From Halichondria panicea (lineage: Eukaryota; Porifera; Demospongiae; Suberitida; Halichondriidae): DNA of 64,000 bases. Below the pieces are notes generated by a model that had not been told where the DNA came from, did no database searches, and saw only the letters and a list, made by a program, of their open reading frames with translations. The translations under genes were made by a program, and so were the position numbers. Positions 1-64,000 of the stretch are shown one piece after another. The DNA is taken from contig NC_087391.1 of assembly GCF_963675165.1 (NCBI RefSeq), positions 3,832,646 to 3,896,645 on the forward strand, written 5' to 3'. The stretch's first letter is position 1. The number at the start of each line of letters is the position of its first letter.

Positions 1-237
1 CTGTACCCCACACCATTGCCGTTCTTATGCACCCACTTACTAAATAGGTGTTGTATTATAAATACCAAGTTCATCATGCAGTAGCTAGAGTATATCTACC
101 CACTCATTAGCATTCCTATACAGAGAAGGAGACTAGCTACTATGCACATGTGTAGTGGATGTATTTGGGAGTTGAATGTTCATCTGTTCACAAGCCACAA
201 CTAGTTGCCCATGCGCCATACCCACACGTAGCATTGT

Positions 238-630
238 CAGGGCCGTAGATAGCTTAGGTTTGCAGGGGTGGCAAAATAACAGCTGAAAATTTTTACTAAG
301 TGAACTGTTTTCCATATCCTCTGAATATGGCAACTTCTAACTTGCTGCCGTGGCACCAACTTAGCTATTCATGAAGCAACTAAAACAAGGTAGATTGTAC
401 TAAGAAGATGCTCTTGCTTCCCAGAGGCGTAGAGTGCAGATCCAGAAGAGGTACGACATCCGCGTGTCTTAAACACACACATTTCTTATTATATTGAACT
501 TTGATCTAAGGAATGTGTATCTAAAACATTTCCTTTGACACGCCGTCGCGGATGTCATACCTCCTCTGCATATCTAGAATGCTAGGGGGGGAGCAACTGC
601 CCCCCTGTCCCCCCGCTGTCTACGGCCCTG
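238..630. mobile_element. CAGGG-ended MITE (hAT-like termini) containing a second MITE
   Basis: The ends are an imperfect inverted repeat: CAGGGCCGTAGATAGC on the left and GCTGTCTACGGCCCTG on the right, with G- and C-rich tracts just inside the right end. CAGGG termini resemble those of non-autonomous hAT elements. No clean 8-bp target duplication was found. A second, unrelated palindromic element sits inside at 447-567. There is no transposase, so any mobility would depend on a partner element. Confidence 0.55.
447..567. mobile_element. Palindromic MITE, GAGGTACGACA family, copy 1
   Basis: The arms GAGGTACGACATCCGCG and CGCGGATGTCATACCTC are near-perfect inverted repeats around an AT-rich core. 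Flanking words TGCAGATCCAGAA and TGCATATCTAGAA look like a mutated target duplication of about 10-13 bp. A second copy with the same outer termini lies at 8825-8966. Confidence 0.6.
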
Positions 631-1700
631 ATTGTTCATGCATGACCCATAACACTGTCAGATGCAGCTGTGTAAATCATTTTAATTGTGTGAGCCTCAA
701 GTGGGTGAGTTTGCAGGTGTTCTCCATTGTATTTCAGTGGGGAAAGAATTAAGTCGAAGAACAATGCTATGTGTGGGTGTCGTGGACTAACAGTTGTGGC
801 ATGTGATGAAAATTCAACTCCCAAAGGAAACGTCCCGAGCTAGTGAGTGGGTAGATACTCTACTTGTGAACAATTGGGTTAGTGTACAATGCCTAGTTAA
901 AGTGGGCGCGCATGATAACAATGATGTGGGTATACAGTTGTAAGACATAATTATTACTATCTGTCAGTGAATGAGTGGGCTCTAAATTGTCAGTCATGCA
1001 ATATTGTGTGGGCTAGCTATGAGACACATGTAAAACTATTGTGGTGTGTTACCTAGGATTAAAACGCGATCTACATGCATAACTTCTGCATGCATGTAGG
1101 CCAACTACTAGCGCATATTAATGAACATTTTGTGTATGTGCATAAAGGAAGAAACGAGACCCAAGGTGAATGGCTTGCATCAGTTGTGTGGCAGTGCATT
1201 TTCACTCTACTTATATTATACTACATGAGTAGGCAAGCAAAGGTAAGCTACTAAAATGGCCACTCTATTAAACCATGGATAGAACAAAAAAGGGATTGAA
1301 AACGACCAGGTCACCCTGTGTAAACGGAGACTATAATAACGTTTAAAGGGTTACAGTACCGGCATAATGTTAAACATGGAGTGGAACCCCCAAATAAAGG
1401 ACGCTTTGAGGTCAATATAAAATCACATCTGTTCCATGTACTGAGCACGCTTGTCTATAGTTAATTCTTAGAGAAGTTATCATTGAGGTGTACGTGTCTT
1501 TATCTGGAGGCTCCACTGCGACTATTCACTACATATACGTATACCTTGCACGTGTACAGACCACATGAAATAATGATATGCATTACGGTCACCTGTTATG
1601 CTACACAATGACATACTTTAGATCTCTCAAGCATAACTTATATGGAAATCTGACTGTTGCCCACTATCATTTTAAAGGTGTGGTATGAACAAGTGGATAC

Positions 1701-1710
1701 TATAAAATAT
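1701..1710 (+). promoter_or_regulatory. TATA box of the secreted Cys-rich gene
   Basis: A TATAAAATAT word lies about 50 bp before the ATG at 1754. That spacing fits a TATA-driven start and a very short 5' UTR. Most other genes in the window show no such box. Confidence 0.55.
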
Positions 1711-1753
1711 GCCTTCTGTAGATATTGTCATTCTAACTTCACATTGAATAAAG

Positions 1754-3097
1754 ATGAAGTTTCTCGTCTTGGCCTGCATTGTACTTGCTCTTGGTGCTGT
1801 TGACAGCAAAAAGGATGGATGTTCAGGCGCTAAGAAATGCAAAAAAGCACGTCTCTGTGACCAGCTTGGTTGTGACAGTGACTTGGAAAACTGTGAGATG
1901 TTCACAGTAGGAGCAAAGACCTTTGCAAAATGCGTGCCAAAGAGTGAGTCGAGGTCAACTCATGTCATACCTATTAAATGCATTCATGTACATGTACAGC
2001 ATTTTTTATTTTATTTATACCTTTCTTGCACATGCATGCATAGATTACTCAGCAACCTGTGAAGAACTGCAATGTGAAGCAAGCAACAGCACCTGCAAGG
2101 TGTATTCCAATGAGAACATCGAGTTTACTTTCTGTCAGCCTCAGAGTGAGTTTTTTTCTGCCCCTTCACAATGATAATTATGTTACATTTCATGGACGAA
2201 AGAAATCATCTCGTTAATCTTTTTCAATTTGCAGAAATTACTATGAAGGACACGAAAGAGAAACCCAGCAAGCTTAGGCCTGACAGCAATCAGAATGTGA
2301 CAAAAGACAAGAACGATGATGAACTAGAGGAGTCAAGCCATCGCAATCGTACAAAGGCAGAGAAACCAGAGGAGAAAAGCAAACTCGGTCAGTCAGGCTC
2401 TCGCAATAGTATCCGACCTGTGTCACCTAAGCCCACTGAACTGACACCTCAGCGACCTTCCAGACCCACTGCAGCTAGACCACAGAGACCTGCTAAACCA
2501 ACTGGAACAACACCACAGCAACCAAAAAAGCCGGCTGAGTCTACACCACAGCAGCCTGAAACGTCAGAAAGTCCCAACCCTGAAAGCGATGACGGAAAAA
2601 AAGATTCTGATCGATCTGGGAGACCAAATCGACCAAATCGACCAAATCGACCAAAACGAGCTTTTCCCGGTCGCAATAAACTTGGCAATATGAGACACGA
2701 GCAACCAGATAAGTCAAAACAGATTAATCGCCAACACAACAACACCAGCAACTGCAGTCGCACGAAAGGAGAGGGTCTTAGGCCTTGCAGCAACTACATA
2801 AAAAATGGCACAAAACCTGATAAGCTTGAAAAAGACAACTCTCGTAATGGCACACATAACAGTACAGAATCTCACAAGACCAAGCGACCTGGAAAACATG
2901 ATAAGCCAGAGCAACATAACAAGCCAATGAAAAATGCTCAGACAAATACAGCTAAGCCAACGGGAGCACCACTACAACGACCTACGAAGCCAAACTCTGC
3001 TAGACCACAGCGACCCAGGCCGACAAAACCATTGAGTGTTACAGAACGTCCCATGCAGCAGAAAGTTCCTGGGCGTGGTGGTAAACCTAAGCCTTGA
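1754..3097 (+). CDS. Secreted Cys-rich protein with a basic Pro/Lys/Thr-rich tail
   Basis: Three exons: 1754-1943, 2044-2145 (or from 2053, also in frame) and 2235-3097, joined at GT-AG sites, all phase 1; about 384 residues. The start is the first ATG after the TATA box and opens a clear signal peptide (KFLVLACIVLALGAVDS). Residues about 20-97 hold ten cysteines in two clusters, one per exon. The long last exon is low-complexity and strongly basic, with RP, KP and TPQ(R/Q)P repeats, an RPN triplet run, and several N-glycosylation sequons (NVT, NRT, NNT, NGT, NST). I do not recognise the family. A secreted matrix, skeletal or mucus protein is a reasonable inference but nothing in the sequence proves it. 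Confidence 0.8.
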
Positions 3098-3747
3098 ACC
3101 AGCTATAGAACATAGAAGTGACTTTTCTATATAGCGAGTGTATCTAATTATAATTATACATACCTAATTTGCTTTGATACACTGTTAACAAATAATTATA
3201 TGGCTTGTAATAATTGTGTTGATGTGATACACGTATAATTTGAATCTTGAGCATTGGAGAATCAGGCCTAACAAAACCATAATTATATAGGATTATTGTT
3301 CATTGATCACCAAAGTTCAGTCAGTCCCACATTAATAGAGTGTGATTTGAGTCAACCTTATTATAATATTGATAGATTGAATGAACATTGTCTATTGTAA
3401 CGATAGTGGTTTAAATTAATTAAAAGCAACTGCTCACATAGTGTGCATAGAAGCATGAGATCAAGAAAGCTAGGGAAACAGTTATTCTAGGTGTCTGATT
3501 CATATAGAATCAGGCCTAACATATAATTATTGTTCGTTGATCCAAAGTTCGGTCAGTCCCACATGCATTAATTGATCCCAATAGAGTGTGATTTGAGCCA
3601 ACCTTATGTAATGATAGATTGAATGAACATTGTCTATTGTAACGATAGATTGAAATTGGTTAACTAAAAGCAACTGCTCACAGATAGTGTGCATGGAAGT
3701 AAGAGATCAAGAAAGGGAAACAGAAGAACATAAAATGAAATGAACAA
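3098..3747. other. Convergent spacer between the secreted gene and CRIPT
   Basis: This holds the 3' UTRs of the two convergent genes and a tandem duplication (listed separately). No other gene is visible. Confidence 0.6.
3258..3722. repeat. Two-copy tandem duplication, about 220-bp unit
   Basis: A block starting AGAATCAGGCCTAAC recurs in direct orientation at about 3258-3482 and 3507-3722. Shared internal words include TGAATGAACATTGTC and AAAAGCAACTGCTCAC. The copies differ by small indels and substitutions, so the duplication is not very recent. Confidence 0.75.
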
Positions 3748-5870
3748 CTAAACACTACTTTGTTTGTAGTTCTTGGTGTCCAATATTTCTTTTCCGCACA
3801 TGGCACAAATACCCTTCTTGTATGCACATCCCTGACAGTAGTGGCTCCCAGCTTGGTGGACAACTTGCTTGCATATCCGACACTTTTCAAACTTTGTTGT
3901 GTATGGTGTGAATCTAGGTGAGTAAATCAAATATGGAACATTCTTGGTAACCTCAATAATAGAGTGACGTGAACCCCCTCTAAGAAATAGTTATAGGCCA
4001 GTTATAGGCCTAGTCCAAGGTCTCTTGCGAGGGAACTACTAAGGGCCTTAGGGTTTCGAATAGCGTAGACACACTGTACGAGGCCATTAACTGCTTTAGA
4101 ATAAGCCAGGCAACTGCAACGCAAAGGGAAAGATCAATGGGTGTGGTCCGTGAACTTGAAGAAAATTACTTAGCAAAAACGTCGAAAGCACAGCGCTTAT
4201 ATATAGACCAAGGAAGCTCCTGAGAGTCTTTAGGATACACGTGTTGCTCAACTAGCCTTTTGGCGTCTACAAAATCTGGCCTATTCTCATTATTTATGCA
4301 GTAGCACACCGTGCATCCAACTGTTGCTATAGAGCTCCTTTTTATCATTTGGTCATGTGCGAGGTTTGTAGGCATAATCAAAATAGACCTCAGAAGAAGA
4401 CCTCTAGAAGAACACCTCTGAAGGTCTGAACAGGTCTCTAATGGGCCTCTCGGTGAACAATCAGATTGCATCATTATTTTGTGACAAGTATATTCTACTA
4501 CTAGCATTAAATTTATATCACATTAATAAAATAACACCAAGTGTCTTAACCGGTAACGGACATCAACAACATTGGTGTGGACTAAATTTATAGGAATATA
4601 AAGGTCCTTATTCCAGGAGCTAATGATACACCATTTTGTAGAGTCTTTTTCTAATTACAGTGCCACCCGAATAGAAGTGCCAAGTCCAATTTAAATTGAG
4701 CACCAACCCAACCTAGTGTAGTTTTTCTTTTTTTGTGTGTTATATTTGTGCGCCACTATAAAATTTATGTTTTAGGCGTTGTAAGCTCACCTAGCTCTCT
4801 TTCCAGTGAGTGCCTTGTTTTCTCCTACAGAACGTCCACCACTTTCTGTAAAAATTATTAGACTTTATAGAGCAATTAAGGCTTATATATAACAGTGTTA
4901 CATGTCTTATTAGAGGCTTCTGGTTTCAAAGGAGGATGACAATACCGAGTGTAAATCTTTCATTCTATGGGGGGGGATATATCTATAGTATACGTGTTAC
5001 AAAAATAATGAAAGCACCGCGGGTGCTGATGCCTCGGTGGAGGTGCCAAAGCTACATAACATAAAACTACTAATAGCTAGCTTTTATACACACATTGATT
5101 ATAATTATCATGATGAACATCTTTAATTTTGCTGCATTCAAAAATGGCGGAGGACAATTTTGTCATGAAAGTCCCATACAGCGGATGGATGCAATCAACC
5201 GAATAGTGGGTAATGATCAACCATGATTTTTGTTAAAAACGATTGATGCCAAAAGTTCAAGTCTAAAATTATGGCTGGCTGCAAGTCAGCAGAGCCTTGC
5301 AGCTCTCTGCTCACTCTTGCAGCTACCAATAGCTAGCGTTCTAATGCAGAGCTAACTACTAAGTAGAGTAGTAACACTCGATGAACAAGTTTTGCTACGG
5401 ACTCTTCTGAAAAGGCTGCAATAGCATTCCAAGTAAGCAAAACTAGGCATAACTCGAGAACGAAGCATTATTTTGCAAATCCACGAATTAAAATCCAAGT
5501 AAACATGACTAGAAGCCTATAGAAACTCTTACTTGCACTTCATTCATCCTTGAGCAGCTGTAGCGGTCTACACACACACACAGACACACACCCACACTAC
5601 CGTATACCTCGCTTGCGCATGTGCACCAAGGCATAATTATTGTTAAACAACGAAAATAATGAATAAATTAATGTACACTTACCCACAGTGTTTCTTGCAC
5701 CACTCTTCCAGGGGTCAGGACATATCACACGACCCAACTTCCTTTCACCTGTGGCACGGACCATAGATCATCTATGCGTAGATACACTACGACACAATTA
5801 ATAAACAATACAATCGAATCGAAAGTTTATACTCAACAAAATACTGTAACTTACATTTCTTACAAACCAT
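3748..5870 (-). CDS. CRIPT: CRIPT, cysteine-rich PDZ-binding protein
   Basis: Four exons on the minus strand: 5870-5855, 5748-5683, 4845-4791 and 3913-3748; 100 residues against 101 in human. The first coding exon is only 16 nt (MVCKK plus one base) and its junction rebuilds the conserved CxxC (MVCKKCERKLG). Further landmarks are PDPWKSGARNT, GENKALTGKRARF, the paired CRICKQ and HYCQGC motifs, CAMCG, and a C-terminal KQSSV resembling the PDZ-binding tail. In vertebrates CRIPT binds PSD-95 PDZ domains, and the family is conserved well beyond neurons. It converges on the secreted gene and lies downstream of TRAPPC6 on the same strand. The intron between 4845 and 5683 carries a dispersed repeat copy. 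The identification is firm; an annotation that opened at MVRATG in exon 2 would lose the first CxxC. Confidence 0.95.
5005..5640 (+). repeat. Dispersed repeat family R1, copy 1 (CRIPT intron)
   Basis: Begins AATAATGAAAGCACCGC and ends with GCGCATGTGCACCAAGGC. It matches 7950-8483 (same strand), 52550-53070 (reverse) and partly 60905-61075. Internal landmarks are GAAAAGGCTGCAAT, CTATAGAAACTCTTA and a CA-rich stretch near the 3' end. No open frame, and no terminal inverted repeat that I can see. Confidence 0.75.
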
Positions 5871-6355
5871 TTCAATCCTGTATGTGTGAAACCAGTAGAT
5901 ATATCTACATGAAGATTTATATTTTATTTATGAAGTTTACAAAGGCTGTGCTGACTTGACACCTTTTAGGGCCCGCCCAACCAACTAAGACACACCTTTT
6001 TACATGGATATGAGAGGGCGGCGTGATCATAATTTTAAGGGGAGGGGCTCATGCACAGGGGAACAATAGCCATCATTCAATCAAAATTGCACTCCTTGTC
6101 TCAGTACCTAAGCTACCTGCTGACCAGTACATGTACTACATGATGTAGCCAAAGTGTAGTTACACTATGGAGTACATAGATCTAACTAGCCTCGACTCCA
6201 GCCCCCTTCAACAGTGGCTTTTCCCTGCGGCCTGGAATCGAGGCTAAGATCTAATATTCACTTTCTGGCTAAGTATTTAGTTGGAAAGAATCAATAAAAC
6301 AGTAATGATAGAAAAATTATGCTCAATTGACTCAGTGGAGAACACCAAACTGACA
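5871..6355. other. Spacer between CRIPT and TRAPPC6
   Basis: It holds the CRIPT upstream region and the TRAPPC6 3' region. No gene seen. A short foldback (6187-6245) is listed separately. Confidence 0.55.
6187..6245. repeat. Short foldback repeat, TAGCCTCGA family, copy 1
   Basis: The ends TAGCCTCGACTCCAG and CTGGAATCGAGGCTA are inverted copies around a spacer of about 29 bp. Similar foldbacks occur at 47099-47142, and a half copy starts near 47787. Confidence 0.6.
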
Positions 6356-7268
6356 TTATGACAGTACTTTGACTTGGAAAATACCTGCGTGAAGAACAAA
6401 AATATCAGAACAATCCAACAGTTGATGATCACTTACATGCAGGCATTTGCAAAGCCTCTGCAGACACTTGACATCGAATACCAAGGTTGGTCAACGCACC
6501 ACTCACCAGTCCACAACTGAACGCTAAATACTGAGGGAGGGGAGAGGAGGGGTTGATATGAGCATGACATCACCACATTGGCAATTAAACAAACATCTTA
6601 CCAGTGGAGCCTTATCTTTGTACTGTTCTGAATGAGACATATGTGTTAGAAGACGAAAGTTGTAGTCATGCAAGACATAGGTGTCCTGTGAAAAAAGTAA
6701 TCACATCAAACCCAAATAGTATAAATGGTGAAAGGGGGCCTTCTTTCGAAGAAATACGGTACACTTATCTCAAGTTGCAATTTACAATTTGCCCCAAACT
6801 TCCCAGTGAGATACAAAGCACAGTACATGTATGAGCACGTACGATACCTGATGGTTAGTTTTCAAGTTGTCGATCGGCTTGTTAAACGCCAGGGACCAGA
6901 AATGCTTACAGATAAACACTACAGCGTCTAGCTCTGTCCTAAATCGAGGTGAGTCTCGAGACGTTCTCTCCACCAGGCTCTCCCCCACACGATGCCCCAG
7001 CCTCTCCAACTTCTCTATGACCTCAGGCTGGGAGCACTGAAGCATGACAGACAGAAGTATGACAGACAAGAGCATGGTATATTTCTACTGAGAAGCACTG
7101 AACTTATTATCATGATTGGGGTTGGTTCGAGACTACTAGATCTTGGCCTCCTATCAGTATCTATACCTTGTCTGAAGACTGTTGCTCCAGGAAGTAATCC
7201 ACCACCTCAGCATGTAGAAACTCAAACACACACTGACTCACATCTGGATTTATAGTAACTGTGGACAT
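6356..7268 (-). CDS. TRAPPC6: TRAPPC6, TRAPP vesicle-tethering complex subunit 6
   Basis: Five minus-strand exons: 7268-7167, 7036-6848, 6685-6602, 6530-6437 and 6384-6356; 165 residues against 158 for human TRAPPC6B. Frame is kept across every GT-AG junction. Diagnostic Bet3-fold stretches are KLERLGHRVGESLVER, FICKHFWSLAF, PIDNLKTNHQ, YVLHDYNFRLLT and FSCGLVSGALTNLGI, and the protein ends FQVKVLS. In the family this subunit pairs with TRAPPC3 in the core of the TRAPP Rab-activating complex at the early secretory pathway. Its start codon lies 289 bp from that of AHSA1 on the opposite strand. Exon 2 could also start after a second AG nine bases in, which would shorten the protein by three residues. 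Confidence 0.95.
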
Positions 7269-7557
7269 CTTTATGATCTGACCAGAGACTAGACTAGACT
7301 AGACTAGCTCGACTTGACATTGGTAAAAGGGCAAAGGTGAGTTTGTCTGGGGAAATCCCTCGGCATGCCAAGGCGCTAGGCCATGTGGCTTCTAATTAGT
7401 GACACAAAGAAGTTTCCAGAACCTTGTTGTCTGTGCTGGGCGCTCCTCCAGCTAGTGTAGTGTGGTGAGTTTTACCATTGCTACTACATATCTGTCTAGA
7501 ACAACCTTGATATCCAGTGAGGGAACTTTGAGTACAAACTAACTTTCAATCCTAAGT
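7269..7557. promoter_or_regulatory. Shared bidirectional promoter region of TRAPPC6 and AHSA1
   Basis: Only 289 bp separate the divergent start codons, so both promoters must lie here. No TATA box is evident. A short (AGACT)n run lies at about 7287-7308. Individual control sites cannot be assigned by eye. Confidence 0.6.
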
Positions 7558-10500
7558 ATGGCCAAGTGGGGTGAAGGTGATCCACGATGGATTGTCGAAG
7601 AGAGGCCTGATGCCAAGAACGTCAACAACTGGCACTGGTAAACTGTTATTTATATTATTGTTGTGGCTTTTTGGATTGAAAAGGTCAGGCTTAAGGGAGA
7701 GTTCATGTAACCACTCAAGCTCATGGCGTGGTCTCAAGTGAGATAATACAATACCGTAGCCAGTCGTTATTAGCCATATAATACTAGCACCAACTGCATG
7801 TGGAATTCAACTTTTTCCTGTTCTAATTAACCCATTTCGAAATAATTATTTTTTTGTGTAGCTAATTAGAATGCACATGGACCATACATGCAGAAGGAAT
7901 GCATGCCATTAAATAGTGTTGCTAGGAGTCTATGTAAGTAGGACCACAGATAATGAAAGCACCACGGGTGCTGATGCCTTGATGGAGGTGCCAAAGCTCA
8001 TAACATAAAGCTACTAATAACTATAATAGCACACATTATATCATGACGAACATTTCTGCACAGGAAAACTCAAAAGAATGGGTAATGAATGATCGACCAC
8101 GATTGTTGTTAAAAACGATCAATGCCAACAAAGTAAGTCATGGCTGCATCAGCAGAGCCATGCAGCTCTCTTCTCACTCTTGCAGCTACCAATAGCTAGT
8201 GTTCTAGTGCAGAGCTAACTACTAAGTGGAGTAGCAACACTCGGTCAACAAATTTTGCTAAGCACTCTTCTGAAAAGGCTGCAATGGCATTCCAAGTAAG
8301 CAAAACTAAGGCATAACTTGAGAACAAAGCATTATTTTGCAAATCCACTAATACCAAGAAAACATGACGTAGAAGCCTATAGAAACTCTTAATTGCACTT
8401 GATTGATCTTTGAGCAGCTGTAGCAGTCTACACAGACACGCTACCGTATACCTCGCTTGCGCATGCGCACTGAAGCATAATAATCGATAGTTAGATCTTG
8501 AGACTGAGAGTTCAGTTCTTTGAGCTCAGTTTGAGCTTTGTTAAACCATGCCTATTCAACTGTTCAGCCTTGCCACAGCTTTGGGTAAGATTCACACCAA
8601 GTAGATCTTCTACAACCACTTCAAGCCGAGGGTTTTTAGTACATAGTGCACTGTTTAGCTAGACTACCTCTGTTCCACAGTGTTGATGAACAACAACATT
8701 AACTCCACAGAAATGGGTGGGTAATGCTGTGTGTACAGTATGCGAAACCCCACATGTATCTACCGTAGTTTTTGTACATGACAGCACATCCTGTGTGGTC
8801 TATACTTCCCCTGTGGTAAAGTGGCAGACGAGGTACGACAGGCGCGGTGCAGCTCAGGCAATTAGCCTTTTATTGAACAATAATTATCCGCCCACGTCGT
8901 ATGTTTTTGCGGAGAGTAATCAGAGGCTAATTGCTTGAGCTGCACCGCGCCTGTTGGACCTCCTCTGGTAAAGTGGTAATGGTTGCCAGTTGCCACAGTA
9001 GTTACTCCCCACGCCGCCACGTGTTCTAATAATCTGTCAGTCTGTCTGTTTGTTTGTCGTTCTGTGTTTTGTACTGTGGATAGCCTCAAGGTAATAGTTT
9101 TAAATTTGACAGATTTTGATGTTGCTAAGAAGCTTGAATTTGCACATTGGTCTAGATGCACTCGCCTTTGACTCAAGGTCCGTCTAAACTCCAAATTACC
9201 GCCGAGGGTTTGCACTTTAGTGCTCTAGTCGACTATTGTTGTGTTGTGGTAATTTTGAGCGCCCAATGTAGAGGATCAATTTCCAGAAATTAGTTTTGCA
9301 ATATCTCTATATACTGTGTCCAACTACAATCACGGTAACAGTTACTCGATCCCTATACATGTAGGTCTGAAAGTGATGCAAGTGGTTGGTCCAAGATTAA
9401 GCTGAAGGAATTGCTCGTGGGGTTAGAGTTCAAGGGTACAGAGGGGGCCTGCAAGACAATTGAAGTGGTCAGCTGCAAGGGAGAGGCCTCTGCCAAGTGA
9501 GTGGGGCTACTGTGGCACACTGTGATCTAGTATACTGCTTTAACCCTAAGCTTGATTTTCAATGGGTCTGCAGGATTTCATCATTTGCGGGGGGAGGTTT
9601 GGGCGCGCGTAAGCACGTCGCAAAATGTTAGTCCACTCCCACATTTGTTCCCCACACCTCTTATTACATGCTAGTGCATCACAGTATATCTATATATTGC
9701 ATAGTACTAATGTGATGATGTCATTATTCTGCAAACATTTTGGGGGGAAGCTGAGCATTTTGGGGGGGGGGGGAGGTTCACCCCTGCCCCCTCCCCCCCC
9801 CACTAGATAAAGCCCTGGCCTGTATGAGTGTATTTGAAGCTCTCCCAAACTTGAACAGTAAAGTTTTTGTCACTGTGTGCATATTCCGAGAAACTGTTGG
9901 TAATTGAATGTCTTCTCAGTAATCGAAAGGGAAAGCTGATCTTTTTCTACGAATGGCAGATCAACTTAAAGTGGACAGGTAAATCTCGTACAAAATCGAT
10001 GTACTGTTATATGCACAGTTAGTGTTTAGTTAGTGCGTTTGTGTGATGCATAATTATCGCTCATAGAAAAGAGGCCCTGTATACTAGAAATTCATGTACA
10101 TTACGCTTCCCCATTCCCCCAGGCTCTTGCAACCCCCCAAATTCGACCGTGGATTGTGACGACGAGAGCAAGGAGTATAGTGGGGAGATTGAGATCCCTA
10201 ACCTGAGTGAAGAGAATGACATAGATGATGTGGATATCATAGTCACTGCCAAGAAATCGTCTCGGGAGGCCAACAAACTGAAGGAGCTTGCTCACAAAAT
10301 AGCCCCAAAAATTGTCAGAGAGCAACTCAGTTTGTATCTTGAGTCCATGAGAGAGGGTACGTGTGTAGCCTGCATGTTTTCTCGTTGAGTTTAATGGAGC
10401 ATTGCTTGTAGTTAGCGATTTGTAGTGTAATAATCACCATTACCTTTGCAATAATTATCTGTGGTATCACCCGTAATATGGCAGGGCTGTTGAGTAATTG

Positions 10501-12132
10501 ACATCTCGTAAGATTTGTGAATATTTGCCTCCAGAGTTCTCCAAAGGTCTTATTTTTCCCAAGACTGGTGACGACCAGCCCAATAACATAACTACCTCCC
10601 GCCAGAGCTCGATGGGGCCTAACCTAGACACCCCGGCCGCTCAATCCTCCCCCTCTCCCATTGGCTGTCGTATTTATACTGCAAGAATCACACTCACTGA
10701 CACGTTCATGGCTCCCGTGGAGGAGTTATATGACTGCCTGACAGTGCAACAGGTGAGTAGGCGTGTTCGGTTTGTACTTAATCATCACTATATCTAGTTT
10801 GGTTTGTGCTTGCTATGTACACTCAATCAATACATTAATTGTTCAGTGGATCCCAGCTGTCCACGTCAAAACTTAGGGGAAAAGTTTGTGTCTCGGCTTA
10901 CAACAAAACATGTCTTTTCATTTCACAGAGAGTCGAGGCTTACACTCGTAATGCAGCTGTAGTGGAGAGTGTGAAGGGTGGCTCCTACTCGATTATGAAC
11001 GGGCAAATCACGGGAGAGTTTGTGGAGCTGGCACGGCCCTCCAGAATTGTCATGAAGTGGAGGGAGAAGATCTGGCCAGAGAGTAAGTGTGGCTGTAAGA
11101 TGTACAAGGTGATTATTGGTACTGTTGGGTTTCGATTTTTCACAAGCTGGAACATCAGTCGAGGATTTGGGAAATAGCAATAGTTTTCGTGGATGACGAT
11201 GACTTCTCATTTGTCTGTACAACACTGTTCAGGGTTTCATCTAGGATAAAATTCGGGGGGAGGGGGGTAGATTTTGTTAAAATGTTTAGCTTAGTTGAGT
11301 TATGATGTCCTGTAGTACTAATGTGATGATGTCCTTATACTACAAAATACCCCCCCCCCAATAGATAAAACCCTGTCGCGTACCATATAGCCGGTAATTT
11401 ACGACCATTTTCATACAGGGAGAGTGACGTTAAATCTATTGCGGTAGAATAATTTCGTAGTTTTAATTTTCGGATGATGCTCTTCAATAAGAAATACGAA
11501 AATTTCCACTGTACGAAAACAACCTGCTATACGGTATTAACTGTAGTTGGCTTTAAGGCACACTATTAGACCAGATCCCATGTTTTTACTCTGTGGTGGG
11601 ACCTGGGGGACATGTGTGCCAGAGTATGAGGTGAAGATACTGAAACAAGAGTGTGCTTCTCCATGCTCTTGTTCAACATCTCTCACACAGTGCTTCTTAC
11701 ATTTGCCATGTGTATATAGGAGAGAGTTTGATAAGTATCAAGCTAACTATTGATCCATTTGCAGCGTGGCTGATCTCTCTCTCAGTGTTTATATATAGTC
11801 ACAAAAGTAAACAGTTAAATGATTGAATCACATAGGTTTTCATTTCCTTGTACAGTCATGTAAACCGCTACATGTACATATACATACATTTTTAATATTC
11901 ATACACTTACGATACGAATGTACTCTTAATATTTCTCTTGTTGTATACCCTCCTTGCAGACCACCACTCAAAGGTGACTATTGAAATCCAGCAGGAGCCA
12001 ACACATTCTAAATTGATTCTCACTCAAACTGAAGTTCCTGAAGCCGAATTAGAACGAACTAAGCAAGGCTGGAAACGCCACATTTTCAGCTCCCTTAAGT
12101 ACACATTTGGCTTTGGCGTAGCGCCCCTTTGA
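7558..12132 (+). CDS. AHSA1: AHSA1 (Aha1), activator of Hsp90 ATPase
   Basis: Seven exons: 7558-7637, 9365-9496, 9920-9978, 10123-10356, 10535-10752, 10929-11082 and 11960-12132; 349 residues (human 338) with frame kept throughout. The N-terminus reads MAKWGEGDPRWIVEERPDA, then the conserved NVNNWHW. The N-terminal Hsp90-middle-domain-binding region covers about residues 1-165 (KLIFFYEWQINLKW, EIEIPNLSEEN). A linker follows, then the C-terminal SRPBCC-type domain from about 210 (ITLTDTFMAPVEELYDCL, GGSYSIMNGQITGEFVEL, IVMKWREKIWPE, KQGWKRHIFSSLKYTFG). Aha1 stimulates Hsp90 ATP turnover in the cytosol. Introns hold an R1 repeat copy and several MITEs. Identification is firm. Confidence 0.95.
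7950..8483 (+). repeat. Dispersed repeat family R1, copy 2 (AHSA1 intron 1)
   Basis: It opens with TAATGAAAGCACCACGGG and ends GCGCATGCGCACTGAAGC. It aligns along its whole length with 5005-5640 but lacks much of the CA-rich stretch and some internal bases. Confidence 0.75.
8825..8966. mobile_element. Palindromic MITE, GAGGTACGACA family, copy 2
   Basis: Long inverted arms of about 40 bp (GAGGTACGACAGGCGCGG on the left, CCGCGCCTGTTGGACCTC on the right) enclose a short AT-rich core. The flanks share TGGTAAAGTGG in direct orientation (8814-8824 and 8967-8977), read as a target duplication. The outer 11 bases match the element at 447-567, while the inner arms differ. Confidence 0.65.
9571..9817. 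mobile_element. CAGGG-type MITE in AHSA1 intron 2, copy 1
   Basis: The right end CTAGATAAAGCCCTG pairs with a degenerate left end near CAGGATTTCATCA. Long G and C runs lie inside both ends. The internal word AGTACTAATGTGATGATGTC is shared with the element at 11230-11375, so the two are one family. Confidence 0.55.
11230..11375. mobile_element. CAGGG-type MITE in AHSA1 intron 6, copy 2
   Basis: Terminal inverted repeats are CAGGGTTTCATCTAG and ATAGATAAAACCCTG, with G-rich and C-rich tracts inside. It shares its middle with 9571-9817. Confidence 0.65.
11381..11540. mobile_element. MITE, TACCRTATAGC family, copy 1
   Basis: The ends TACCATATAGCCGGT and CCTGCTATACGGTA are inverted copies, with an AT-rich core that includes paired TACGAAAA words. 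Related elements are at about 45270-45475 and 50283-50427. Confidence 0.6.
11553..11630 (+). repeat. Dispersed repeat family R2, diverged copy
   Basis: It contains AGGCACACTATTAGACCAG and GGGGGACATGTGTG, matching two closer copies in CHK2 introns at 56541-56665 and 57237-57365. No open frame or inverted ends were seen. Confidence 0.6.
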
Positions 12133-12703
12133 CCTAAACAGTAGCTAAGAGAAATGGACTATTATTTTATTCTATTTATACATGCTCATGTGTTGCATAT
12201 TTATAGGGTTTAATGTTTCAAGTTTTGTGATACTTATTGGTTTTCTATAATCATCTGTGTATTGTATCACAATTATTATATATTCTATGACATGACATTG
12301 GTAGACTAGATATCTAGATGCAGCATGTCATCCTTTTGTTATTGGCCACTGTGCTAAGTTGAGATACCATCTAAGTGTGCATACATGATTGCACTTCCTT
12401 TCACTGTACATGTACATGTACGAGCTGAGCCAGCTAAGTATCAAAAGAGCCTCTACTCCCTTGCCTGGTTCTGCACTCGCCTGTTCTGCACTAGCTGTTA
12501 TCAAACTACATACAAAGTCTAGTTGTGGATTCAAAAAATTGTAAGTAGCTAGCTATACAGGTACTGAGTACATTTTGTTTCCTTGTAATAATAATCCAGG
12601 GCTCGTTTCTATTCTATCTATGAATTTCATTATAGATTGATTGTCTTCTATATTAACTATGCAATCATCATGGTTATAGGTTTTCTTCGAGAAGACAGGC
12701 ATA
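12133..12703. other. Spacer between AHSA1 and the first PPxY membrane protein
   Basis: AT-rich, with no gene seen. A GAAGACAG just before the ATG at 12704 could be a 3' splice site of a 5' UTR intron, but this is only a possibility. Confidence 0.5.
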
Positions 12704-13351
12704 ATGGACCAATTTAGTTCTGCAATAGGAGTGGAAGCAGCTGGATTCATTGGTGCATCCGTCACTCTCATTCTAGTAATTGTATTCATGATTCTCATGG
12801 TGATTCTGGTTCGACAGTGTCTACAGTATCTAGCTAAACGAAATATTATTCGTGAGCAAGAGTTACAGCAGAGTCAGGTCAGGCAACAAGTTCAACAAAG
12901 ACGTCGCCTTAGTGTTACAGAGCCTGTCCCAGCCACTTTTGATTGGCACCATTCGATACGAGTAGAGGGCACTCCGCCCCCCACATATATCGAGGCCGAG
13001 AAACTACCCACTCTTGAGAAAGACAAAAATCAGAGTATAGAAAAAGATGACTCCATCGAGGGAAACATGGACAACAAAGTAATACAGGATATGAAGATAG
13101 CCAACACTGGAATGACTCCTCTCATTTCCAATGGCTTTGAAGACAATCGGTCCAATTCTGTTAGTGGACGAGAGGTGGTAGAAGTGGCGATAACAGTGGA
13201 GCCGAGTGGAGTACAGTCTCCTAGAAGCACAGGTATCACATCCCCGCAGTCACATGGATCACAGGGGCACGGTGTGGCTGGAGCCAGAACTGAGAGTCCT
13301 GAAGGTGACATGGAATTTAGCACAGCATACACTCAGTATGTCGCACCTTGA
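12704..13351 (+). CDS. Small single-pass membrane protein with PPxY motif, paralogue 1
   Basis: Single coding exon, 215 residues. A short N-terminus without signal peptide precedes one membrane segment at about 13-37 (FIGASVTLILVIVFMILMVI). A basic, Gln/Glu-rich juxtamembrane stretch follows, then RRRLSVTE, a basophilic kinase-type site, and then PATFDWHHSIRVEGTPPPTY, which ends in a PPxY motif. The rest is polar and Ser-rich, ending TAYTQYVAP. PPxY motifs recruit WW domains, notably of NEDD4-type ubiquitin ligases, so a membrane adaptor role is plausible. I cannot name an orthologue. A tandem paralogue lies about 0.9 kb downstream, which supports both as real genes. Confidence 0.85.
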   Translation: MDQFSSAIGVEAAGFIGASVTLILVIVFMILMVILVRQCLQYLAKRNIIREQELQQSQVRQQVQQRRRLSVTEPVPATFDWHHSIRVEGTPPPTYIEAEKLPTLEKDKNQSIEKDDSIEGNMDNKVIQDMKIANTGMTPLISNGFEDNRSNSVSGREVVEVAITVEPSGVQSPRSTGITSPQSHGSQGHGVAGARTESPEGDMEFSTAYTQYVAP

Positions 13352-14239
13352 ACAGCTAGTTTATACTTGCTCACATTATTTTCAATACATGTACTTTACT
13401 TTCATTGTCACATTCACATGGTAAACACACTCATTTTGTCGCCAATTTGCTTTCCATTCTGTTGTATAACACAGCTTACATGTACAGCTTCAATATTACC
13501 ACCATGCATACTTATGTAACCTCTTAACAAGAATTCTAGGTTGCCAAATGTGGGTATAAAAACTGCAAACAGACATTTTACCATTTGCCTCCTTAGACAT
13601 GCTGATACTTTCCATTGGCTTGATATTCGATCACTTATAAAGAAACTGGTTGCTAGGCAATAGACTGTCATAGCAAGCTGCCCCAGCGGCATGTGTGGGC
13701 AGATACTATATTGTAATTGTTCTCCTATCAAGTGTATCATATGGATCAATACCTTACATACCTTTCCTGACATGTGTAGCATGTGACAGTGTACACAATA
13801 TAAGGAAACCATTGTATAGCCAAGGTTTCCAGTTTACTTGTCGGAAAAATAAACTGTTTAACAATAAACAAGCTTTAGAGTTAGTGTACCTGCTAAGTAA
13901 GTGCTCTATAGACAGTTTAAAAAGTTGTGTTTGAGCTGAAACTCTTGTTTGAACAAGCTAAAGTGTGCTTAGTTGATGACATGTAAGTGCTATCATGTCA
14001 TGTGAGTGTTGTTAATTGTTTAATTTCCCACATACCATAATAAACATACCATATTGAGTCTTGTATTTGGCAGCAGCTAGGCTACTCTGACTTTAGAAGT
14101 CAGGACAAACCTGGGAACTTTACTATGACATGGCCATTAGGGGATGGCCACAATAATTCAGTGTGATCCATTTTCAAATGCCCTTATATATTATATTGGA
14201 GGTTCATTTGTCACTGTATTATAATGTGCGCAGAACACC
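13352..14239. other. Spacer between the two PPxY paralogues
   Basis: It holds the 3' region of the first gene (an AATAAAC word near 14039) and the promoter of the second. Open frames on both strands lack similarity or splice support. Confidence 0.5.
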
Positions 14240-14734
14240 ATGGAAAACGGCGAAGATTCTCTACCGAATGCAGCAGCTGCTTTTATTGGTGCTGCCGTCA
14301 CCCTCATTCTGGTGGTTGTGTTTATGATCCTTATCATCATCCTGGTGAGACAATGCATTGCACTCCGAGCAAAACGAATAGCCCTACGTGAGCGACAGGA
14401 GCAAGAGTTACAAAGAGCACAGGTTGGACGAAGAAGACGAGGAAGTGTGACAGAGGCAGTTCCGGCCACTTTTGACTGGCACCACTCTATTCGAATTGAA
14501 GGAACCCCTCCCCCCACTTATGTTGAAGCTGAGAAGTTGCCCCCCATTGAGGATGAGGTTAAAAGGTCCACGCCCAACAGTGTCGGAGAAGATATGAAGC
14601 TAGTGTCGAAGAAATCTATGAGAAAGGAATCCACTGCACCTCTAATGGCTACCACAAAATCGCATGACCTGAGCTTAGAAACTATCCAGGGCTTTAGCTC
14701 ACAGTATACCGAGTACAATGCAACGGAAAATTGA
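14240..14734 (+). CDS. Small single-pass membrane protein with PPxY motif, paralogue 2
   Basis: Single coding exon, 164 residues. The membrane segment is at about 12-36 (AAFIGAAVTLILVVVFMILI). The juxtamembrane RRRRGSVTEAVPATFDWHH and the block IRIEGTPPPTYVEAEKLPP are almost identical to paralogue 1. The distal tail has diverged and is about 50 residues shorter, ending QYTEYNATEN. Conservation of the membrane segment, the RRxS site and the PPxY block against a drifting tail marks those parts as functional. Family not recognised. Confidence 0.85.
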   Translation: MENGEDSLPNAAAAFIGAAVTLILVVVFMILIIILVRQCIALRAKRIALRERQEQELQRAQVGRRRRGSVTEAVPATFDWHHSIRIEGTPPPTYVEAEKLPPIEDEVKRSTPNSVGEDMKLVSKKSMRKESTAPLMATTKSHDLSLETIQGFSSQYTEYNATEN

Positions 14735-15594
14735 TATTTTGTGTGTCTCTGTGTGTGCTCTATATCATTATAGCCGTTTACTCCTCAGATACTGATAAGT
14801 CATGGATTTGGCCCGGGTAGATCTAGTCTCATGGGCGTGAAATCTGTATAATTACGCAATTTGTCTCTGTCTAGTCTAACATTTTATTACAGCATTAGTA
14901 TCTACGCTTACAGACACAAAAGAACTGTCTCTACATACGTAGTAGCCTTGTCCCAGGCCGAGTTTTCGCTTTTAGAACGGTTAGGCGAACAACTAACCGT
15001 TATAAAATCGACTTTACCAACTTTTATGTGAATGCTGCGCATGGGCATAACTAGCTAGATCTATAGCTCTAGCTAATGCGGCAATGAAGCTCACTCAGAC
15101 ATGGACAAGATACAGAGACTCCAGCTCATATGGGATATGGGGACCTAGAGATAATAGGTGAAAAAAATTTAATTTGGCACAGGCCTAGTGACGACAGTTT
15201 ATCTTATGATGATCAGTTTGTATCTACAAAAACGCGAAATGTTGCACCTCATAAACATTTTCCGCTCTAGTTATTCTAGTATTAACCCGTACCTGAGAGT
15301 GCAGTGCAAATTAATGGCTCTCTACTCAACTTGGTACAGTACCATAGTTCTATATCTATGGTAATGAAATTGAATCTTTTTTAGCCAGATTGGCTTCTAT
15401 TTATTTCTCTGTGGTATGCTAGTAAATGTAACAAGAACTCAATTGAATCAATTAGATCTCGAAACCTTAGAAATTAGACTAATATATACATGTATGCTTT
15501 GTTGACAATTCAGATTATCTTCAGCTTTCAGACTTAGTCTATATAGAGTAGATTTAGCTACATGCAGTTCATTTAACTTGAGAGTTCTTTAGCA
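14735..15594. other. Spacer upstream of the giant adhesion GPCR
   Basis: AT-rich, with no gene and no clear repeat recognised. It must contain the receptor promoter. I see no strong TATA box at a good distance from 15595. Confidence 0.5.
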
Positions 15595-18456
15595 ATGTAT
15601 GCTAGTACAAATTATTGTCTTCTATCGGTGTGCTTTTATCTGTTTGCCAATGGTAAGTTGTATTGATGCTCACAATAATTGCATTCATTGTTATTTTGTT
15701 GTGGTGTAGCTGCTTCTCAGCGTATTGAAATACAGCCAGTCGATCATCTGGATATTTTGCCTGGAACAGACGTTGTGTTTTCAGTAACTGTAGCTGATGG
15801 AGTTGGTTCTCTTGACTATTACTGGCTTAAAGATGGCGAAGTGCTTACTCATTCTCCTAAATATAGTGGAATAGACACCGGCACAATAACTGTTTTGAGT
15901 GCTAATGAGGAAGACGAAGGCTTTTATGTGTGTGTAGCTGTGTTTGAGCAAACAAATTTTTTTTCCAATCCAGCCTCACTCACTGTTCGTAAGTTGAAAG
16001 AAGTGGTATAATGATTACTACAGCTATATACATAATGAAGATTTCCTTTAAATGCTGTGTAATTTTCGTGTATGCACAGTGGATGTACCTGTACTCAATT
16101 CTCAGCCGGCAGACCAGATCAATGTTCCGCAGGGCAGAAATGCTGTTTTTGGTGTAGTGATTTCCGGTCAGTTCCTCAAGTACCAATGGAATAAAGATGG
16201 AGTTAACATTGTTGACACACCAGGCACCTATTCTGGTACAAACACGGCTACACTTACTGTGACTGCTGGCGAAGAAGGGGAATATAGCGTTTTAGTCACT
16301 AATCCAGCTGCACCATATGGGATCTCTTCCAACAGTGCTTCACTAATAACCTGTAAATAGCTATGTTTTTACACACTCATACTCATACTAATTTTCTGTG
16401 CAGTGTACCCTCCAGTTATTGCACAACAACCTATGGATCTGGGAGCTGCATTGGGTGACACTGCACACTTTTCGGTAGTGGTAGTTGGAAGTGGTATTTC
16501 GTACCAATGGCTGGTTATTTCTCCCCTTGGAGATGGAAGTGCTCTCACTAATACTGCCACCATGCTTTATACGAATACAGACACCTTAATTCTAATCGGT
16601 GTTACTGCAAATGATGAAGGAAAAACATTCTACGTTCGTGCCAGTAATGCTGCAGGAGATGTGCTGTCTACTACAGCAGTACTTACTATTGGTGAGTGGT
16701 GTTAGTTAAATGTGCATGAATGTGCTTTTCATGCATTTTTCCAATTTAGTACATCTTCCTGTAATCTACATCCACCCACAACTTTCGACACATCATGCTT
16801 CCTTTTCGGTTGTTGCTGCTGGTCAAAACTTGAGTTATCAATGGCTGAAAGGCAGTTATGCACTCAATGATACTTCAAAATTTTCAGGAGCTACAACAGC
16901 TACGCTGACAATACTCAGTCCTGTTTCTCCAGATGATGACGGATTCTACAGTGTAATGATTTCAAATGCTGCTGGTTCTATGACATCCAGCCAAAGCCTT
17001 CTAACTGTTTGTAAGCTAGACATACATTCTGTTGTTGGTTGTAACTATATAATTATGTTGTGCCTGAAGGACTGAGCATGCATGATTCCAGTGTTTTCCC
17101 CGTTCAGCAAATGAGCAAAACCTCACTATCCCTGTTATCGTGACTCACCCAGTGAATGTTGAAGCTCCTGTCAGGGGAACAGCTACATTTTCAGTTGTTT
17201 CTGTTGGAGATAGCTCTATACAGTGGTTTCAAATTCCAAATACGCCTCTTATGAATTCGGCAACCTTCAGTGGTACACAGACCATGTCATTGACCATTAG
17301 TAGTGTTACTCACACAATGGATAGGGATATGTATTATGTGAGAGTTAATGATTCAGCTGGAACTGCTGTATCAAGCACAGTTTCTCTAAATGTCGGTGAG
17401 TATATCACTCATTAGAAGCGGCAGGTTTGTAGTCTCCATAATTATAATAACTAACTCTCAGATGATTATTCTGTACTATAATTACACTCCCTTATACAGT
17501 TGACCCTCCTGTTGTCAGTATTCATCCATCCAACATGTTGAACCAGTACTCTGGAGCGCTTGCTTCTTTCAGTGTGGTGGCTACTGGACATGGACTGACC
17601 TATCGGTGGCAAAAGGATGGAGTTGTGCTTAGCGATACAGACAAATACACTGGAACCACCACCCCCACTATTAGAGTTACTGATATTGTCTTTCCAGTTG
17701 ACTCCGGCTTCTATAGTTTGGTTATTACCAATGTTGCTGGTGCTGTTGTATCCAATGCAGCTTCGCTCACCATTGGTAAGTCCACACCACCTGTATATTC
17801 CGATCCATTATTGTGCCTGCATGGAGGTGTCAGGTATACAGCCTTATTATGTGTGGGAAATTTTCTTGTAATTATTCTTAATTGACTAACAGCGGAAATG
17901 TAGGGAATTTGAAAATTCATCTATTCACCATACATTTTCAATTTCCTTCAGTTGCTAGGAATGACAGGAAAACAATACCTCATACGGCTACCATGCAGTA
18001 TTTAATGAACACCTTAATAGTGATATAGCAAGGGGTTATCAACTGCACTATATAGACATGCATAGTGTGGTTACTTAGCGATATAAATCGCTCTTACCAA
18101 GTTCTCATATGCTACTGCATAGTGCTAACAATTATATCATTCACAAGACATAATTTGTTCATATGCATGCATGCACACTCAAATAGTTGCCATTGTGAAG
18201 GACCCTGAGAGTATAATTGTCGCTGGTGGAGAGAATGCCACACTTACTGTGGCAACAATTGGGGACTCCCTCATTTACCAGTGGCGAAAGGATGGAGTAG
18301 ACATTACCGACACACCTGGTGCTTACTTGGGAGCAAGCACACCCACTTTGGTGGTGCTTAGCACTGATGATGATGATGAAGGCTTGTACCAGGTGACAGT
18401 GACAAGCATGGGCAAACAAGATGGTATTATTTCTACATCTGCATCATTGACTGTTC
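15595..18456 (+). CDS. Adhesion GPCR: signal peptide and Ig-like domains 1-7
   Basis: Exons 15595-15652 (signal peptide), 15710-15988, 16080-16352, 16404-16691, 16750-17010, 17108-17395, 17500-17775 and 18187-18456. Each later exon is one phase 1-1 Ig-like domain of 87-96 residues. The pattern is F-S-V-V near strand B, Y-x-W (often KDG after it) on strand C, and D-x-G-x-Y-x-V on strand F. The cysteine pair usual for Ig domains is absent: strand B carries V or S, and strand F reads FYSV, FYVR or LYQV; only Ig1 keeps a strand F cysteine. The fold assignment rests on the W, the DxGxY motif and length. Confidence 0.85.
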
Positions 18457-21400
18457 GTAAGTGCTTTTTAATGTGTTTGTATGCATGATGGTTCAAAAAT
18501 TCTCTTTGCAGTTACGTGCCCTGTATTACCTCTTCCTATGAACGGTGGCATTACATTTAACATGAGTTCTCTTCCAAGTGGTGGTTACCCACTAGGAAGT
18601 ACTGTGACATACAATTGTATCAGAGGCCAGATATTTGAAGGTGATATGATAAGAGTGTGTCAGTATGATGGGACGTGGAGTGGAGTAGGACCCAGCTGCA
18701 CTGGTGAGAATCAAGTACCTTAAGGAGATGATAAACAGAAATATTGATGCAAACATTTTGATAACTGTAAAAAGATGCGCATAGTGTTGTTAAACCATAT
18801 TCACTCTTTTCCATGCAGAATATTGTCCTGGTCTGACTCTAACAGATGGAAATGTTACATACTCTATTGGTACTAAAGAAGGCAACCTACAGCCTGGTGC
18901 TGTAGCCACTCACCAGTGTGAACTTGGCTTTGACTTGTCTGGTGGGACCAACAGGACCTGTTTTAATGTGGAAACGTCTGGACAAGGAGTGTGGACTGGG
19001 ACCAACCTAATATGTGAACGTGAGTTACTTTTTTGAATGAAATTTCCCCAACAATTTTATATATTAATGCATTTTCTAGCTAGGTTTTTAACTTTTCAAT
19101 CAAGGTTCCGATTGTGGGTAGAATTAGTTATGTACAAATCACATGCATGGCTTTATGGATACTTTATACTGAAACTTGTTGAAATTGGCCACCATGGTAA
19201 CAGAATGACAACTGTCTTACTGAAGTATTCTTTCCTTTGTGTCAGATTACAGAAATTAGGTTTATATAGGCTTCTGTAGTTGGTGTTGCTATGACTCAAT
19301 GGTGCACACATATTTCATACTGAAACTTGTTGAAATTGGCCACCATGGTAACAGAATGACAACTGTCTTACTAAAGTATTCTTTCCTTTGCTTCAGATTA
19401 CAGAAATTAGGTTTATATAGGCTTCTGTAGTTGGTGTTGCTATGACTCAATGGTGCACACATTGCTTGTTATAAGGGCTGCTATTAGCTAGGGGTATATT
19501 TTGTCTTCCACTTAAAAATTTGCAACCATTGAATTTTACTGGAAGGTCAGTCATATAGGAGAGTATAGTATAGCACAAACCGATATAGTACACTCAGCAA
19601 CAGAAATTGCATATAGCATGATTTAGTATTAGTTTTTGGACCAAGTTTAGTCAACGTGAGGGAGTGTATAGTGATGTGCAGAAGCCATGCACTACCGGTA
19701 ATCACTCCCGAGAGTTTACTGTTATCTAGCTTGCTACTGAAACTATGTCAACAAACTCATTAATTAGTTCAACGCGGGAAGCAGTACTATACACATGCTA
19801 TCTGGCTTATTTATTCTACCGTGTGAGTTAGTGACCTACTGGCACGTTTTTTGGATAAAAAACTCTTGACATCAAATTGAATGAATAATAGTTAGTTAGT
19901 GACCTGCTGGCACGTTTTTGGATAGAAAATTCTTGACATCAAAGGTTGAAAGAATAATTACCTGAGGTACGAAGGCGACTACGGGTTATAATAGTCTGTT
20001 GTTGTCTGTTTTGAGTCTGCTCACCTGGCTATCATAGCACTACGTTTACAGTTTACAGCACGGATATAGCTTCAACACCACAGCCATTTTCAAAGCCTTG
20101 TCATAGCGTTCAAATCTGATTTTTCTCTGTTTCATTGCCCTCTGTAGTTGCTGATAGGTTTCCATATTCATACATATAGCTACTAGATTTTCTTCTACTG
20201 ATTCCCAGTACAACACTTATGGTTGTGAGACGTTATAACGGCCGAGGATTTAGTAGTTGTTGCTAGTCTCTATCATATAACAATTATAGGTACATTTTAT
20301 ACTACAATGTCTCTGTTATTGTACGTATCACAGCATTTTAACACTTTTAATTTTTTCAGGTGTAAGGTGCAATCCTCTACTTCTTGAAAATGGATTTATC
20401 GACTATAGCTCAGATGTAGAACTTGGTAGTGGGTCTGGTTTTTTTGCTGAGCAAAATGATGGATATAATTTTGGCACTGCTGCCACTCTCACCTGCAATA
20501 CTGGGTTCTCTTTGACTGGCGGTGATGCTGCGAGAACCTGTGATAATGGTATAGGAGTAGAGGGAGAGTGGAGCGGAGAGCAGCCTGATTGTCAAGGTGA
20601 GTTTTGCTTGTCAGTAATTTAACAAGAACATTTATGTAAAATCACCTTTTTAATGCAATGATTTTCACAATTCAGACATTACCTGTGGGTTTATTATTCT
20701 GGAAAATGGGATCATCTCGTTCGATTCAAACTCAGACTTCCCTTTCAGTTTTGGCACTGCGGCCACACATAAATGTGACCCAGGGTTCTCCCTTGTGGGT
20801 ACAGAAATGAGAACATGTGATGGGAATGGGTCTAGTACATCTGGAATGTGGAATGGAGAGGCACCGATTTGTCAATGTAAGTACTGTATTGTTTTATTGT
20901 TTACGATGAATTCATTTGCATTCCACAGCTATTATGTGTCCTGCTCTGCTCCTTGCTAATGGCAATGTGGAGTATGATGGTGGAAGTCGTGTATACTCTG
21001 GGGACAGTGAGGGAGGAAGTCATGTATACTCTGGGGACAGTGAGGGAAAAGATGTCGGCTCTGGAGATGGTATTCAATACGGTATCAATGCCACTCTCAC
21101 TTGCAATGAGGGCTTCATTATGTTGGGTGACGTGACTAGAGTTTGTGAAGGAAGTGGTTCTACAGGAGTATGGAGTGGCTCTTCTACGATGTGCTCAGGT
21201 TTGTAATGTAAGTAATGTTACCGCCTTTATTTATTTTGCTTCAGCTGTTATGTGTCCATCGCTAACTGCTCCCAGTAATGGATCTATTTCTTATGCTGAG
21301 GACATGACAGCTGACTTTGAGTTCATGACGACTGTAACATATAGTTGTAACTCAGGCTTTGCACTACTTGAAGGAGATTCTATGAGAGAGTGTTTGGGGA

Positions 21401-24400
21401 AGAACGAGTGGAGTGGAAGTCCGCCTCTTTGTCATGGTTAGAATGAGATACGTATATAATTGTGTGTGTCTGTATTGTGACGGCACCCCTTCAGTTAGTA
21501 TATGTATAATTATAGGACGATGTTTTTCTTCCAGCTGTTACGTGTCCTACACTCGTGGATATATCCAATGGTGTGAACGTGACCTATGACCATGCTCGGT
21601 TGCCCAATGGCAGTCTTACAGTTGGAACAGTAGCCACTTATGGCTGCATGGATGGATTTGCACTACTAAATGGATATACTTCAAGAACATGCACTGGTAA
21701 CGGCACTACTGTCAATGGGGAATTCGATGGACAAGAACCATCATGTGAAGGTGAGAACTGTGAGTCATAATGATTGTATATAACATATGCATCTCTATCT
21801 CTCTGTAGCAATAACCTGCCAGGCATTGCCCGAACCAGCAAGTGGAACTGTGTTCTATGATGACAATAGAGATGACGGCTCGTATGCATTTAATGTTGTG
21901 GCCAGCTATAGTTGTGACATAGGGTTCACTCTGGTGGGTGGGACGACTAGAACTTGTACTGGAGATGGCAGCAGTGTGGTCGGTGCTTTTGATGGACTGG
22001 CTCCAACTTGTGAAGGTGATTAGTAAAAATTTTTGTGGAGCATGTATTTAATATTTTTCACTGGCAACTGTAGCCATCGTTTGCTCTGCTTTGTCAATTC
22101 AAAATGGAGTTATAGAATACAATAGTAGCATACTTTTTAGTGGATTCTTCTTTGGTGAACGAGCCCAGTATGACTTTGGAACTACTGCTATTTATACGTG
22201 CAACACTGGATTTGCTTTGACTGGTGGTGATGTTGTGAGAAGCTGTGGTTGTGGCATTGGAGTCGATGGAGAGTGGAGCGGACAGCAGTTGACATGTCAA
22301 CGTGAGTTACCTTTACTAAGTTTTAATTGCTTCTTTGCCAATTGCTTACCTGTGTGCTTGTAATCTTTCACATTTCAGCGATTGTGTGCAGCTTTTTGTT
22401 CCTAGAGAATGGAGTGATCACATACTCGCCAGACACAGAACAGCTCCCTTACAGTTTTGGCACTGTGGCCACACATCAATGTGACCCAGGATTCTCCCTT
22501 GTTGGTACTGGAAAGAGAACATGTGGTGGGAATGGAACATATACATATGGAATGTGGACTGCGGAGGCACCAATTTGTCAACGTAAATAATTAATGGCAA
22601 TGAATGTGTTTTGTCTTTTGACTACTCTTCTCTCTATTCATAGCCATATTTTGTCCTGCTCTGGTCCTCACTAATGGCTATGTGGATCATGGGGATGGAA
22701 GTGGTGCATACTCTGGGATCAGTGAAGGAAGTGGTGCATACTCTGGGGTCAGTGAAGGAAGTGCTGCCGGCTCTGGAGATGTAATTGAATACGGCACTGT
22801 GGTCACCTACACTTGCAACATTGGTTATGTGTTGACTGGTGGTGATGCTTTGAGAACCTGTAGTGATGAGGGCGAGTGGAGCGGAGGGGAGCCTACCTGT
22901 GATTGTATGTTTGCAAACTAGCATCACGACTAACAAATACTTATCTCTTACACATAGCCGTCCTGTGTGACTCACTGACCCTCAGCAATGGTTCTATCTT
23001 GTACTCACCTGACACTGACTCTCCTTTTGATTTTAACACTGTGGCCATTCCTAGATGTGACAAAGGATTTGCTCTGAATGGAAGTGTTGCAAGGATATGT
23101 GAAGGGGATGGAGTCAACTCTACTGGTATTTGGAGTGGAGAGCCTGCATTTTGTGAACGTGAGTTCTCAGCGATGTTTAACATTGGAGCTACTGCTTTCT
23201 ATACTTTACTTCAACCTTTGCAGCAATTTTTTGTGATCTAGTGACTATTGAGAATGGAGTCATTGAGTACTCAATGAGTAATCTAGCCCCCTTCTTATTT
23301 GGTACCGTGGCTACTTACTCTTGTAATGAAGGATTCTCATTGTTTGGGGTTGTGGAAAGGATTTGTGATGGAGATGGAGCCAATGTATTTGGAGTGTGGA
23401 GTGACATGCCTCCCACTTGCAAACGTATGCAATATAATGTTTTGCCCTGACTGTGTTTACAACTGATTCCCTTCTCAGCCATTACATGTGACCTGCTTTC
23501 CCTGGATAATGGAGTAATCTCATACTCACAACCAGACACAGAGTTCCCTTTGAGATTTGGCACTTCGGCCACACATCAATGTGACCCAGGATTCTCCCTT
23601 GTAGGTTCAAAAATGAGAACATGTGATGGGAATGGGTCTAGTGCATCTGGAATGTGGACTGGGAAAACACCAATTTGTCAACGTAAATTAAATATTTTGT
23701 TGAATTAACTCTTAATTCAACAACTCTCAATTACACTTCAGCGATTGTGTGCAGCTTTCTGTTCCTAGAGAATGGAGTGATCACATACTCGCCAGACACA
23801 GAACAGCTCCCTTACAATTTCGGCACTGTGGCCACACATCAATGTGACCCAGGATTCTCCCTTGTTGGTACTGGAAAAAGAACATGTGGTGGGAATGGAA
23901 CATATACATATGGAATGTGGACTGCGGAGGCACCAATTTGTCAACGTATATAATTAATGGCAATGAATGTATTTTTGTCTTTTGACCACTCTTTTCTCTA
24001 TTCATAGCCATATTTTGTCCTGCTCTGGTCCTCACCAATGGCTATGTGGAACACGGTGATGGAAGTGGTGCATACTCTGGGGTCAGTGAAGGAAGTGGTG
24101 CATACTCTGGGGTCAGTGAAGGAAGTGCTGCCGGCTCTGGAGATGTAATTGAATACGGCACTGTGGTCACCTACACTTGCAACATTGGTTATGTGTTGAC
24201 TGGTGGTGATGCTTTGAGAACCTGTAGTGATGAGGGCGAGTGGAGCGGAGGGGAGCCTACCTGTGATTGTATGTTTGCAAACTAGCATAACGACTAACAA
24301 ATACTTATCTCTTACACATAGCCGTCCTATGTGACTCACTGACCCTCAGCAATGGTTCTATCTTGTACTCACCTGACACTGACTCTCCTTTTGATTTTAA

Positions 24401-27400
24401 CACTGTGGCCATTCCTAGATGTGACAAAGGATTTGCTCTGAATGGAAGTGTTGCAAGGATATGTGAAGGGGATGGAGTCAACTCTACTGGTATTTGGAGT
24501 GGAGAGCCTGCATTTTGTGAACGTGAGTTCTCAGCGATGTTTAACATTGGAGCTACTGCTTTCTATACTTTACTTCAACCTATGCAGCAATTTTTTGTGA
24601 TCTGGTGACTATTGAGAATGGAGTCATTGACTATTCAATGAGTAATCTAGCCCTCTTCTTATTTGGTACCGTGGCTACTTACTCTTGTAATGAAGGATTC
24701 TCATTGTTTGGGGTTGTGGAAAGGATTTGTGATGGAGATGGAGCCAATGCATTTGGAGTGTGGAGTGACATGCCTCCCACTTGCAAACGTATGCGTTATA
24801 ATGTTTGCCCTGACTGTGCTTACAACTGATTCCCTTCTCAGCCATTACATGTGACCTGCTTTCCCTGGATAATGGAGTAATCTCATACTCACAACCAGAC
24901 ACAGAGTTCCCTTTGAGATTTGGCACTTCAGCCACACATCAATGTGACCCAGGATTCTCCCTTGTAGGTTCAAAAATGAGAACATGTGATGGGAATGGGT
25001 CTAGTGCATCTGGAATGTGGACTGGGAAAACACCAATTTGTCAACGTAAATTAAATATTTTGTTGAATTAACTCTTAATTCAACAACTCTCAATTATACT
25101 TCAGCGATTGTGTGCAGCTTTCTGTTCCTAGAGAATGGAGTGATCACATACTCGCCAGACACAGAACAGCTCCCTTACAGTTTCGGCACTGTGGCCACAC
25201 ATCAATGTGACCCAGGATTCTCCCTTGTTGGTACTGGAAAAAGAACATGTGGTGGGAATGGAACATATACATATGGAATGTGGACTGCGGAGGCACCAAT
25301 TTGTCAACGTAAATAATTAATGGCAATGAATGTATTTTTGTCTTTTGACCACTTTTCTCTCTATTCATAGCCATATTTTGTCCTGCTCTGGTCCTTACCA
25401 ATGGCTATGTGGAACATGGTGATGGAAGTGGTGCATACTCTGGGGTCAGTGAAGGAAGCCCTGCCGGCTCTGGAGATGTAATTGAGTACGGCACTGTGGT
25501 CACCTACACTTGCAACATTGGTTATGTGTTGACTGGTGGTGATGCTTTGAGAACCTGTAGTGATGAGGGCGAGTGGAGCGGAGGGGAGCCTACCTGTGAT
25601 TGTATGTTTGCAAACTAGCATCACAACTAACAAATACTTATATATATCTTACACATAGCCGTCCTGTGTGACTCACTGACCCTCAGCAATGGTTCTATCT
25701 TGTACTCACCTGACACTGACTCTCCTTTTGATTTTAACACTGTGGCCATTCCTAGATGTGACAAAGGATTTGCTCTGAATGGAAGTGTTGCAAGGATATG
25801 TGAAGGGGATGGAGTCAGCTCTACTGGTATTTGGAGTGGAGAGCCTGCGTTTTGTGAACGTGAGTTCTCAGCGATGTTTAACATTGAGGCTACTGCTTTT
25901 TATTTTACTTCAATCTTTGCAGCAATTTTTTGTCATCTGGTGACTGTTGAGAATGGAGTTATTGAGTACTCAATGAGTAATCTGGCCCCCTTCTTATTTG
26001 GTACCGTGGCTACTTACTCTTGTAATGAAGGATTCTCATTGTTTGGGGTTGTGGAAAGGATTTGTGATGGAGATGGAGCCAATGTATTTGGAGTGTGGAG
26101 TGACATGCCTCCCACTTGTAAACGTATGCGATATATTTGCCCTGACTGTGTTTACTTACAACTGATTCCCTTCTCAGCCATTACCTGTGATCTGCTTTCC
26201 CTGGATAATGGAGTGATCTCATACTCACCACCAGACACAGAATTCCCTTTGAGATTTGGTACTTTGGCCTCACATGAATGTTTCCCAGGATTCTCCCTTG
26301 TGGGTACAAACATGAGAACATGTGATGGGAATGGGTCTAGTGCATCTGGAATGTGGACTGGGAAGACACCAATTTGTCAACGTAAATTGAATTACCTCTT
26401 AATTCAACAGCTCTCTTAATTCAACAACTCTCAATTCATAGATATAGTATGTCCTGCTCTGCTCCTTGCCAATGGTAACGTGGAGTATGATGTTGGAACT
26501 AGTGGGGACAACGAGATCAGCTCTGGAGATGTGATTGACTATGGAACCAATGCCACTCTCACCTGTAATGATGGCTTCTTCCTGTTGGGTGAAGTGACTA
26601 GACTTTGTGAGGGAAATGACTCTACTGGAGTGTGGAGTGGATCTGCTACAATGTGCTCAGGTATGTATACGTGTAATAATAACCAATTTCTTTGACATTC
26701 ATTAAGGTACTATTTTTATCATCAGTGATCATGTGTGAAAGCCTAAGTGCTCCGCTGAATGGAACCATATCATTCCAAGCTGACACAGCAGCCACATTCA
26801 ACTTCAGAACCATGGCCACGTACGCATGTGACAAAGGTTTTGCCTTGTCTGGTGGAAATCCAGAGAGGACGTGTGAGGAAGGCCCTACTGAGGGGATGGG
26901 AGCGTGGAACGGATCTGCTCCTACCTGTTCTGGTAAGCTGATTTTGTTGCGTTAATGTATATGCCTCAAATCTTTGTCGCTTTTTTTATTTGAATGCATG
27001 CCCTCTTCCACAGAAATACTGTGTAATACACCAAGTGATCCGTTTAACGGCAAAGTAAACTTGAATGTCAAAAATCTCACCATTGGAGCCGTAGTGGCCT
27101 TTTCGTGTGATCCTGGTTACTCTCTTGTGGGCAATGTCAGCATAACTTGTGAGCAAGAGGGTGTCGTTGGAATGTGGAGCAATGATATTCCAACCTGTGA
27201 TGGTAAGAAATGCATCATCAATTTATTGTATGTAATTATTTTGTTTTTCTATAACAGCGATAGAGTGCTCAATGGTGAATACATTGCCCAATGGAACGGT
27301 GATGTACAGTGTTGACACTGTGGCACCCTTTGAGTTTGGTACTGTGGCGACACTTTCTTGCGATAATGGATTCTTTCTTGACGGAGACAATGTAAGGGTG

Positions 27401-30400
27401 TGTGAAGATGACGACCAGCTCGACACAGTGGGTGTGTGGAGTGAATCTAACGCTGCTTGTGAGGGTAAGCTACCTATGAATCAAACTCTTCTAGTTGTTC
27501 GTCTATTATCATTGAAACACTAAACACATTACGTTATGCAGGAATTGTGTGTGCCCTATTGGAGGACCCGGAAAATGGCACGATAGTCTACAATCGTAAT
27601 GTGTCTGAGCTGGTGGATTTCAGAACAGAGGCCCACCACTCTTGTGAAGAAGGCTTCTTCTTGGTGGGAGAGAGCATTAGAGAGTGTGGTGAAGGAAACG
27701 GAACAAGTGTTGAAGGAGAATGGAGTGATGGTGCCCCCGCCTGCTCAGGTATGTATACGTGTAATTATAAGCAATCTCTCTGACATTCGTTGAGGTACTA
27801 TTTTTATCATCAGTGATCATGTGCGAAAGCCTAAGTGCTCCGCTGAATGGAACTATATCATTCCAAGCTGACACAACAGCCACATTCGACTTCAGAACCA
27901 CGGCCACGTACGCATGTGACAAAGGTTTTGCTTTGTCTGGTGGAAATCCAGAGAGGACGTGTGAGGAAGGCCCTACTGAGGGGATGAGAGCGTGGAGCGG
28001 ATCTGCTCCCACCTGTTCTGGTAAGCTGATTTTGTTGCGTTAATGTATATGCCTCAAATCTTTGTCGCTTTTATTATTTGAATGCATGCCCTCTTCCACA
28101 GAAATACTGTGTGATACACCAAGTGATCCGTTTAACGGCAAAGTAAACTTGAATGTCCAAAATCTCACCGTTGGAGCCGTAGTGGCCTTTTCGTGTGATC
28201 CTGGTTACTCTCTTGTGGGCAATGTGAGCATAACTTGTGAGCAGGAGGGTGTCGTTGGAATGTGGAGCAATGATGTTCCAATCTGTGATGGTAAGAAATG
28301 TATCAATTAAAGTATTATTACGATTCGTTTATTTTTGTATAACAGCGATAGAGTGCTCAATGGTGAATGCATTGCCCAATGGAACGGTGATGTACAGTGT
28401 TGACACTGTGGCACCCTTTGAGTTTGGTACTGTGGCGACACTTTCTTGCGATAATGGATTCTTTCTGGACGGAGATGATGTGAGAGTGTGTGAAGATGAC
28501 GACCAGCTCGACACTGTGGGTGTGTGGAGTGAATCTAATGCTACTTGCGAAGGTAAGCTTGCCGTAAGAATTTACAACACTATATGTTATAAATTATATG
28601 CAGGAATCGTGTGTGCCCTATTGGAGGACCCGGGAAATGGCACGATAGTCTACAATCGTAATGTGTCTGAGCTGTTGGATTTCGGAACCGAGGCCTACCA
28701 CTCCTGTGAAGAAGGCTTCTTCTTGGTGGGAGAGAGCATTAGAGAGTGTGGTGAAGGAAACGGAACAAGTGTTGAAGGAGAATGGAGTGGTGGTGCCCCC
28801 GCCTGCTCAGGTATGTAATTATAAGCAATCTCTTTGACATTCGTTGAGGTAATATTTTTATCATCAGTGATCATGTGCGAAAGCCTAAGTACTCCGCTGA
28901 ATGGAACCATATCATTCCAAGCTGACACAGCAGCCACATTCAACTTCAGAACCACGGCCACGTACGCATGTGACAAAGGTTTTGCCTTGTCTGGTGGAAA
29001 TCCAGAGAGGACGTGTGAGGAAGGCCCTACTGAGGGGATGGGAGCGTGGAGCGGATCTGCTCCCACCTGTTCTGGTAAGCTGATCTTCTGTTGCTTTAAA
29101 TATACATGCATCAAATCTTGGTTGCAGTTATTATCTGTGTCTCTTTATATGAATGCATGGATGTCCTCTTCCACAGAAATACTGTGTGATACACCAAGTG
29201 ATCCGTTTAACGGCAAAGTAAACTTGAATGTCAAAAATCTCACTGTTGGAGCCGTAGTGGCCTTTTCATGTGACCCTGGTTACTCTCTTGTGGGCAATGT
29301 GAGCATAACTTGTGAGCAGGAGGGTGTCGTTGGAATGTGGAGCAATGATATTCCAACCTGTGATGGTAAGAAATGCAGCATCAATTAAAGTATGTAGTTA
29401 TAATTCATTTATTTGTGTGTAACAGCAATAGAGTGCTCAATGGTGAATGCATTGCCCAATGGAACGGTGATGTACAGTGGTGACACTGTGGCACCCTTTG
29501 AGTTTGGTACTGTGGCGACACTTTCTTGCGATAATGGGTTTTTTCTAGTCGGAGACGATGAGAGGGTTTGTGAAGATGATGACCAGCTCGACACTGTGGG
29601 TGTGTGGAGCGAATCTAATGCTACTTGTGAGGGTAAGCTACCCATGAATCGAACTTTTCTAGTTGTTTTTTGCATCACTTAACATATGTTATGCAGGAAT
29701 TGTGTGTGCCCTATTAGAGGACCCGGGAAATGGCACAATAGTCTACAATCGTAATGTGTCTGAGCTGGTAGACTTCGCAACCGAGGCTCACCACTCTTGT
29801 GAAGAAGGCTTCTTCTTGGTGGGAGAGAGCATTAGAGAGTGTGGTGAAGGAAACGGAACAAGTGTTGAAGGAGAATGGAGTGATGGTGCCCCCGCCTGCT
29901 CAGGTATGTATACGTGTAATTATAAGCAATTTCTTTGACATTCGTTGAGGTAATATTTTTATCATCAGTGATCATGTGCGAAAGCCTAAGTGCTCCGCTG
30001 AATGGAACCATATCATTCCAAGCTGACGCAACAGCCACATTCGACTTCAGAACCACGGCCACGTACGCATGTGACAAAGGTTTTGCCTTGTCTGGTGGAA
30101 ATCCAGAGAGGACGTGTGAGGAAGGCCCTACTGAGGGGATGGGAGCGTGGAGCGGATCTGCTCCCACCTGTTCTGGTAAGCTGATCTTCTGTTGCTTTAA
30201 TATACATGCATCAAATCTTTGTTGCAGTTATTATGTGTGTCTCTTTATATGAATGCATGGATGCCCTCTTCCACAGAAATACTGTGTGATACACCAAGTG
30301 ATCCGTTTAACGGCAAAGTAAACTTGAATGTCAAAAATCTCACTGTTGGAGCCGTAGTGGCCTTTTCATGTGACCCTGGTTACTCTCTTGTGGGCAATGT

Positions 30401-33400
30401 GAGCATAACTTGTGAGCAGGAGGGTGTCGTTGGAATGTGGAGCAATGATATTCCAACCTGTGATGGTAAGAAATGCAGCATCAATTAAAGTATGTAGTTA
30501 TAATTCATTTATTTGTGTGTAACAGCAATAGAGTGCTCAATGGTGAATGCATTGCCCAATGGAACGGTGATGTACAGTGGTGACACTGTGGCACCCTTTG
30601 AGTTTGGTACTGTGGCGACACTTTCTTGCGATAATGGGTTTTTTCTAGTCGGAGACGATGAGAGGGTTTGTGAAGATGATGACCAGCTCGACACTGTGGG
30701 TGTGTGGAGCGAATCTAATGCTACTTGTGAGGGTAAGCTACCCATGAATCGAACTTTTCTAGTTGTTTTTTGCATCACTTAACATATGTTATGCAGGAAT
30801 TGTGTGTGCCCTATTAGAGGACCCGGGAAATGGCACAATAGTCTACAATCGTAATGTGTCTGAGCTGGTAGACTTCGCAACCGAGGCTCACCACTCTTGT
30901 GAAGAAGGCTTCTTCTTGGTGGGAGAGAGCATTAGAGAGTGTGGTGAAGGAAACGGAACAAGTGTTGAAGGAGAATGGAGTGATGGTGCCCCCGCCTGCT
31001 CAGGTATGTATACGTGTAATTATAAGCAATTTCTTTGACATTCGTTGAGGTAATATTTTTATCATCAGTGATCATGTGCGAAAGCCTAAGTGCTCCGCTG
31101 AATGGAACCATATCATTCCAAGCTGACGCAACAGCCACATTCGACTTCAGAACCACGGCCACGTACGCATGTGACAAAGGTTTTGCCTTGTCTGGTGGAA
31201 ATCCAGAGAGGACGTGTGAGGAAGGCCCTACTGAGGGGATGGGAGCGTGGAGCGGATCTGCTCCCACCTGTTCTGGTAAGCTGATCTTCTGTTGCTTTAA
31301 TATACATGCATCAAATCTTTGTTGCAGTTATTATGTGTGTCTCTTTATATGAATGCATGGATGCCCTCTTCCACAGAAATACTGTGTGATACACCAAGTG
31401 ATCCGTTTAACGGCAAAGTAAACTTGAATGTCAAAAATCTCACTGTTGGAGCCGTAGTGGCCTTTTCGTGTGACCCTGGTTACTCTCTTGTGGGCAATGT
31501 GAGCATAACTTGTGAGCAGGAGAGTGTCGTTGGAATGTGGAGCAATGATGTTCCAACCTGTGATGGTAAGAAATGCAGCATCAATTAAAGTATGTAGCTA
31601 TGATTCATTTGTTTTTCTATAACAGCAATAGAGTGCTCAATGGTGAATGCATTGCCCAATGGAACGGTGATGTACAGTGTTGACACTGTGGCGCCCTTTG
31701 AGTTTGGTACTGTGGCGACACTTTCTTGCGATAATGGGTTTTTTCTAGTCGGAGACGATGAGAGGGTTTGTGAAGATGATGACCAGCTCGACACTGTGGG
31801 TGTGTGGAGCGAATCTAATGCTACTTGTGAGGGTAAGCTACCCATGAATCGAACTTTTCTAGTTGTTTTTTGCATCACTTAACATATGTTATGCAGGAAT
31901 TGTGTGTGCCCTATTAGAGGACCCGGGAAATGGCACAATAGTCTACAATCGTAATGTGTCTGAGCTGGTAGACTTCGCAACCGAGGCTCACCACTCTTGT
32001 GAAGAAGGCTTCTTCTTGGTGGGAGAGAGCATTAGAGAGTGTGGTGAAGGAAACGGAACAAGTGTTGAAGGAGAATGGAGTGATGGTGCCCCCGCCTGCT
32101 CAGGTATGTATACGTGTAATTATAAGCAATTTCTTTGACATTCGTTGAGGTAATATTTTTATCATCAGTGATCATGTGCGAAAGCCTAAGTGCTCCGCTG
32201 AATGGAACCATATCATTCCAAGCTGACGCAACAGCCACATTCGACTTCAGAACCACGGCCACGTACGCATGTGACAAAGGTTTTGCCTTGTCTGGTGGAA
32301 ATCCAGAGAGGACGTGTGAGGAAGGCCCTACTGAGGGGATGGGAGCGTGGAGCGGATCTGCTCCCACCTGTTCTGGTAAGCTGATCTTCTGTTGCTTTAA
32401 TATACATGCATCAAATCTTTGTTGCAGTTATTATGTGTGTCTCTTTATATGAATGCATGGATGCCCTCTTCCACAGAAATACTGTGTGATACACCAAGTG
32501 ATCCGTTTAACGGCAAAGTAAACTTGAATGTCCAAAATCTCACTGTTGGAGCCGTAGTGGCCTTTTCGTGTGACCCTGGTTACTCTCTTGTGGGCAATGT
32601 GAGCATAACTTGTGAGCAGGAGAGTGTCGTTGGAATGTGGAGCAATGATGTTCCAACCTGTGATGGTAAGAAATGCAGCATCAATTAAAGTATGTAGCTA
32701 TGATTCATTTGTTTTTCTATAACAGCAATAGAGTGCTCAATGGTGAATGCATTGCCCAATGGAACGGTGATGTACAGTGTTGACACTGTGGCGCCCTTTG
32801 AGTTTGGTACTGTGGCGACACTTTCTTGCGATAATGGGTTTTTTCTAGTCGGAGACGATGAGAGGGTTTGTGAAGATGATGACCAGCTCGACACTGTGGG
32901 TGTGTGGAGCGAATCTAATGCTACTTGTGAGGGTAAGCTACCCATGAATCGAACTTTTCTAGTTGTTTTTTACATCACTTAACATATGTTATGCAGGAAT
33001 TGTGTGTGCCCTATTAGAGGACCCGGGAAATGGCACGATATTCTACAATCGTAATGTGTCTGAGCTGGTGGATTTCGGAACCGAGGCCCACCACTCCTGT
33101 GAAGAAGGCTTCTTCTTGGTGGGAGAGAGCATTAGAGAGTGTGGTGAAGGAAACGGAACAAGTGCTGAAGGAAAATGGAGTGGTGGTGCCCCCGCCTGCT
33201 CAGGTATGTATACGTGTAATAATAACCAATTTCTCTGACATTCATTAAGGTACTATTTTTATCATCAGTGATCATGTGCGAAAGCCTAAGTGCTCCGCTG
33301 AATGGAACTATATCATTCCAAGCTGACGCAACAACCACATTCGACTTCAGAACCACGGCCACGTACGCATGTGACAAAGGTTTTGCCTTGTCTGGTGGAA

Positions 33401-36400
33401 ATCCAGAGAGGACGTGTGAGGAAGGCCCTACTGAGGGGATGGGAGCGTGGAGCGGATCTGCTCCCACCTGTTCTGGTAAGCTGATCTTCTGTTGCTTTAA
33501 TGTACATACATCAAATCTTTGTCGCAGTTATTATGTGTGTTTGTTTATTTGAATGCATGGATGCCCTCTTCCACAGAAATACTGTGTGATACACCAAGTG
33601 ATCCGTTTAATGGCGAAGTAAACTTGAATGTCCAAAATTTCACCGTTGGAGCCGTAGTGGCCTTTTCGTGTGATCCTGGTTACTCTCTTGTAGGCAATGT
33701 TAGCATAACTTGTGAGCAGGAGGGTCTCGTTGGAATGTGGAGCAATGATATTCCGACTTGTGATGGTAAGAATGCAGCATCAATTACGTTATTATCATTT
33801 TGTTTTTCTGTAACAGCGATAGAGTGCTCAATGGTGAACACATTGCCCAATGGAACGGTGATGTACAGTGTTGACACTGTGGCACCCTTTGAGTTTGGTA
33901 CTGTGGCGACACTTTCTTGCGATAATGGATACTTTCTGGACGGAGACAATGTGAGAGTGTGTGAAGATGACGACCAGCTCGACACTGTGGGTGTGTGGAG
34001 TGAATCTAATGCTGCTTGTGAGGGTAAGCTACCCATGAATCAAACTCTTCTAGTTGTTTTTTTTGCATCACTTAACACATTACTATGTTATGCAGGAATC
34101 GTGTGTGCCCTATTGGAGAATCCGGGAAATGGCACGATAGTCTACAATCGTAATGTGTCTGAGCTGTTGGATTTCGGAACCGAGGCCCACCACTCCTGTG
34201 AAGAAGGCTTCTTCTTGGTGGGAGAGAGCATTAGAGAGTGTGGTGAAGGAAACGGAACAAGTGTTGAAGGAGAATGGAGTGATGGTGCCCCCGCCTGCTC
34301 AGGTATGTATACGTGTAATTATAAGCAATCTCTCTGACATTCGTTGAGGTAATATTTTTATCATCAGTGATCATGTGCGAAAGCCTAAGTGCTCCGCTGA
34401 ATGGAACCATATCATTCCAAGCTGACGCAACAACCACATTCGACTTCAGAACCACGGCCACATACGCATGTGACAAAGGTTTTTCCTTGTCTGGTGGAAA
34501 TCCAGAAAGGACGTGTGAGGAAGGCCCTACTGAGGGGATGGGAGCGTGGAGCGGATCTGCTCCCACCTGTTCTGGTAAGCTGATTTTGTTGTACATGCAT
34601 CAAATCTTTGTCACAGTTATTATATGTGTCTCTTTATTTGAATGCATGGATGCCCTCTTCCACAGAAATACTGTGTGATACACCAAGCGATCCGTTTAAT
34701 GGCAAAGTAAACTTAAATGTCCAAAATCTCACCGTTGGAGCCAGAGTGGCCTTTTCGTGTGATCCTGGTTACTCTATTGTGGGCAATGTGAGCATAACTT
34801 GTGAGCAGGAGGGTGTCGTTGGAATGTGGAGCAATGATGTTCCAACCTGTGATGGTAAGAAATGCAGCATCAATTAAGGTATTATTATGATTCATTTTAT
34901 TTTTCTGTAACAGCGATAGAGTGTTCAATGGTGAATGCATTGCCCAATGGAACGGTGATGTACAGTGTTGACACTGTGGCACCCTTTGAGTTTGGTACTG
35001 TGGCGACACTTTCTTGCGATAATGGATTCTTTCTGGACGGAGATGATGTGAGGGTGTGTGAAGATGACGACCAGCTCGACACTGTGGGTGTGTGGAGTGA
35101 ATCTAATGCTGCTTGTGAGGGTAAGCTACCCATGAAGCAAACTCTTCTAGTTGTTTTTTTGCATCACTTAACACATTACTATGTTATGCAGGAATCGTGT
35201 GTGCCCTATTGGAGAATCCGGGAAATGGCACTATAGTCTACAATCGTAATGTGTCTGAGCTGGTGGACTTTGCAACCGAGGCTCACCACTCCTGTGAAGA
35301 AGGCTTCTTCTTGGTAGGAGAGAGCATTAGAGAGTGTGGTGAAGGAAACGGAACAAGTGCTGAAGGAGAATGGAGTGGTGGTGTCCCAGCCTGCTCAGGT
35401 ATGTATACGTGTAATAATAAAGCAATTTCTTTGACATTCGTTGAGGTACTATTTTTATTATCAGTGATCATGTGCGAAAGCCTAAGTGCTCCACTGAATG
35501 GAACCATATCATTCGTAGCTGACACAACAGCCACATTCGACTTCAGAACCACGGCCACGTACGCATGTGACAAAGGTTTTGCCTTGTCTGGTGGAAATCC
35601 AGAGAGGACGTGTGAGGAAGGCCCTATTGAGGGGATGGGAGCGTGGAGCGGATCTGCTCCCACCTGTTCTGGTAATCTGATCTTTTGTTGCTTTAATGTA
35701 CATGCATCAAATCTTTGTCGCAGTTATTATGTGTGTCTGTTTATTTGAATGCATGGATGCCCTCTTCCACAGAAATACTGTGTGATACACCAAGCGATCC
35801 GTTTAACGGCAAAGTAAACTTGAATGTCCAAAATCTCACCGTTGGAGCCGTAGTTGCCTTTTCGTGTGATCCTGGTTACTCTCTTGTGGGCAATGTCAGC
35901 ATAACTTGTGAGCAAGAGGGGGTCGTTGGAATGTGGAGCAATGATGTTCCAATCTGTGATGGTAAGAAAAGCATCATTATTAAGGTATGTAGTTATGATT
36001 CATTTGTTTTTCTATAACAGCAATAGAGTGCTCAATGGTGAATGCATTGCCCAATGGAACAGTGATGTACAGTGTTGACACTGTGGCACCCTTTGAGTTT
36101 GGTACTGTGGCGACACTTTCTTGCGATAATGGATTCTTTCTGGACGGAGACAATGTGAGAGTGTGTGAAGATGACGACCAGCTCGACACTGTGGGTGTGT
36201 GGAGTGAATCTAATGCTGCTTGTGAGGGTAAACTACCCATGAATCAAACTATTCTAGTTGTTTTTTTGCATGAAACACATTACTACATTATACAGGAATC
36301 GTGTGTGCCCTATTGGAGAATCCGGGAAATGGCACGATAGTCTACAATCGTAATGTGTCTGAGCTGGTGGATTTTAGAACAGAGGCCCACCACTCCTGTG

Positions 36401-39400
36401 AAGAAGGCTTCTTCTTGGTGGGAGTGAGCATTAGAGAGTGTGGTGAGGGAAACGGAATAAATGCTGAAGGAGAATGGAGTGATGGTTCCCCCGCCTGCTC
36501 AGGTATGTATAATTTGAAGCAATCTCTCTCACATTCAATATTTTTGTCGTCAGTGATCATGTGCGAAAGCCTAAGTGCTCCACTGAATGGAACCATATCA
36601 TTCGTAGCTGACACAACAGCCACATTCGACTTTAGAACCACGGCCACGTACGCATGTGACAAAGGTTTTGCTTTGTCTGGTGGAAACCCAGAGAGGACAT
36701 GTGAGGAAGGCCCTATTGAGGGGATGGGAGCGTGGAGCGGATCTGCTCTCACCTGTTTTGGTAAGCTGATGTTACTTTAATGTACATGCATCAAATCTTT
36801 GTCGCAGTTATTATGTGTCTTTATTTGAATGCATTCCCCATAATGCCCTATTCCACAGAAATACTTTGCGATACACCAAGCGATCCTTTTAATGGCAAAG
36901 TAAGCTTGAATGTCCAAAATCTCACCGTTGGAGCTGTGGTGGTCTTTTCATGTGATCCTGGTTACTCTCTTTTGGGCAATGTCAGCATAACGTGTGAGCA
37001 GGAGGGGGTCGTTGGAATGTGGAGCAATGATAATCCAACCTGTGATGGTATAAGTTGAATTTTTTTAGATGATTGTGGATTATCTCGTTTGTTTGCAGTT
37101 ACTTGTTCTCCTATTTCTGGTATCGAAAATGGCTGGGTGAGCTACAACTTACTCCGAGAGGTCAATATGGAGTATATCCTTGGAACTCGAGCTTCCTATT
37201 CTTGTGACGATAGAGCTGAGCTATTTGGGGAATCTACAAGAGTGTGTGTTGGTGATGATTTGTGGAGTGGCAACGCTCCTTCATGTCAAAGTATGTTTAA
37301 TTCTCTACCCCTGATATGTTGCATACCGGTAGTGCTTTGGTTCGCATGTGTTATCATTTGTTAATTTCACAGGTGTTTGCTCGAGCCTAGAAGAAGTGTT
37401 GTATAGCAGTGTTACATATTCTTCTGCTCCTAATGCAAATGATAACTATATGATGGAAACAGTTGCCACGTATCTGTGCAGTGAAAATTACGTACTCAAC
37501 GGTGCAATCAGTCGAACATGTGGACCTGATATGCAATGGTCTGGAACTGCTCCTAGTTGTGAATGTGAGTATTACTACATGCACTGTACATTTCTTTCAT
37601 TGATAGTCTTATACTGTCCCTCAGTAATCATGTGTGACGAGTTGGCTCGTCCTTCCAATGGAAATATCACCTTCTCAATGGGTGTCATGCCAAGCTTTGG
37701 TGTAATGACAGTAGCAACATACAACTGTCACACTGGCTATGCTCTCACTGGCGGAAAAAATGTACGAGTGTGTGTGGGGATAAGTGACGCTCAATTGGGT
37801 CAATGGAATGGAAGTGAACCCGTTTGTAAAAGTAAGTATACTTTATACCGCAAAAACGATTTGACTGTATGATGTTTTGCAGTAATAACATGTCGAATGC
37901 TCCCAAGTCCTGGCGCTGGCTCAGTTTTATATTCAAACCTCTCTGAGCCCATAATTTCAGGAACAGTAGCTACATATCAGTGCAATCCAGGATTTTCCTT
38001 AGTTGGAAATGTCAATGCAACTTGCGTTGGTAATGGCCATAATGTTTTTGGTGTTTGGACAAGCAATGAATCATCTTGTGAACGTAAGAATGACCACTTG
38101 GCTTTTGAATTTTTTTATACACTTCTTTTTCTCTATTTGTAGCAATCAAGTGTCCACCATTAAATGCTCCTCTAAATGGAAGTATTCACAATGCTGCAGA
38201 CTTTAGAACCTATTCTAGCTTCGGAACCGAGGCAAGATATTCATGTGATCGTGACTTCAAGCTCAGTGATGAAAGTGCAGTAAGAATTTGCATGATGAGT
38301 AATTCACTCGGTGTGATGGGAGTATGGAGTGGAGTCGAACTTAAATGTGATCGTAAGTTTATCACTCTAAGTCCTTTGTAGTCACTTGTTAATTAAGCTT
38401 ATGACTTTTACTTCTTCCATATGCACTAGCAATACAATGTCAGGAAAGTCTTTCCCTTGTTGATGGCATCATCTCGTATGATCCTGAAAGTCCTCCATAC
38501 GTCATTGGCACCGTTGCCAGATACAATTGCAATGCTGGGTACTTTCTAAACGGAACACTATTGAGGAATTGCACTAACGATGAACCTAACGAGCGTGGTG
38601 TATGGAGTACTAGTGGTCCAGAGCCACTTTGTGAAGGTAAAATCCACACTTACCCCTATATTGTGTCTTATTTTCCGTTCTTTGCAGCTATTGAATGTGA
38701 AGAACTGGTGCTTCCGGCTAATGGTGAAAAAATTATGTACACCAAGGACACCGTGGCTAATTTTGAGATAGGAACCCTTGCCATTTATACCTGTCTCCCT
38801 GGTTACACATTGCTTGGTGATACGAACAGAACTTGTATAGATGATAACCAGGCTGACGGAAAGGGTGTGTGGAATATTACTCACGCAAAATCAGAACCAA
38901 CCTGTAATGGTGAGCTAGCCTTATGTTAATTAATTAGGAGCTGGATTATTTGGACTGATGTAAAACTAAACACAAAAAACCTTGTTTTTACCTGTAGTTG
39001 TTGTACGTATTGTGTGCTGCTTATGATTTAATTATGTGTTCGTTCGCCACTAGAATAACTATTACATTACTTCATACAGAAATCCATTGGAACGACTCGG
39101 TATCGGAAGGTTCTCCTGCTCAAGTTTGCATCAACTTTAATACCTCTGTTGTTCTGTATACCACAACAGACACTGCTACAGGTTAGTTAGTGTACCCTCT
39201 GACTATAGAAGTGATGATGCAGACAATAGACTTGAAAATACAAGTATGTTCTCATTCCTTTTATAGTGGGTGAAGACTTCGAAAACATTTCTACCATAAT
39301 CAATGCGCATTCTCCACCCATGATGGCATGTGTCAGCATCAATACCTCCAAGGACGCCACTTTTGAGCCTACAGAGTATTTCTTTGTGAAGCTAAGGATA

Positions 39401-42400
39401 ATGGATCCCAATATTAGTTTTCAACAGCCACTGATCCGAATCTCAATTCTAAACATAGTAAGCTTATCTTTGCATCATTCAGAAATGTCATTCCATATTG
39501 CACTGCAGGGTGGATTTCCGAATGGTTCCATCTCCACCGTTCTTTTCATGTTATCGGATATTGTGCGGAATATATCACAGTCCTCTGATTCTATCTCTTC
39601 CATTGACAACTCTCTTGCAGAGATCCTTGAAACATTCTCGTCTGAAGGCACTTTTGATAACATTGAAATGGTAAAGTCAAATAAACACATGTCAACAACC
39701 AATTCCTGCATTAAGCATTGCAAATTGGTCCTACCAACGTAATTAATATAGCACATCATTTTTTCCTCCAGACAATAGATGCATTTATCTCAGTTGTGAA
39801 CACTCTTCTTGGTTGGCCATCAGACGTTCACTCTATGACCTCAGCAAGGTTTGTATTATAATAGTCTCTTTACATATGCCATTGTGCGTGATTTGGTTAC
39901 AGCATCATCTCCAAGTTCGAGTCTTTGATTAATTTGATAGTTACAGAAGATATGTTTAAGGAGATCGAACAATTTGACGAGCAGATTTCATTGCGTGCAC
40001 TAAAGGTAATTTTGAACTTGCATGCAATCCAGTTTTAACAGACCTAATATGTAATTGTGTGCAGAAATCTCTGTCAGAGCTTCGCAATAATGGTATAGCA
40101 TTCAACTCACCAGTTTCAACAACTTCTCGAAAGAGACAAGTTTCATCTCAAATACTATTTTCAAGTGTCACATTTCTACCTTCATTCTTCTCTGCCAGCA
40201 GTACTGGAGCAGTTATATTCACACTCTTTAAGACTTCAGTCATGTTTCCCTTGTTGGATGATAAGTTCATGGTTGCTACTCCAATAGTGGGAGCCAGAGA
40301 ACCCACGGAGGGCAGCTGCGACCAAGAGATGTGCATTTCCATCAATTATGAGCTACAAAATGAAGTAAGTGCAATATTTCAATGCATAATTGGGTTATTA
40401 TTATGTTGTTGTTTTCCTCACAGTACTACAATGTAACATGTGTTTCCTGGAAATTTGGTAATTTATATAAGCATAATATAATTGTATTAATAAAAATACT
40501 AACCAAACATTATTATTGTCAACAGATTATGGTGGTTGGAACAGTAGTGGTTGTAGGTTATCGGACTCTTTTACTGAACCTATTCATGGGAGTATTACTT
40601 GCAGCTGTAATCATGCGGGAAACTTCGCAATTCAATATGTGAGTGTACGTGTGTAACCAGTTACGTAATACTCATCATGCTGATTTTTCATTATGTAAAA
40701 TTATAGTGCCCTATTCCACAACGATGTGACCCAAATGCAAACTGTAGCACAGGGGAGGATTGCCCGTGTAATGCAGGATATGGTCGAAACAATGATAGTC
40801 CCTACTGTAAAGGTATAATTACCATGTAGCACTGCATATTTTATGTTATCAGTGCATGCCATGCATTCACTGTATGTAATCTTTCTAGGAATCGTATGCG
40901 AGCCACTTAATGAACAACTAGGCATGAATGGAAATGTATATTACAATAATTCTGATCTTCGTGTGATGACCACTGCGAATATAAGTTGCAAGGACGGCTT
41001 CTCTCTTCAAAATGGTAGCCACACCCGAATATGTGAACAGGACGACCAGACAGACACTACAGGAAAATGGAGTGGGAAAATGCCAACCTGTGAACGTAAG
41101 TCCTGCACTTGGTTTGCACTATATAATATATAGACCATTGAATCTATAAAGTGTAAGCCATTGTTTGATTGTGCATGTGCTTTGTTTGCTAATAAATTTA
41201 TCATCACTCTAGATTTTTTTTTCTCCTGGCCATTTTTATCACACTTACTGTCTCTTCACAATTGTAGCCATACTATGTATGAAGCTTGGTAATCATCCAA
41301 ATGGCAGCGTTACATACGTTGTGGATGATACCCCTGACTATGATCTTGGGACTAATGCCACCTACAACTGTAACTATGGCTACTCACTCAATGGAATGGA
41401 TGCTGTGAGAAAATGTGTTCAGGATGACCAGATAGACACTGTTGGAAACTGGAATGGAATAGTACCACTCTGTCTTGGTAAGACTCCTATATAATAAGTA
41501 GTAAAATCAGAAAGTCACTTATTTCACAGAAATCCTTTGTCCTCCTCTTGATGAGCTTGTCAATGGAAGCATCGTTTATGGAGAAGATGAAATAGCCAAC
41601 TTTGACATTGGAACAACAGCCAAGCATTCTTGTGACTATCGGTACCGTATCGATGGGAGTGTGAACAGAACTTGTGACCAAGACAACCAAGTAGATACAG
41701 TGGGAGTTTGGAGAGGAGACCCTCTCAATTGCAAGCGTATGTTCACAATGCTTTAATTTGCAGTTAGCATGATGATCGTTCTTATATCTTATATCCAGCT
41801 ATACCACCAAATATTGAGATAAATGTAACGGGTATCAGCTTCAACAACTCAGTGGACCCTGGAAGAGCATTCAGTATGTTGTGTTTCTCTGAAGGAGAAT
41901 TCTCTGGTCCTGTCTCATGGAAATGGAACAATGGAATACCTGTACAGAGCATAGGTATATGTAAACAAAATAATTTGTTTAGACATTCTAATGCACACTT
42001 CATATCTACGCACTCTACAGATTATATTGAGCAGCGTTCGATCAGTTTGGGCAGCTTAACTCGCCTCTATCAATCCACCTTCAGTGAGGAGCTAATCAAT
42101 CGTACGACTTATTTTGCTGAGTTGGTGACACTGAAAGATTTTGGTGTGGAACCTGACTCCAGTGGATTGTACACATGCACTGCTAACAATGGTCTCACTA
42201 CTTCAAACAATCACACTTCAATCACTATTAACGGTAAAGAATTAGTGTACTAGAGTATTGTGTCTTACTAATAACTATATACAGCTCCCTCAGTCAAGAT
42301 AGAGAATAAGACTACTTACATCAGGTATGATCTTAACATCAGTTCACTTGAGGCTATTGAGGCGCAAAGAAATCTGACATCCCGAAATGTGACTCTCAAG

Positions 42401-45400
42401 TATTTGAACACAGCGGTGAGGTTGTGTACATTTTCACTTGAGCTAATGATGATTTGCTTTATCAGTTTCTGAGGGGGCTGAAAGAGGACGTTGAAGGCTT
42501 CTACTTAATCGAATCGTTAACAGTTTCAAGGTTTGTTTTCGTACGTGTAAAACTATGATGCCCTGTAAACTCATGCATGCTGTGCAAATCTTGAGCACTG
42601 CAAAAAAGTCTATGCAATCTATATATTGCATTCATTTAGTGACACTGATCTGATAATGGCACGTATGGAGACAAGAGTGAGAAGATTTGGGTTCAAGTTC
42701 ATCCAAGCCTTCAGCATCAACGATTCTCTTGATGCTTTAGAGATGGCCGGTCTCCCTGCTACCAATGTGTCCATGTCCTTCAAACAATCTGGTATGCATG
42801 TGACTGCTATTGCATTAATCATTTAACACTTAAAATGCAGAAATGGGATTCTGCTCAATGGATGTTAATATGTCCATCTTGTATGGAAGATATGTATGGG
42901 AGGAGGTTGAAGTGGGTCAAAATGATTCACACCCTTGTGTGTATGGAAGTCTTAATGGCATGGGAGTGGCGTCCAGAGTATGTCGAGCACCACTTATATG
43001 GGACGATCCTGTGTATGTGCCAGTGGATGAACCGGGTTGCTTCACACGGAATACCAAAAGATTCCAGGAACTTCTGAACTCAAATGTGAGTTAACAACAT
43101 GGCTGATGCAGGTTGTTGCATTTCACTATGTACATTAATTCTACAGCTGACTTTTGAGACTGCTGTTGAGACACTCACCAACCTTAGTGATGTCGTGTCT
43201 CTGTCGACTGCTCCTGAAGACCAGAGCAGTCTGAACTTTGGTGTTATAGTCACTCTGTTTAATATCACTAGCAACATGCTGGACTCCACCACTGGCACAA
43301 AACTAGAAGAAAAAGAAGAAATTGAAGTGAGTTGACAAACATTGCTTTCATGTGACTTGTGACTTCTATACTATAAATGGCAGGTTGTTACACAAGTTCT
43401 TGATGTGGTTGACACTGTCACTAACTGGCCTGAGGAAGTTATTAACGAAGGATCGTCCATGTATGAATTCTTTTTCAGTATGCAAAAATTACTAATTCTT
43501 GTCTTTTTTTAGGGTGGTAGATTCCTTTGAAAGGATTCTGACAAGTTTTGTTGGGCGTGAGAATCTGACAAGCAATATATCCATCACTGGAAATGATACA
43601 GCAATACTTGCACTAAGGGTAAGATAACTATGTCCACAGTCTGCTGTAATTATTTTCTAAGCTAGGCCGAGTCGGAAATGATATCCATCGAAGGATTTAG
43701 TGTGACCACTGGTCAGAACGGAGTAACATGTAAGGCTGCATGCATCTTATTTGGTCATGTTTGCATACGTCTGTCATGACGCCATTATAATTATTCGTTC
43801 ACATGCACATTTGCAGCAATTGTGAACTGTAGTGACGAAATGAGGAATAGAGATGAAGCATGCATAGCGTTGCCTCCATTAGTATTTGAAGACAGTGAGA
43901 AAGATGTTGGACTTGTCTTCACGTACTATAACAGCCCTTCTTTATTCCCCCTTGCTGACAAAAACAACTCTAACAGTTCCACAGTGGTGGGAACAAGCGT
44001 TATTGGAGCTATTGTAGGGGGAGGCAATCACACAGGAAACGTTACCATCATTCTTCCATTTCTTTTGTCGGTAAGGATGTGTTATGTATATTATGTATTA
44101 AGAATATGTGTATTTATACAGTATTATATATTAAGAATATGTGTATTTATACAGCCGGCTGCATACAACCGTTCAACAATTGCTTGTGTCAGCTGGGATT
44201 TCTCTGGAAACGGTATTCAATTTTGGCATATTGAATGCTCTTTTTTACACAATTTTTCTTGCAGGCGGTAGAGGAAACTGGACCACGAAAGGATGCACTG
44301 TTAATAGTGACCTTTGCAGTAACATAGTCAGCTGCACATGCGACCATCTTACTAACTTTGGAGCATTGGTGGTATATTCTTGTTATAATTATATTAGTTG
44401 TGTTATATAGCGACTCAATGAATCGTTACTAACAGTAATTCTATCTTTTAAATTCAGGATTTCTGCCCAAATCCTGGAGGTTGTGAACCACTGCCAATAA
44501 AATTACAACTAGCATTAGACTATTTTTCTTGGATTGGAGCTTCATTGTCTATCATTGGATTGATTCTTACTCTAATAACATTGCTTGGATTTAAGTAAGC
44601 AAAGTTAAATTTCATGCATATTGACATTACTGTCCTCACGAGCAGGAAACTGCGTCAGAGAGATGCTTCCAAGTATCACATCCAGTTGTGTCTTGCAATG
44701 TTGCTATCGCTCATTTTCTTTCTTATTGGAATTGAGGCAAAAATATATACAGGCACCTGTGTTGCCGTAGCAGGACTAGTACAGTACTTCATCCTGGTTT
44801 CATTCATGTGGATGGGTGCTGTTGCATTGCTGATGTTCCAGAAGTTGGTTATTGTGTTTGGGAATATCACAACTAGGTTTATAGTGATCATCTCCTTAAT
44901 TTGTTGGGGTAAGTTTATTTGCAGCTATATATAATTTTGAATTGAGTGTAAACTGCATAATCAGCAGTAATTCAGCACTTGGCTTCCCTTTGTACGTTGC
45001 ATATTCGTTAATGTTGCTCTATCTACGGTACCTGCATACCATATATACATGTAGCGGGGAAATGTTTTTTCACCAGCTATATGGTATTCTCCCTATCATG
45101 CAGGTGCTCCTGCATTACTGGTTATCCCTCTGACAGCAGCAAGCGGAGACCTGATGATTACGGTGACTAATGACATGGATAATTGTACAAAGCAACCTAC
45201 GGAAAACAAAACTATTAGATCGTAAGTCTTTACTGTGATGCTGCATTAGTAAGTGTTAGTGTTAATACCAATAGTCTCTAGCTGGTTACTTTCGAGGTTT
45301 TTGAGGATTGACCCAGAAACACGAAAATTTAATGCCTTGAAAATTGGTTTACATCCGGTATTGAAATGTCTATACTGTAGGGGTGTGATCATTTGAACCT

Positions 45401-46625
45401 CTATCCTTGAAAATAAAATCCTCGAAATGAGCAATCTCAGAAAATTTAGTGCCTCGAAAATAACCCGCTATACGGTGTTTGTGTATTGTATAATTTGTAG
45501 GACGTTGTATTTCTCGTGAGGACCCAAATTCCAAATGACCTTAGCTTGTGCTGGCTTTCTATGTCCTCCATAAACATAGTGCTTTACAATTTGGGCAGTT
45601 TCCAAGTAATCTCAATTGTCTATCTCTTTGCACACAGTTGCTTTACTAGTGACCCAGGGATATTGTACGGAACATTTCTCGGTCCCATACTTGTGGTGAT
45701 TGTCTTCAATTTCGTCATATTTTTCTGCATACTTGCGGTTCTTTCCAATCATATAAAGAAGAAGTATAAACGAGCTGTAAACCCACGAAGATTGGTAATG
45801 AAATTCGTAATCAACATCTTTGGCATTGTGTCCTTGTATGGTTTCACCTGGCTCTCTGCGTTTTTGGTAGCCACACAGGAGAGAACAGCAAACTATACCT
45901 TTCAGGTAATCTTCACCGTACTAAACTCTCTCCAGGGGTTTTTCTTGTTCATCTTCTTCTGCGTTATTAGTAAAGATTCAAGAGATGCTTGGAAAGGAAT
46001 CATTTGTCGAGGAAGACCAAGAAGTAAGTCGACTAACAAGCAAAGTAGCAGTGGTCATACTGATAAAACAGCAAGTACTCTCGCTAGACGCCGCCATGGT
46101 AATACTATGTTATATTCTACTTCTACAATGGAAAGAAGATACACTGGAGCAGACAGCATGATGGGAACATTAGAGAGGAGGCCCAGTACCGGTATACTAG
46201 GCACAAGCTCAGTTGTGAGTACTCTCAACAGAACAGACAAACATTTGAGTAGCATGCCTCCTGCCATTGCTGAAGAGCTTGAACTGAATAATGAATACAT
46301 ATTCGCAAATGAGAATACCGAAATTGAAACTGAATGCTACATAACCGGCCCTACTACAAGTCCTATTATACCCATGGATGCTGAGGAAGGTGGTGCTTCT
46401 GTTTTCGAGAACGTGGAAGCATTGATTAATGATCAAGATGGTCATGGAAGAGAAAGCGGTGAATACATACAAACTGATGGAAAGCTAAATGCTGAGGAAG
46501 GTGGTGCTTCTGTTATCGAGAACGTGGAAGCATTGATTAATGATCAAGATTGTCGTGGGAGAGAAAGCGGTGAATACATACAAACTGATGGAGAGCTAAA
46601 TAGCAATCCATTTGCTCATATTTAG
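15595..46625 (+). CDS. Giant adhesion GPCR (Ig, 73 sushi, Calx-beta, two GAIN/GPS, 7TM)
   Basis: One gene of about 107 exons encoding about 7,193 residues, read in a single frame from the signal peptide to the TAG at 46623. Ig domains take about residues 20-664, sushi 1-70 to 5485, Calx-beta to 5583, first GAIN and degenerate GPS to 5846, EGF-like to 5881, sushi 71-73 to 6089, canonical Ig to 6212, SEA-like and HRM-like regions and second GAIN/GPS to 6692, then seven membrane segments and tail. Blocks are listed separately with exon coordinates. Adhesion GPCRs self-cleave at the GPS and signal through a tethered peptide; long ectodomains bind cells or matrix. The ligand is unknown. Splitting into two genes is unlikely because every junction keeps phase and the only signal peptide and only 7TM region lie at opposite ends. 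Confidence 0.88.
18512..22301 (+). CDS. Adhesion GPCR: sushi domains 1-9
   Basis: Exons 18512-18703, 18819-19019, 20360-20596, 20676-20876, 20929-21198, 21245-21436, 21535-21750, 21809-22015 and 22074-22301, all phase 1-1. Each has the four-cysteine sushi (CCP) pattern: C near the start, NG at about +9, a YxC in the middle, an RxC, then W-(S/N/T)-G and a final C. These nine are diverged from one another, unlike the arrays that follow. Domain 5 carries an inserted Ser-Gly-rich duplication (VYSGDSEG twice). The intron after domain 2 is unusually long (1.3 kb) and holds tandem repeats. The donor after domain 5 (GTTTGT) is weak. Confidence 0.88.
19158..19462 (+). repeat. Two-copy tandem repeat in a receptor intron, about 151-bp unit
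   Basis: The block beginning TACTGAAACTTGTTGAAATT repeats directly at about 19168 and 19319. The copies are almost identical over some 150 bp, including AATGGTGCACACAT at the end. A recent local duplication. Confidence 0.8.
19822..19962 (+). repeat. Two-copy tandem repeat in the same intron, about 70-bp unit
   Basis: The unit containing TTAGTGACCTRCTGGCACG and CTTGACATCAAA occurs twice in a row with small differences. Confidence 0.7.
22379..26381 (+). CDS. Adhesion GPCR: sushi 10-24, a five-domain unit in three tandem copies
   Basis: Unit 1: 22379-22582, 22644-22904, 22958-23158, 23224-23424, 23479-23682. Unit 2: 23742-23945, 24008-24268, 24322-24522, 24588-24788, 24842-25045. Unit 3: 25105-25308, 25371-25601, 25659-25859, 25923-26123, 26178-26381. 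First-exon starts are exactly 1,363 bp apart both times. Exons and introns are nearly identical between units; unit 3 differs most and has one fewer copy of a 30-bp Ser-Gly-rich insert (GAYSGVSEGS) in its second domain. All exons are phase 1-1, so any number of units keeps the frame. Each domain has the full sushi cysteine and tryptophan pattern, so none looks decayed. Confidence 0.9.
26442..26660 (+). CDS. Adhesion GPCR: sushi domain 25 between the two arrays
   Basis: One phase 1-1 exon with a complete sushi pattern (CPALLLANGNVEYD start, ATLTCNDGFF, RLCEG, VWSG, MC end). It most resembles domain 5 and carries a shorter acidic Ser-Gly stretch (TSGDNEISSGD). It separates the five-domain and four-domain arrays. 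Confidence 0.85.
26726..37047 (+). CDS. Adhesion GPCR: sushi 26-63, a four-domain unit in nine and a half copies
   Basis: Domains A-B-C-D (207, 189, 207 and 207 nt, all phase 1-1) repeat. A exons start at 26726, 27814, 28868, 29969, 31069, 32169, 33269, 34368, 35465 and 36554. B: 27014, 28102, 29177, 30277, 31377, 32477, 33577, 34666, 35773, 36859. C: 27258, 28346, 29426, 30526, 31626, 32726, 33817, 34914, 36021. D: 27542, 28604, 29697, 30797, 31897, 32997, 34096, 35192, 36296. Landmarks are MCESLSAPLNGTISF (A), LCDTPSDPFNGKVNLN (B), ECSMVNALPNGTVMYS (C) and VCALLEDPGNGTIVYN (D). Between 29177 and 33577 the period is exactly 1,100 bp, with introns as conserved as exons. Every copy is open and keeps all cysteines. 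Each domain has an NGT or NLT glycosylation sequon. Confidence 0.92.
37099..38909 (+). CDS. Adhesion GPCR: sushi domains 64-70, diverged
   Basis: Exons 37099-37290, 37373-37564, 37625-37831, 37883-38083, 38143-38352, 38430-38636 and 38688-38909. All are phase 1-1 and carry the sushi pattern, but they differ clearly from each other and from the arrays. They look like old, individually maintained modules between the young arrays and the membrane-proximal part. Confidence 0.87.
39080..39457 (+). CDS. Adhesion GPCR: Calx-beta-like domain
   Basis: Two exons, 39080-39181 and 39267-39457, about 98 residues. Calx-beta hallmarks in order are VSEG, a VCI strand, TTTDTATG, the GEDFE turn, and EPTEYFFVKL before a final ISILN strand. 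In other proteins Calx-beta domains bind calcium or carbohydrate and occur in sodium-calcium exchangers, in the adhesion GPCR ADGRV1 and in sponge aggregation factors. The exon boundary at 39457 is one choice: the following 51 nt could be retained in frame. Confidence 0.7.
39509..40638 (+). CDS. Adhesion GPCR: first GAIN-like region with degenerate GPS
   Basis: Exons 39509-39670, 39772-39848, 39903-40005, 40065-40364, 40424-40457 and 40526-40638. The early part is helical-looking, as in GAIN subdomain A, and the later part is beta-rich. It ends in a GPS-like motif: CVSWKFDYGGWNSSGC, then CSCNHAGNFAIQY. The canonical GPS has CxCxHLT before NF; here the cleavage tripeptide reads HAG, so self-cleavage is not expected. 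No membrane segment follows, and the chain continues into an EGF-like module. A basic SRKRQ lies in the fourth exon. Confidence 0.75.
40707..40812 (+). CDS. Adhesion GPCR: EGF-like module
   Basis: One short exon with six cysteines in EGF-like spacing (CPIPQRCDPNANC, then CPCNAGYG and a final YC), as in membrane-proximal EGF modules. It enters in phase 0 and leaves in phase 1, which links the phase-0 GAIN exons to the phase-1 sushi exons. Confidence 0.75.
40889..41736 (+). CDS. Adhesion GPCR: sushi domains 71-73
   Basis: Exons 40889-41095, 41268-41477 and 41530-41736, phase 1-1. They share a D-D-Q-x-D-T-x-G-x-W pattern with domain C of the four-domain array (compare DDQLDTVGVW), which suggests that the C domains came from this proximal group. 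Confidence 0.87.
41799..42233 (+). CDS. Adhesion GPCR: canonical Ig domain 8
   Basis: Exons 41799-41954 and 42021-42233. Unlike Ig 1-7 it has both Ig cysteines (SMLCF and YTCTANNG), the strand C tryptophan (SWKWNNG) and a DSSGLY motif. The domain is split by an intron, again unlike the single-exon distal Ig domains. Confidence 0.85.
42285..44371 (+). CDS. Adhesion GPCR: SEA-like and HRM-like regions, second GAIN and functional GPS
   Basis: Exons 42285-42415, 42466-42530, 42640-42791, 42841-43085, 43147-43326, 43384-43460, 43513-43618, 43666-43729, 43817-44070, 44155-44212 and 44265-44371. The first three encode a SEA-like stretch (weak call). 42841-43085 has the Cys/Trp spacing of a hormone-receptor motif (YVWEEV, HPC, SRVC, LIWDD, GC). 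A GAIN region follows. The GPS reads ACVSWDF, then GNWTTKGC, then SCTCDHLTNFGALV, with the canonical HLT where self-cleavage falls between L and T. The predicted tethered agonist starts TNFGALV. Confidence 0.85.
44458..46625 (+). CDS. Adhesion GPCR: seven-transmembrane region and cytoplasmic tail
   Basis: Exons 44458-44594 (TM1), 44646-44908 (TM2-TM4), 45104-45221 and 45638-46625 (TM5-TM7 and tail). Family B2 landmarks are LRQRDASKYHIQLCLAMLLS in TM2, a conserved extracellular cysteine (YTGTC), WMGAVALLMFQKL in TM3, FGIVSLYGFTWLSAF in TM6 and NSLQGFFLFIFFCV in TM7. The tail of about 220 residues is Ser/Thr-rich and ends with two 37-residue repeats (46380-46490 and 46491-46601; AEEGGASVFENVEALINDQD and AEEGGASVIENVEALINDQD), then SNPFAHI. 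The intron before the last exon holds a MITE. Confidence 0.92.
45270..45475. mobile_element. MITE, TACCRTATAGC family, copy 2 (receptor intron)
   Basis: The right end CGAAAATAACCCGCTATACGG is inverted against the left TGGTTACTTTCGAGG. The core has paired CTTGAAAA and CTCGAAA words. The left boundary is uncertain. Confidence 0.5.
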
Positions 46626-47220
46626 TGATAACACACAACTGACTTGCTACATTGCTATAGATATACTTATTGACTAATACTATAATTTATGGAGCTGCTA
46701 TTAAATTAATTAAGGCTGTAACACGTACGTATAATAATATATATAGCAATACTTTTATTATGTATCTAGATCTAGATCTATATGGATTAATTTCTGCTGA
46801 CCGGCTTAACTTTACAGTAGCCCACATATTGATGGGTTATAGGTGTGAAGTGTGTATACTGATAGAATATGAAGAATCTGTGTTGAGTAAACCATAGCCA
46901 TAATTATAATAACTATTTAGTCTTGCAAGCCAGCTGTTTATTTCAACTTCTGCGAGACTACAAAATAATTATGATACAATAAGTTGAATAACAAAGCAAC
47001 AAAACCAAAATTTTCATTGCACATGTAGATCTACACAGCACTGTAATAACATGCATGGACCTAGGTGAAAGTTAAAATGATGTGCAGGCTTGGAAGTATG
47101 GCCTCGATTCTGGCCCTTTACTGCTGCCTGTAATCGAGGCTAATGGAGTAGAGTCTACAGCTTGCTGTTGCTACTTTGATGATCATTGCCAATCAAGAAT
47201 TCATTCGCAAAACATGCAAA
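46626..47220. other. Spacer between the adhesion GPCR and hydroxyacid oxidase
   Basis: It holds the 3' UTR of the receptor and the promoter of the next gene. No gene is seen. A CTAGATCTAGATC palindrome and a short foldback (47099-47142) are present. Confidence 0.5.
47099..47142. repeat. Short foldback repeat, TAGCCTCGA family, copy 2
   Basis: GCCTCGATTCTGGCC and the inverted TAATCGAGGC bound a short spacer. It matches the foldback at 6187-6245. A single arm (TAGCCTCGATTCCAGGCC) recurs at about 47787. Confidence 0.55.
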
Positions 47221-50200
47221 ATGCTTTGTTTAGCCGATCTGGAAGCCCATGCTAAGGAGGTACTCGACAGAAATGCCTGGGGATACTATTCTTCAGGAGC
47301 AGATGCTGAACAAACACTCGAGGACAACCAAGAAGCATTCAGCAGGTGAAATTGCATACCGTACTTACAGTAGAACCTCGATTATCCGGCCCTCCATTAT
47401 CCGGAACCTCGATTATCCGGCTTGGCAGTTTTCTTGTTATCACTGATAACAAGATCAGAAAATGGGCGTGTCCCTAAAATGCGCATGCACATTGCAGCTG
47501 TTACCATGGAGACATGCCTGCTTACATTCTGCGCATGCGCAGACAACCATGTGGCACTGCTGTTTATCAATAAAGTGGGTGGATCAAGGCGTGGTTTATC
47601 TATTCAATTATCCGGCATATTCACTTATCCGGCCTGCTTCTGGAACCAAGGTGTCCGGATAATCGAGGTTCTACTATATTCAATTTTAGGCGACTCCCTA
47701 AATTTCTGATGCCTTCTGACCTCTAAAAATAGCGACTGCTGCATTGATAATCATTTTTTTATGCCGCGTCGTAAATAGGTCAAACTATAGCCTCGATTCC
47801 AGGCCGTTAGAAATATTCAGCAGCTTGTATTAATTGAGGATTGTAGATCTAGTATAAACCTCGACCTACCTCCAATTAAATGCGACCCTCTAAATATGCG
47901 ACACCAGGACTTCAACATCATTTATCAACCTCAAAAAGAAACGACCTTGGTTCATAATTAAGTGTCGCCTCAAATCGAATAAGTACGGTACATTAGAATT
48001 TCCGGGGAATTCCTCAGAATGTGCCAAACTGACAGTTGGTTCGTCATGGTTCTGTAATTAGAACAAAGACGGTACTACCTATAATTATATAGCTCTATTT
48101 TCTAGGTATCGTCTCCGTCCCAGAGTGCTAGTTGATGTGTCCAAAGTTGACACCCAGGTGGAGCTATTTGGAGGATGGGCAGAGTTCCCGATATGTGTAG
48201 CACCCACAGCCATGCAGAAAATGGCTCACATTGATGGGGAGATTGCTAATGCTAAAGGTAATACTAATACTGTAGGATTATTACATTATTGCCTTAGAAC
48301 TGAAACTGTAGCCATACCGTAGAAACTGGATTATTAGCGCTTACTCGACTATAAGCGTATCTTTATTTTAAGCGCATGCTCAACTGCAGGCTTTTTATAC
48401 TCGAATTGAAGCGCTTTTCCAATTATGCGAAGATTATTAGTGAAATTTTAGACTATCTATGAGCTAGTTAGCTTGTACAGTGCCTGATAGCTATATATAG
48501 CTGGTGATATCCATCTGTAAGGACTCTCTGGGCATACTGTTACCTTGTCTGATCATGCTGAGAGAATGTGAGACATGGATGAGGTCCTTTTATTCAAAGT
48601 TCCTGGTCAATATGAATGTTTTTATAATAAATTATGAATTTAAATGATGTAAATGAACTGTAAAATGAACTGTAACATAATAGTATGATATAGATTCAGT
48701 TAGGGTTGCCTGCTTGCCTTGCTTGCTCACTTTTTAGCCAGCTTGCGAGTCAGTTCTCATCACAGAGACATCCGGTTGCTGGGTGGGGCTCGAAATAATT
48801 GCATTATAGGCGCATTCTCGAATATAAGCATGTAGAGCTCTGCTATTGGCCCTAAAAGCGCATGCGCTAATAATCCAGTTTCTACGGTAGATTGTTAAAA
48901 AAAAACCTGATTTGCCTTAGCATCCCTTTCACTTTATGATGATTGTACGAGTTTCCCTTGTATCTCAGTGTTGTTCCCATGTCTAAATAAAATGTTATTT
49001 GATAGACTACAATACATGACTGTACAGTAGTCTTACTTACCTCCAATTCTATTGAGCAACTGTACCTTCGTCATAGCTTGCTCTAAGTTGGGAACTTGTA
49101 TGACTCTCAGCTCGTGGTCTACTGCGTCCATCGAAGAGGTTGCTCGGGCTACCGGAGACACTGGATTGAGATGGTTTCAACTGTATGTATACCGTGATAG
49201 AGCCCTCACAAAGTCTCTGGTTCAAAGAGCAGAAAAAGCCGGCTATAAAGCTCTTGTTCTTACAGTGGACACTCCTGTACTAGGTCGAAGATTGGCTGAT
49301 GTTGAAAATCGATTCACCCTACCTCCCTATCTAAAACTAGCAAATTTCTCTGCTTTTCAGTCATCCAATCTCCAAACTGACAAGCAGGACTCTGGTTTAC
49401 ATTTGTACACTCAATCGTTGATTGACCCAACTCTGAGTTGGGAGACAGTGGATTGGTTGCGAGGTATCACTTCTTTACCGATCGTGTTGAAGGGTATTGT
49501 GACCAGAGAAGATGCAGAGGAAGCACTCAGACACAATGTACAGGGGATAATAGTGTCCAACCACGGAGCTAGGCAGTTGGATGGTGTCCCTGCCACTGTG
49601 AGTGAGTGTGTACACGTCCATTGGTTAGTATGGTCCAATGCAGCTTATTTGTCTGAGTAATGGCACGTAGATGTACATGTACTGAAATCTTTGATACATA
49701 ATAACTAGAGTTCATAATAAAAATAATGGACGAAGCCTCGGATCAGAAAGTAAATAACGTGATTTCCTATCTGAACGTGTGATCAATTGATGAGAATTTG
49801 GCTGCTCCAGGCGTTCAGATTAGTTAATTAACCAGCAGGAAGTTACGTTACTTTCCAACTATATCTGATGCAGGGTAACGCTTCGTTCAATACTCTATCT
49901 CTTTTATTATGGACTCCTGATAATAGAATAAGCCTCTACGTTATACAAACCTGTTGGTTTGGTCAAAAAATCTGTATTATTATACATGTAAGCAAATATA
50001 CGTCCCTGTGCCCAGATTGATGCCCTCCCTGAGGTGGTGGAGGCTGTGGGGGGGCGGCTGGATGTCTTCCTGGACGGTGGTGTGAGACACGGCACTGATG
50101 TATTTAAAGCGCTGGCTATGGGAGCCAGAGCTGTGTTCATAGGTAGGCCCATCTTGTGGGGACTGGCCTATGACGGACAGGCTGGAGTGGAGAGAGTCCT

Positions 50201-50535
50201 GGAACTTCTCAAAGATGAGCTCCAGAGGACAATGAAACTAACAGGTGAACCAAACATCTGAATTAGAACATTTCGCCAATGTAACCATATAGCGGGTTAT
50301 ATTTATATGGTGGAAATGTTCGTATATTTCGTATTGTACGAAAATTACCTACTGCAATAATTATGTTCAACGTCACTACCTTGAGCTGAAATGGGTAGTT
50401 TAATATATGCACCAATTACCCGGTAGCGTAAAATTTCCTTATTCTCTAATTACAGGTTGCAAAAGCTTGACAGAAATCCAACCTGAGATGGTCGTCCACG
50501 AATCCTACTACAGACCGTACAAATCAAAACTCTGA
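47221..50535 (+). CDS. HAO1: Peroxisomal 2-hydroxyacid oxidase (glycolate oxidase type)
   Basis: Exons 47221-47345, 48106-48257, 49077-49597, 50016-50244 and 50456-50535; 368 residues (human HAO1 370). An in-frame ATG at 47179 is an alternative start; 47221 aligns better. FMN-dependent hydroxyacid oxidase landmarks are [75 protein letters not shown], the catalytic histidine in [11 protein letters not shown], and [12 protein letters not shown]. The enzyme oxidises glycolate or other 2-hydroxy acids with FMN and makes hydrogen peroxide. The C-terminus is SKL, a type 1 peroxisome signal. Whether it is closer to HAO1 or HAO2 cannot be settled here. Introns hold four small transposons. Confidence 0.93.
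47368..47676. mobile_element. Pogo/Tigger-like MITE in hydroxyacid oxidase intron 1
   Basis: CAGTAGAACCTCGATTATCCGG on the left and CCGGATAATCGAGGTTCTACT on the right are near-perfect inverted ends, flanked by TA on both sides. Subterminal TTATCCGG words repeat inside. The end sequence is typical of the Tc1/mariner pogo branch. No transposase remains. Confidence 0.85.
48317..48887. mobile_element. MITE of 571 bp in hydroxyacid oxidase intron 2
   Basis: Perfect inverted ends (CCGTAGAAACTGGATTATTA and TAATAATCCAGTTTCTACGG) flanked by TA. Subterminal AAGCGCATGC-type words occur in both halves. TA target sites suggest a Tc1/mariner-type origin. Confidence 0.85.
49720..49912. mobile_element. MITE related to 62843-63073, partial
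   Basis: The right half contains AGGAAGTTACGTTACTTTCC and ATCTGATGCAGGGTAACGC, matching the right arm of 62843-63073. The left arm is degenerate (CAGAAAGTAAATAACGTGA). It lies in the intron before 50016. Confidence 0.55.
50283..50427. mobile_element. MITE, TACCRTATAGC family, copy 3
   Basis: ACCATATAGCGGGTTATA at the left and AATTACCCGGTAGCG at the right are imperfect inverted copies. It lies in the last intron of the hydroxyacid oxidase gene. Confidence 0.5.
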
Positions 50536-51624
50536 AATGTGTAAATGTTGTATATCAGTTTTCACATAAATTTTTCATAATTATGCCTCGAGGCGTAGCC
50601 GCACGAGGGATATGGTAAAGCTGACTGTGTGTGTGTGTATCTGTGTGTCTGTTCCAGCTGTAACTGCTCAACGGTTGCAATGCGACGAAAACTAACAGCT
50701 TCTATAGGCTTCTAGCCACGTTCTCTTGGATTTTGATTCGTGGATTAGCAAACTAAAGCTTCTTTCTCGAGTTATGGCTAGTTTGACTCACATTGAAGGC
50801 TGTTGCAGTCTCTTCAGAATCTTTCATAGCATCATCTGTCCGCACAAACTTTCTATTCAACATATGAGTTAGCCTTGCACTAAAGCGCTAGCTTTTTGTT
50901 AGCTACAAGACTCAGAAAATACCTGTTAAAACAGCTAGCTAGCAGTAGCCATTTGTGAAATTGATCTCTTTGGACACACCCTTTAATTATTCCTATGGAT
51001 GTAATGCGCATGCGCGCTCATTCCCCAGATCCAGATCCTCCTGGCAGAATCATATTTTTCTTGAGGGCCTGGTAAGCCACAAAACACTACTATAGATAAC
51101 AATATGCATGTACACAAGTCTTTTCTTCTTAAATATTATAATTATACACTGCATGAACTACAGATCCAATTTTCTTCTTTCTTGAGGTCCTGGTATTAAA
51201 GCCACATAATACAACAATAGATGCATGTAATAAGTCTTTTCTTCTCAGTGACTTTATATAGATAAGCTAACTTTATGAAATAATTATGCACTTCCGCTTA
51301 TAATTAATTGAAAACAAAATCTTCTTCTTTGTTGCTTCCTAGATCCTTGAGGTCCTGGTATAAGCAGCCACAAAACACAACAATGATACCATAATTATAC
51401 AATTGCAAGTCAGTTTTAGACAGATTATTTTATACACTTTTTCCTCTTCTATACTTTCTCTTCTATACTTTTGAGCGAAAGCAAATCATGGCGAGAGGCA
51501 TTAGCACAGCGCCAGCTTGAACACTAGTTATTATTGTGTTTTGATTATGGCTCCATAAATAGTCGCGGTTATAATCAAGACATTGTGAACACGTGGCATT
51601 TCAGAGGAGTTCAGAACATTAACA
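50536..51624. other. Spacer between hydroxyacid oxidase and CHK2
   Basis: It holds a diverged reverse copy of family R1 (about 50579-50960) and then three degenerate direct repeats of roughly 110-150 bp marked by TTGAGGTCCTGGTA and AAGTCTTTTCTTCT (about 51027-51420). An ATTTCAG at 51598-51604 could be the 3' splice site of an upstream CHK2 exon. No other gene seen. Confidence 0.55.
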
Positions 51625-54600
51625 ATGGATGTGATGCAAACTCTAGACGTAGTAGACGGTCCTTATGAGGAAGAGGACTCTTGTGAAGATGATGAGGGTG
51701 TGTGGGGCCGGCTATTCCCTCTCAGAAAAGAGTTTGTGGCTCTGAGTGAGTTATGTGCATTCTTTTCATATGGGTATCTACATGTACATATGAAAGGACG
51801 AATCTCATGATACGGGATTGGATGTGGAAACGCCCTAATTTGTATACCTTGCTAACCTGAACCCCTCTCTTCCCCAATTACATCTGGTGCCGTATATATG
51901 CCACTTAGTCCCAAACTTATCAAACTGAAATTCTAAATGCAATTTTCGTGCTAAACATCAGTTGATATGCCTAGTGTGTACCTCACCATGGAAAAGTAGA
52001 ACCCATACATTATTATTTATTGATGATCTGGTTACCCAGCTTGCTTCCCATTGTAGACATGGTGAAAGATGAGTACACTTTTGGAAGGGGTGAGGAATGT
52101 GACTATTGCTTTGAGACCCACGGTAAGTCAAACTCTCACTACCAACAGTTGAGCAAGACACACTTCAGGATCTTTAGGGTATTAAGGAATTCACCATTGT
52201 AACCTCTATAATTCAATGCAATCTCCTTTGTAGGAGAAAGAGAAAAATAATCCTTCTAAGTATATCGTTTTTGTGGAAGATAAAAGGTAAAAACATTTCT
52301 TGCCCGTATGCCTTTGTGCATCATTTCGTTTTGCAGCACTAATGGGACGTTTCTAAAAGGAGAAAAAATTGGTAAAAGATAGAATTGACCTTACATTATA
52401 ATAATAATTATTATTGTCTTGTAGGCAAGAATAAGAAGCAAGTGGTGAACAGTGATGATGAACTTGCTCTAGCACTAAAGAAGAATAAAGGTATATATAC
52501 TGTATTTTTATGTGCTATTAATATGATTTTTTTTTTTACATATTCCTGTGATTGTGCCTCGGTGCGCATGCGCAAGCAAGGTATACAGTTGTGTGTGTGT
52601 GTGTGTGTAGTTAGGCTGCTACAGCTGCTCAAGGATCAATGAAGTGGCAAGTAAGAGTTTCTATAGGCTTCTTGTCATGTTCTCTTGGATTTAATTTCGT
52701 GGATTTGCAAAATAAAGCTTTGTTCTCGAGTTATGCTTAGTTTTGCTTACTTGAAATGCCATTGCAGCCTTTTCAGAAGAGACCAAACTTGTTTACCGAG
52801 TGTTGCTATTCTACTTAGTAGTTAGCTCTGCACTAGAACGCTAGCTATTGATAGCTGCAAGAGTGAGAAGAGAGCTGCAAGGCTCTGCTGAAGGCAGCCA
52901 TTAATTTTACACTTTAACTTTTGGCATCGATCGTTTTTAACAACAATCACGGTCGATCATTACCCACTCTTAGAATTTGCATGCAGCAAAATTGATATAG
53001 TAGCTTTATGTTATGTAGCTTTGGCATCTCCACCGAGGCATCAGCACTTGCGGTGCTTTCATTTATTATTAGTAATTAAGAACTGCCGGTCAAATTAGTA
53101 TGCTTTGTTGGCGGTGGAATTTTTTTGCAACTTCGTTATACTATTGTTTTGCAGCTTTTATCTTTAATGACTGCGCTGTCACCTCAACCTCAGACTCTTT
53201 ACCACAAGTAAGGGGTGTGGCCTCTGTTGTGTGGTGTATTCGACAATACCTCCCTCCATTGCAGGAACTCACAGAGAAATACACAATGTCGAAACAACTA
53301 GGCAGGTATGTATTGTACACACCTTCAGTGAGGCTATGTAGTTTGTAGGCTTAGCTACATAACAGTGCAGGGCTGCATCCAGGATTTTGGATCAGGGGGG
53401 GGGGCGAAATGAGCAAATTAAAATGTAAGAGGGGCGAAGTCATCATAATAATAGCAGTACAAATGAATCTGCCAGATCGTAGGGGTGGCAAATTACCCCC
53501 CTCGCCCCCCCCCCCCTCAATGCAGCCCTGCAGAGTCTTGTAACAATTGTCTTACTTTGCCAACAATATTACTTTGTACGCCACTGATGATTCTGTATAC
53601 ACTAAAAGGTCAGTATTGGTCACTGACAGAACTCTACTGTACATACGTCATGTGACCCCCCCCCCCTACCCCAGAGGTGCGTGTGGTGAGGTGAAGCTAG
53701 TATTTGAAAAAGAGACGTGTATGAAGTACGCTGTCAAGATAATTAATAAAAATACCTTTTCTGTCGGGGTAAGTCCACTAGTTTCAGTGTGTGTATTTTT
53801 TTACTTGCTTTTTTTCAGCCGCTGGGTAGATCAGTGAAAGATGAAGTCAAGATACTCCAAGCCTTAAAGCATGTAAGAACCTGTGTAACGGTTACACTGT
53901 GTGTTAGAAAAACTGTGCTACCACTACAGGCCAAGTTGTTTCTATAGTAACGTAGGTCAACGACTAGGGATGCGGCGATTATGCGAGCATAATTTTGAGA
54001 ATAATAGGTAGCTTGCAGCATTGGGAATTATACTGGAATAAACGGTAGAGTGGGTGGGAATAATTATGCCACGTGGCTAGCATTCTAAATAAAGCACTAA
54101 AGCTATCTTTGTCATGGAATCTGAATTATCTGATCAAGAGAGTAGCACAGCCAGGCCCAGTACTACCACTTGTGGCACAACAGACACTGAAACTGAAGCC
54201 AGCTCAAGCTCCAACCCCCCAAGGCCTGTTATATCCATGCTGGATAGACTCAGAGCACCTACTTTGGCTGATATCTCAAGATCTCGCAAGACAAAAAGTA
54301 ATCCACCACCGAAAGGAAAGCGTAGATGTATGGGAACTCTCCATTCTGACCCCAAGGGAGTTTCTCCAGCCCAACGAATAAAAGAATATAGTGAGGAACC
54401 CTTTTTGATTTCAAACTCTCGACTCTTTTGCTCTGCATGTAGAGAAGAACTAAGCTTAAAACGCAGTGTTATTAACAACCATATCCAGTCAGGGAAACAT
54501 AACAATGGTATAGAGAAGTTGAAAACCAAAGAACTTAAAGAGAAACATATTGCTGACATGCTGATAGAGCACAACCAAGAAGAACACCTCAGGGGAGAGA

Positions 54601-57600
54601 CATTACCTGAGCAACAGCAGGTGTATCGGGTTAAGGTAGTCACTACATTCCTTAAGGCTGGTGTACCCCTTAGCAAGATTGAGCTATTTCGAGATCTACT
54701 CGAAGAGAATGCATACCGTCTCACTGATCGTAGAAATATGCTTGATTACGTACCATTCATACTCAAAGATGAAGAAAAAACTATTCGCCAGGAGATTAAA
54801 GGAAAGAATGTGTCTGTTATCTTTGATGGTACCTCTCGTCTTGGGGAAGCCCTGGCTGTATTACTGCGATATATGGATGATGAATTCACCTTACAACAAC
54901 GTCTTATAAGAGTACAGATGCTGTCTAAGTCTTTAACAGGAGAGGAAATAGCCAGAGAGCTACTCACGGTGCTTTCAGTCACTTATAGTATCCATCCAAA
55001 CAACCTCCTAGCCGCTATGAGAGACAGAGCTTCAACCAACAATGTTGCCATGCGAACCTTGTCTGTTATCTATCCCAATGTAGTGGACATTGGATGCTTT
55101 TCTCACACAATTGACCATGTTGGCAGCAAATTCAAAACACCTGTGTTAGTGGATTTTACCTCTTCATGGATATCTCTCTTTTCCCATAGCCCTAAATGCA
55201 GACTGCTATGGAAGACTCGTACTGGCAGGAGCATGAAAAGCTATTCCAGTACTCGATGGTGGAGCAAGTGGGAAGTTATGAAACAAAATTAATGATGCTC
55301 TTCTTTGGTGATATTGAACCATTTTTAACCGAAAACGAAGACATTGGAATGGCTCTAAGACCCAAGCTATTGGCCGTTTTGAACACTTCACAAAAATGTA
55401 CCTGCCTTCGCATTGAACTAGCAGCTACAGTGGACTGGGGTGAGCCGTTTGTTAAGGCGTGCTATTATCTGGAAGGAGATGGCCCATTAGCTGTCGATTG
55501 TTACGAAGCTATGGATAAAATCATAATCGGAATACGCACGGAGTACACCCCCAATGTCCGAGCAGTTGCTCAGTTGCTGTCTGGAAAGCCTCCTACTGAT
55601 CCTGCTCATGAAGCCTGGGTCTCATATGCTAAAGACTGTGTTCAACCAGGATTGGATTACTTTCAAAGGCAATTGGATACGAGTTTAAAAAGATCTTTAG
55701 AGGTATTCAACGGTTGCCGTCTGTTTTCACCCTCAAAAGTGCATACTATGCAGCCCAACGCCTCAGCAGTCGACCAAGCTCTTAGTAAAGTACCCTTCTT
55801 GAACTCAATGCAACAGCTAAATGAACTCAAGGTAGAGTTACCAGCATATATAGCAAGGGCAGCAGATACTGACGAACAGTTTAACATTTTAGAGTGGTGG
55901 AAACGAAATTCATCTCACTTACCCAAGTGGTCAGCTGCAGCAAGAAGAATATTCCTAATACAGCCGTCATCTGCTGCATCAGAAAGGGTTTTTTCCTTGC
56001 TAAATAATTCGTTTGGTGATCAACAAGAGAATGCCCTTCAAGATTATGTTGAATCTTCACTCATGTTACAATATAATAAAAGATGATTTTTATGATTTCA
56101 ATGAAGAATAATAATATTTTTATGAGAATAATGGGCTGAATCACTGAGAATAATAGGCTGTAGCTTGGGAATTAGAGAATAGAATAATCGGTAAAATTTG
56201 GAGCATAATAGCCTCAAGCCTATCAACGACTAGGTGTTGACAGTGTAGTGTACCTTATTGCACTTTTAATTCCCCTAAAATTAGAAGTCTTAACAATTCT
56301 TCATTGTATGGTAAAGGTCACCAAAAAAGACTAGAGACTACTACTGGTGGTGGCAATTGTCTTGTTACAGTTTGTTCCTCCGATGCAGCCGTGTGTGATC
56401 CACATAGAGGACGTGATCGACAGTCCGAATGCACTCTACATCGTACTGGAATTGTAAGTGTCCCCTTCTTTGTCCCCATAAGTGGCCGGTACATTGTATA
56501 TACATGATTGTAGGTATGTTCCTGATATATTTATTAATTAAGGCACACTAATAGACCAGATCCCACTCTCTCCCGTGGTGGGCCCTGGGGGACATGTGTG
56601 CTATAGTGACGGGCGGCTTTAAAACAGCTGTGTTTATCACACCACACACTGCTACTCAATAGCTATCCAACATTGACTTGTGACTTGTGCCATGCGTTAT
56701 TTCATTTAAATGGTAAAACCATCCATTGCAAAAGCTTCCAAGGACGTGCAAATTGGTATTATGGCAATCTGCACGGCAATTAAACTTATTTTGTGCCAAC
56801 AGAAGATCGTTTTAATGTGTTACTGAATATGTGTGAGCAATACTATGCCCCTTTACTCAATTGAATGAGTCTTGGCGTAGAATGAGCTGTTTGTGTCTTT
56901 GTTTGAAGCTGTTCCATCCTCAGGGCGGAGGGCGGTGAATTGTTTGAAAAAGTGATAGAGTGTGGCACGTTTAGCGAGCCCCTAGCCAAGCTATACTTTT
57001 ACCAGCTGATATCTTCTGTCAAGGTACAGTATATAGTTGCCATTGTAATAATGGTTTTGGTTTCATGCTATCTCCATTCACAGTACCTCCATGACCAGGG
57101 AATAACTCATAGAGACCTTAAAGTAAGTTTTGATACACTGTATACGTAGCAGGGCGTATGCAATGGTTCTATCTGATGTAGTATTACAGTTCAAATAACG
57201 TCGTCATGTATATAATTATGAGATATTTAAATCTAAAGGCACACTAATAGACCAGATCCCACTCTCTCCCGTGGTGGGCCCTGGGGGACATGTGTGCTAT
57301 AGTGACGGGCGGCTCTAAAACAGCTGTGTGTATCACACCACACACTGCTACTCAATAGCTACCCAACATTGGCTATGTTCAACAAAAATGCTTTGTGCCA
57401 TGCGTCATTTCAAAAGCATTATAGCAATCAAACTGATCTGTATACACTACCCTTCTTCAGATTTACTTCTTTACAATTATGTTCTCCAGCCTGAAAATGT
57501 GCTTCTTGCCAACGATGATGACGAGACGTTGATTAAAGTGACCGACTTTGGCCTGTCAAAATTTGTGGGAGAAAATTCTCTCATGCAGACACTGTGTGGT

Positions 57601-58657
57601 ACCCCTAGCTACCTAGCCCCTGAGGTGCTGCAGACAGCTGGCACTGGCGGATACACCAAGGAAGTGGACTGTTGGAGTGTGGGTGTCATCCTCTACATCA
57701 TGTGAGTGCATGGAGACGGTTAGAAACATCTCATAGGAAGCAACGACTGTTTGTGTTTGAATTATAGCCTCACTCTCATCGTCTCACCCCCACACACAAA
57801 GGTTGGGAGGCTACTCTCCTTTCTCAGACGATAAGTACACTTTACACGATCAAATCTGCCAAGGTCGCTATTCTTTCCCTGATAAGTTCTGGAAGAAAGT
57901 CTCGAAAGATGGCATTGACATGATCAAGCGATTACTGACGCTCGATCCCAAATCTCGTATCACAAGTGCAGCTGCTCTTGAGCACCCCTGGCTACAGGAT
58001 GAAGAGATTATTGCCAAGGCTGAGAAGCTAATGAGCCGTTGTAACTTCAAACCCAATGCTAAACCCTCTAGCATGTGTCCACCAGCTCTTCCTGCGGTTA
58101 GTTTATGTCAGATTTTCATAATTACGACGAATGCTTTCCATGCAGTCGTTTTCCTGTAAGATTTCCCTAAACATACATTCAAGCACAAGTTTTTTACGAA
58201 CCCTACCCTAGTAAAAGCAACATTTCTTGTACAGCCCCTAGTACATGTAACAGACAAGTTGACAGGCATTTTAATCCTTGTAGGGCTACAATGTACATTG
58301 TAACTGAGTCAAGCTATATACCTTAACCCTCCTATAGCACATGTACAACATTATGGCAAATGGTGTCAAAACTCTAACATAATCTGTCATTTTGCAATGC
58401 AATGCAATAATTAATTGTGGGTGTATGGTTAGGTAGCATTACGATGTTTCTCATTTTGTTCATAGACTCGAAAGAGGTCTGCTCCGAACAGTGATGATGA
58501 GGGTGTAGCTAAACCAGCCAAGCGAGCCACTGTGGACACTCTTTCCCCAACAGAAGAAGCACCCTCCACCACCGAGCTATGTGCTGAGTCAGTGAATAGA
58601 CTTAATAAGAACAAATCTAGTGATAGTACTTGCTCAGTTACATCTAATGAACGTTAA
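51625..58657 (+). CDS. CHEK2: Checkpoint kinase CHK2 (FHA plus Ser/Thr kinase)
   Basis: Exons 51625-51745, 52057-52178, 52234-52286, 52337-52371, 52425-52490, 53155-53207, 53265-53305, 53675-53768, 53819-53872, 56389-56453, 56924-57023, 57084-57122, 57490-57701, 57802-58096 and 58466-58657; 513 residues (human 543). FHA domain, about 25-145: [25 protein letters not shown]. Kinase, about 165-435: LGRGACGEV, catalytic lysine in [26 protein letters not shown], and an activation loop [16 protein letters not shown] with both threonines matching human T383 and T387. The basic tail (TRKRSAP, KPAKRA) suits nuclear import. CHK2 relays DNA double-strand break signals. The visible N-terminus has no SQ or TQ. 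A hAT transposon sits in the intron after 53872. Confidence 0.95.
52550..53070 (-). repeat. Dispersed repeat family R1, copy 3 (CHK2 intron, reverse)
   Basis: Reverse-complement match to 5005-5640, from GCGCATGCGCAAGC at its low end to CGGTGCTTTCATT at its high end, including CTATAGGCTTCTTG and the GT-rich run. Confidence 0.75.
53368..53530. mobile_element. CAGGG-type MITE in a CHK2 intron
   Basis: The ends CAGGGCTGCATCCAGG and AATGCAGCCCTG are inverted copies with G-rich and C-rich tracts just inside, as in the AHSA1 intron elements. It lies just before CHK2 exon 8. Confidence 0.65.
53965..56222 (+). mobile_element. hAT-superfamily DNA transposon, 2,258 bp, in a CHK2 intron
   Basis: The ends TAGGGATGCGGCGATTATGC and the inverted TAGGCTTGAGGCTATTATGC form imperfect inverted repeats. 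An exact 8-bp duplication, TCAACGAC, flanks both sides (53957-53964 and 56223-56230), the hAT hallmark. Subterminal GAGAATAATAGG words occur at both ends. It encodes the broken transposase listed next. Splice sites of the host intron are intact, so it should be spliced out of CHK2. Confidence 0.93.
54114..56086 (+). pseudogene. hAT transposase, frameshifted
   Basis: Two frames together span a full transposase of about 650 residues: 54114-55292 and an overlapping frame readable to 56086. The first holds a BED-type zinc finger (CSACREE then NNHIQSGKH, about residues 106-130) and the start of the RNase H-like catalytic region ([38 protein letters not shown]). The second ends with the hAT dimerisation domain ([20 protein letters not shown], then RVFSLLNN). 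The frames switch by one base near 55280-55290, next to an A-rich run. Apart from this both frames are open, so the lesion is recent, or a sequencing error in the run. It probably cannot make active transposase. Confidence 0.85.
56541..56665 (+). repeat. Dispersed repeat family R2, CHK2 intron copy 1
   Basis: AGGCACACTAATAGACCAGA through ACTGCTACTCAATAGCTA, almost identical to 57237-57365. A diverged relative lies at 11553-11630. Confidence 0.8.
57237..57365 (+). repeat. Dispersed repeat family R2, CHK2 intron copy 2
   Basis: Second near-identical copy, same orientation, about 700 bp downstream. The similarity fades shortly after CCCAACATTG. No inverted ends and no open frame. Confidence 0.8.
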
Positions 58658-58682
58658 AAGTTAATAATTTTATACAGACAAT

Positions 58683-58688
58683 CAATAA
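58683..58688 (+). terminator. Poly(A) signal of CHK2
   Basis: AATAAA lies about 26 bp after the CHK2 stop codon and before the eL30 start at 58832. Confidence 0.5.
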
Positions 58689-58831
58689 ACTTTGAACTCT
58701 AATGCAGAATAGCGCATGCGCATCAAGTTTCACAACCACCACGTGTGAGCTACTAGTGAAGAACATCTCTTGTGTGTTTGTGTTATAGTGTTTGAATTGT
58801 AAAGCCGGAGTACAGTTGTTTGAGTACTGAG

Positions 58832-60063
58832 ATGGCACCAGGCGTTTCTAAACAGGTATGAATCTTCCTCACCCACACTGCACTAGGTGGTGATCGACTC
58901 TCACACCAGAGCTGAAAATATATAATGGGTAACCTTTTTTATTTTATTTTATTCTTCTTAGAACCTTTGTGTGCGTGTATTTCTGTACTGTCATGTTTTG
59001 ATAATAAAGCTTAAGTTTTGTAATCTGTATCTACTGAAATCGTATTAATTTTTGAGAGTGTTTTCCTCCCTCTAGAAAAAGGCCATGGAGAGCATCAACT
59101 CTCGTTTGGCTCTGGTCATGAAGAGTGGTAAATATACTCTTGGATATCGCTCGACAATCAAGAGTCTTCGACTGGGCAAAGCCAAACTGGTCATCCTTGC
59201 TTCGAACGCCCCTCCCCTCAGGTACGTAGGTATGGCCGGGTGTAAAAGAGTGGTGGTGGTGGGGAGTGACTATCCATTTTAAAAAGAAATGGGTCTCTTT
59301 GATAGGTCTAACAGTTTAGAATATGCGAAAGGTAGAGAAGCTTGTGCAGAAGTGGGGGTTCCACCGCAGAACCATTGACCGTGCCCACAATTGTTTCCAC
59401 CCTAAAGCCGTGTATCTCATAGGAGGGTTAACAAATTCAAACACAAATTTACCTTCTCTCTATAATCTGCTGATTTGTGCAGATTTCTGCAACAAGCTCT
59501 CACCCACTGACCTGAATTTTGGCGCCTTTTTCCCCATTGATAACCCAATCCAGCCACACACAACACCCCCTGAACGCCAGCTGAGTAACGTTACTTTTTT
59601 AATCTCCAACTGTCACAGATCGACTTTCGCTATTCCGGCTCTTTGAAGTACGGCCACCTCAATAATTAGACTTTATAGCCAGCAGGAGTGCTGCAAGTTA
59701 GATAGCTTTAGTTTTAGATAGCTAGATATAGAACAGTGTGCAACTATTCAGTTGCACACTGTTCTATATAGCTAGCTCGCATGCAGCTGCATGCTTGTTC
59801 TACGGACGCTTTTCGTACTCAATAAAGATCTGTACCCAGACAATTACCAAAATAATAATTGTTCTTTCATCCACTGCAGGAAGAGTGAGATAGAGTACTA
59901 TGCTATGCTGGCCAAGACTGGTGTGCATTATTACAGTGGTGACAATGTGTCACTGGGAACAGCTTGTGGCAAGTATTTCCGTGTAAGCACCCTCTCCATA
60001 ATTGACCCCGGGGACTCTGACATCATACGCACGGTACCGGCTGATTCAGGCAAGAAAGAATGA
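58832..60063 (+). CDS. RPL30: Ribosomal protein eL30
   Basis: Exons 58832-58855, 59076-59221 and 59880-60063; 117 residues (human 115). The match to eL30 is clear in [68 protein letters not shown] and [11 protein letters not shown]. The first exon (MAPGVSKQ) differs from the basic vertebrate N-terminus, as expected for this variable end. It is part of the large ribosomal subunit. The start lies only 174 bp after the CHK2 stop. Intron 2 contains a perfect short hairpin. Confidence 0.95.
59721..59772. other. Near-perfect hairpin in eL30 intron 2
   Basis: Arms TATAGAACAGTGTGCAACT (59727-59745) and the exact inverse AGTTGCACACTGTTCTATA (59750-59768) are separated by ATTC, and pairing extends outward with one mismatch (GCTAGA against TATAGC). 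It may be a small foldback element or an RNA hairpin. Ribosomal-protein introns often host small nucleolar RNAs, but I see no C/D or H/ACA boxes. Confidence 0.7.
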
Positions 60064-60220
60064 ACTGGTTGAACTGTTGTGTGAAGATTTTTTGTTGTAC
60101 CTTTTTCTGATGTGTATAAATGAAACAGCATGCCATAAACAAATCAAAGACATAAAAATTTTAATAATGGGTAAGGGTCGTGGGGGAGTGTTGTGTAAGA
60201 GCTAGAGGTCAGGAAAATTA

Positions 60221-62024
60221 ATGGAGAAACCTAAGATCAAGAAGCCCTGCTACAGCCTGTATGGATGGTGGTACAGTAAGATACCTCCAACTTGGATGGT
60301 CATCACTGGAGCATTGATTGTGCAGGTACAGATCAGTGGTTTAATATTGTAGCTCCATTTATTTAATAATTAAATACTAACAAAAACCTGCTAATAGAAT
60401 ACCTCAAGGCATGTTTTCTCTAGAGCTGATGGCTAGAAAGGATCTTCTTCTGGGGGGCAAAAAGATCTGGAGTGCACACACTACAACTTTTCAGAGCATG
60501 TCATGTGATATGATTGGCCACTCAGCTTACTAATGTAGATCGAATTGTTACTCAGCTGGTTCCATTAATTTTTGATGACGCCGCATTTCATTTAGCTCTA
60601 TCCACATTCCACTATAAATGTTGCAAGAGTCCAGACTTATTCAGTCTCTCCTTAACTATTTCCCTGAGAATACAGTATTTTGACAATTAATAATAAAAAA
60701 GGCAGAGAGGTCGAATTTCACAATGGCTTTCAATTCTGCTTCCGGCTTTGCAGCTATTTTCACTCTGGTATATATTAGGCTACCGGTAACCACAGAAAAT
60801 CAATTATCAACTTCGTAAGAAGATTTGCTATGCAATTGCTACATGTATACAAAAGACTGCGACAGCCTTTTTAATATGTAAAACCTCCCATAAATGATAA
60901 TAATAATTACTAATCCACGAATCAAATCCGAGCAAACGTGGCTATAGAAACTGGTCGTTTTTTTAGTCGCATTCCAAGTGTTGAGCAGGTACAGCTGGGA
61001 TACACACACACACTGTTGTCTTTACCGTATTCCCCTGTGACTGCCCCCCCCCCCCCGAGGCATAATAATCAGTCACATGCAGTGTCAGGTAATACGTTTC
61101 CTACAGGTCGGGTTCGGGCTGTATCCTGTAATTGTGAAGAAGTTTGCCGCTGGAGTGAAAGCCGATCCGCTAGTGCTGAGCTTTTACAGGTGAGCCCGTG
61201 GGGGCAAATCCCAAACAAAATTTTTGGCCTAACTCTTCAGAATCCCAATTTTGCTGTACAATTAGTGTATGAATTGATTATGTTCTCCCTATCGCAGAGA
61301 TGCGTTGTGTTCGCCAGTGCTGTTCCTATGTGCTATCATTGCTGAGAGAAAGATTCTCATCCCAGGGTTCAAAATGCTTGTTGTGAGTGTATTATTAAAT
61401 TGTCAACCTCTTGTGCTTACTATATTACTAGAATATTTTTCGGGTGAAAACCTTTGCGAATGAGCCAAATTAGCAGAAAATTTGACCCTTTTGCGATCTA
61501 ACTATTGCGTTCTCGTATGTATTTACTAGTAATAATTTAGGATTTTATTGTTGCGAATTGATCAACCCTCGCAAAATTCGCAAATGTTTGATGCTCACAA
61601 AACATTCTAGTAATACGGTATTAAATTAATGTTATTCATCTAAAGTGACTGCATTCATCTACTGTATTACATTTCAGGTCCTTATTCTACTGGGCTTGGT
61701 AGGAATGTTCGGAAATCAGGTAACAAACTTGAAATGTGGTGGTGCAATCTAATGAACGTAATCGTAAATCTACTCAAGTTTGACCAACCTAGTGACTTAT
61801 AGTCGACTCACTCTGCAGTTGTTGTACATTCTTGGGGTGTACTGGGCGGGGCCAGACATTGCCAGTGCTTTCCAGCCCATCATTCCAGTGTGGACAGCCA
61901 TCCTCGCACTGCTCACTTGCACAGAGAAAATACCCTCCCCATTTAATGTGAGTGACTCATTCGAATTCCATTAGAAAATCAAAATGTGTGTGCTATTAAT
62001 GAAAATAAAGTAATAATAATAATA

Positions 62025-62061
<37 letters not shown>

Positions 62062-64000
62062 TTATAAAATAAATAAAATAAGAAAATGTCGTCGACCTTT
62101 ACAAACCACCATCTAGTTACATGCTTTTTTCCATCTTTGCAGCTTCACACCTGGATAAAGCTGTTGGGAATAGGGCTAGCAGTAGGTATGTGTATGTTCC
62201 CAATAATTATCCTTGTCACCGTTACCTCCCACATTGTAGGCGGGGCTATAGAGTTGACTGTGACCGGTCAGAAGGGTGATGCTCCCTCCAACAACCACAC
62301 CTCTCACTCCAACTCAACTGACTCTGGAATCAACTTACATGTGATGGGCTATGTTGCTCTCTTTGGTAACACCTTTTGTATGGTGCGTTACTTTACTGTC
62401 TTATGGTAACCTATTAATTTTAGCATTATGAATAAAGTATTACTAGTATATAATAATACTCTGATGCCCAAATTTATATTTATCGCAGAGAATAGTACCT
62501 GCAAATAGGTAGTTTTGCTGTGCATTGATACCTTGAGTGACGTAAAGTGGGCCCTACATAGTTTTGGGGAACTTATTGGGTAATTGCACAAATCTGTTTC
62601 ACAAAACATTACAGTTGTCGTTGTTTGCTCTTTAGTCCTATATAATGAAATGATAACTCGTTTGTTATTTACAGGCTATTTATGTTCTCTTGCAAAAAAA
62701 GTTCATCTTCAACAAACTAAATTGTGAGTTCATGACACTTTTCTCCACGTAATCTGTAAATGCACAGGAACTCTGGTTAACCAGAATTATAAAAAGCTTA
62801 ATTTCAAGTTTAATGTCGTCACTTTTAGCAAGAGTCCACAATAAAAAAGGGAGAGTATCGAACAAAGCATTACTTTGCCTCACATGTATTTGGAAGGTAA
62901 CGTGACTTCCTGCTTGGTAACTGACCAATCCGAGCGCCTGGAGCCGCCACCACTTGCCTCGAGGCAGCAATAATGTTATTGCATATTGATCACGCGTTTC
63001 AGACAGGAAGTCATGTTACTTTCTGAATACATCTGATGCACAGGTGCATTGTTTGATACTCGCTCTCTTTTTAGTTACTGTTGCTTTGCAAAGGTCAACT
63101 GACACCAGACCCTACTCTATCAACACACAGGTCGATGGCGAGATTATCCTGTGTCAGTGACCGCGTACTCATACGTATTTGGTGCTATGTTCATGGGACT
63201 AGCCGCCACCATCTACCTCCCAGCCATGGGTCAGACCGACCACTTTATATTGCCAAGCAATGTGAGTTAGTAAAATCTTCTGATGTCAATGTTCAATCAG
63301 CAGTCATGCATGTATAGTTACGTCTTATTTACAAAAAGTCTAAACTTCAATACATTTTCATAGCCCTATGGTAAGGTATTTTTATTAAATAACTGTTTAT
63401 GTCTGCCTTCACATCACCCTTAGACTGACTAAGTATCTCGACTGATAGAAGGAGTGTTTATAAGATAGTGCTGATTCTCTTTCCCTTCTCAGGCTTGGTA
63501 TGCCCTGGTGTATGCAGTGTTTATCACATCGGCTCTTTGTTACCTCCTCATCACCTGGTCCAACATGCACCTCTCTGCTACCATAGTCACTGCCTTCTGG
63601 CCATTCCAGGTACCTACGTACCTGTATGTATTTTGTGTGGATGCATTCACTGATAAATTCTTCGCAAAAATCTATTTTGGCCCTACATCTTTCTGGGAAT
63701 CAGGTTTACTAGAGTGGTCCATCTACTTGTATTGGTTCTCTTTACCACAAGCTTATAATTATTTAGTGGTCTATAGTAACGTACAATATTTACTTTTACT
63801 TTATTCAGGTACTTGTGGCTGTGTTGGCGTCGTACTTCATTACTGGAGATGTTCTAGCTCCATTGGTAAGAACAGCAACACATTTTTTTACTGCCTGTGT
63901 TCGCGTGGTTACCGTAGTGCTAGAAGCATAAAATGTTGCTGTCTTGGGCCAATTTTAAGGCTACGAAAAGGTTATGCGATTTTGCAATTATTTCCTCGAT
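60221..64000 (+). CDS. EamA/WAT1-type drug/metabolite transporter, 3' end outside the window
   Basis: Ten exons are visible: 60221-60325, 61107-61189, 61298-61382, 61678-61719, 61819-61947, 62143-62382, 62675-62723, 63131-63261, 63493-63609 and 63809-63865; 346 residues so far, with frame kept across all junctions. Hydrophobic segments alternate with short loops, consistent with about ten membrane spans in two EamA halves. Family-like stretches are LSFYRDALCSPVLFLCAIIA then ERK, GVYWAGPDIASAFQPIIPVW, and in the second half WYALVYAVFITSALCYLLIT then LSATIVTAFWPFQVLVAVL. The loop encoded by exon 6 has glycosylation sequons (NHT, NST). The substrate is unknown; the order of motifs recalls the plant WAT1 group. 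The gene runs off the window. Confidence 0.82.
60905..61075 (+). repeat. Dispersed repeat family R1, truncated copy (transporter intron 1)
   Basis: Carries AATCCACGAATCAAATCC, CTATAGAAACTGG, GCATTCCAAGTGTTGAGCAG and a final GAGGCATAATAAT, the 3' part of family R1. Confidence 0.6.
61427..61612. mobile_element. MITE with TACTAGAATATTT ends (transporter intron)
   Basis: TACTAGAATATTTTTCG and the inverted AAACATTCTAGTA bound an AT-rich core with paired TTGCGAA and TTCGCAA words. Confidence 0.6.
62010..62068. repeat. (AAT)n microsatellite
   Basis: A run of about 17 AAT units with small interruptions in a transporter intron. Confidence 0.9.
62843..63073. mobile_element. MITE with arms of about 70 bp (transporter intron)
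   Basis: The left arm (AAAAAAGGGAGAGTATCGAA to GTAACGTGACTTCCTG) and right arm (CAGGAAGTCATGTTACTTTC to ACTCGCTCTCTTTTT) are long imperfect inverted repeats around a core of about 90 bp. A partial relative is at 49720-49912. Confidence 0.7.

Follow-up and report, generated by a model that had tools for sequence, protein, structure and literature searches.

The window, a 64,000-nucleotide stretch of the Halichondria panicea contig NC_087391.1, very probably encodes a single adhesion GPCR, predicted from its exon chain to be one gene. The curated splice-aware model runs on the plus strand (as do all features given below for the window) from 15595 to 46625, exactly between the start and the stop proposed in the first-pass annotation of this DNA, and comprises 107 exons, whose 21,684 coding bases (stop included) yield 7,227 residues without an internal stop. 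Coding sequence makes up 70% of this span; the introns measure 46 to 1,340 bp (median 64 bp), and 90 of the 106 are in phase 1. The predicted order is signal peptide, seven Ig, 70 sushi, Calx-beta, GAIN/GPS, EGF-like module, three sushi, and an eighth Ig, followed by two segments without a Pfam family (the second HRM-like by eye), GAIN/GPS, and 7TM.

The model comes from a dynamic-programming exon finder for which the window served as training sequence; hand curation by frame then settled the N-terminus, the inner GAIN, the 7TM, the SEA-like exons, and one of the sushi exons. GT-AG borders (GC donors also permitted) were imposed by both the finder and the curation and are therefore not independent support for the model. 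The finder alone was unstable on gene ends, its result depending on the penalties: it merged the whole window, predicted one gene at 13418-46625, or split the chain at 17903/18171 and 42441/42665.

Pfam scans covered three unique parts of the predicted protein, 664, 801, and 1,012 residues long, and, individually, each of the 73 sushi exons. The adhesion GPCR identity assigned in the first pass is borne out by 7tm_2 and both GPS, which score above the Pfam cut-off, and its count of 73 sushi by a PF00084 match in 73 of 73 exons. The same search recovered the seven Ig, placed the Calx-beta at the margin, and gave no Pfam support to the labels EGF-, SEA-, and HRM-like; the module order proposed earlier is carried by the 107-exon model, with individual labels that vary in their Pfam support.

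Domain organization of the predicted receptor

Exon 1 (15595..15652) contains the start codon and a signal peptide (MYASTNYCLLSVCFYLFAN...), with a hydrophobic peak of 2.4 and a donor score of 7.2. Exons 2-8 (15710..18456) encode seven Ig, one per exon and all phase 1-1, in which Ig_3 matches seven stretches with 146.2 bits; the nearest Ig relatives of this tip in the same genome lie mainly on C1 at 16.2-16.5 Mb. Sushi 1-2 (18512..19019), to which the two sushi of a C1 relative discussed below match best within the window, are separated by the longest intron (1,340 bp) from sushi 3-9 (20360..22301). Sushi 10-24 (22379..26381) form three tandem five-sushi units, sushi 25 (26442..26660) is nearest to sushi 5, sushi 26-63 (26726..37047) form nine four-sushi units plus half a unit, and the diverged sushi 64-70 (37099..38909) close the array, while sushi 71-73 (40889..41736) lie further downstream. 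Four cysteines are invariant across the 73-row sushi alignment.

Between the array and the outer GAIN lies a series of central modules. The Calx-beta (two exons, 39080..39457) is marginal, scoring 22.4 bits inside the 801-residue piece and 27.4 bits against a cut-off of 27 when scanned alone. Six exons (39509..40638) encode an internal GAIN, whose GPS (GPS1, in 40424-40638) scores 33.4 bits against the Pfam cut-off of 22.5. This inner GPS ends in CSCNHAGNFAIQY; its triad is HAG, with A-G where the outer GPS has L-T, and the T/S nucleophile is replaced by G. The inner and outer GAIN share 23% identity over nearly their whole length (E 2e-15), and since they align nearly end to end, the inner one seems to be a complete GAIN rather than a stray GPS. 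In LAT-1, cleavage was abolished when the +1 T of the GPS was changed to A (in the accessible text of PMC3776922), and on this precedent the inner GAIN, reading HAG and having no nucleophile, is predicted to stay uncut. The inner GPS lies about 860 residues ahead of TM1 and is followed by the EGF-like module, three sushi, Ig, and other modules; in the window model, no 19-residue stretch from the inner GPS to TM1 exceeds a mean hydropathy of 1.6.

The EGF-like cysteine module (40707..40812) was labeled by eye, its best Pfam match reaching only 11.5 bits (E 0.31), and the eighth Ig (two exons, 41799..42233) stays below the cut-off, with 23.0 bits against 30 for Ig_3 (E 1.2e-4). Exons 93-95 (42285..42791), the SEA-like part of the first-pass annotation, were curated by hand on frame and have neither family support nor a genome match outside the window. 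The cysteine-rich exon 96 (42841..43085) we take to be HRM-like from its cysteine/tryptophan pattern, a label that rests also on the recurrence of the same segment at four other loci. Neither the SEA-like nor the HRM-like segment matched any Pfam family at E 10 (HMMER filters drop most weak matches) or any NCBIfam family at 0.1.

The juxtamembrane GAIN (43147..44371) carries the outer GPS (GPS2, in 44155-44371), which scores 44.0 bits against the cut-off of 22.5, with TM1 in the next exon. By sequence, this GPS reads CTCDHLTNFGALV, that is, the HL|T cleavage-site motif. Exons 104-107 (44458..46625) encode the 7TM, the cytoplasmic tail, and the stop; 7tm_2 scores 112.5 bits over profile positions 3-249 of 250, and the tail contains a 111-bp in-frame tandem duplication (two copies, 46378..46601). 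Ranked by sequence match, the nearest PDB sequences to the GAIN-7TM part are ADGRG2 (E 9e-53) and ADGRG6, with matches that cross both GAIN and 7TM. Read at the level of sequence, the model thus presents an open exon chain, the domain content described here, an outer GPS with HL|T, and a full 7TM.

Growth of the sushi array

The array grew recently by duplication of four- and five-sushi blocks, under constraint. The three five-sushi units (1,363, 1,363, and 1,337 bp) are 94.5-96.8% identical in DNA, and the nine four-sushi units (1,054-1,101 bp) are 92.0-99.4% identical. Exons diverge less than introns in both unit types, with 4.24% of exon versus 10.25% of intron sites differing among the four-sushi units and 2.63% versus 10.42% among the five-sushi units. 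Pooled dN/dS is 0.50, 0.19, 0.12, and 0.22 for the four sushi types of the four-sushi unit, and 0.10, 0.15, 0.27, and 0.29 for four of the five positions of the five-sushi unit; these values cover eight of the nine repeat positions, one five-unit position having been skipped because its lengths differ. No sign of diversifying selection emerged when the array was tested for it at these eight positions of a single assembly.

Because the exons are uniformly phase 1-1, duplication of sushi blocks would be harmless to the reading frame, and recent tandem duplication of this kind predicts length polymorphism among individuals. A DNA search with one four-sushi unit gave two matches elsewhere in the genome, the best with 74% identity over 123 bp, but the window's own copies were absent among the matches listed, so that this search is no measure of copies elsewhere.

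Related receptors and two-GPS loci in the same genome

A compact relative of the window gene is a predicted receptor of about 9 kb at C1:16448292-16457369 (minus strand), which consists of six Ig, two sushi, Ig, two LDLa-like modules by eye, GAIN, GPS, and 7TM pieces; its GPS scores 44.3 bits and has the triad HLT. It shares with the window gene the Ig block, matching first two sushi, and GAIN-GPS-7TM, but has only two sushi in all, an LDLa-like pair, and no inner GAIN in its model. Its sushi 1 matches window sushi 1 best (72.4 bits versus 56.6 for the next) and its sushi 2 matches window sushi 2 best (55.1 versus 44.7 bits), and two of its seven Ig match the same-numbered window Ig best. The matching sushi suggest that elsewhere in the genome, too, a GAIN-7TM carries such an Ig-sushi start.

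Three loci on C4 have 7tm_2 matches after many sushi, as the window gene does, namely 43 (C4:236424-247920), at least 35 (C4:195948-205584), and at least 15 (C4:1552109-1556838), but unlike the window they have no Ig block that the profile could find. A GPS with the triad HFT was seen there by eye and is absent from the genome GPS matches, and the automatic model of the 43-sushi locus broke into two genes. By profile, sushi were seen in two of four C1 receptors within 80 kb, while two C15 receptors near 5.44-5.45 Mb have only GPS and 7TM and no sushi. In the whole genome there are 4,112 sushi candidates, of which 150 were scored. The first-pass annotation knew of no receptor with such an order or number of sushi; the C4 loci, the C1 relative, and four further two-GPS loci tell against this uniqueness, and the window gene has the most sushi among the loci examined without being a singleton.

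A genome search for GPS yielded 68 matches among 109 candidates. Five loci, namely the window, one on C3, two on C2, and one on C11, carry a pair of GPS on the same strand, separated by 3.2-4.4 kb and with 7tm_2 after the second, and no 7tm_2 stands between the two GPS of any of them among the matches listed. The pair at 1136165/1141098 on C2 was left out for a 7tm_2 match between its two GPS, and two close GPS pairs on C13 (1.8 and 2.1 kb) have no HRM-like match. A query of all central modules was swamped by sushi (49 of 1,332 candidates scored), and the inner GAIN and the HRM-like part were then searched apart. The SEA-like and HRM-like segments together with the segment that follows gave nine matches, of which five fall in the window and the remaining four at the other two-GPS loci, one per locus. 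These four cover the HRM-like part only, and each lies between the two GPS, upstream of 7tm_2 and on the same strand; the C3 match has an E of 6e-9, and those on C2 (two) and C11 are weak (0.013, 0.026, and 0.084).

The outer GPS has the triad HLT in all five loci; the inner triads are HAG (window), HLT (C3), HLG (C2, minus strand), HLS (C2, plus strand), and HLS (C11). With the inner GAIN as query, six matches fell in the window; a further 12 lay elsewhere, mostly at the GPS end, and the best of these had an E of 9.8e-4. This search, of limited sensitivity to diverged relatives, found no strong relative of the body of the window's inner GAIN in the genome, so the inner GAINs would have diverged far or arisen more than once. 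Judged by sequence, the window and four other loci, each a putative single gene, appear to share a two-GPS layout with an HRM-like segment between; a related inner GAIN body was not found among them. The lost nucleophile of the inner GAIN and the recurrence of this layout are the most unusual features of the locus, and both are absent from the first-pass annotation.

Alternative readings and proposed mode of action

As in the first-pass annotation, a single gene is the most likely reading, and it is the better one because Ig, matching first two sushi, and GAIN-7TM all belong to one predicted receptor in the compact C1 relative. It is rather improbable that the window instead holds two genes, an upstream secreted or surface Ig/sushi protein and a separate downstream adhesion GPCR, whose boundary would most likely fall at 42234-42840 or in the 1,340-bp gap that follows sushi 2. 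That gap is far longer than any other intron and sits exactly where the C1 relative and the window gene diverge, the finder broke the chain at 17903/18171 and 42441/42665 under one penalty setting, and exons 93-95 have no family support. Phase 1-1 exons can moreover be joined in any combination and, as most ectodomain exons are of this kind, the open frame cannot prove that the blocks are joined. Against a division into two genes, the C1 relative has its Ig block, the same two opening sushi, and GAIN-7TM together in some 9 kb, and the 1,340-bp gap has no poly(A)-like hexamer, such hexamers being present in two of the six introns of at least 150 bp (intron 88, at 41191, and intron 106, at 45412). 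None of these six introns (2.6 kb scanned) contains a leader-like first exon, a test of low power, given the 11 candidates that turned up over about 31.5 kb of the flanks, a rate at which about one would be expected in these introns. No model intron between sushi 70 and the second GPS is longer than 172 bp, which leaves little room for a gene end and a new promoter before the second GPS; this figure counts exons 93-95, and dropping them leaves a 607-bp gap (42234-42840). Still less probable, indeed very unlikely, is that the 7TM end was copied from a functional gene on C8 and that the window gene is a by-product of fusion. C8:1238317-1244270 does repeat the 7TM exons, the tail, and the downstream DNA of the window (44355-53070), with 82.6-98.1% DNA identity in the main pieces, but profiles found only 7TM pieces in the 70 kb around it, with no GAIN, GPS, sushi, or Ig. 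The copy opens with the last 17 bases of the GPS exon and looks like a headless segmental copy; since its border cuts through the receptor, C15, with the window gene, is the likelier source.

Two further alternatives concern the array itself, and we consider both unlikely. The first-pass annotation held an individually variable self/non-self or microbe receptor to be the most interesting reading; such a receptor would have its diversity in the sushi array. The very recent units (up to 99.4% identity) do predict copy-number differences among individuals, and the diverse immune-receptor repertoires of sponges include GPS-bearing receptors, as given in the accessible parts of PMC6208332 and PMC8242945. 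In this single assembly, which cannot show variation between individuals, the repeat copies are constrained and not hypervariable (pooled dN/dS 0.10 to 0.50 at eight of nine positions, with exons diverging less than introns), and the proposal is left unsupported. The number of sushi units could also be an assembly artefact, with near-identical units over- or under-counted: the four units located at 28.8-33.2 kb share 97.0-99.4% identity, an array type where assemblers err. Yet every one of the nine four-sushi units is distinct from the others, the young ones are flanked by older units (92-95%), each four-sushi unit has an open frame and splice dinucleotides, and a miscount would alter the number of sushi, not the architecture.

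We return to one gene encoding one adhesion GPCR of 7,227 residues, and as a whole explanation we consider it probable that this receptor carries an Ig tip on a sushi rod and has an outer GAIN released by force. The seven N-terminal Ig would make up a tip for binding, kept well away from the cell by the rod, which, from the known sizes of sushi modules, would measure roughly 0.25-0.3 micrometre with 73 sushi if extended. The tip may bind another cell or matrix, and the rod would then carry the pull, strip the N-terminal fragment from the outer GAIN, and expose a tethered agonist beginning TNFGALVDF that would switch on the 7TM. The uncut inner GAIN might transmit force as a structural module, and the rod would have been lengthened recently by duplication of four- and five-sushi blocks. 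Binding, force, and signaling are here what we infer from adhesion GPCR biology, as described in the accessible text of PMC13197933.

More tentatively, and with considerable doubt, the window gene might belong to a distinct class of adhesion GPCR with two stacked ectodomain GAINs, in which the inner site is cut in relatives and lost in the window and the stalk varies among individuals. If so, the relatives with HLS or HLT could be cleaved at both sites into three parts that stay together non-covalently, and could allow a two-step release, the far part first and the agonist second, and HAG in the window would keep a stalk of about 0.3 micrometre on the outer GAIN as one force rod, its length varying among individuals in four-sushi steps. 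If the model is right, the five two-GPS loci with their differing inner sites would form a natural series bearing on the purpose of GAIN cleavage, and the symmetric exons, recent unit duplications, and protein constraint would represent a very long receptor stalk caught forming.

Comparison with known systems

RCA-type complement regulators are short secreted or single-pass chains of sushi only, whereas the window model has Ig, GAIN, and 7TM within the same chain. The sponge aggregation factor combines repeated Calx-beta with VWD and wreath domains; the window receptor differs in having one marginal Calx-beta and no VWD among its Pfam matches. ADGRV1 is a giant receptor with one repeated module, as is the window receptor, but the module that it repeats is Calx-beta, and the window receptor repeats sushi and has one marginal Calx-beta and two GAIN. 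ADGRV1 is named the largest adhesion GPCR in the accessible text of PMC13197933.

Among sponges, the adhesion GPCRs of Amphimedon resemble the window receptor in combining Ig, EGF, and HRM modules with GPS and 7TM; a type with SRCR repeats is also described, and the word sushi does not occur in the text of PMC4302439 that was available, from which these statements are taken. For Halichondria, the accessible part of PMC8242945 places Sushi, Calx-beta, and GAIN among the "other domains" in a figure of pattern receptors, the receptor not being named. A COX1 search of the genome that holds the window gave one 64-residue match, which lies inside C1 and contains two TGA. No description of a sushi-rich or two-GAIN adhesion GPCR was found in the open-licence literature, judged mostly by title and the start of the abstract, or in the accessible portions of PMC6208332, PMC4302439, PMC13197933, PMC8242945, PMC12716839, PMC10855680, PMC12909245, and PMC3776922.

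Similar to other adhesion GPCRs (family B2), the window receptor has a GAIN/GPS with HL|T, a tethered-agonist-like TNF..., 7tm_2, and a long modular N-terminus, and it differs from the known members in its 73 sushi and in the second GAIN inside the ectodomain. The GPS is described as invariably proximal to the 7TM (in the accessible text of PMC3776922). In the window model the outer GPS conforms to this rule of a GPS beside the membrane and the inner GPS departs from it, and the ectodomain of this receptor, if the model is right, would break that printed generalization.

Mosaic receptors and sushi clusters elsewhere in the genome

A further mosaic receptor is located on another contig of the same genome (C1:16383844-16392357), where our own profiles detected sushi, Ig, GAIN, GPS, and 7TM regions, and where Calx-beta-like and LDLa-like modules were also recognized by eye. 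The automatic gene model splits this receptor into two at the 7TM. On C13, two more close pairs of GPS motifs are present (767259/769055 and 776872/778974, with spacings of 1.8 and 2.1 kb respectively), possibly representing a further type of receptor with two GAIN domains. Dense sushi clusters were found at C2:6452000-6477000 and C9:5620000-5679000, and none of the 7tm_2 matches listed lies near either of them.

Duplications involving the receptor gene

Window 44355-53070, consisting of the 7TM end of the receptor and its downstream neighbours, is present as a segmental duplication on another chromosome (C8:1238317-1244270). In the C8 region read, a scan with our own profiles found no GAIN or ectodomain in this copy. 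The cytoplasmic tail contains an in-frame 111-bp tandem duplication (window 46378-46601), which is also found in the C8 copy. Within the longest intron of the receptor, between sushi 2 and sushi 3, is a 151-bp tandem repeat of two copies (19159-19462, 96% matches).

Neighbouring genes and repeats

Upstream of the receptor are two similar short reading frames (12704-12799 and 14240-14344), each with one hydrophobic segment as judged by eye. Downstream are exons of an FMN-dependent dehydrogenase (47221-50244; PF01070, 296 bits), followed by an open frame (55196-56083) that contains the dimerisation region of a hAT transposase (PF05699, 48.8 bits) and lies upstream of a protein-kinase exon (57490-57701; PF00069, 72.9 bits). 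A dispersed repeat occurs in both orientations at 5005-5640, 7950-8485, 50577-50925, and 52551-53064, and recurs at several sites in the regions of C1 and C8 that were read.
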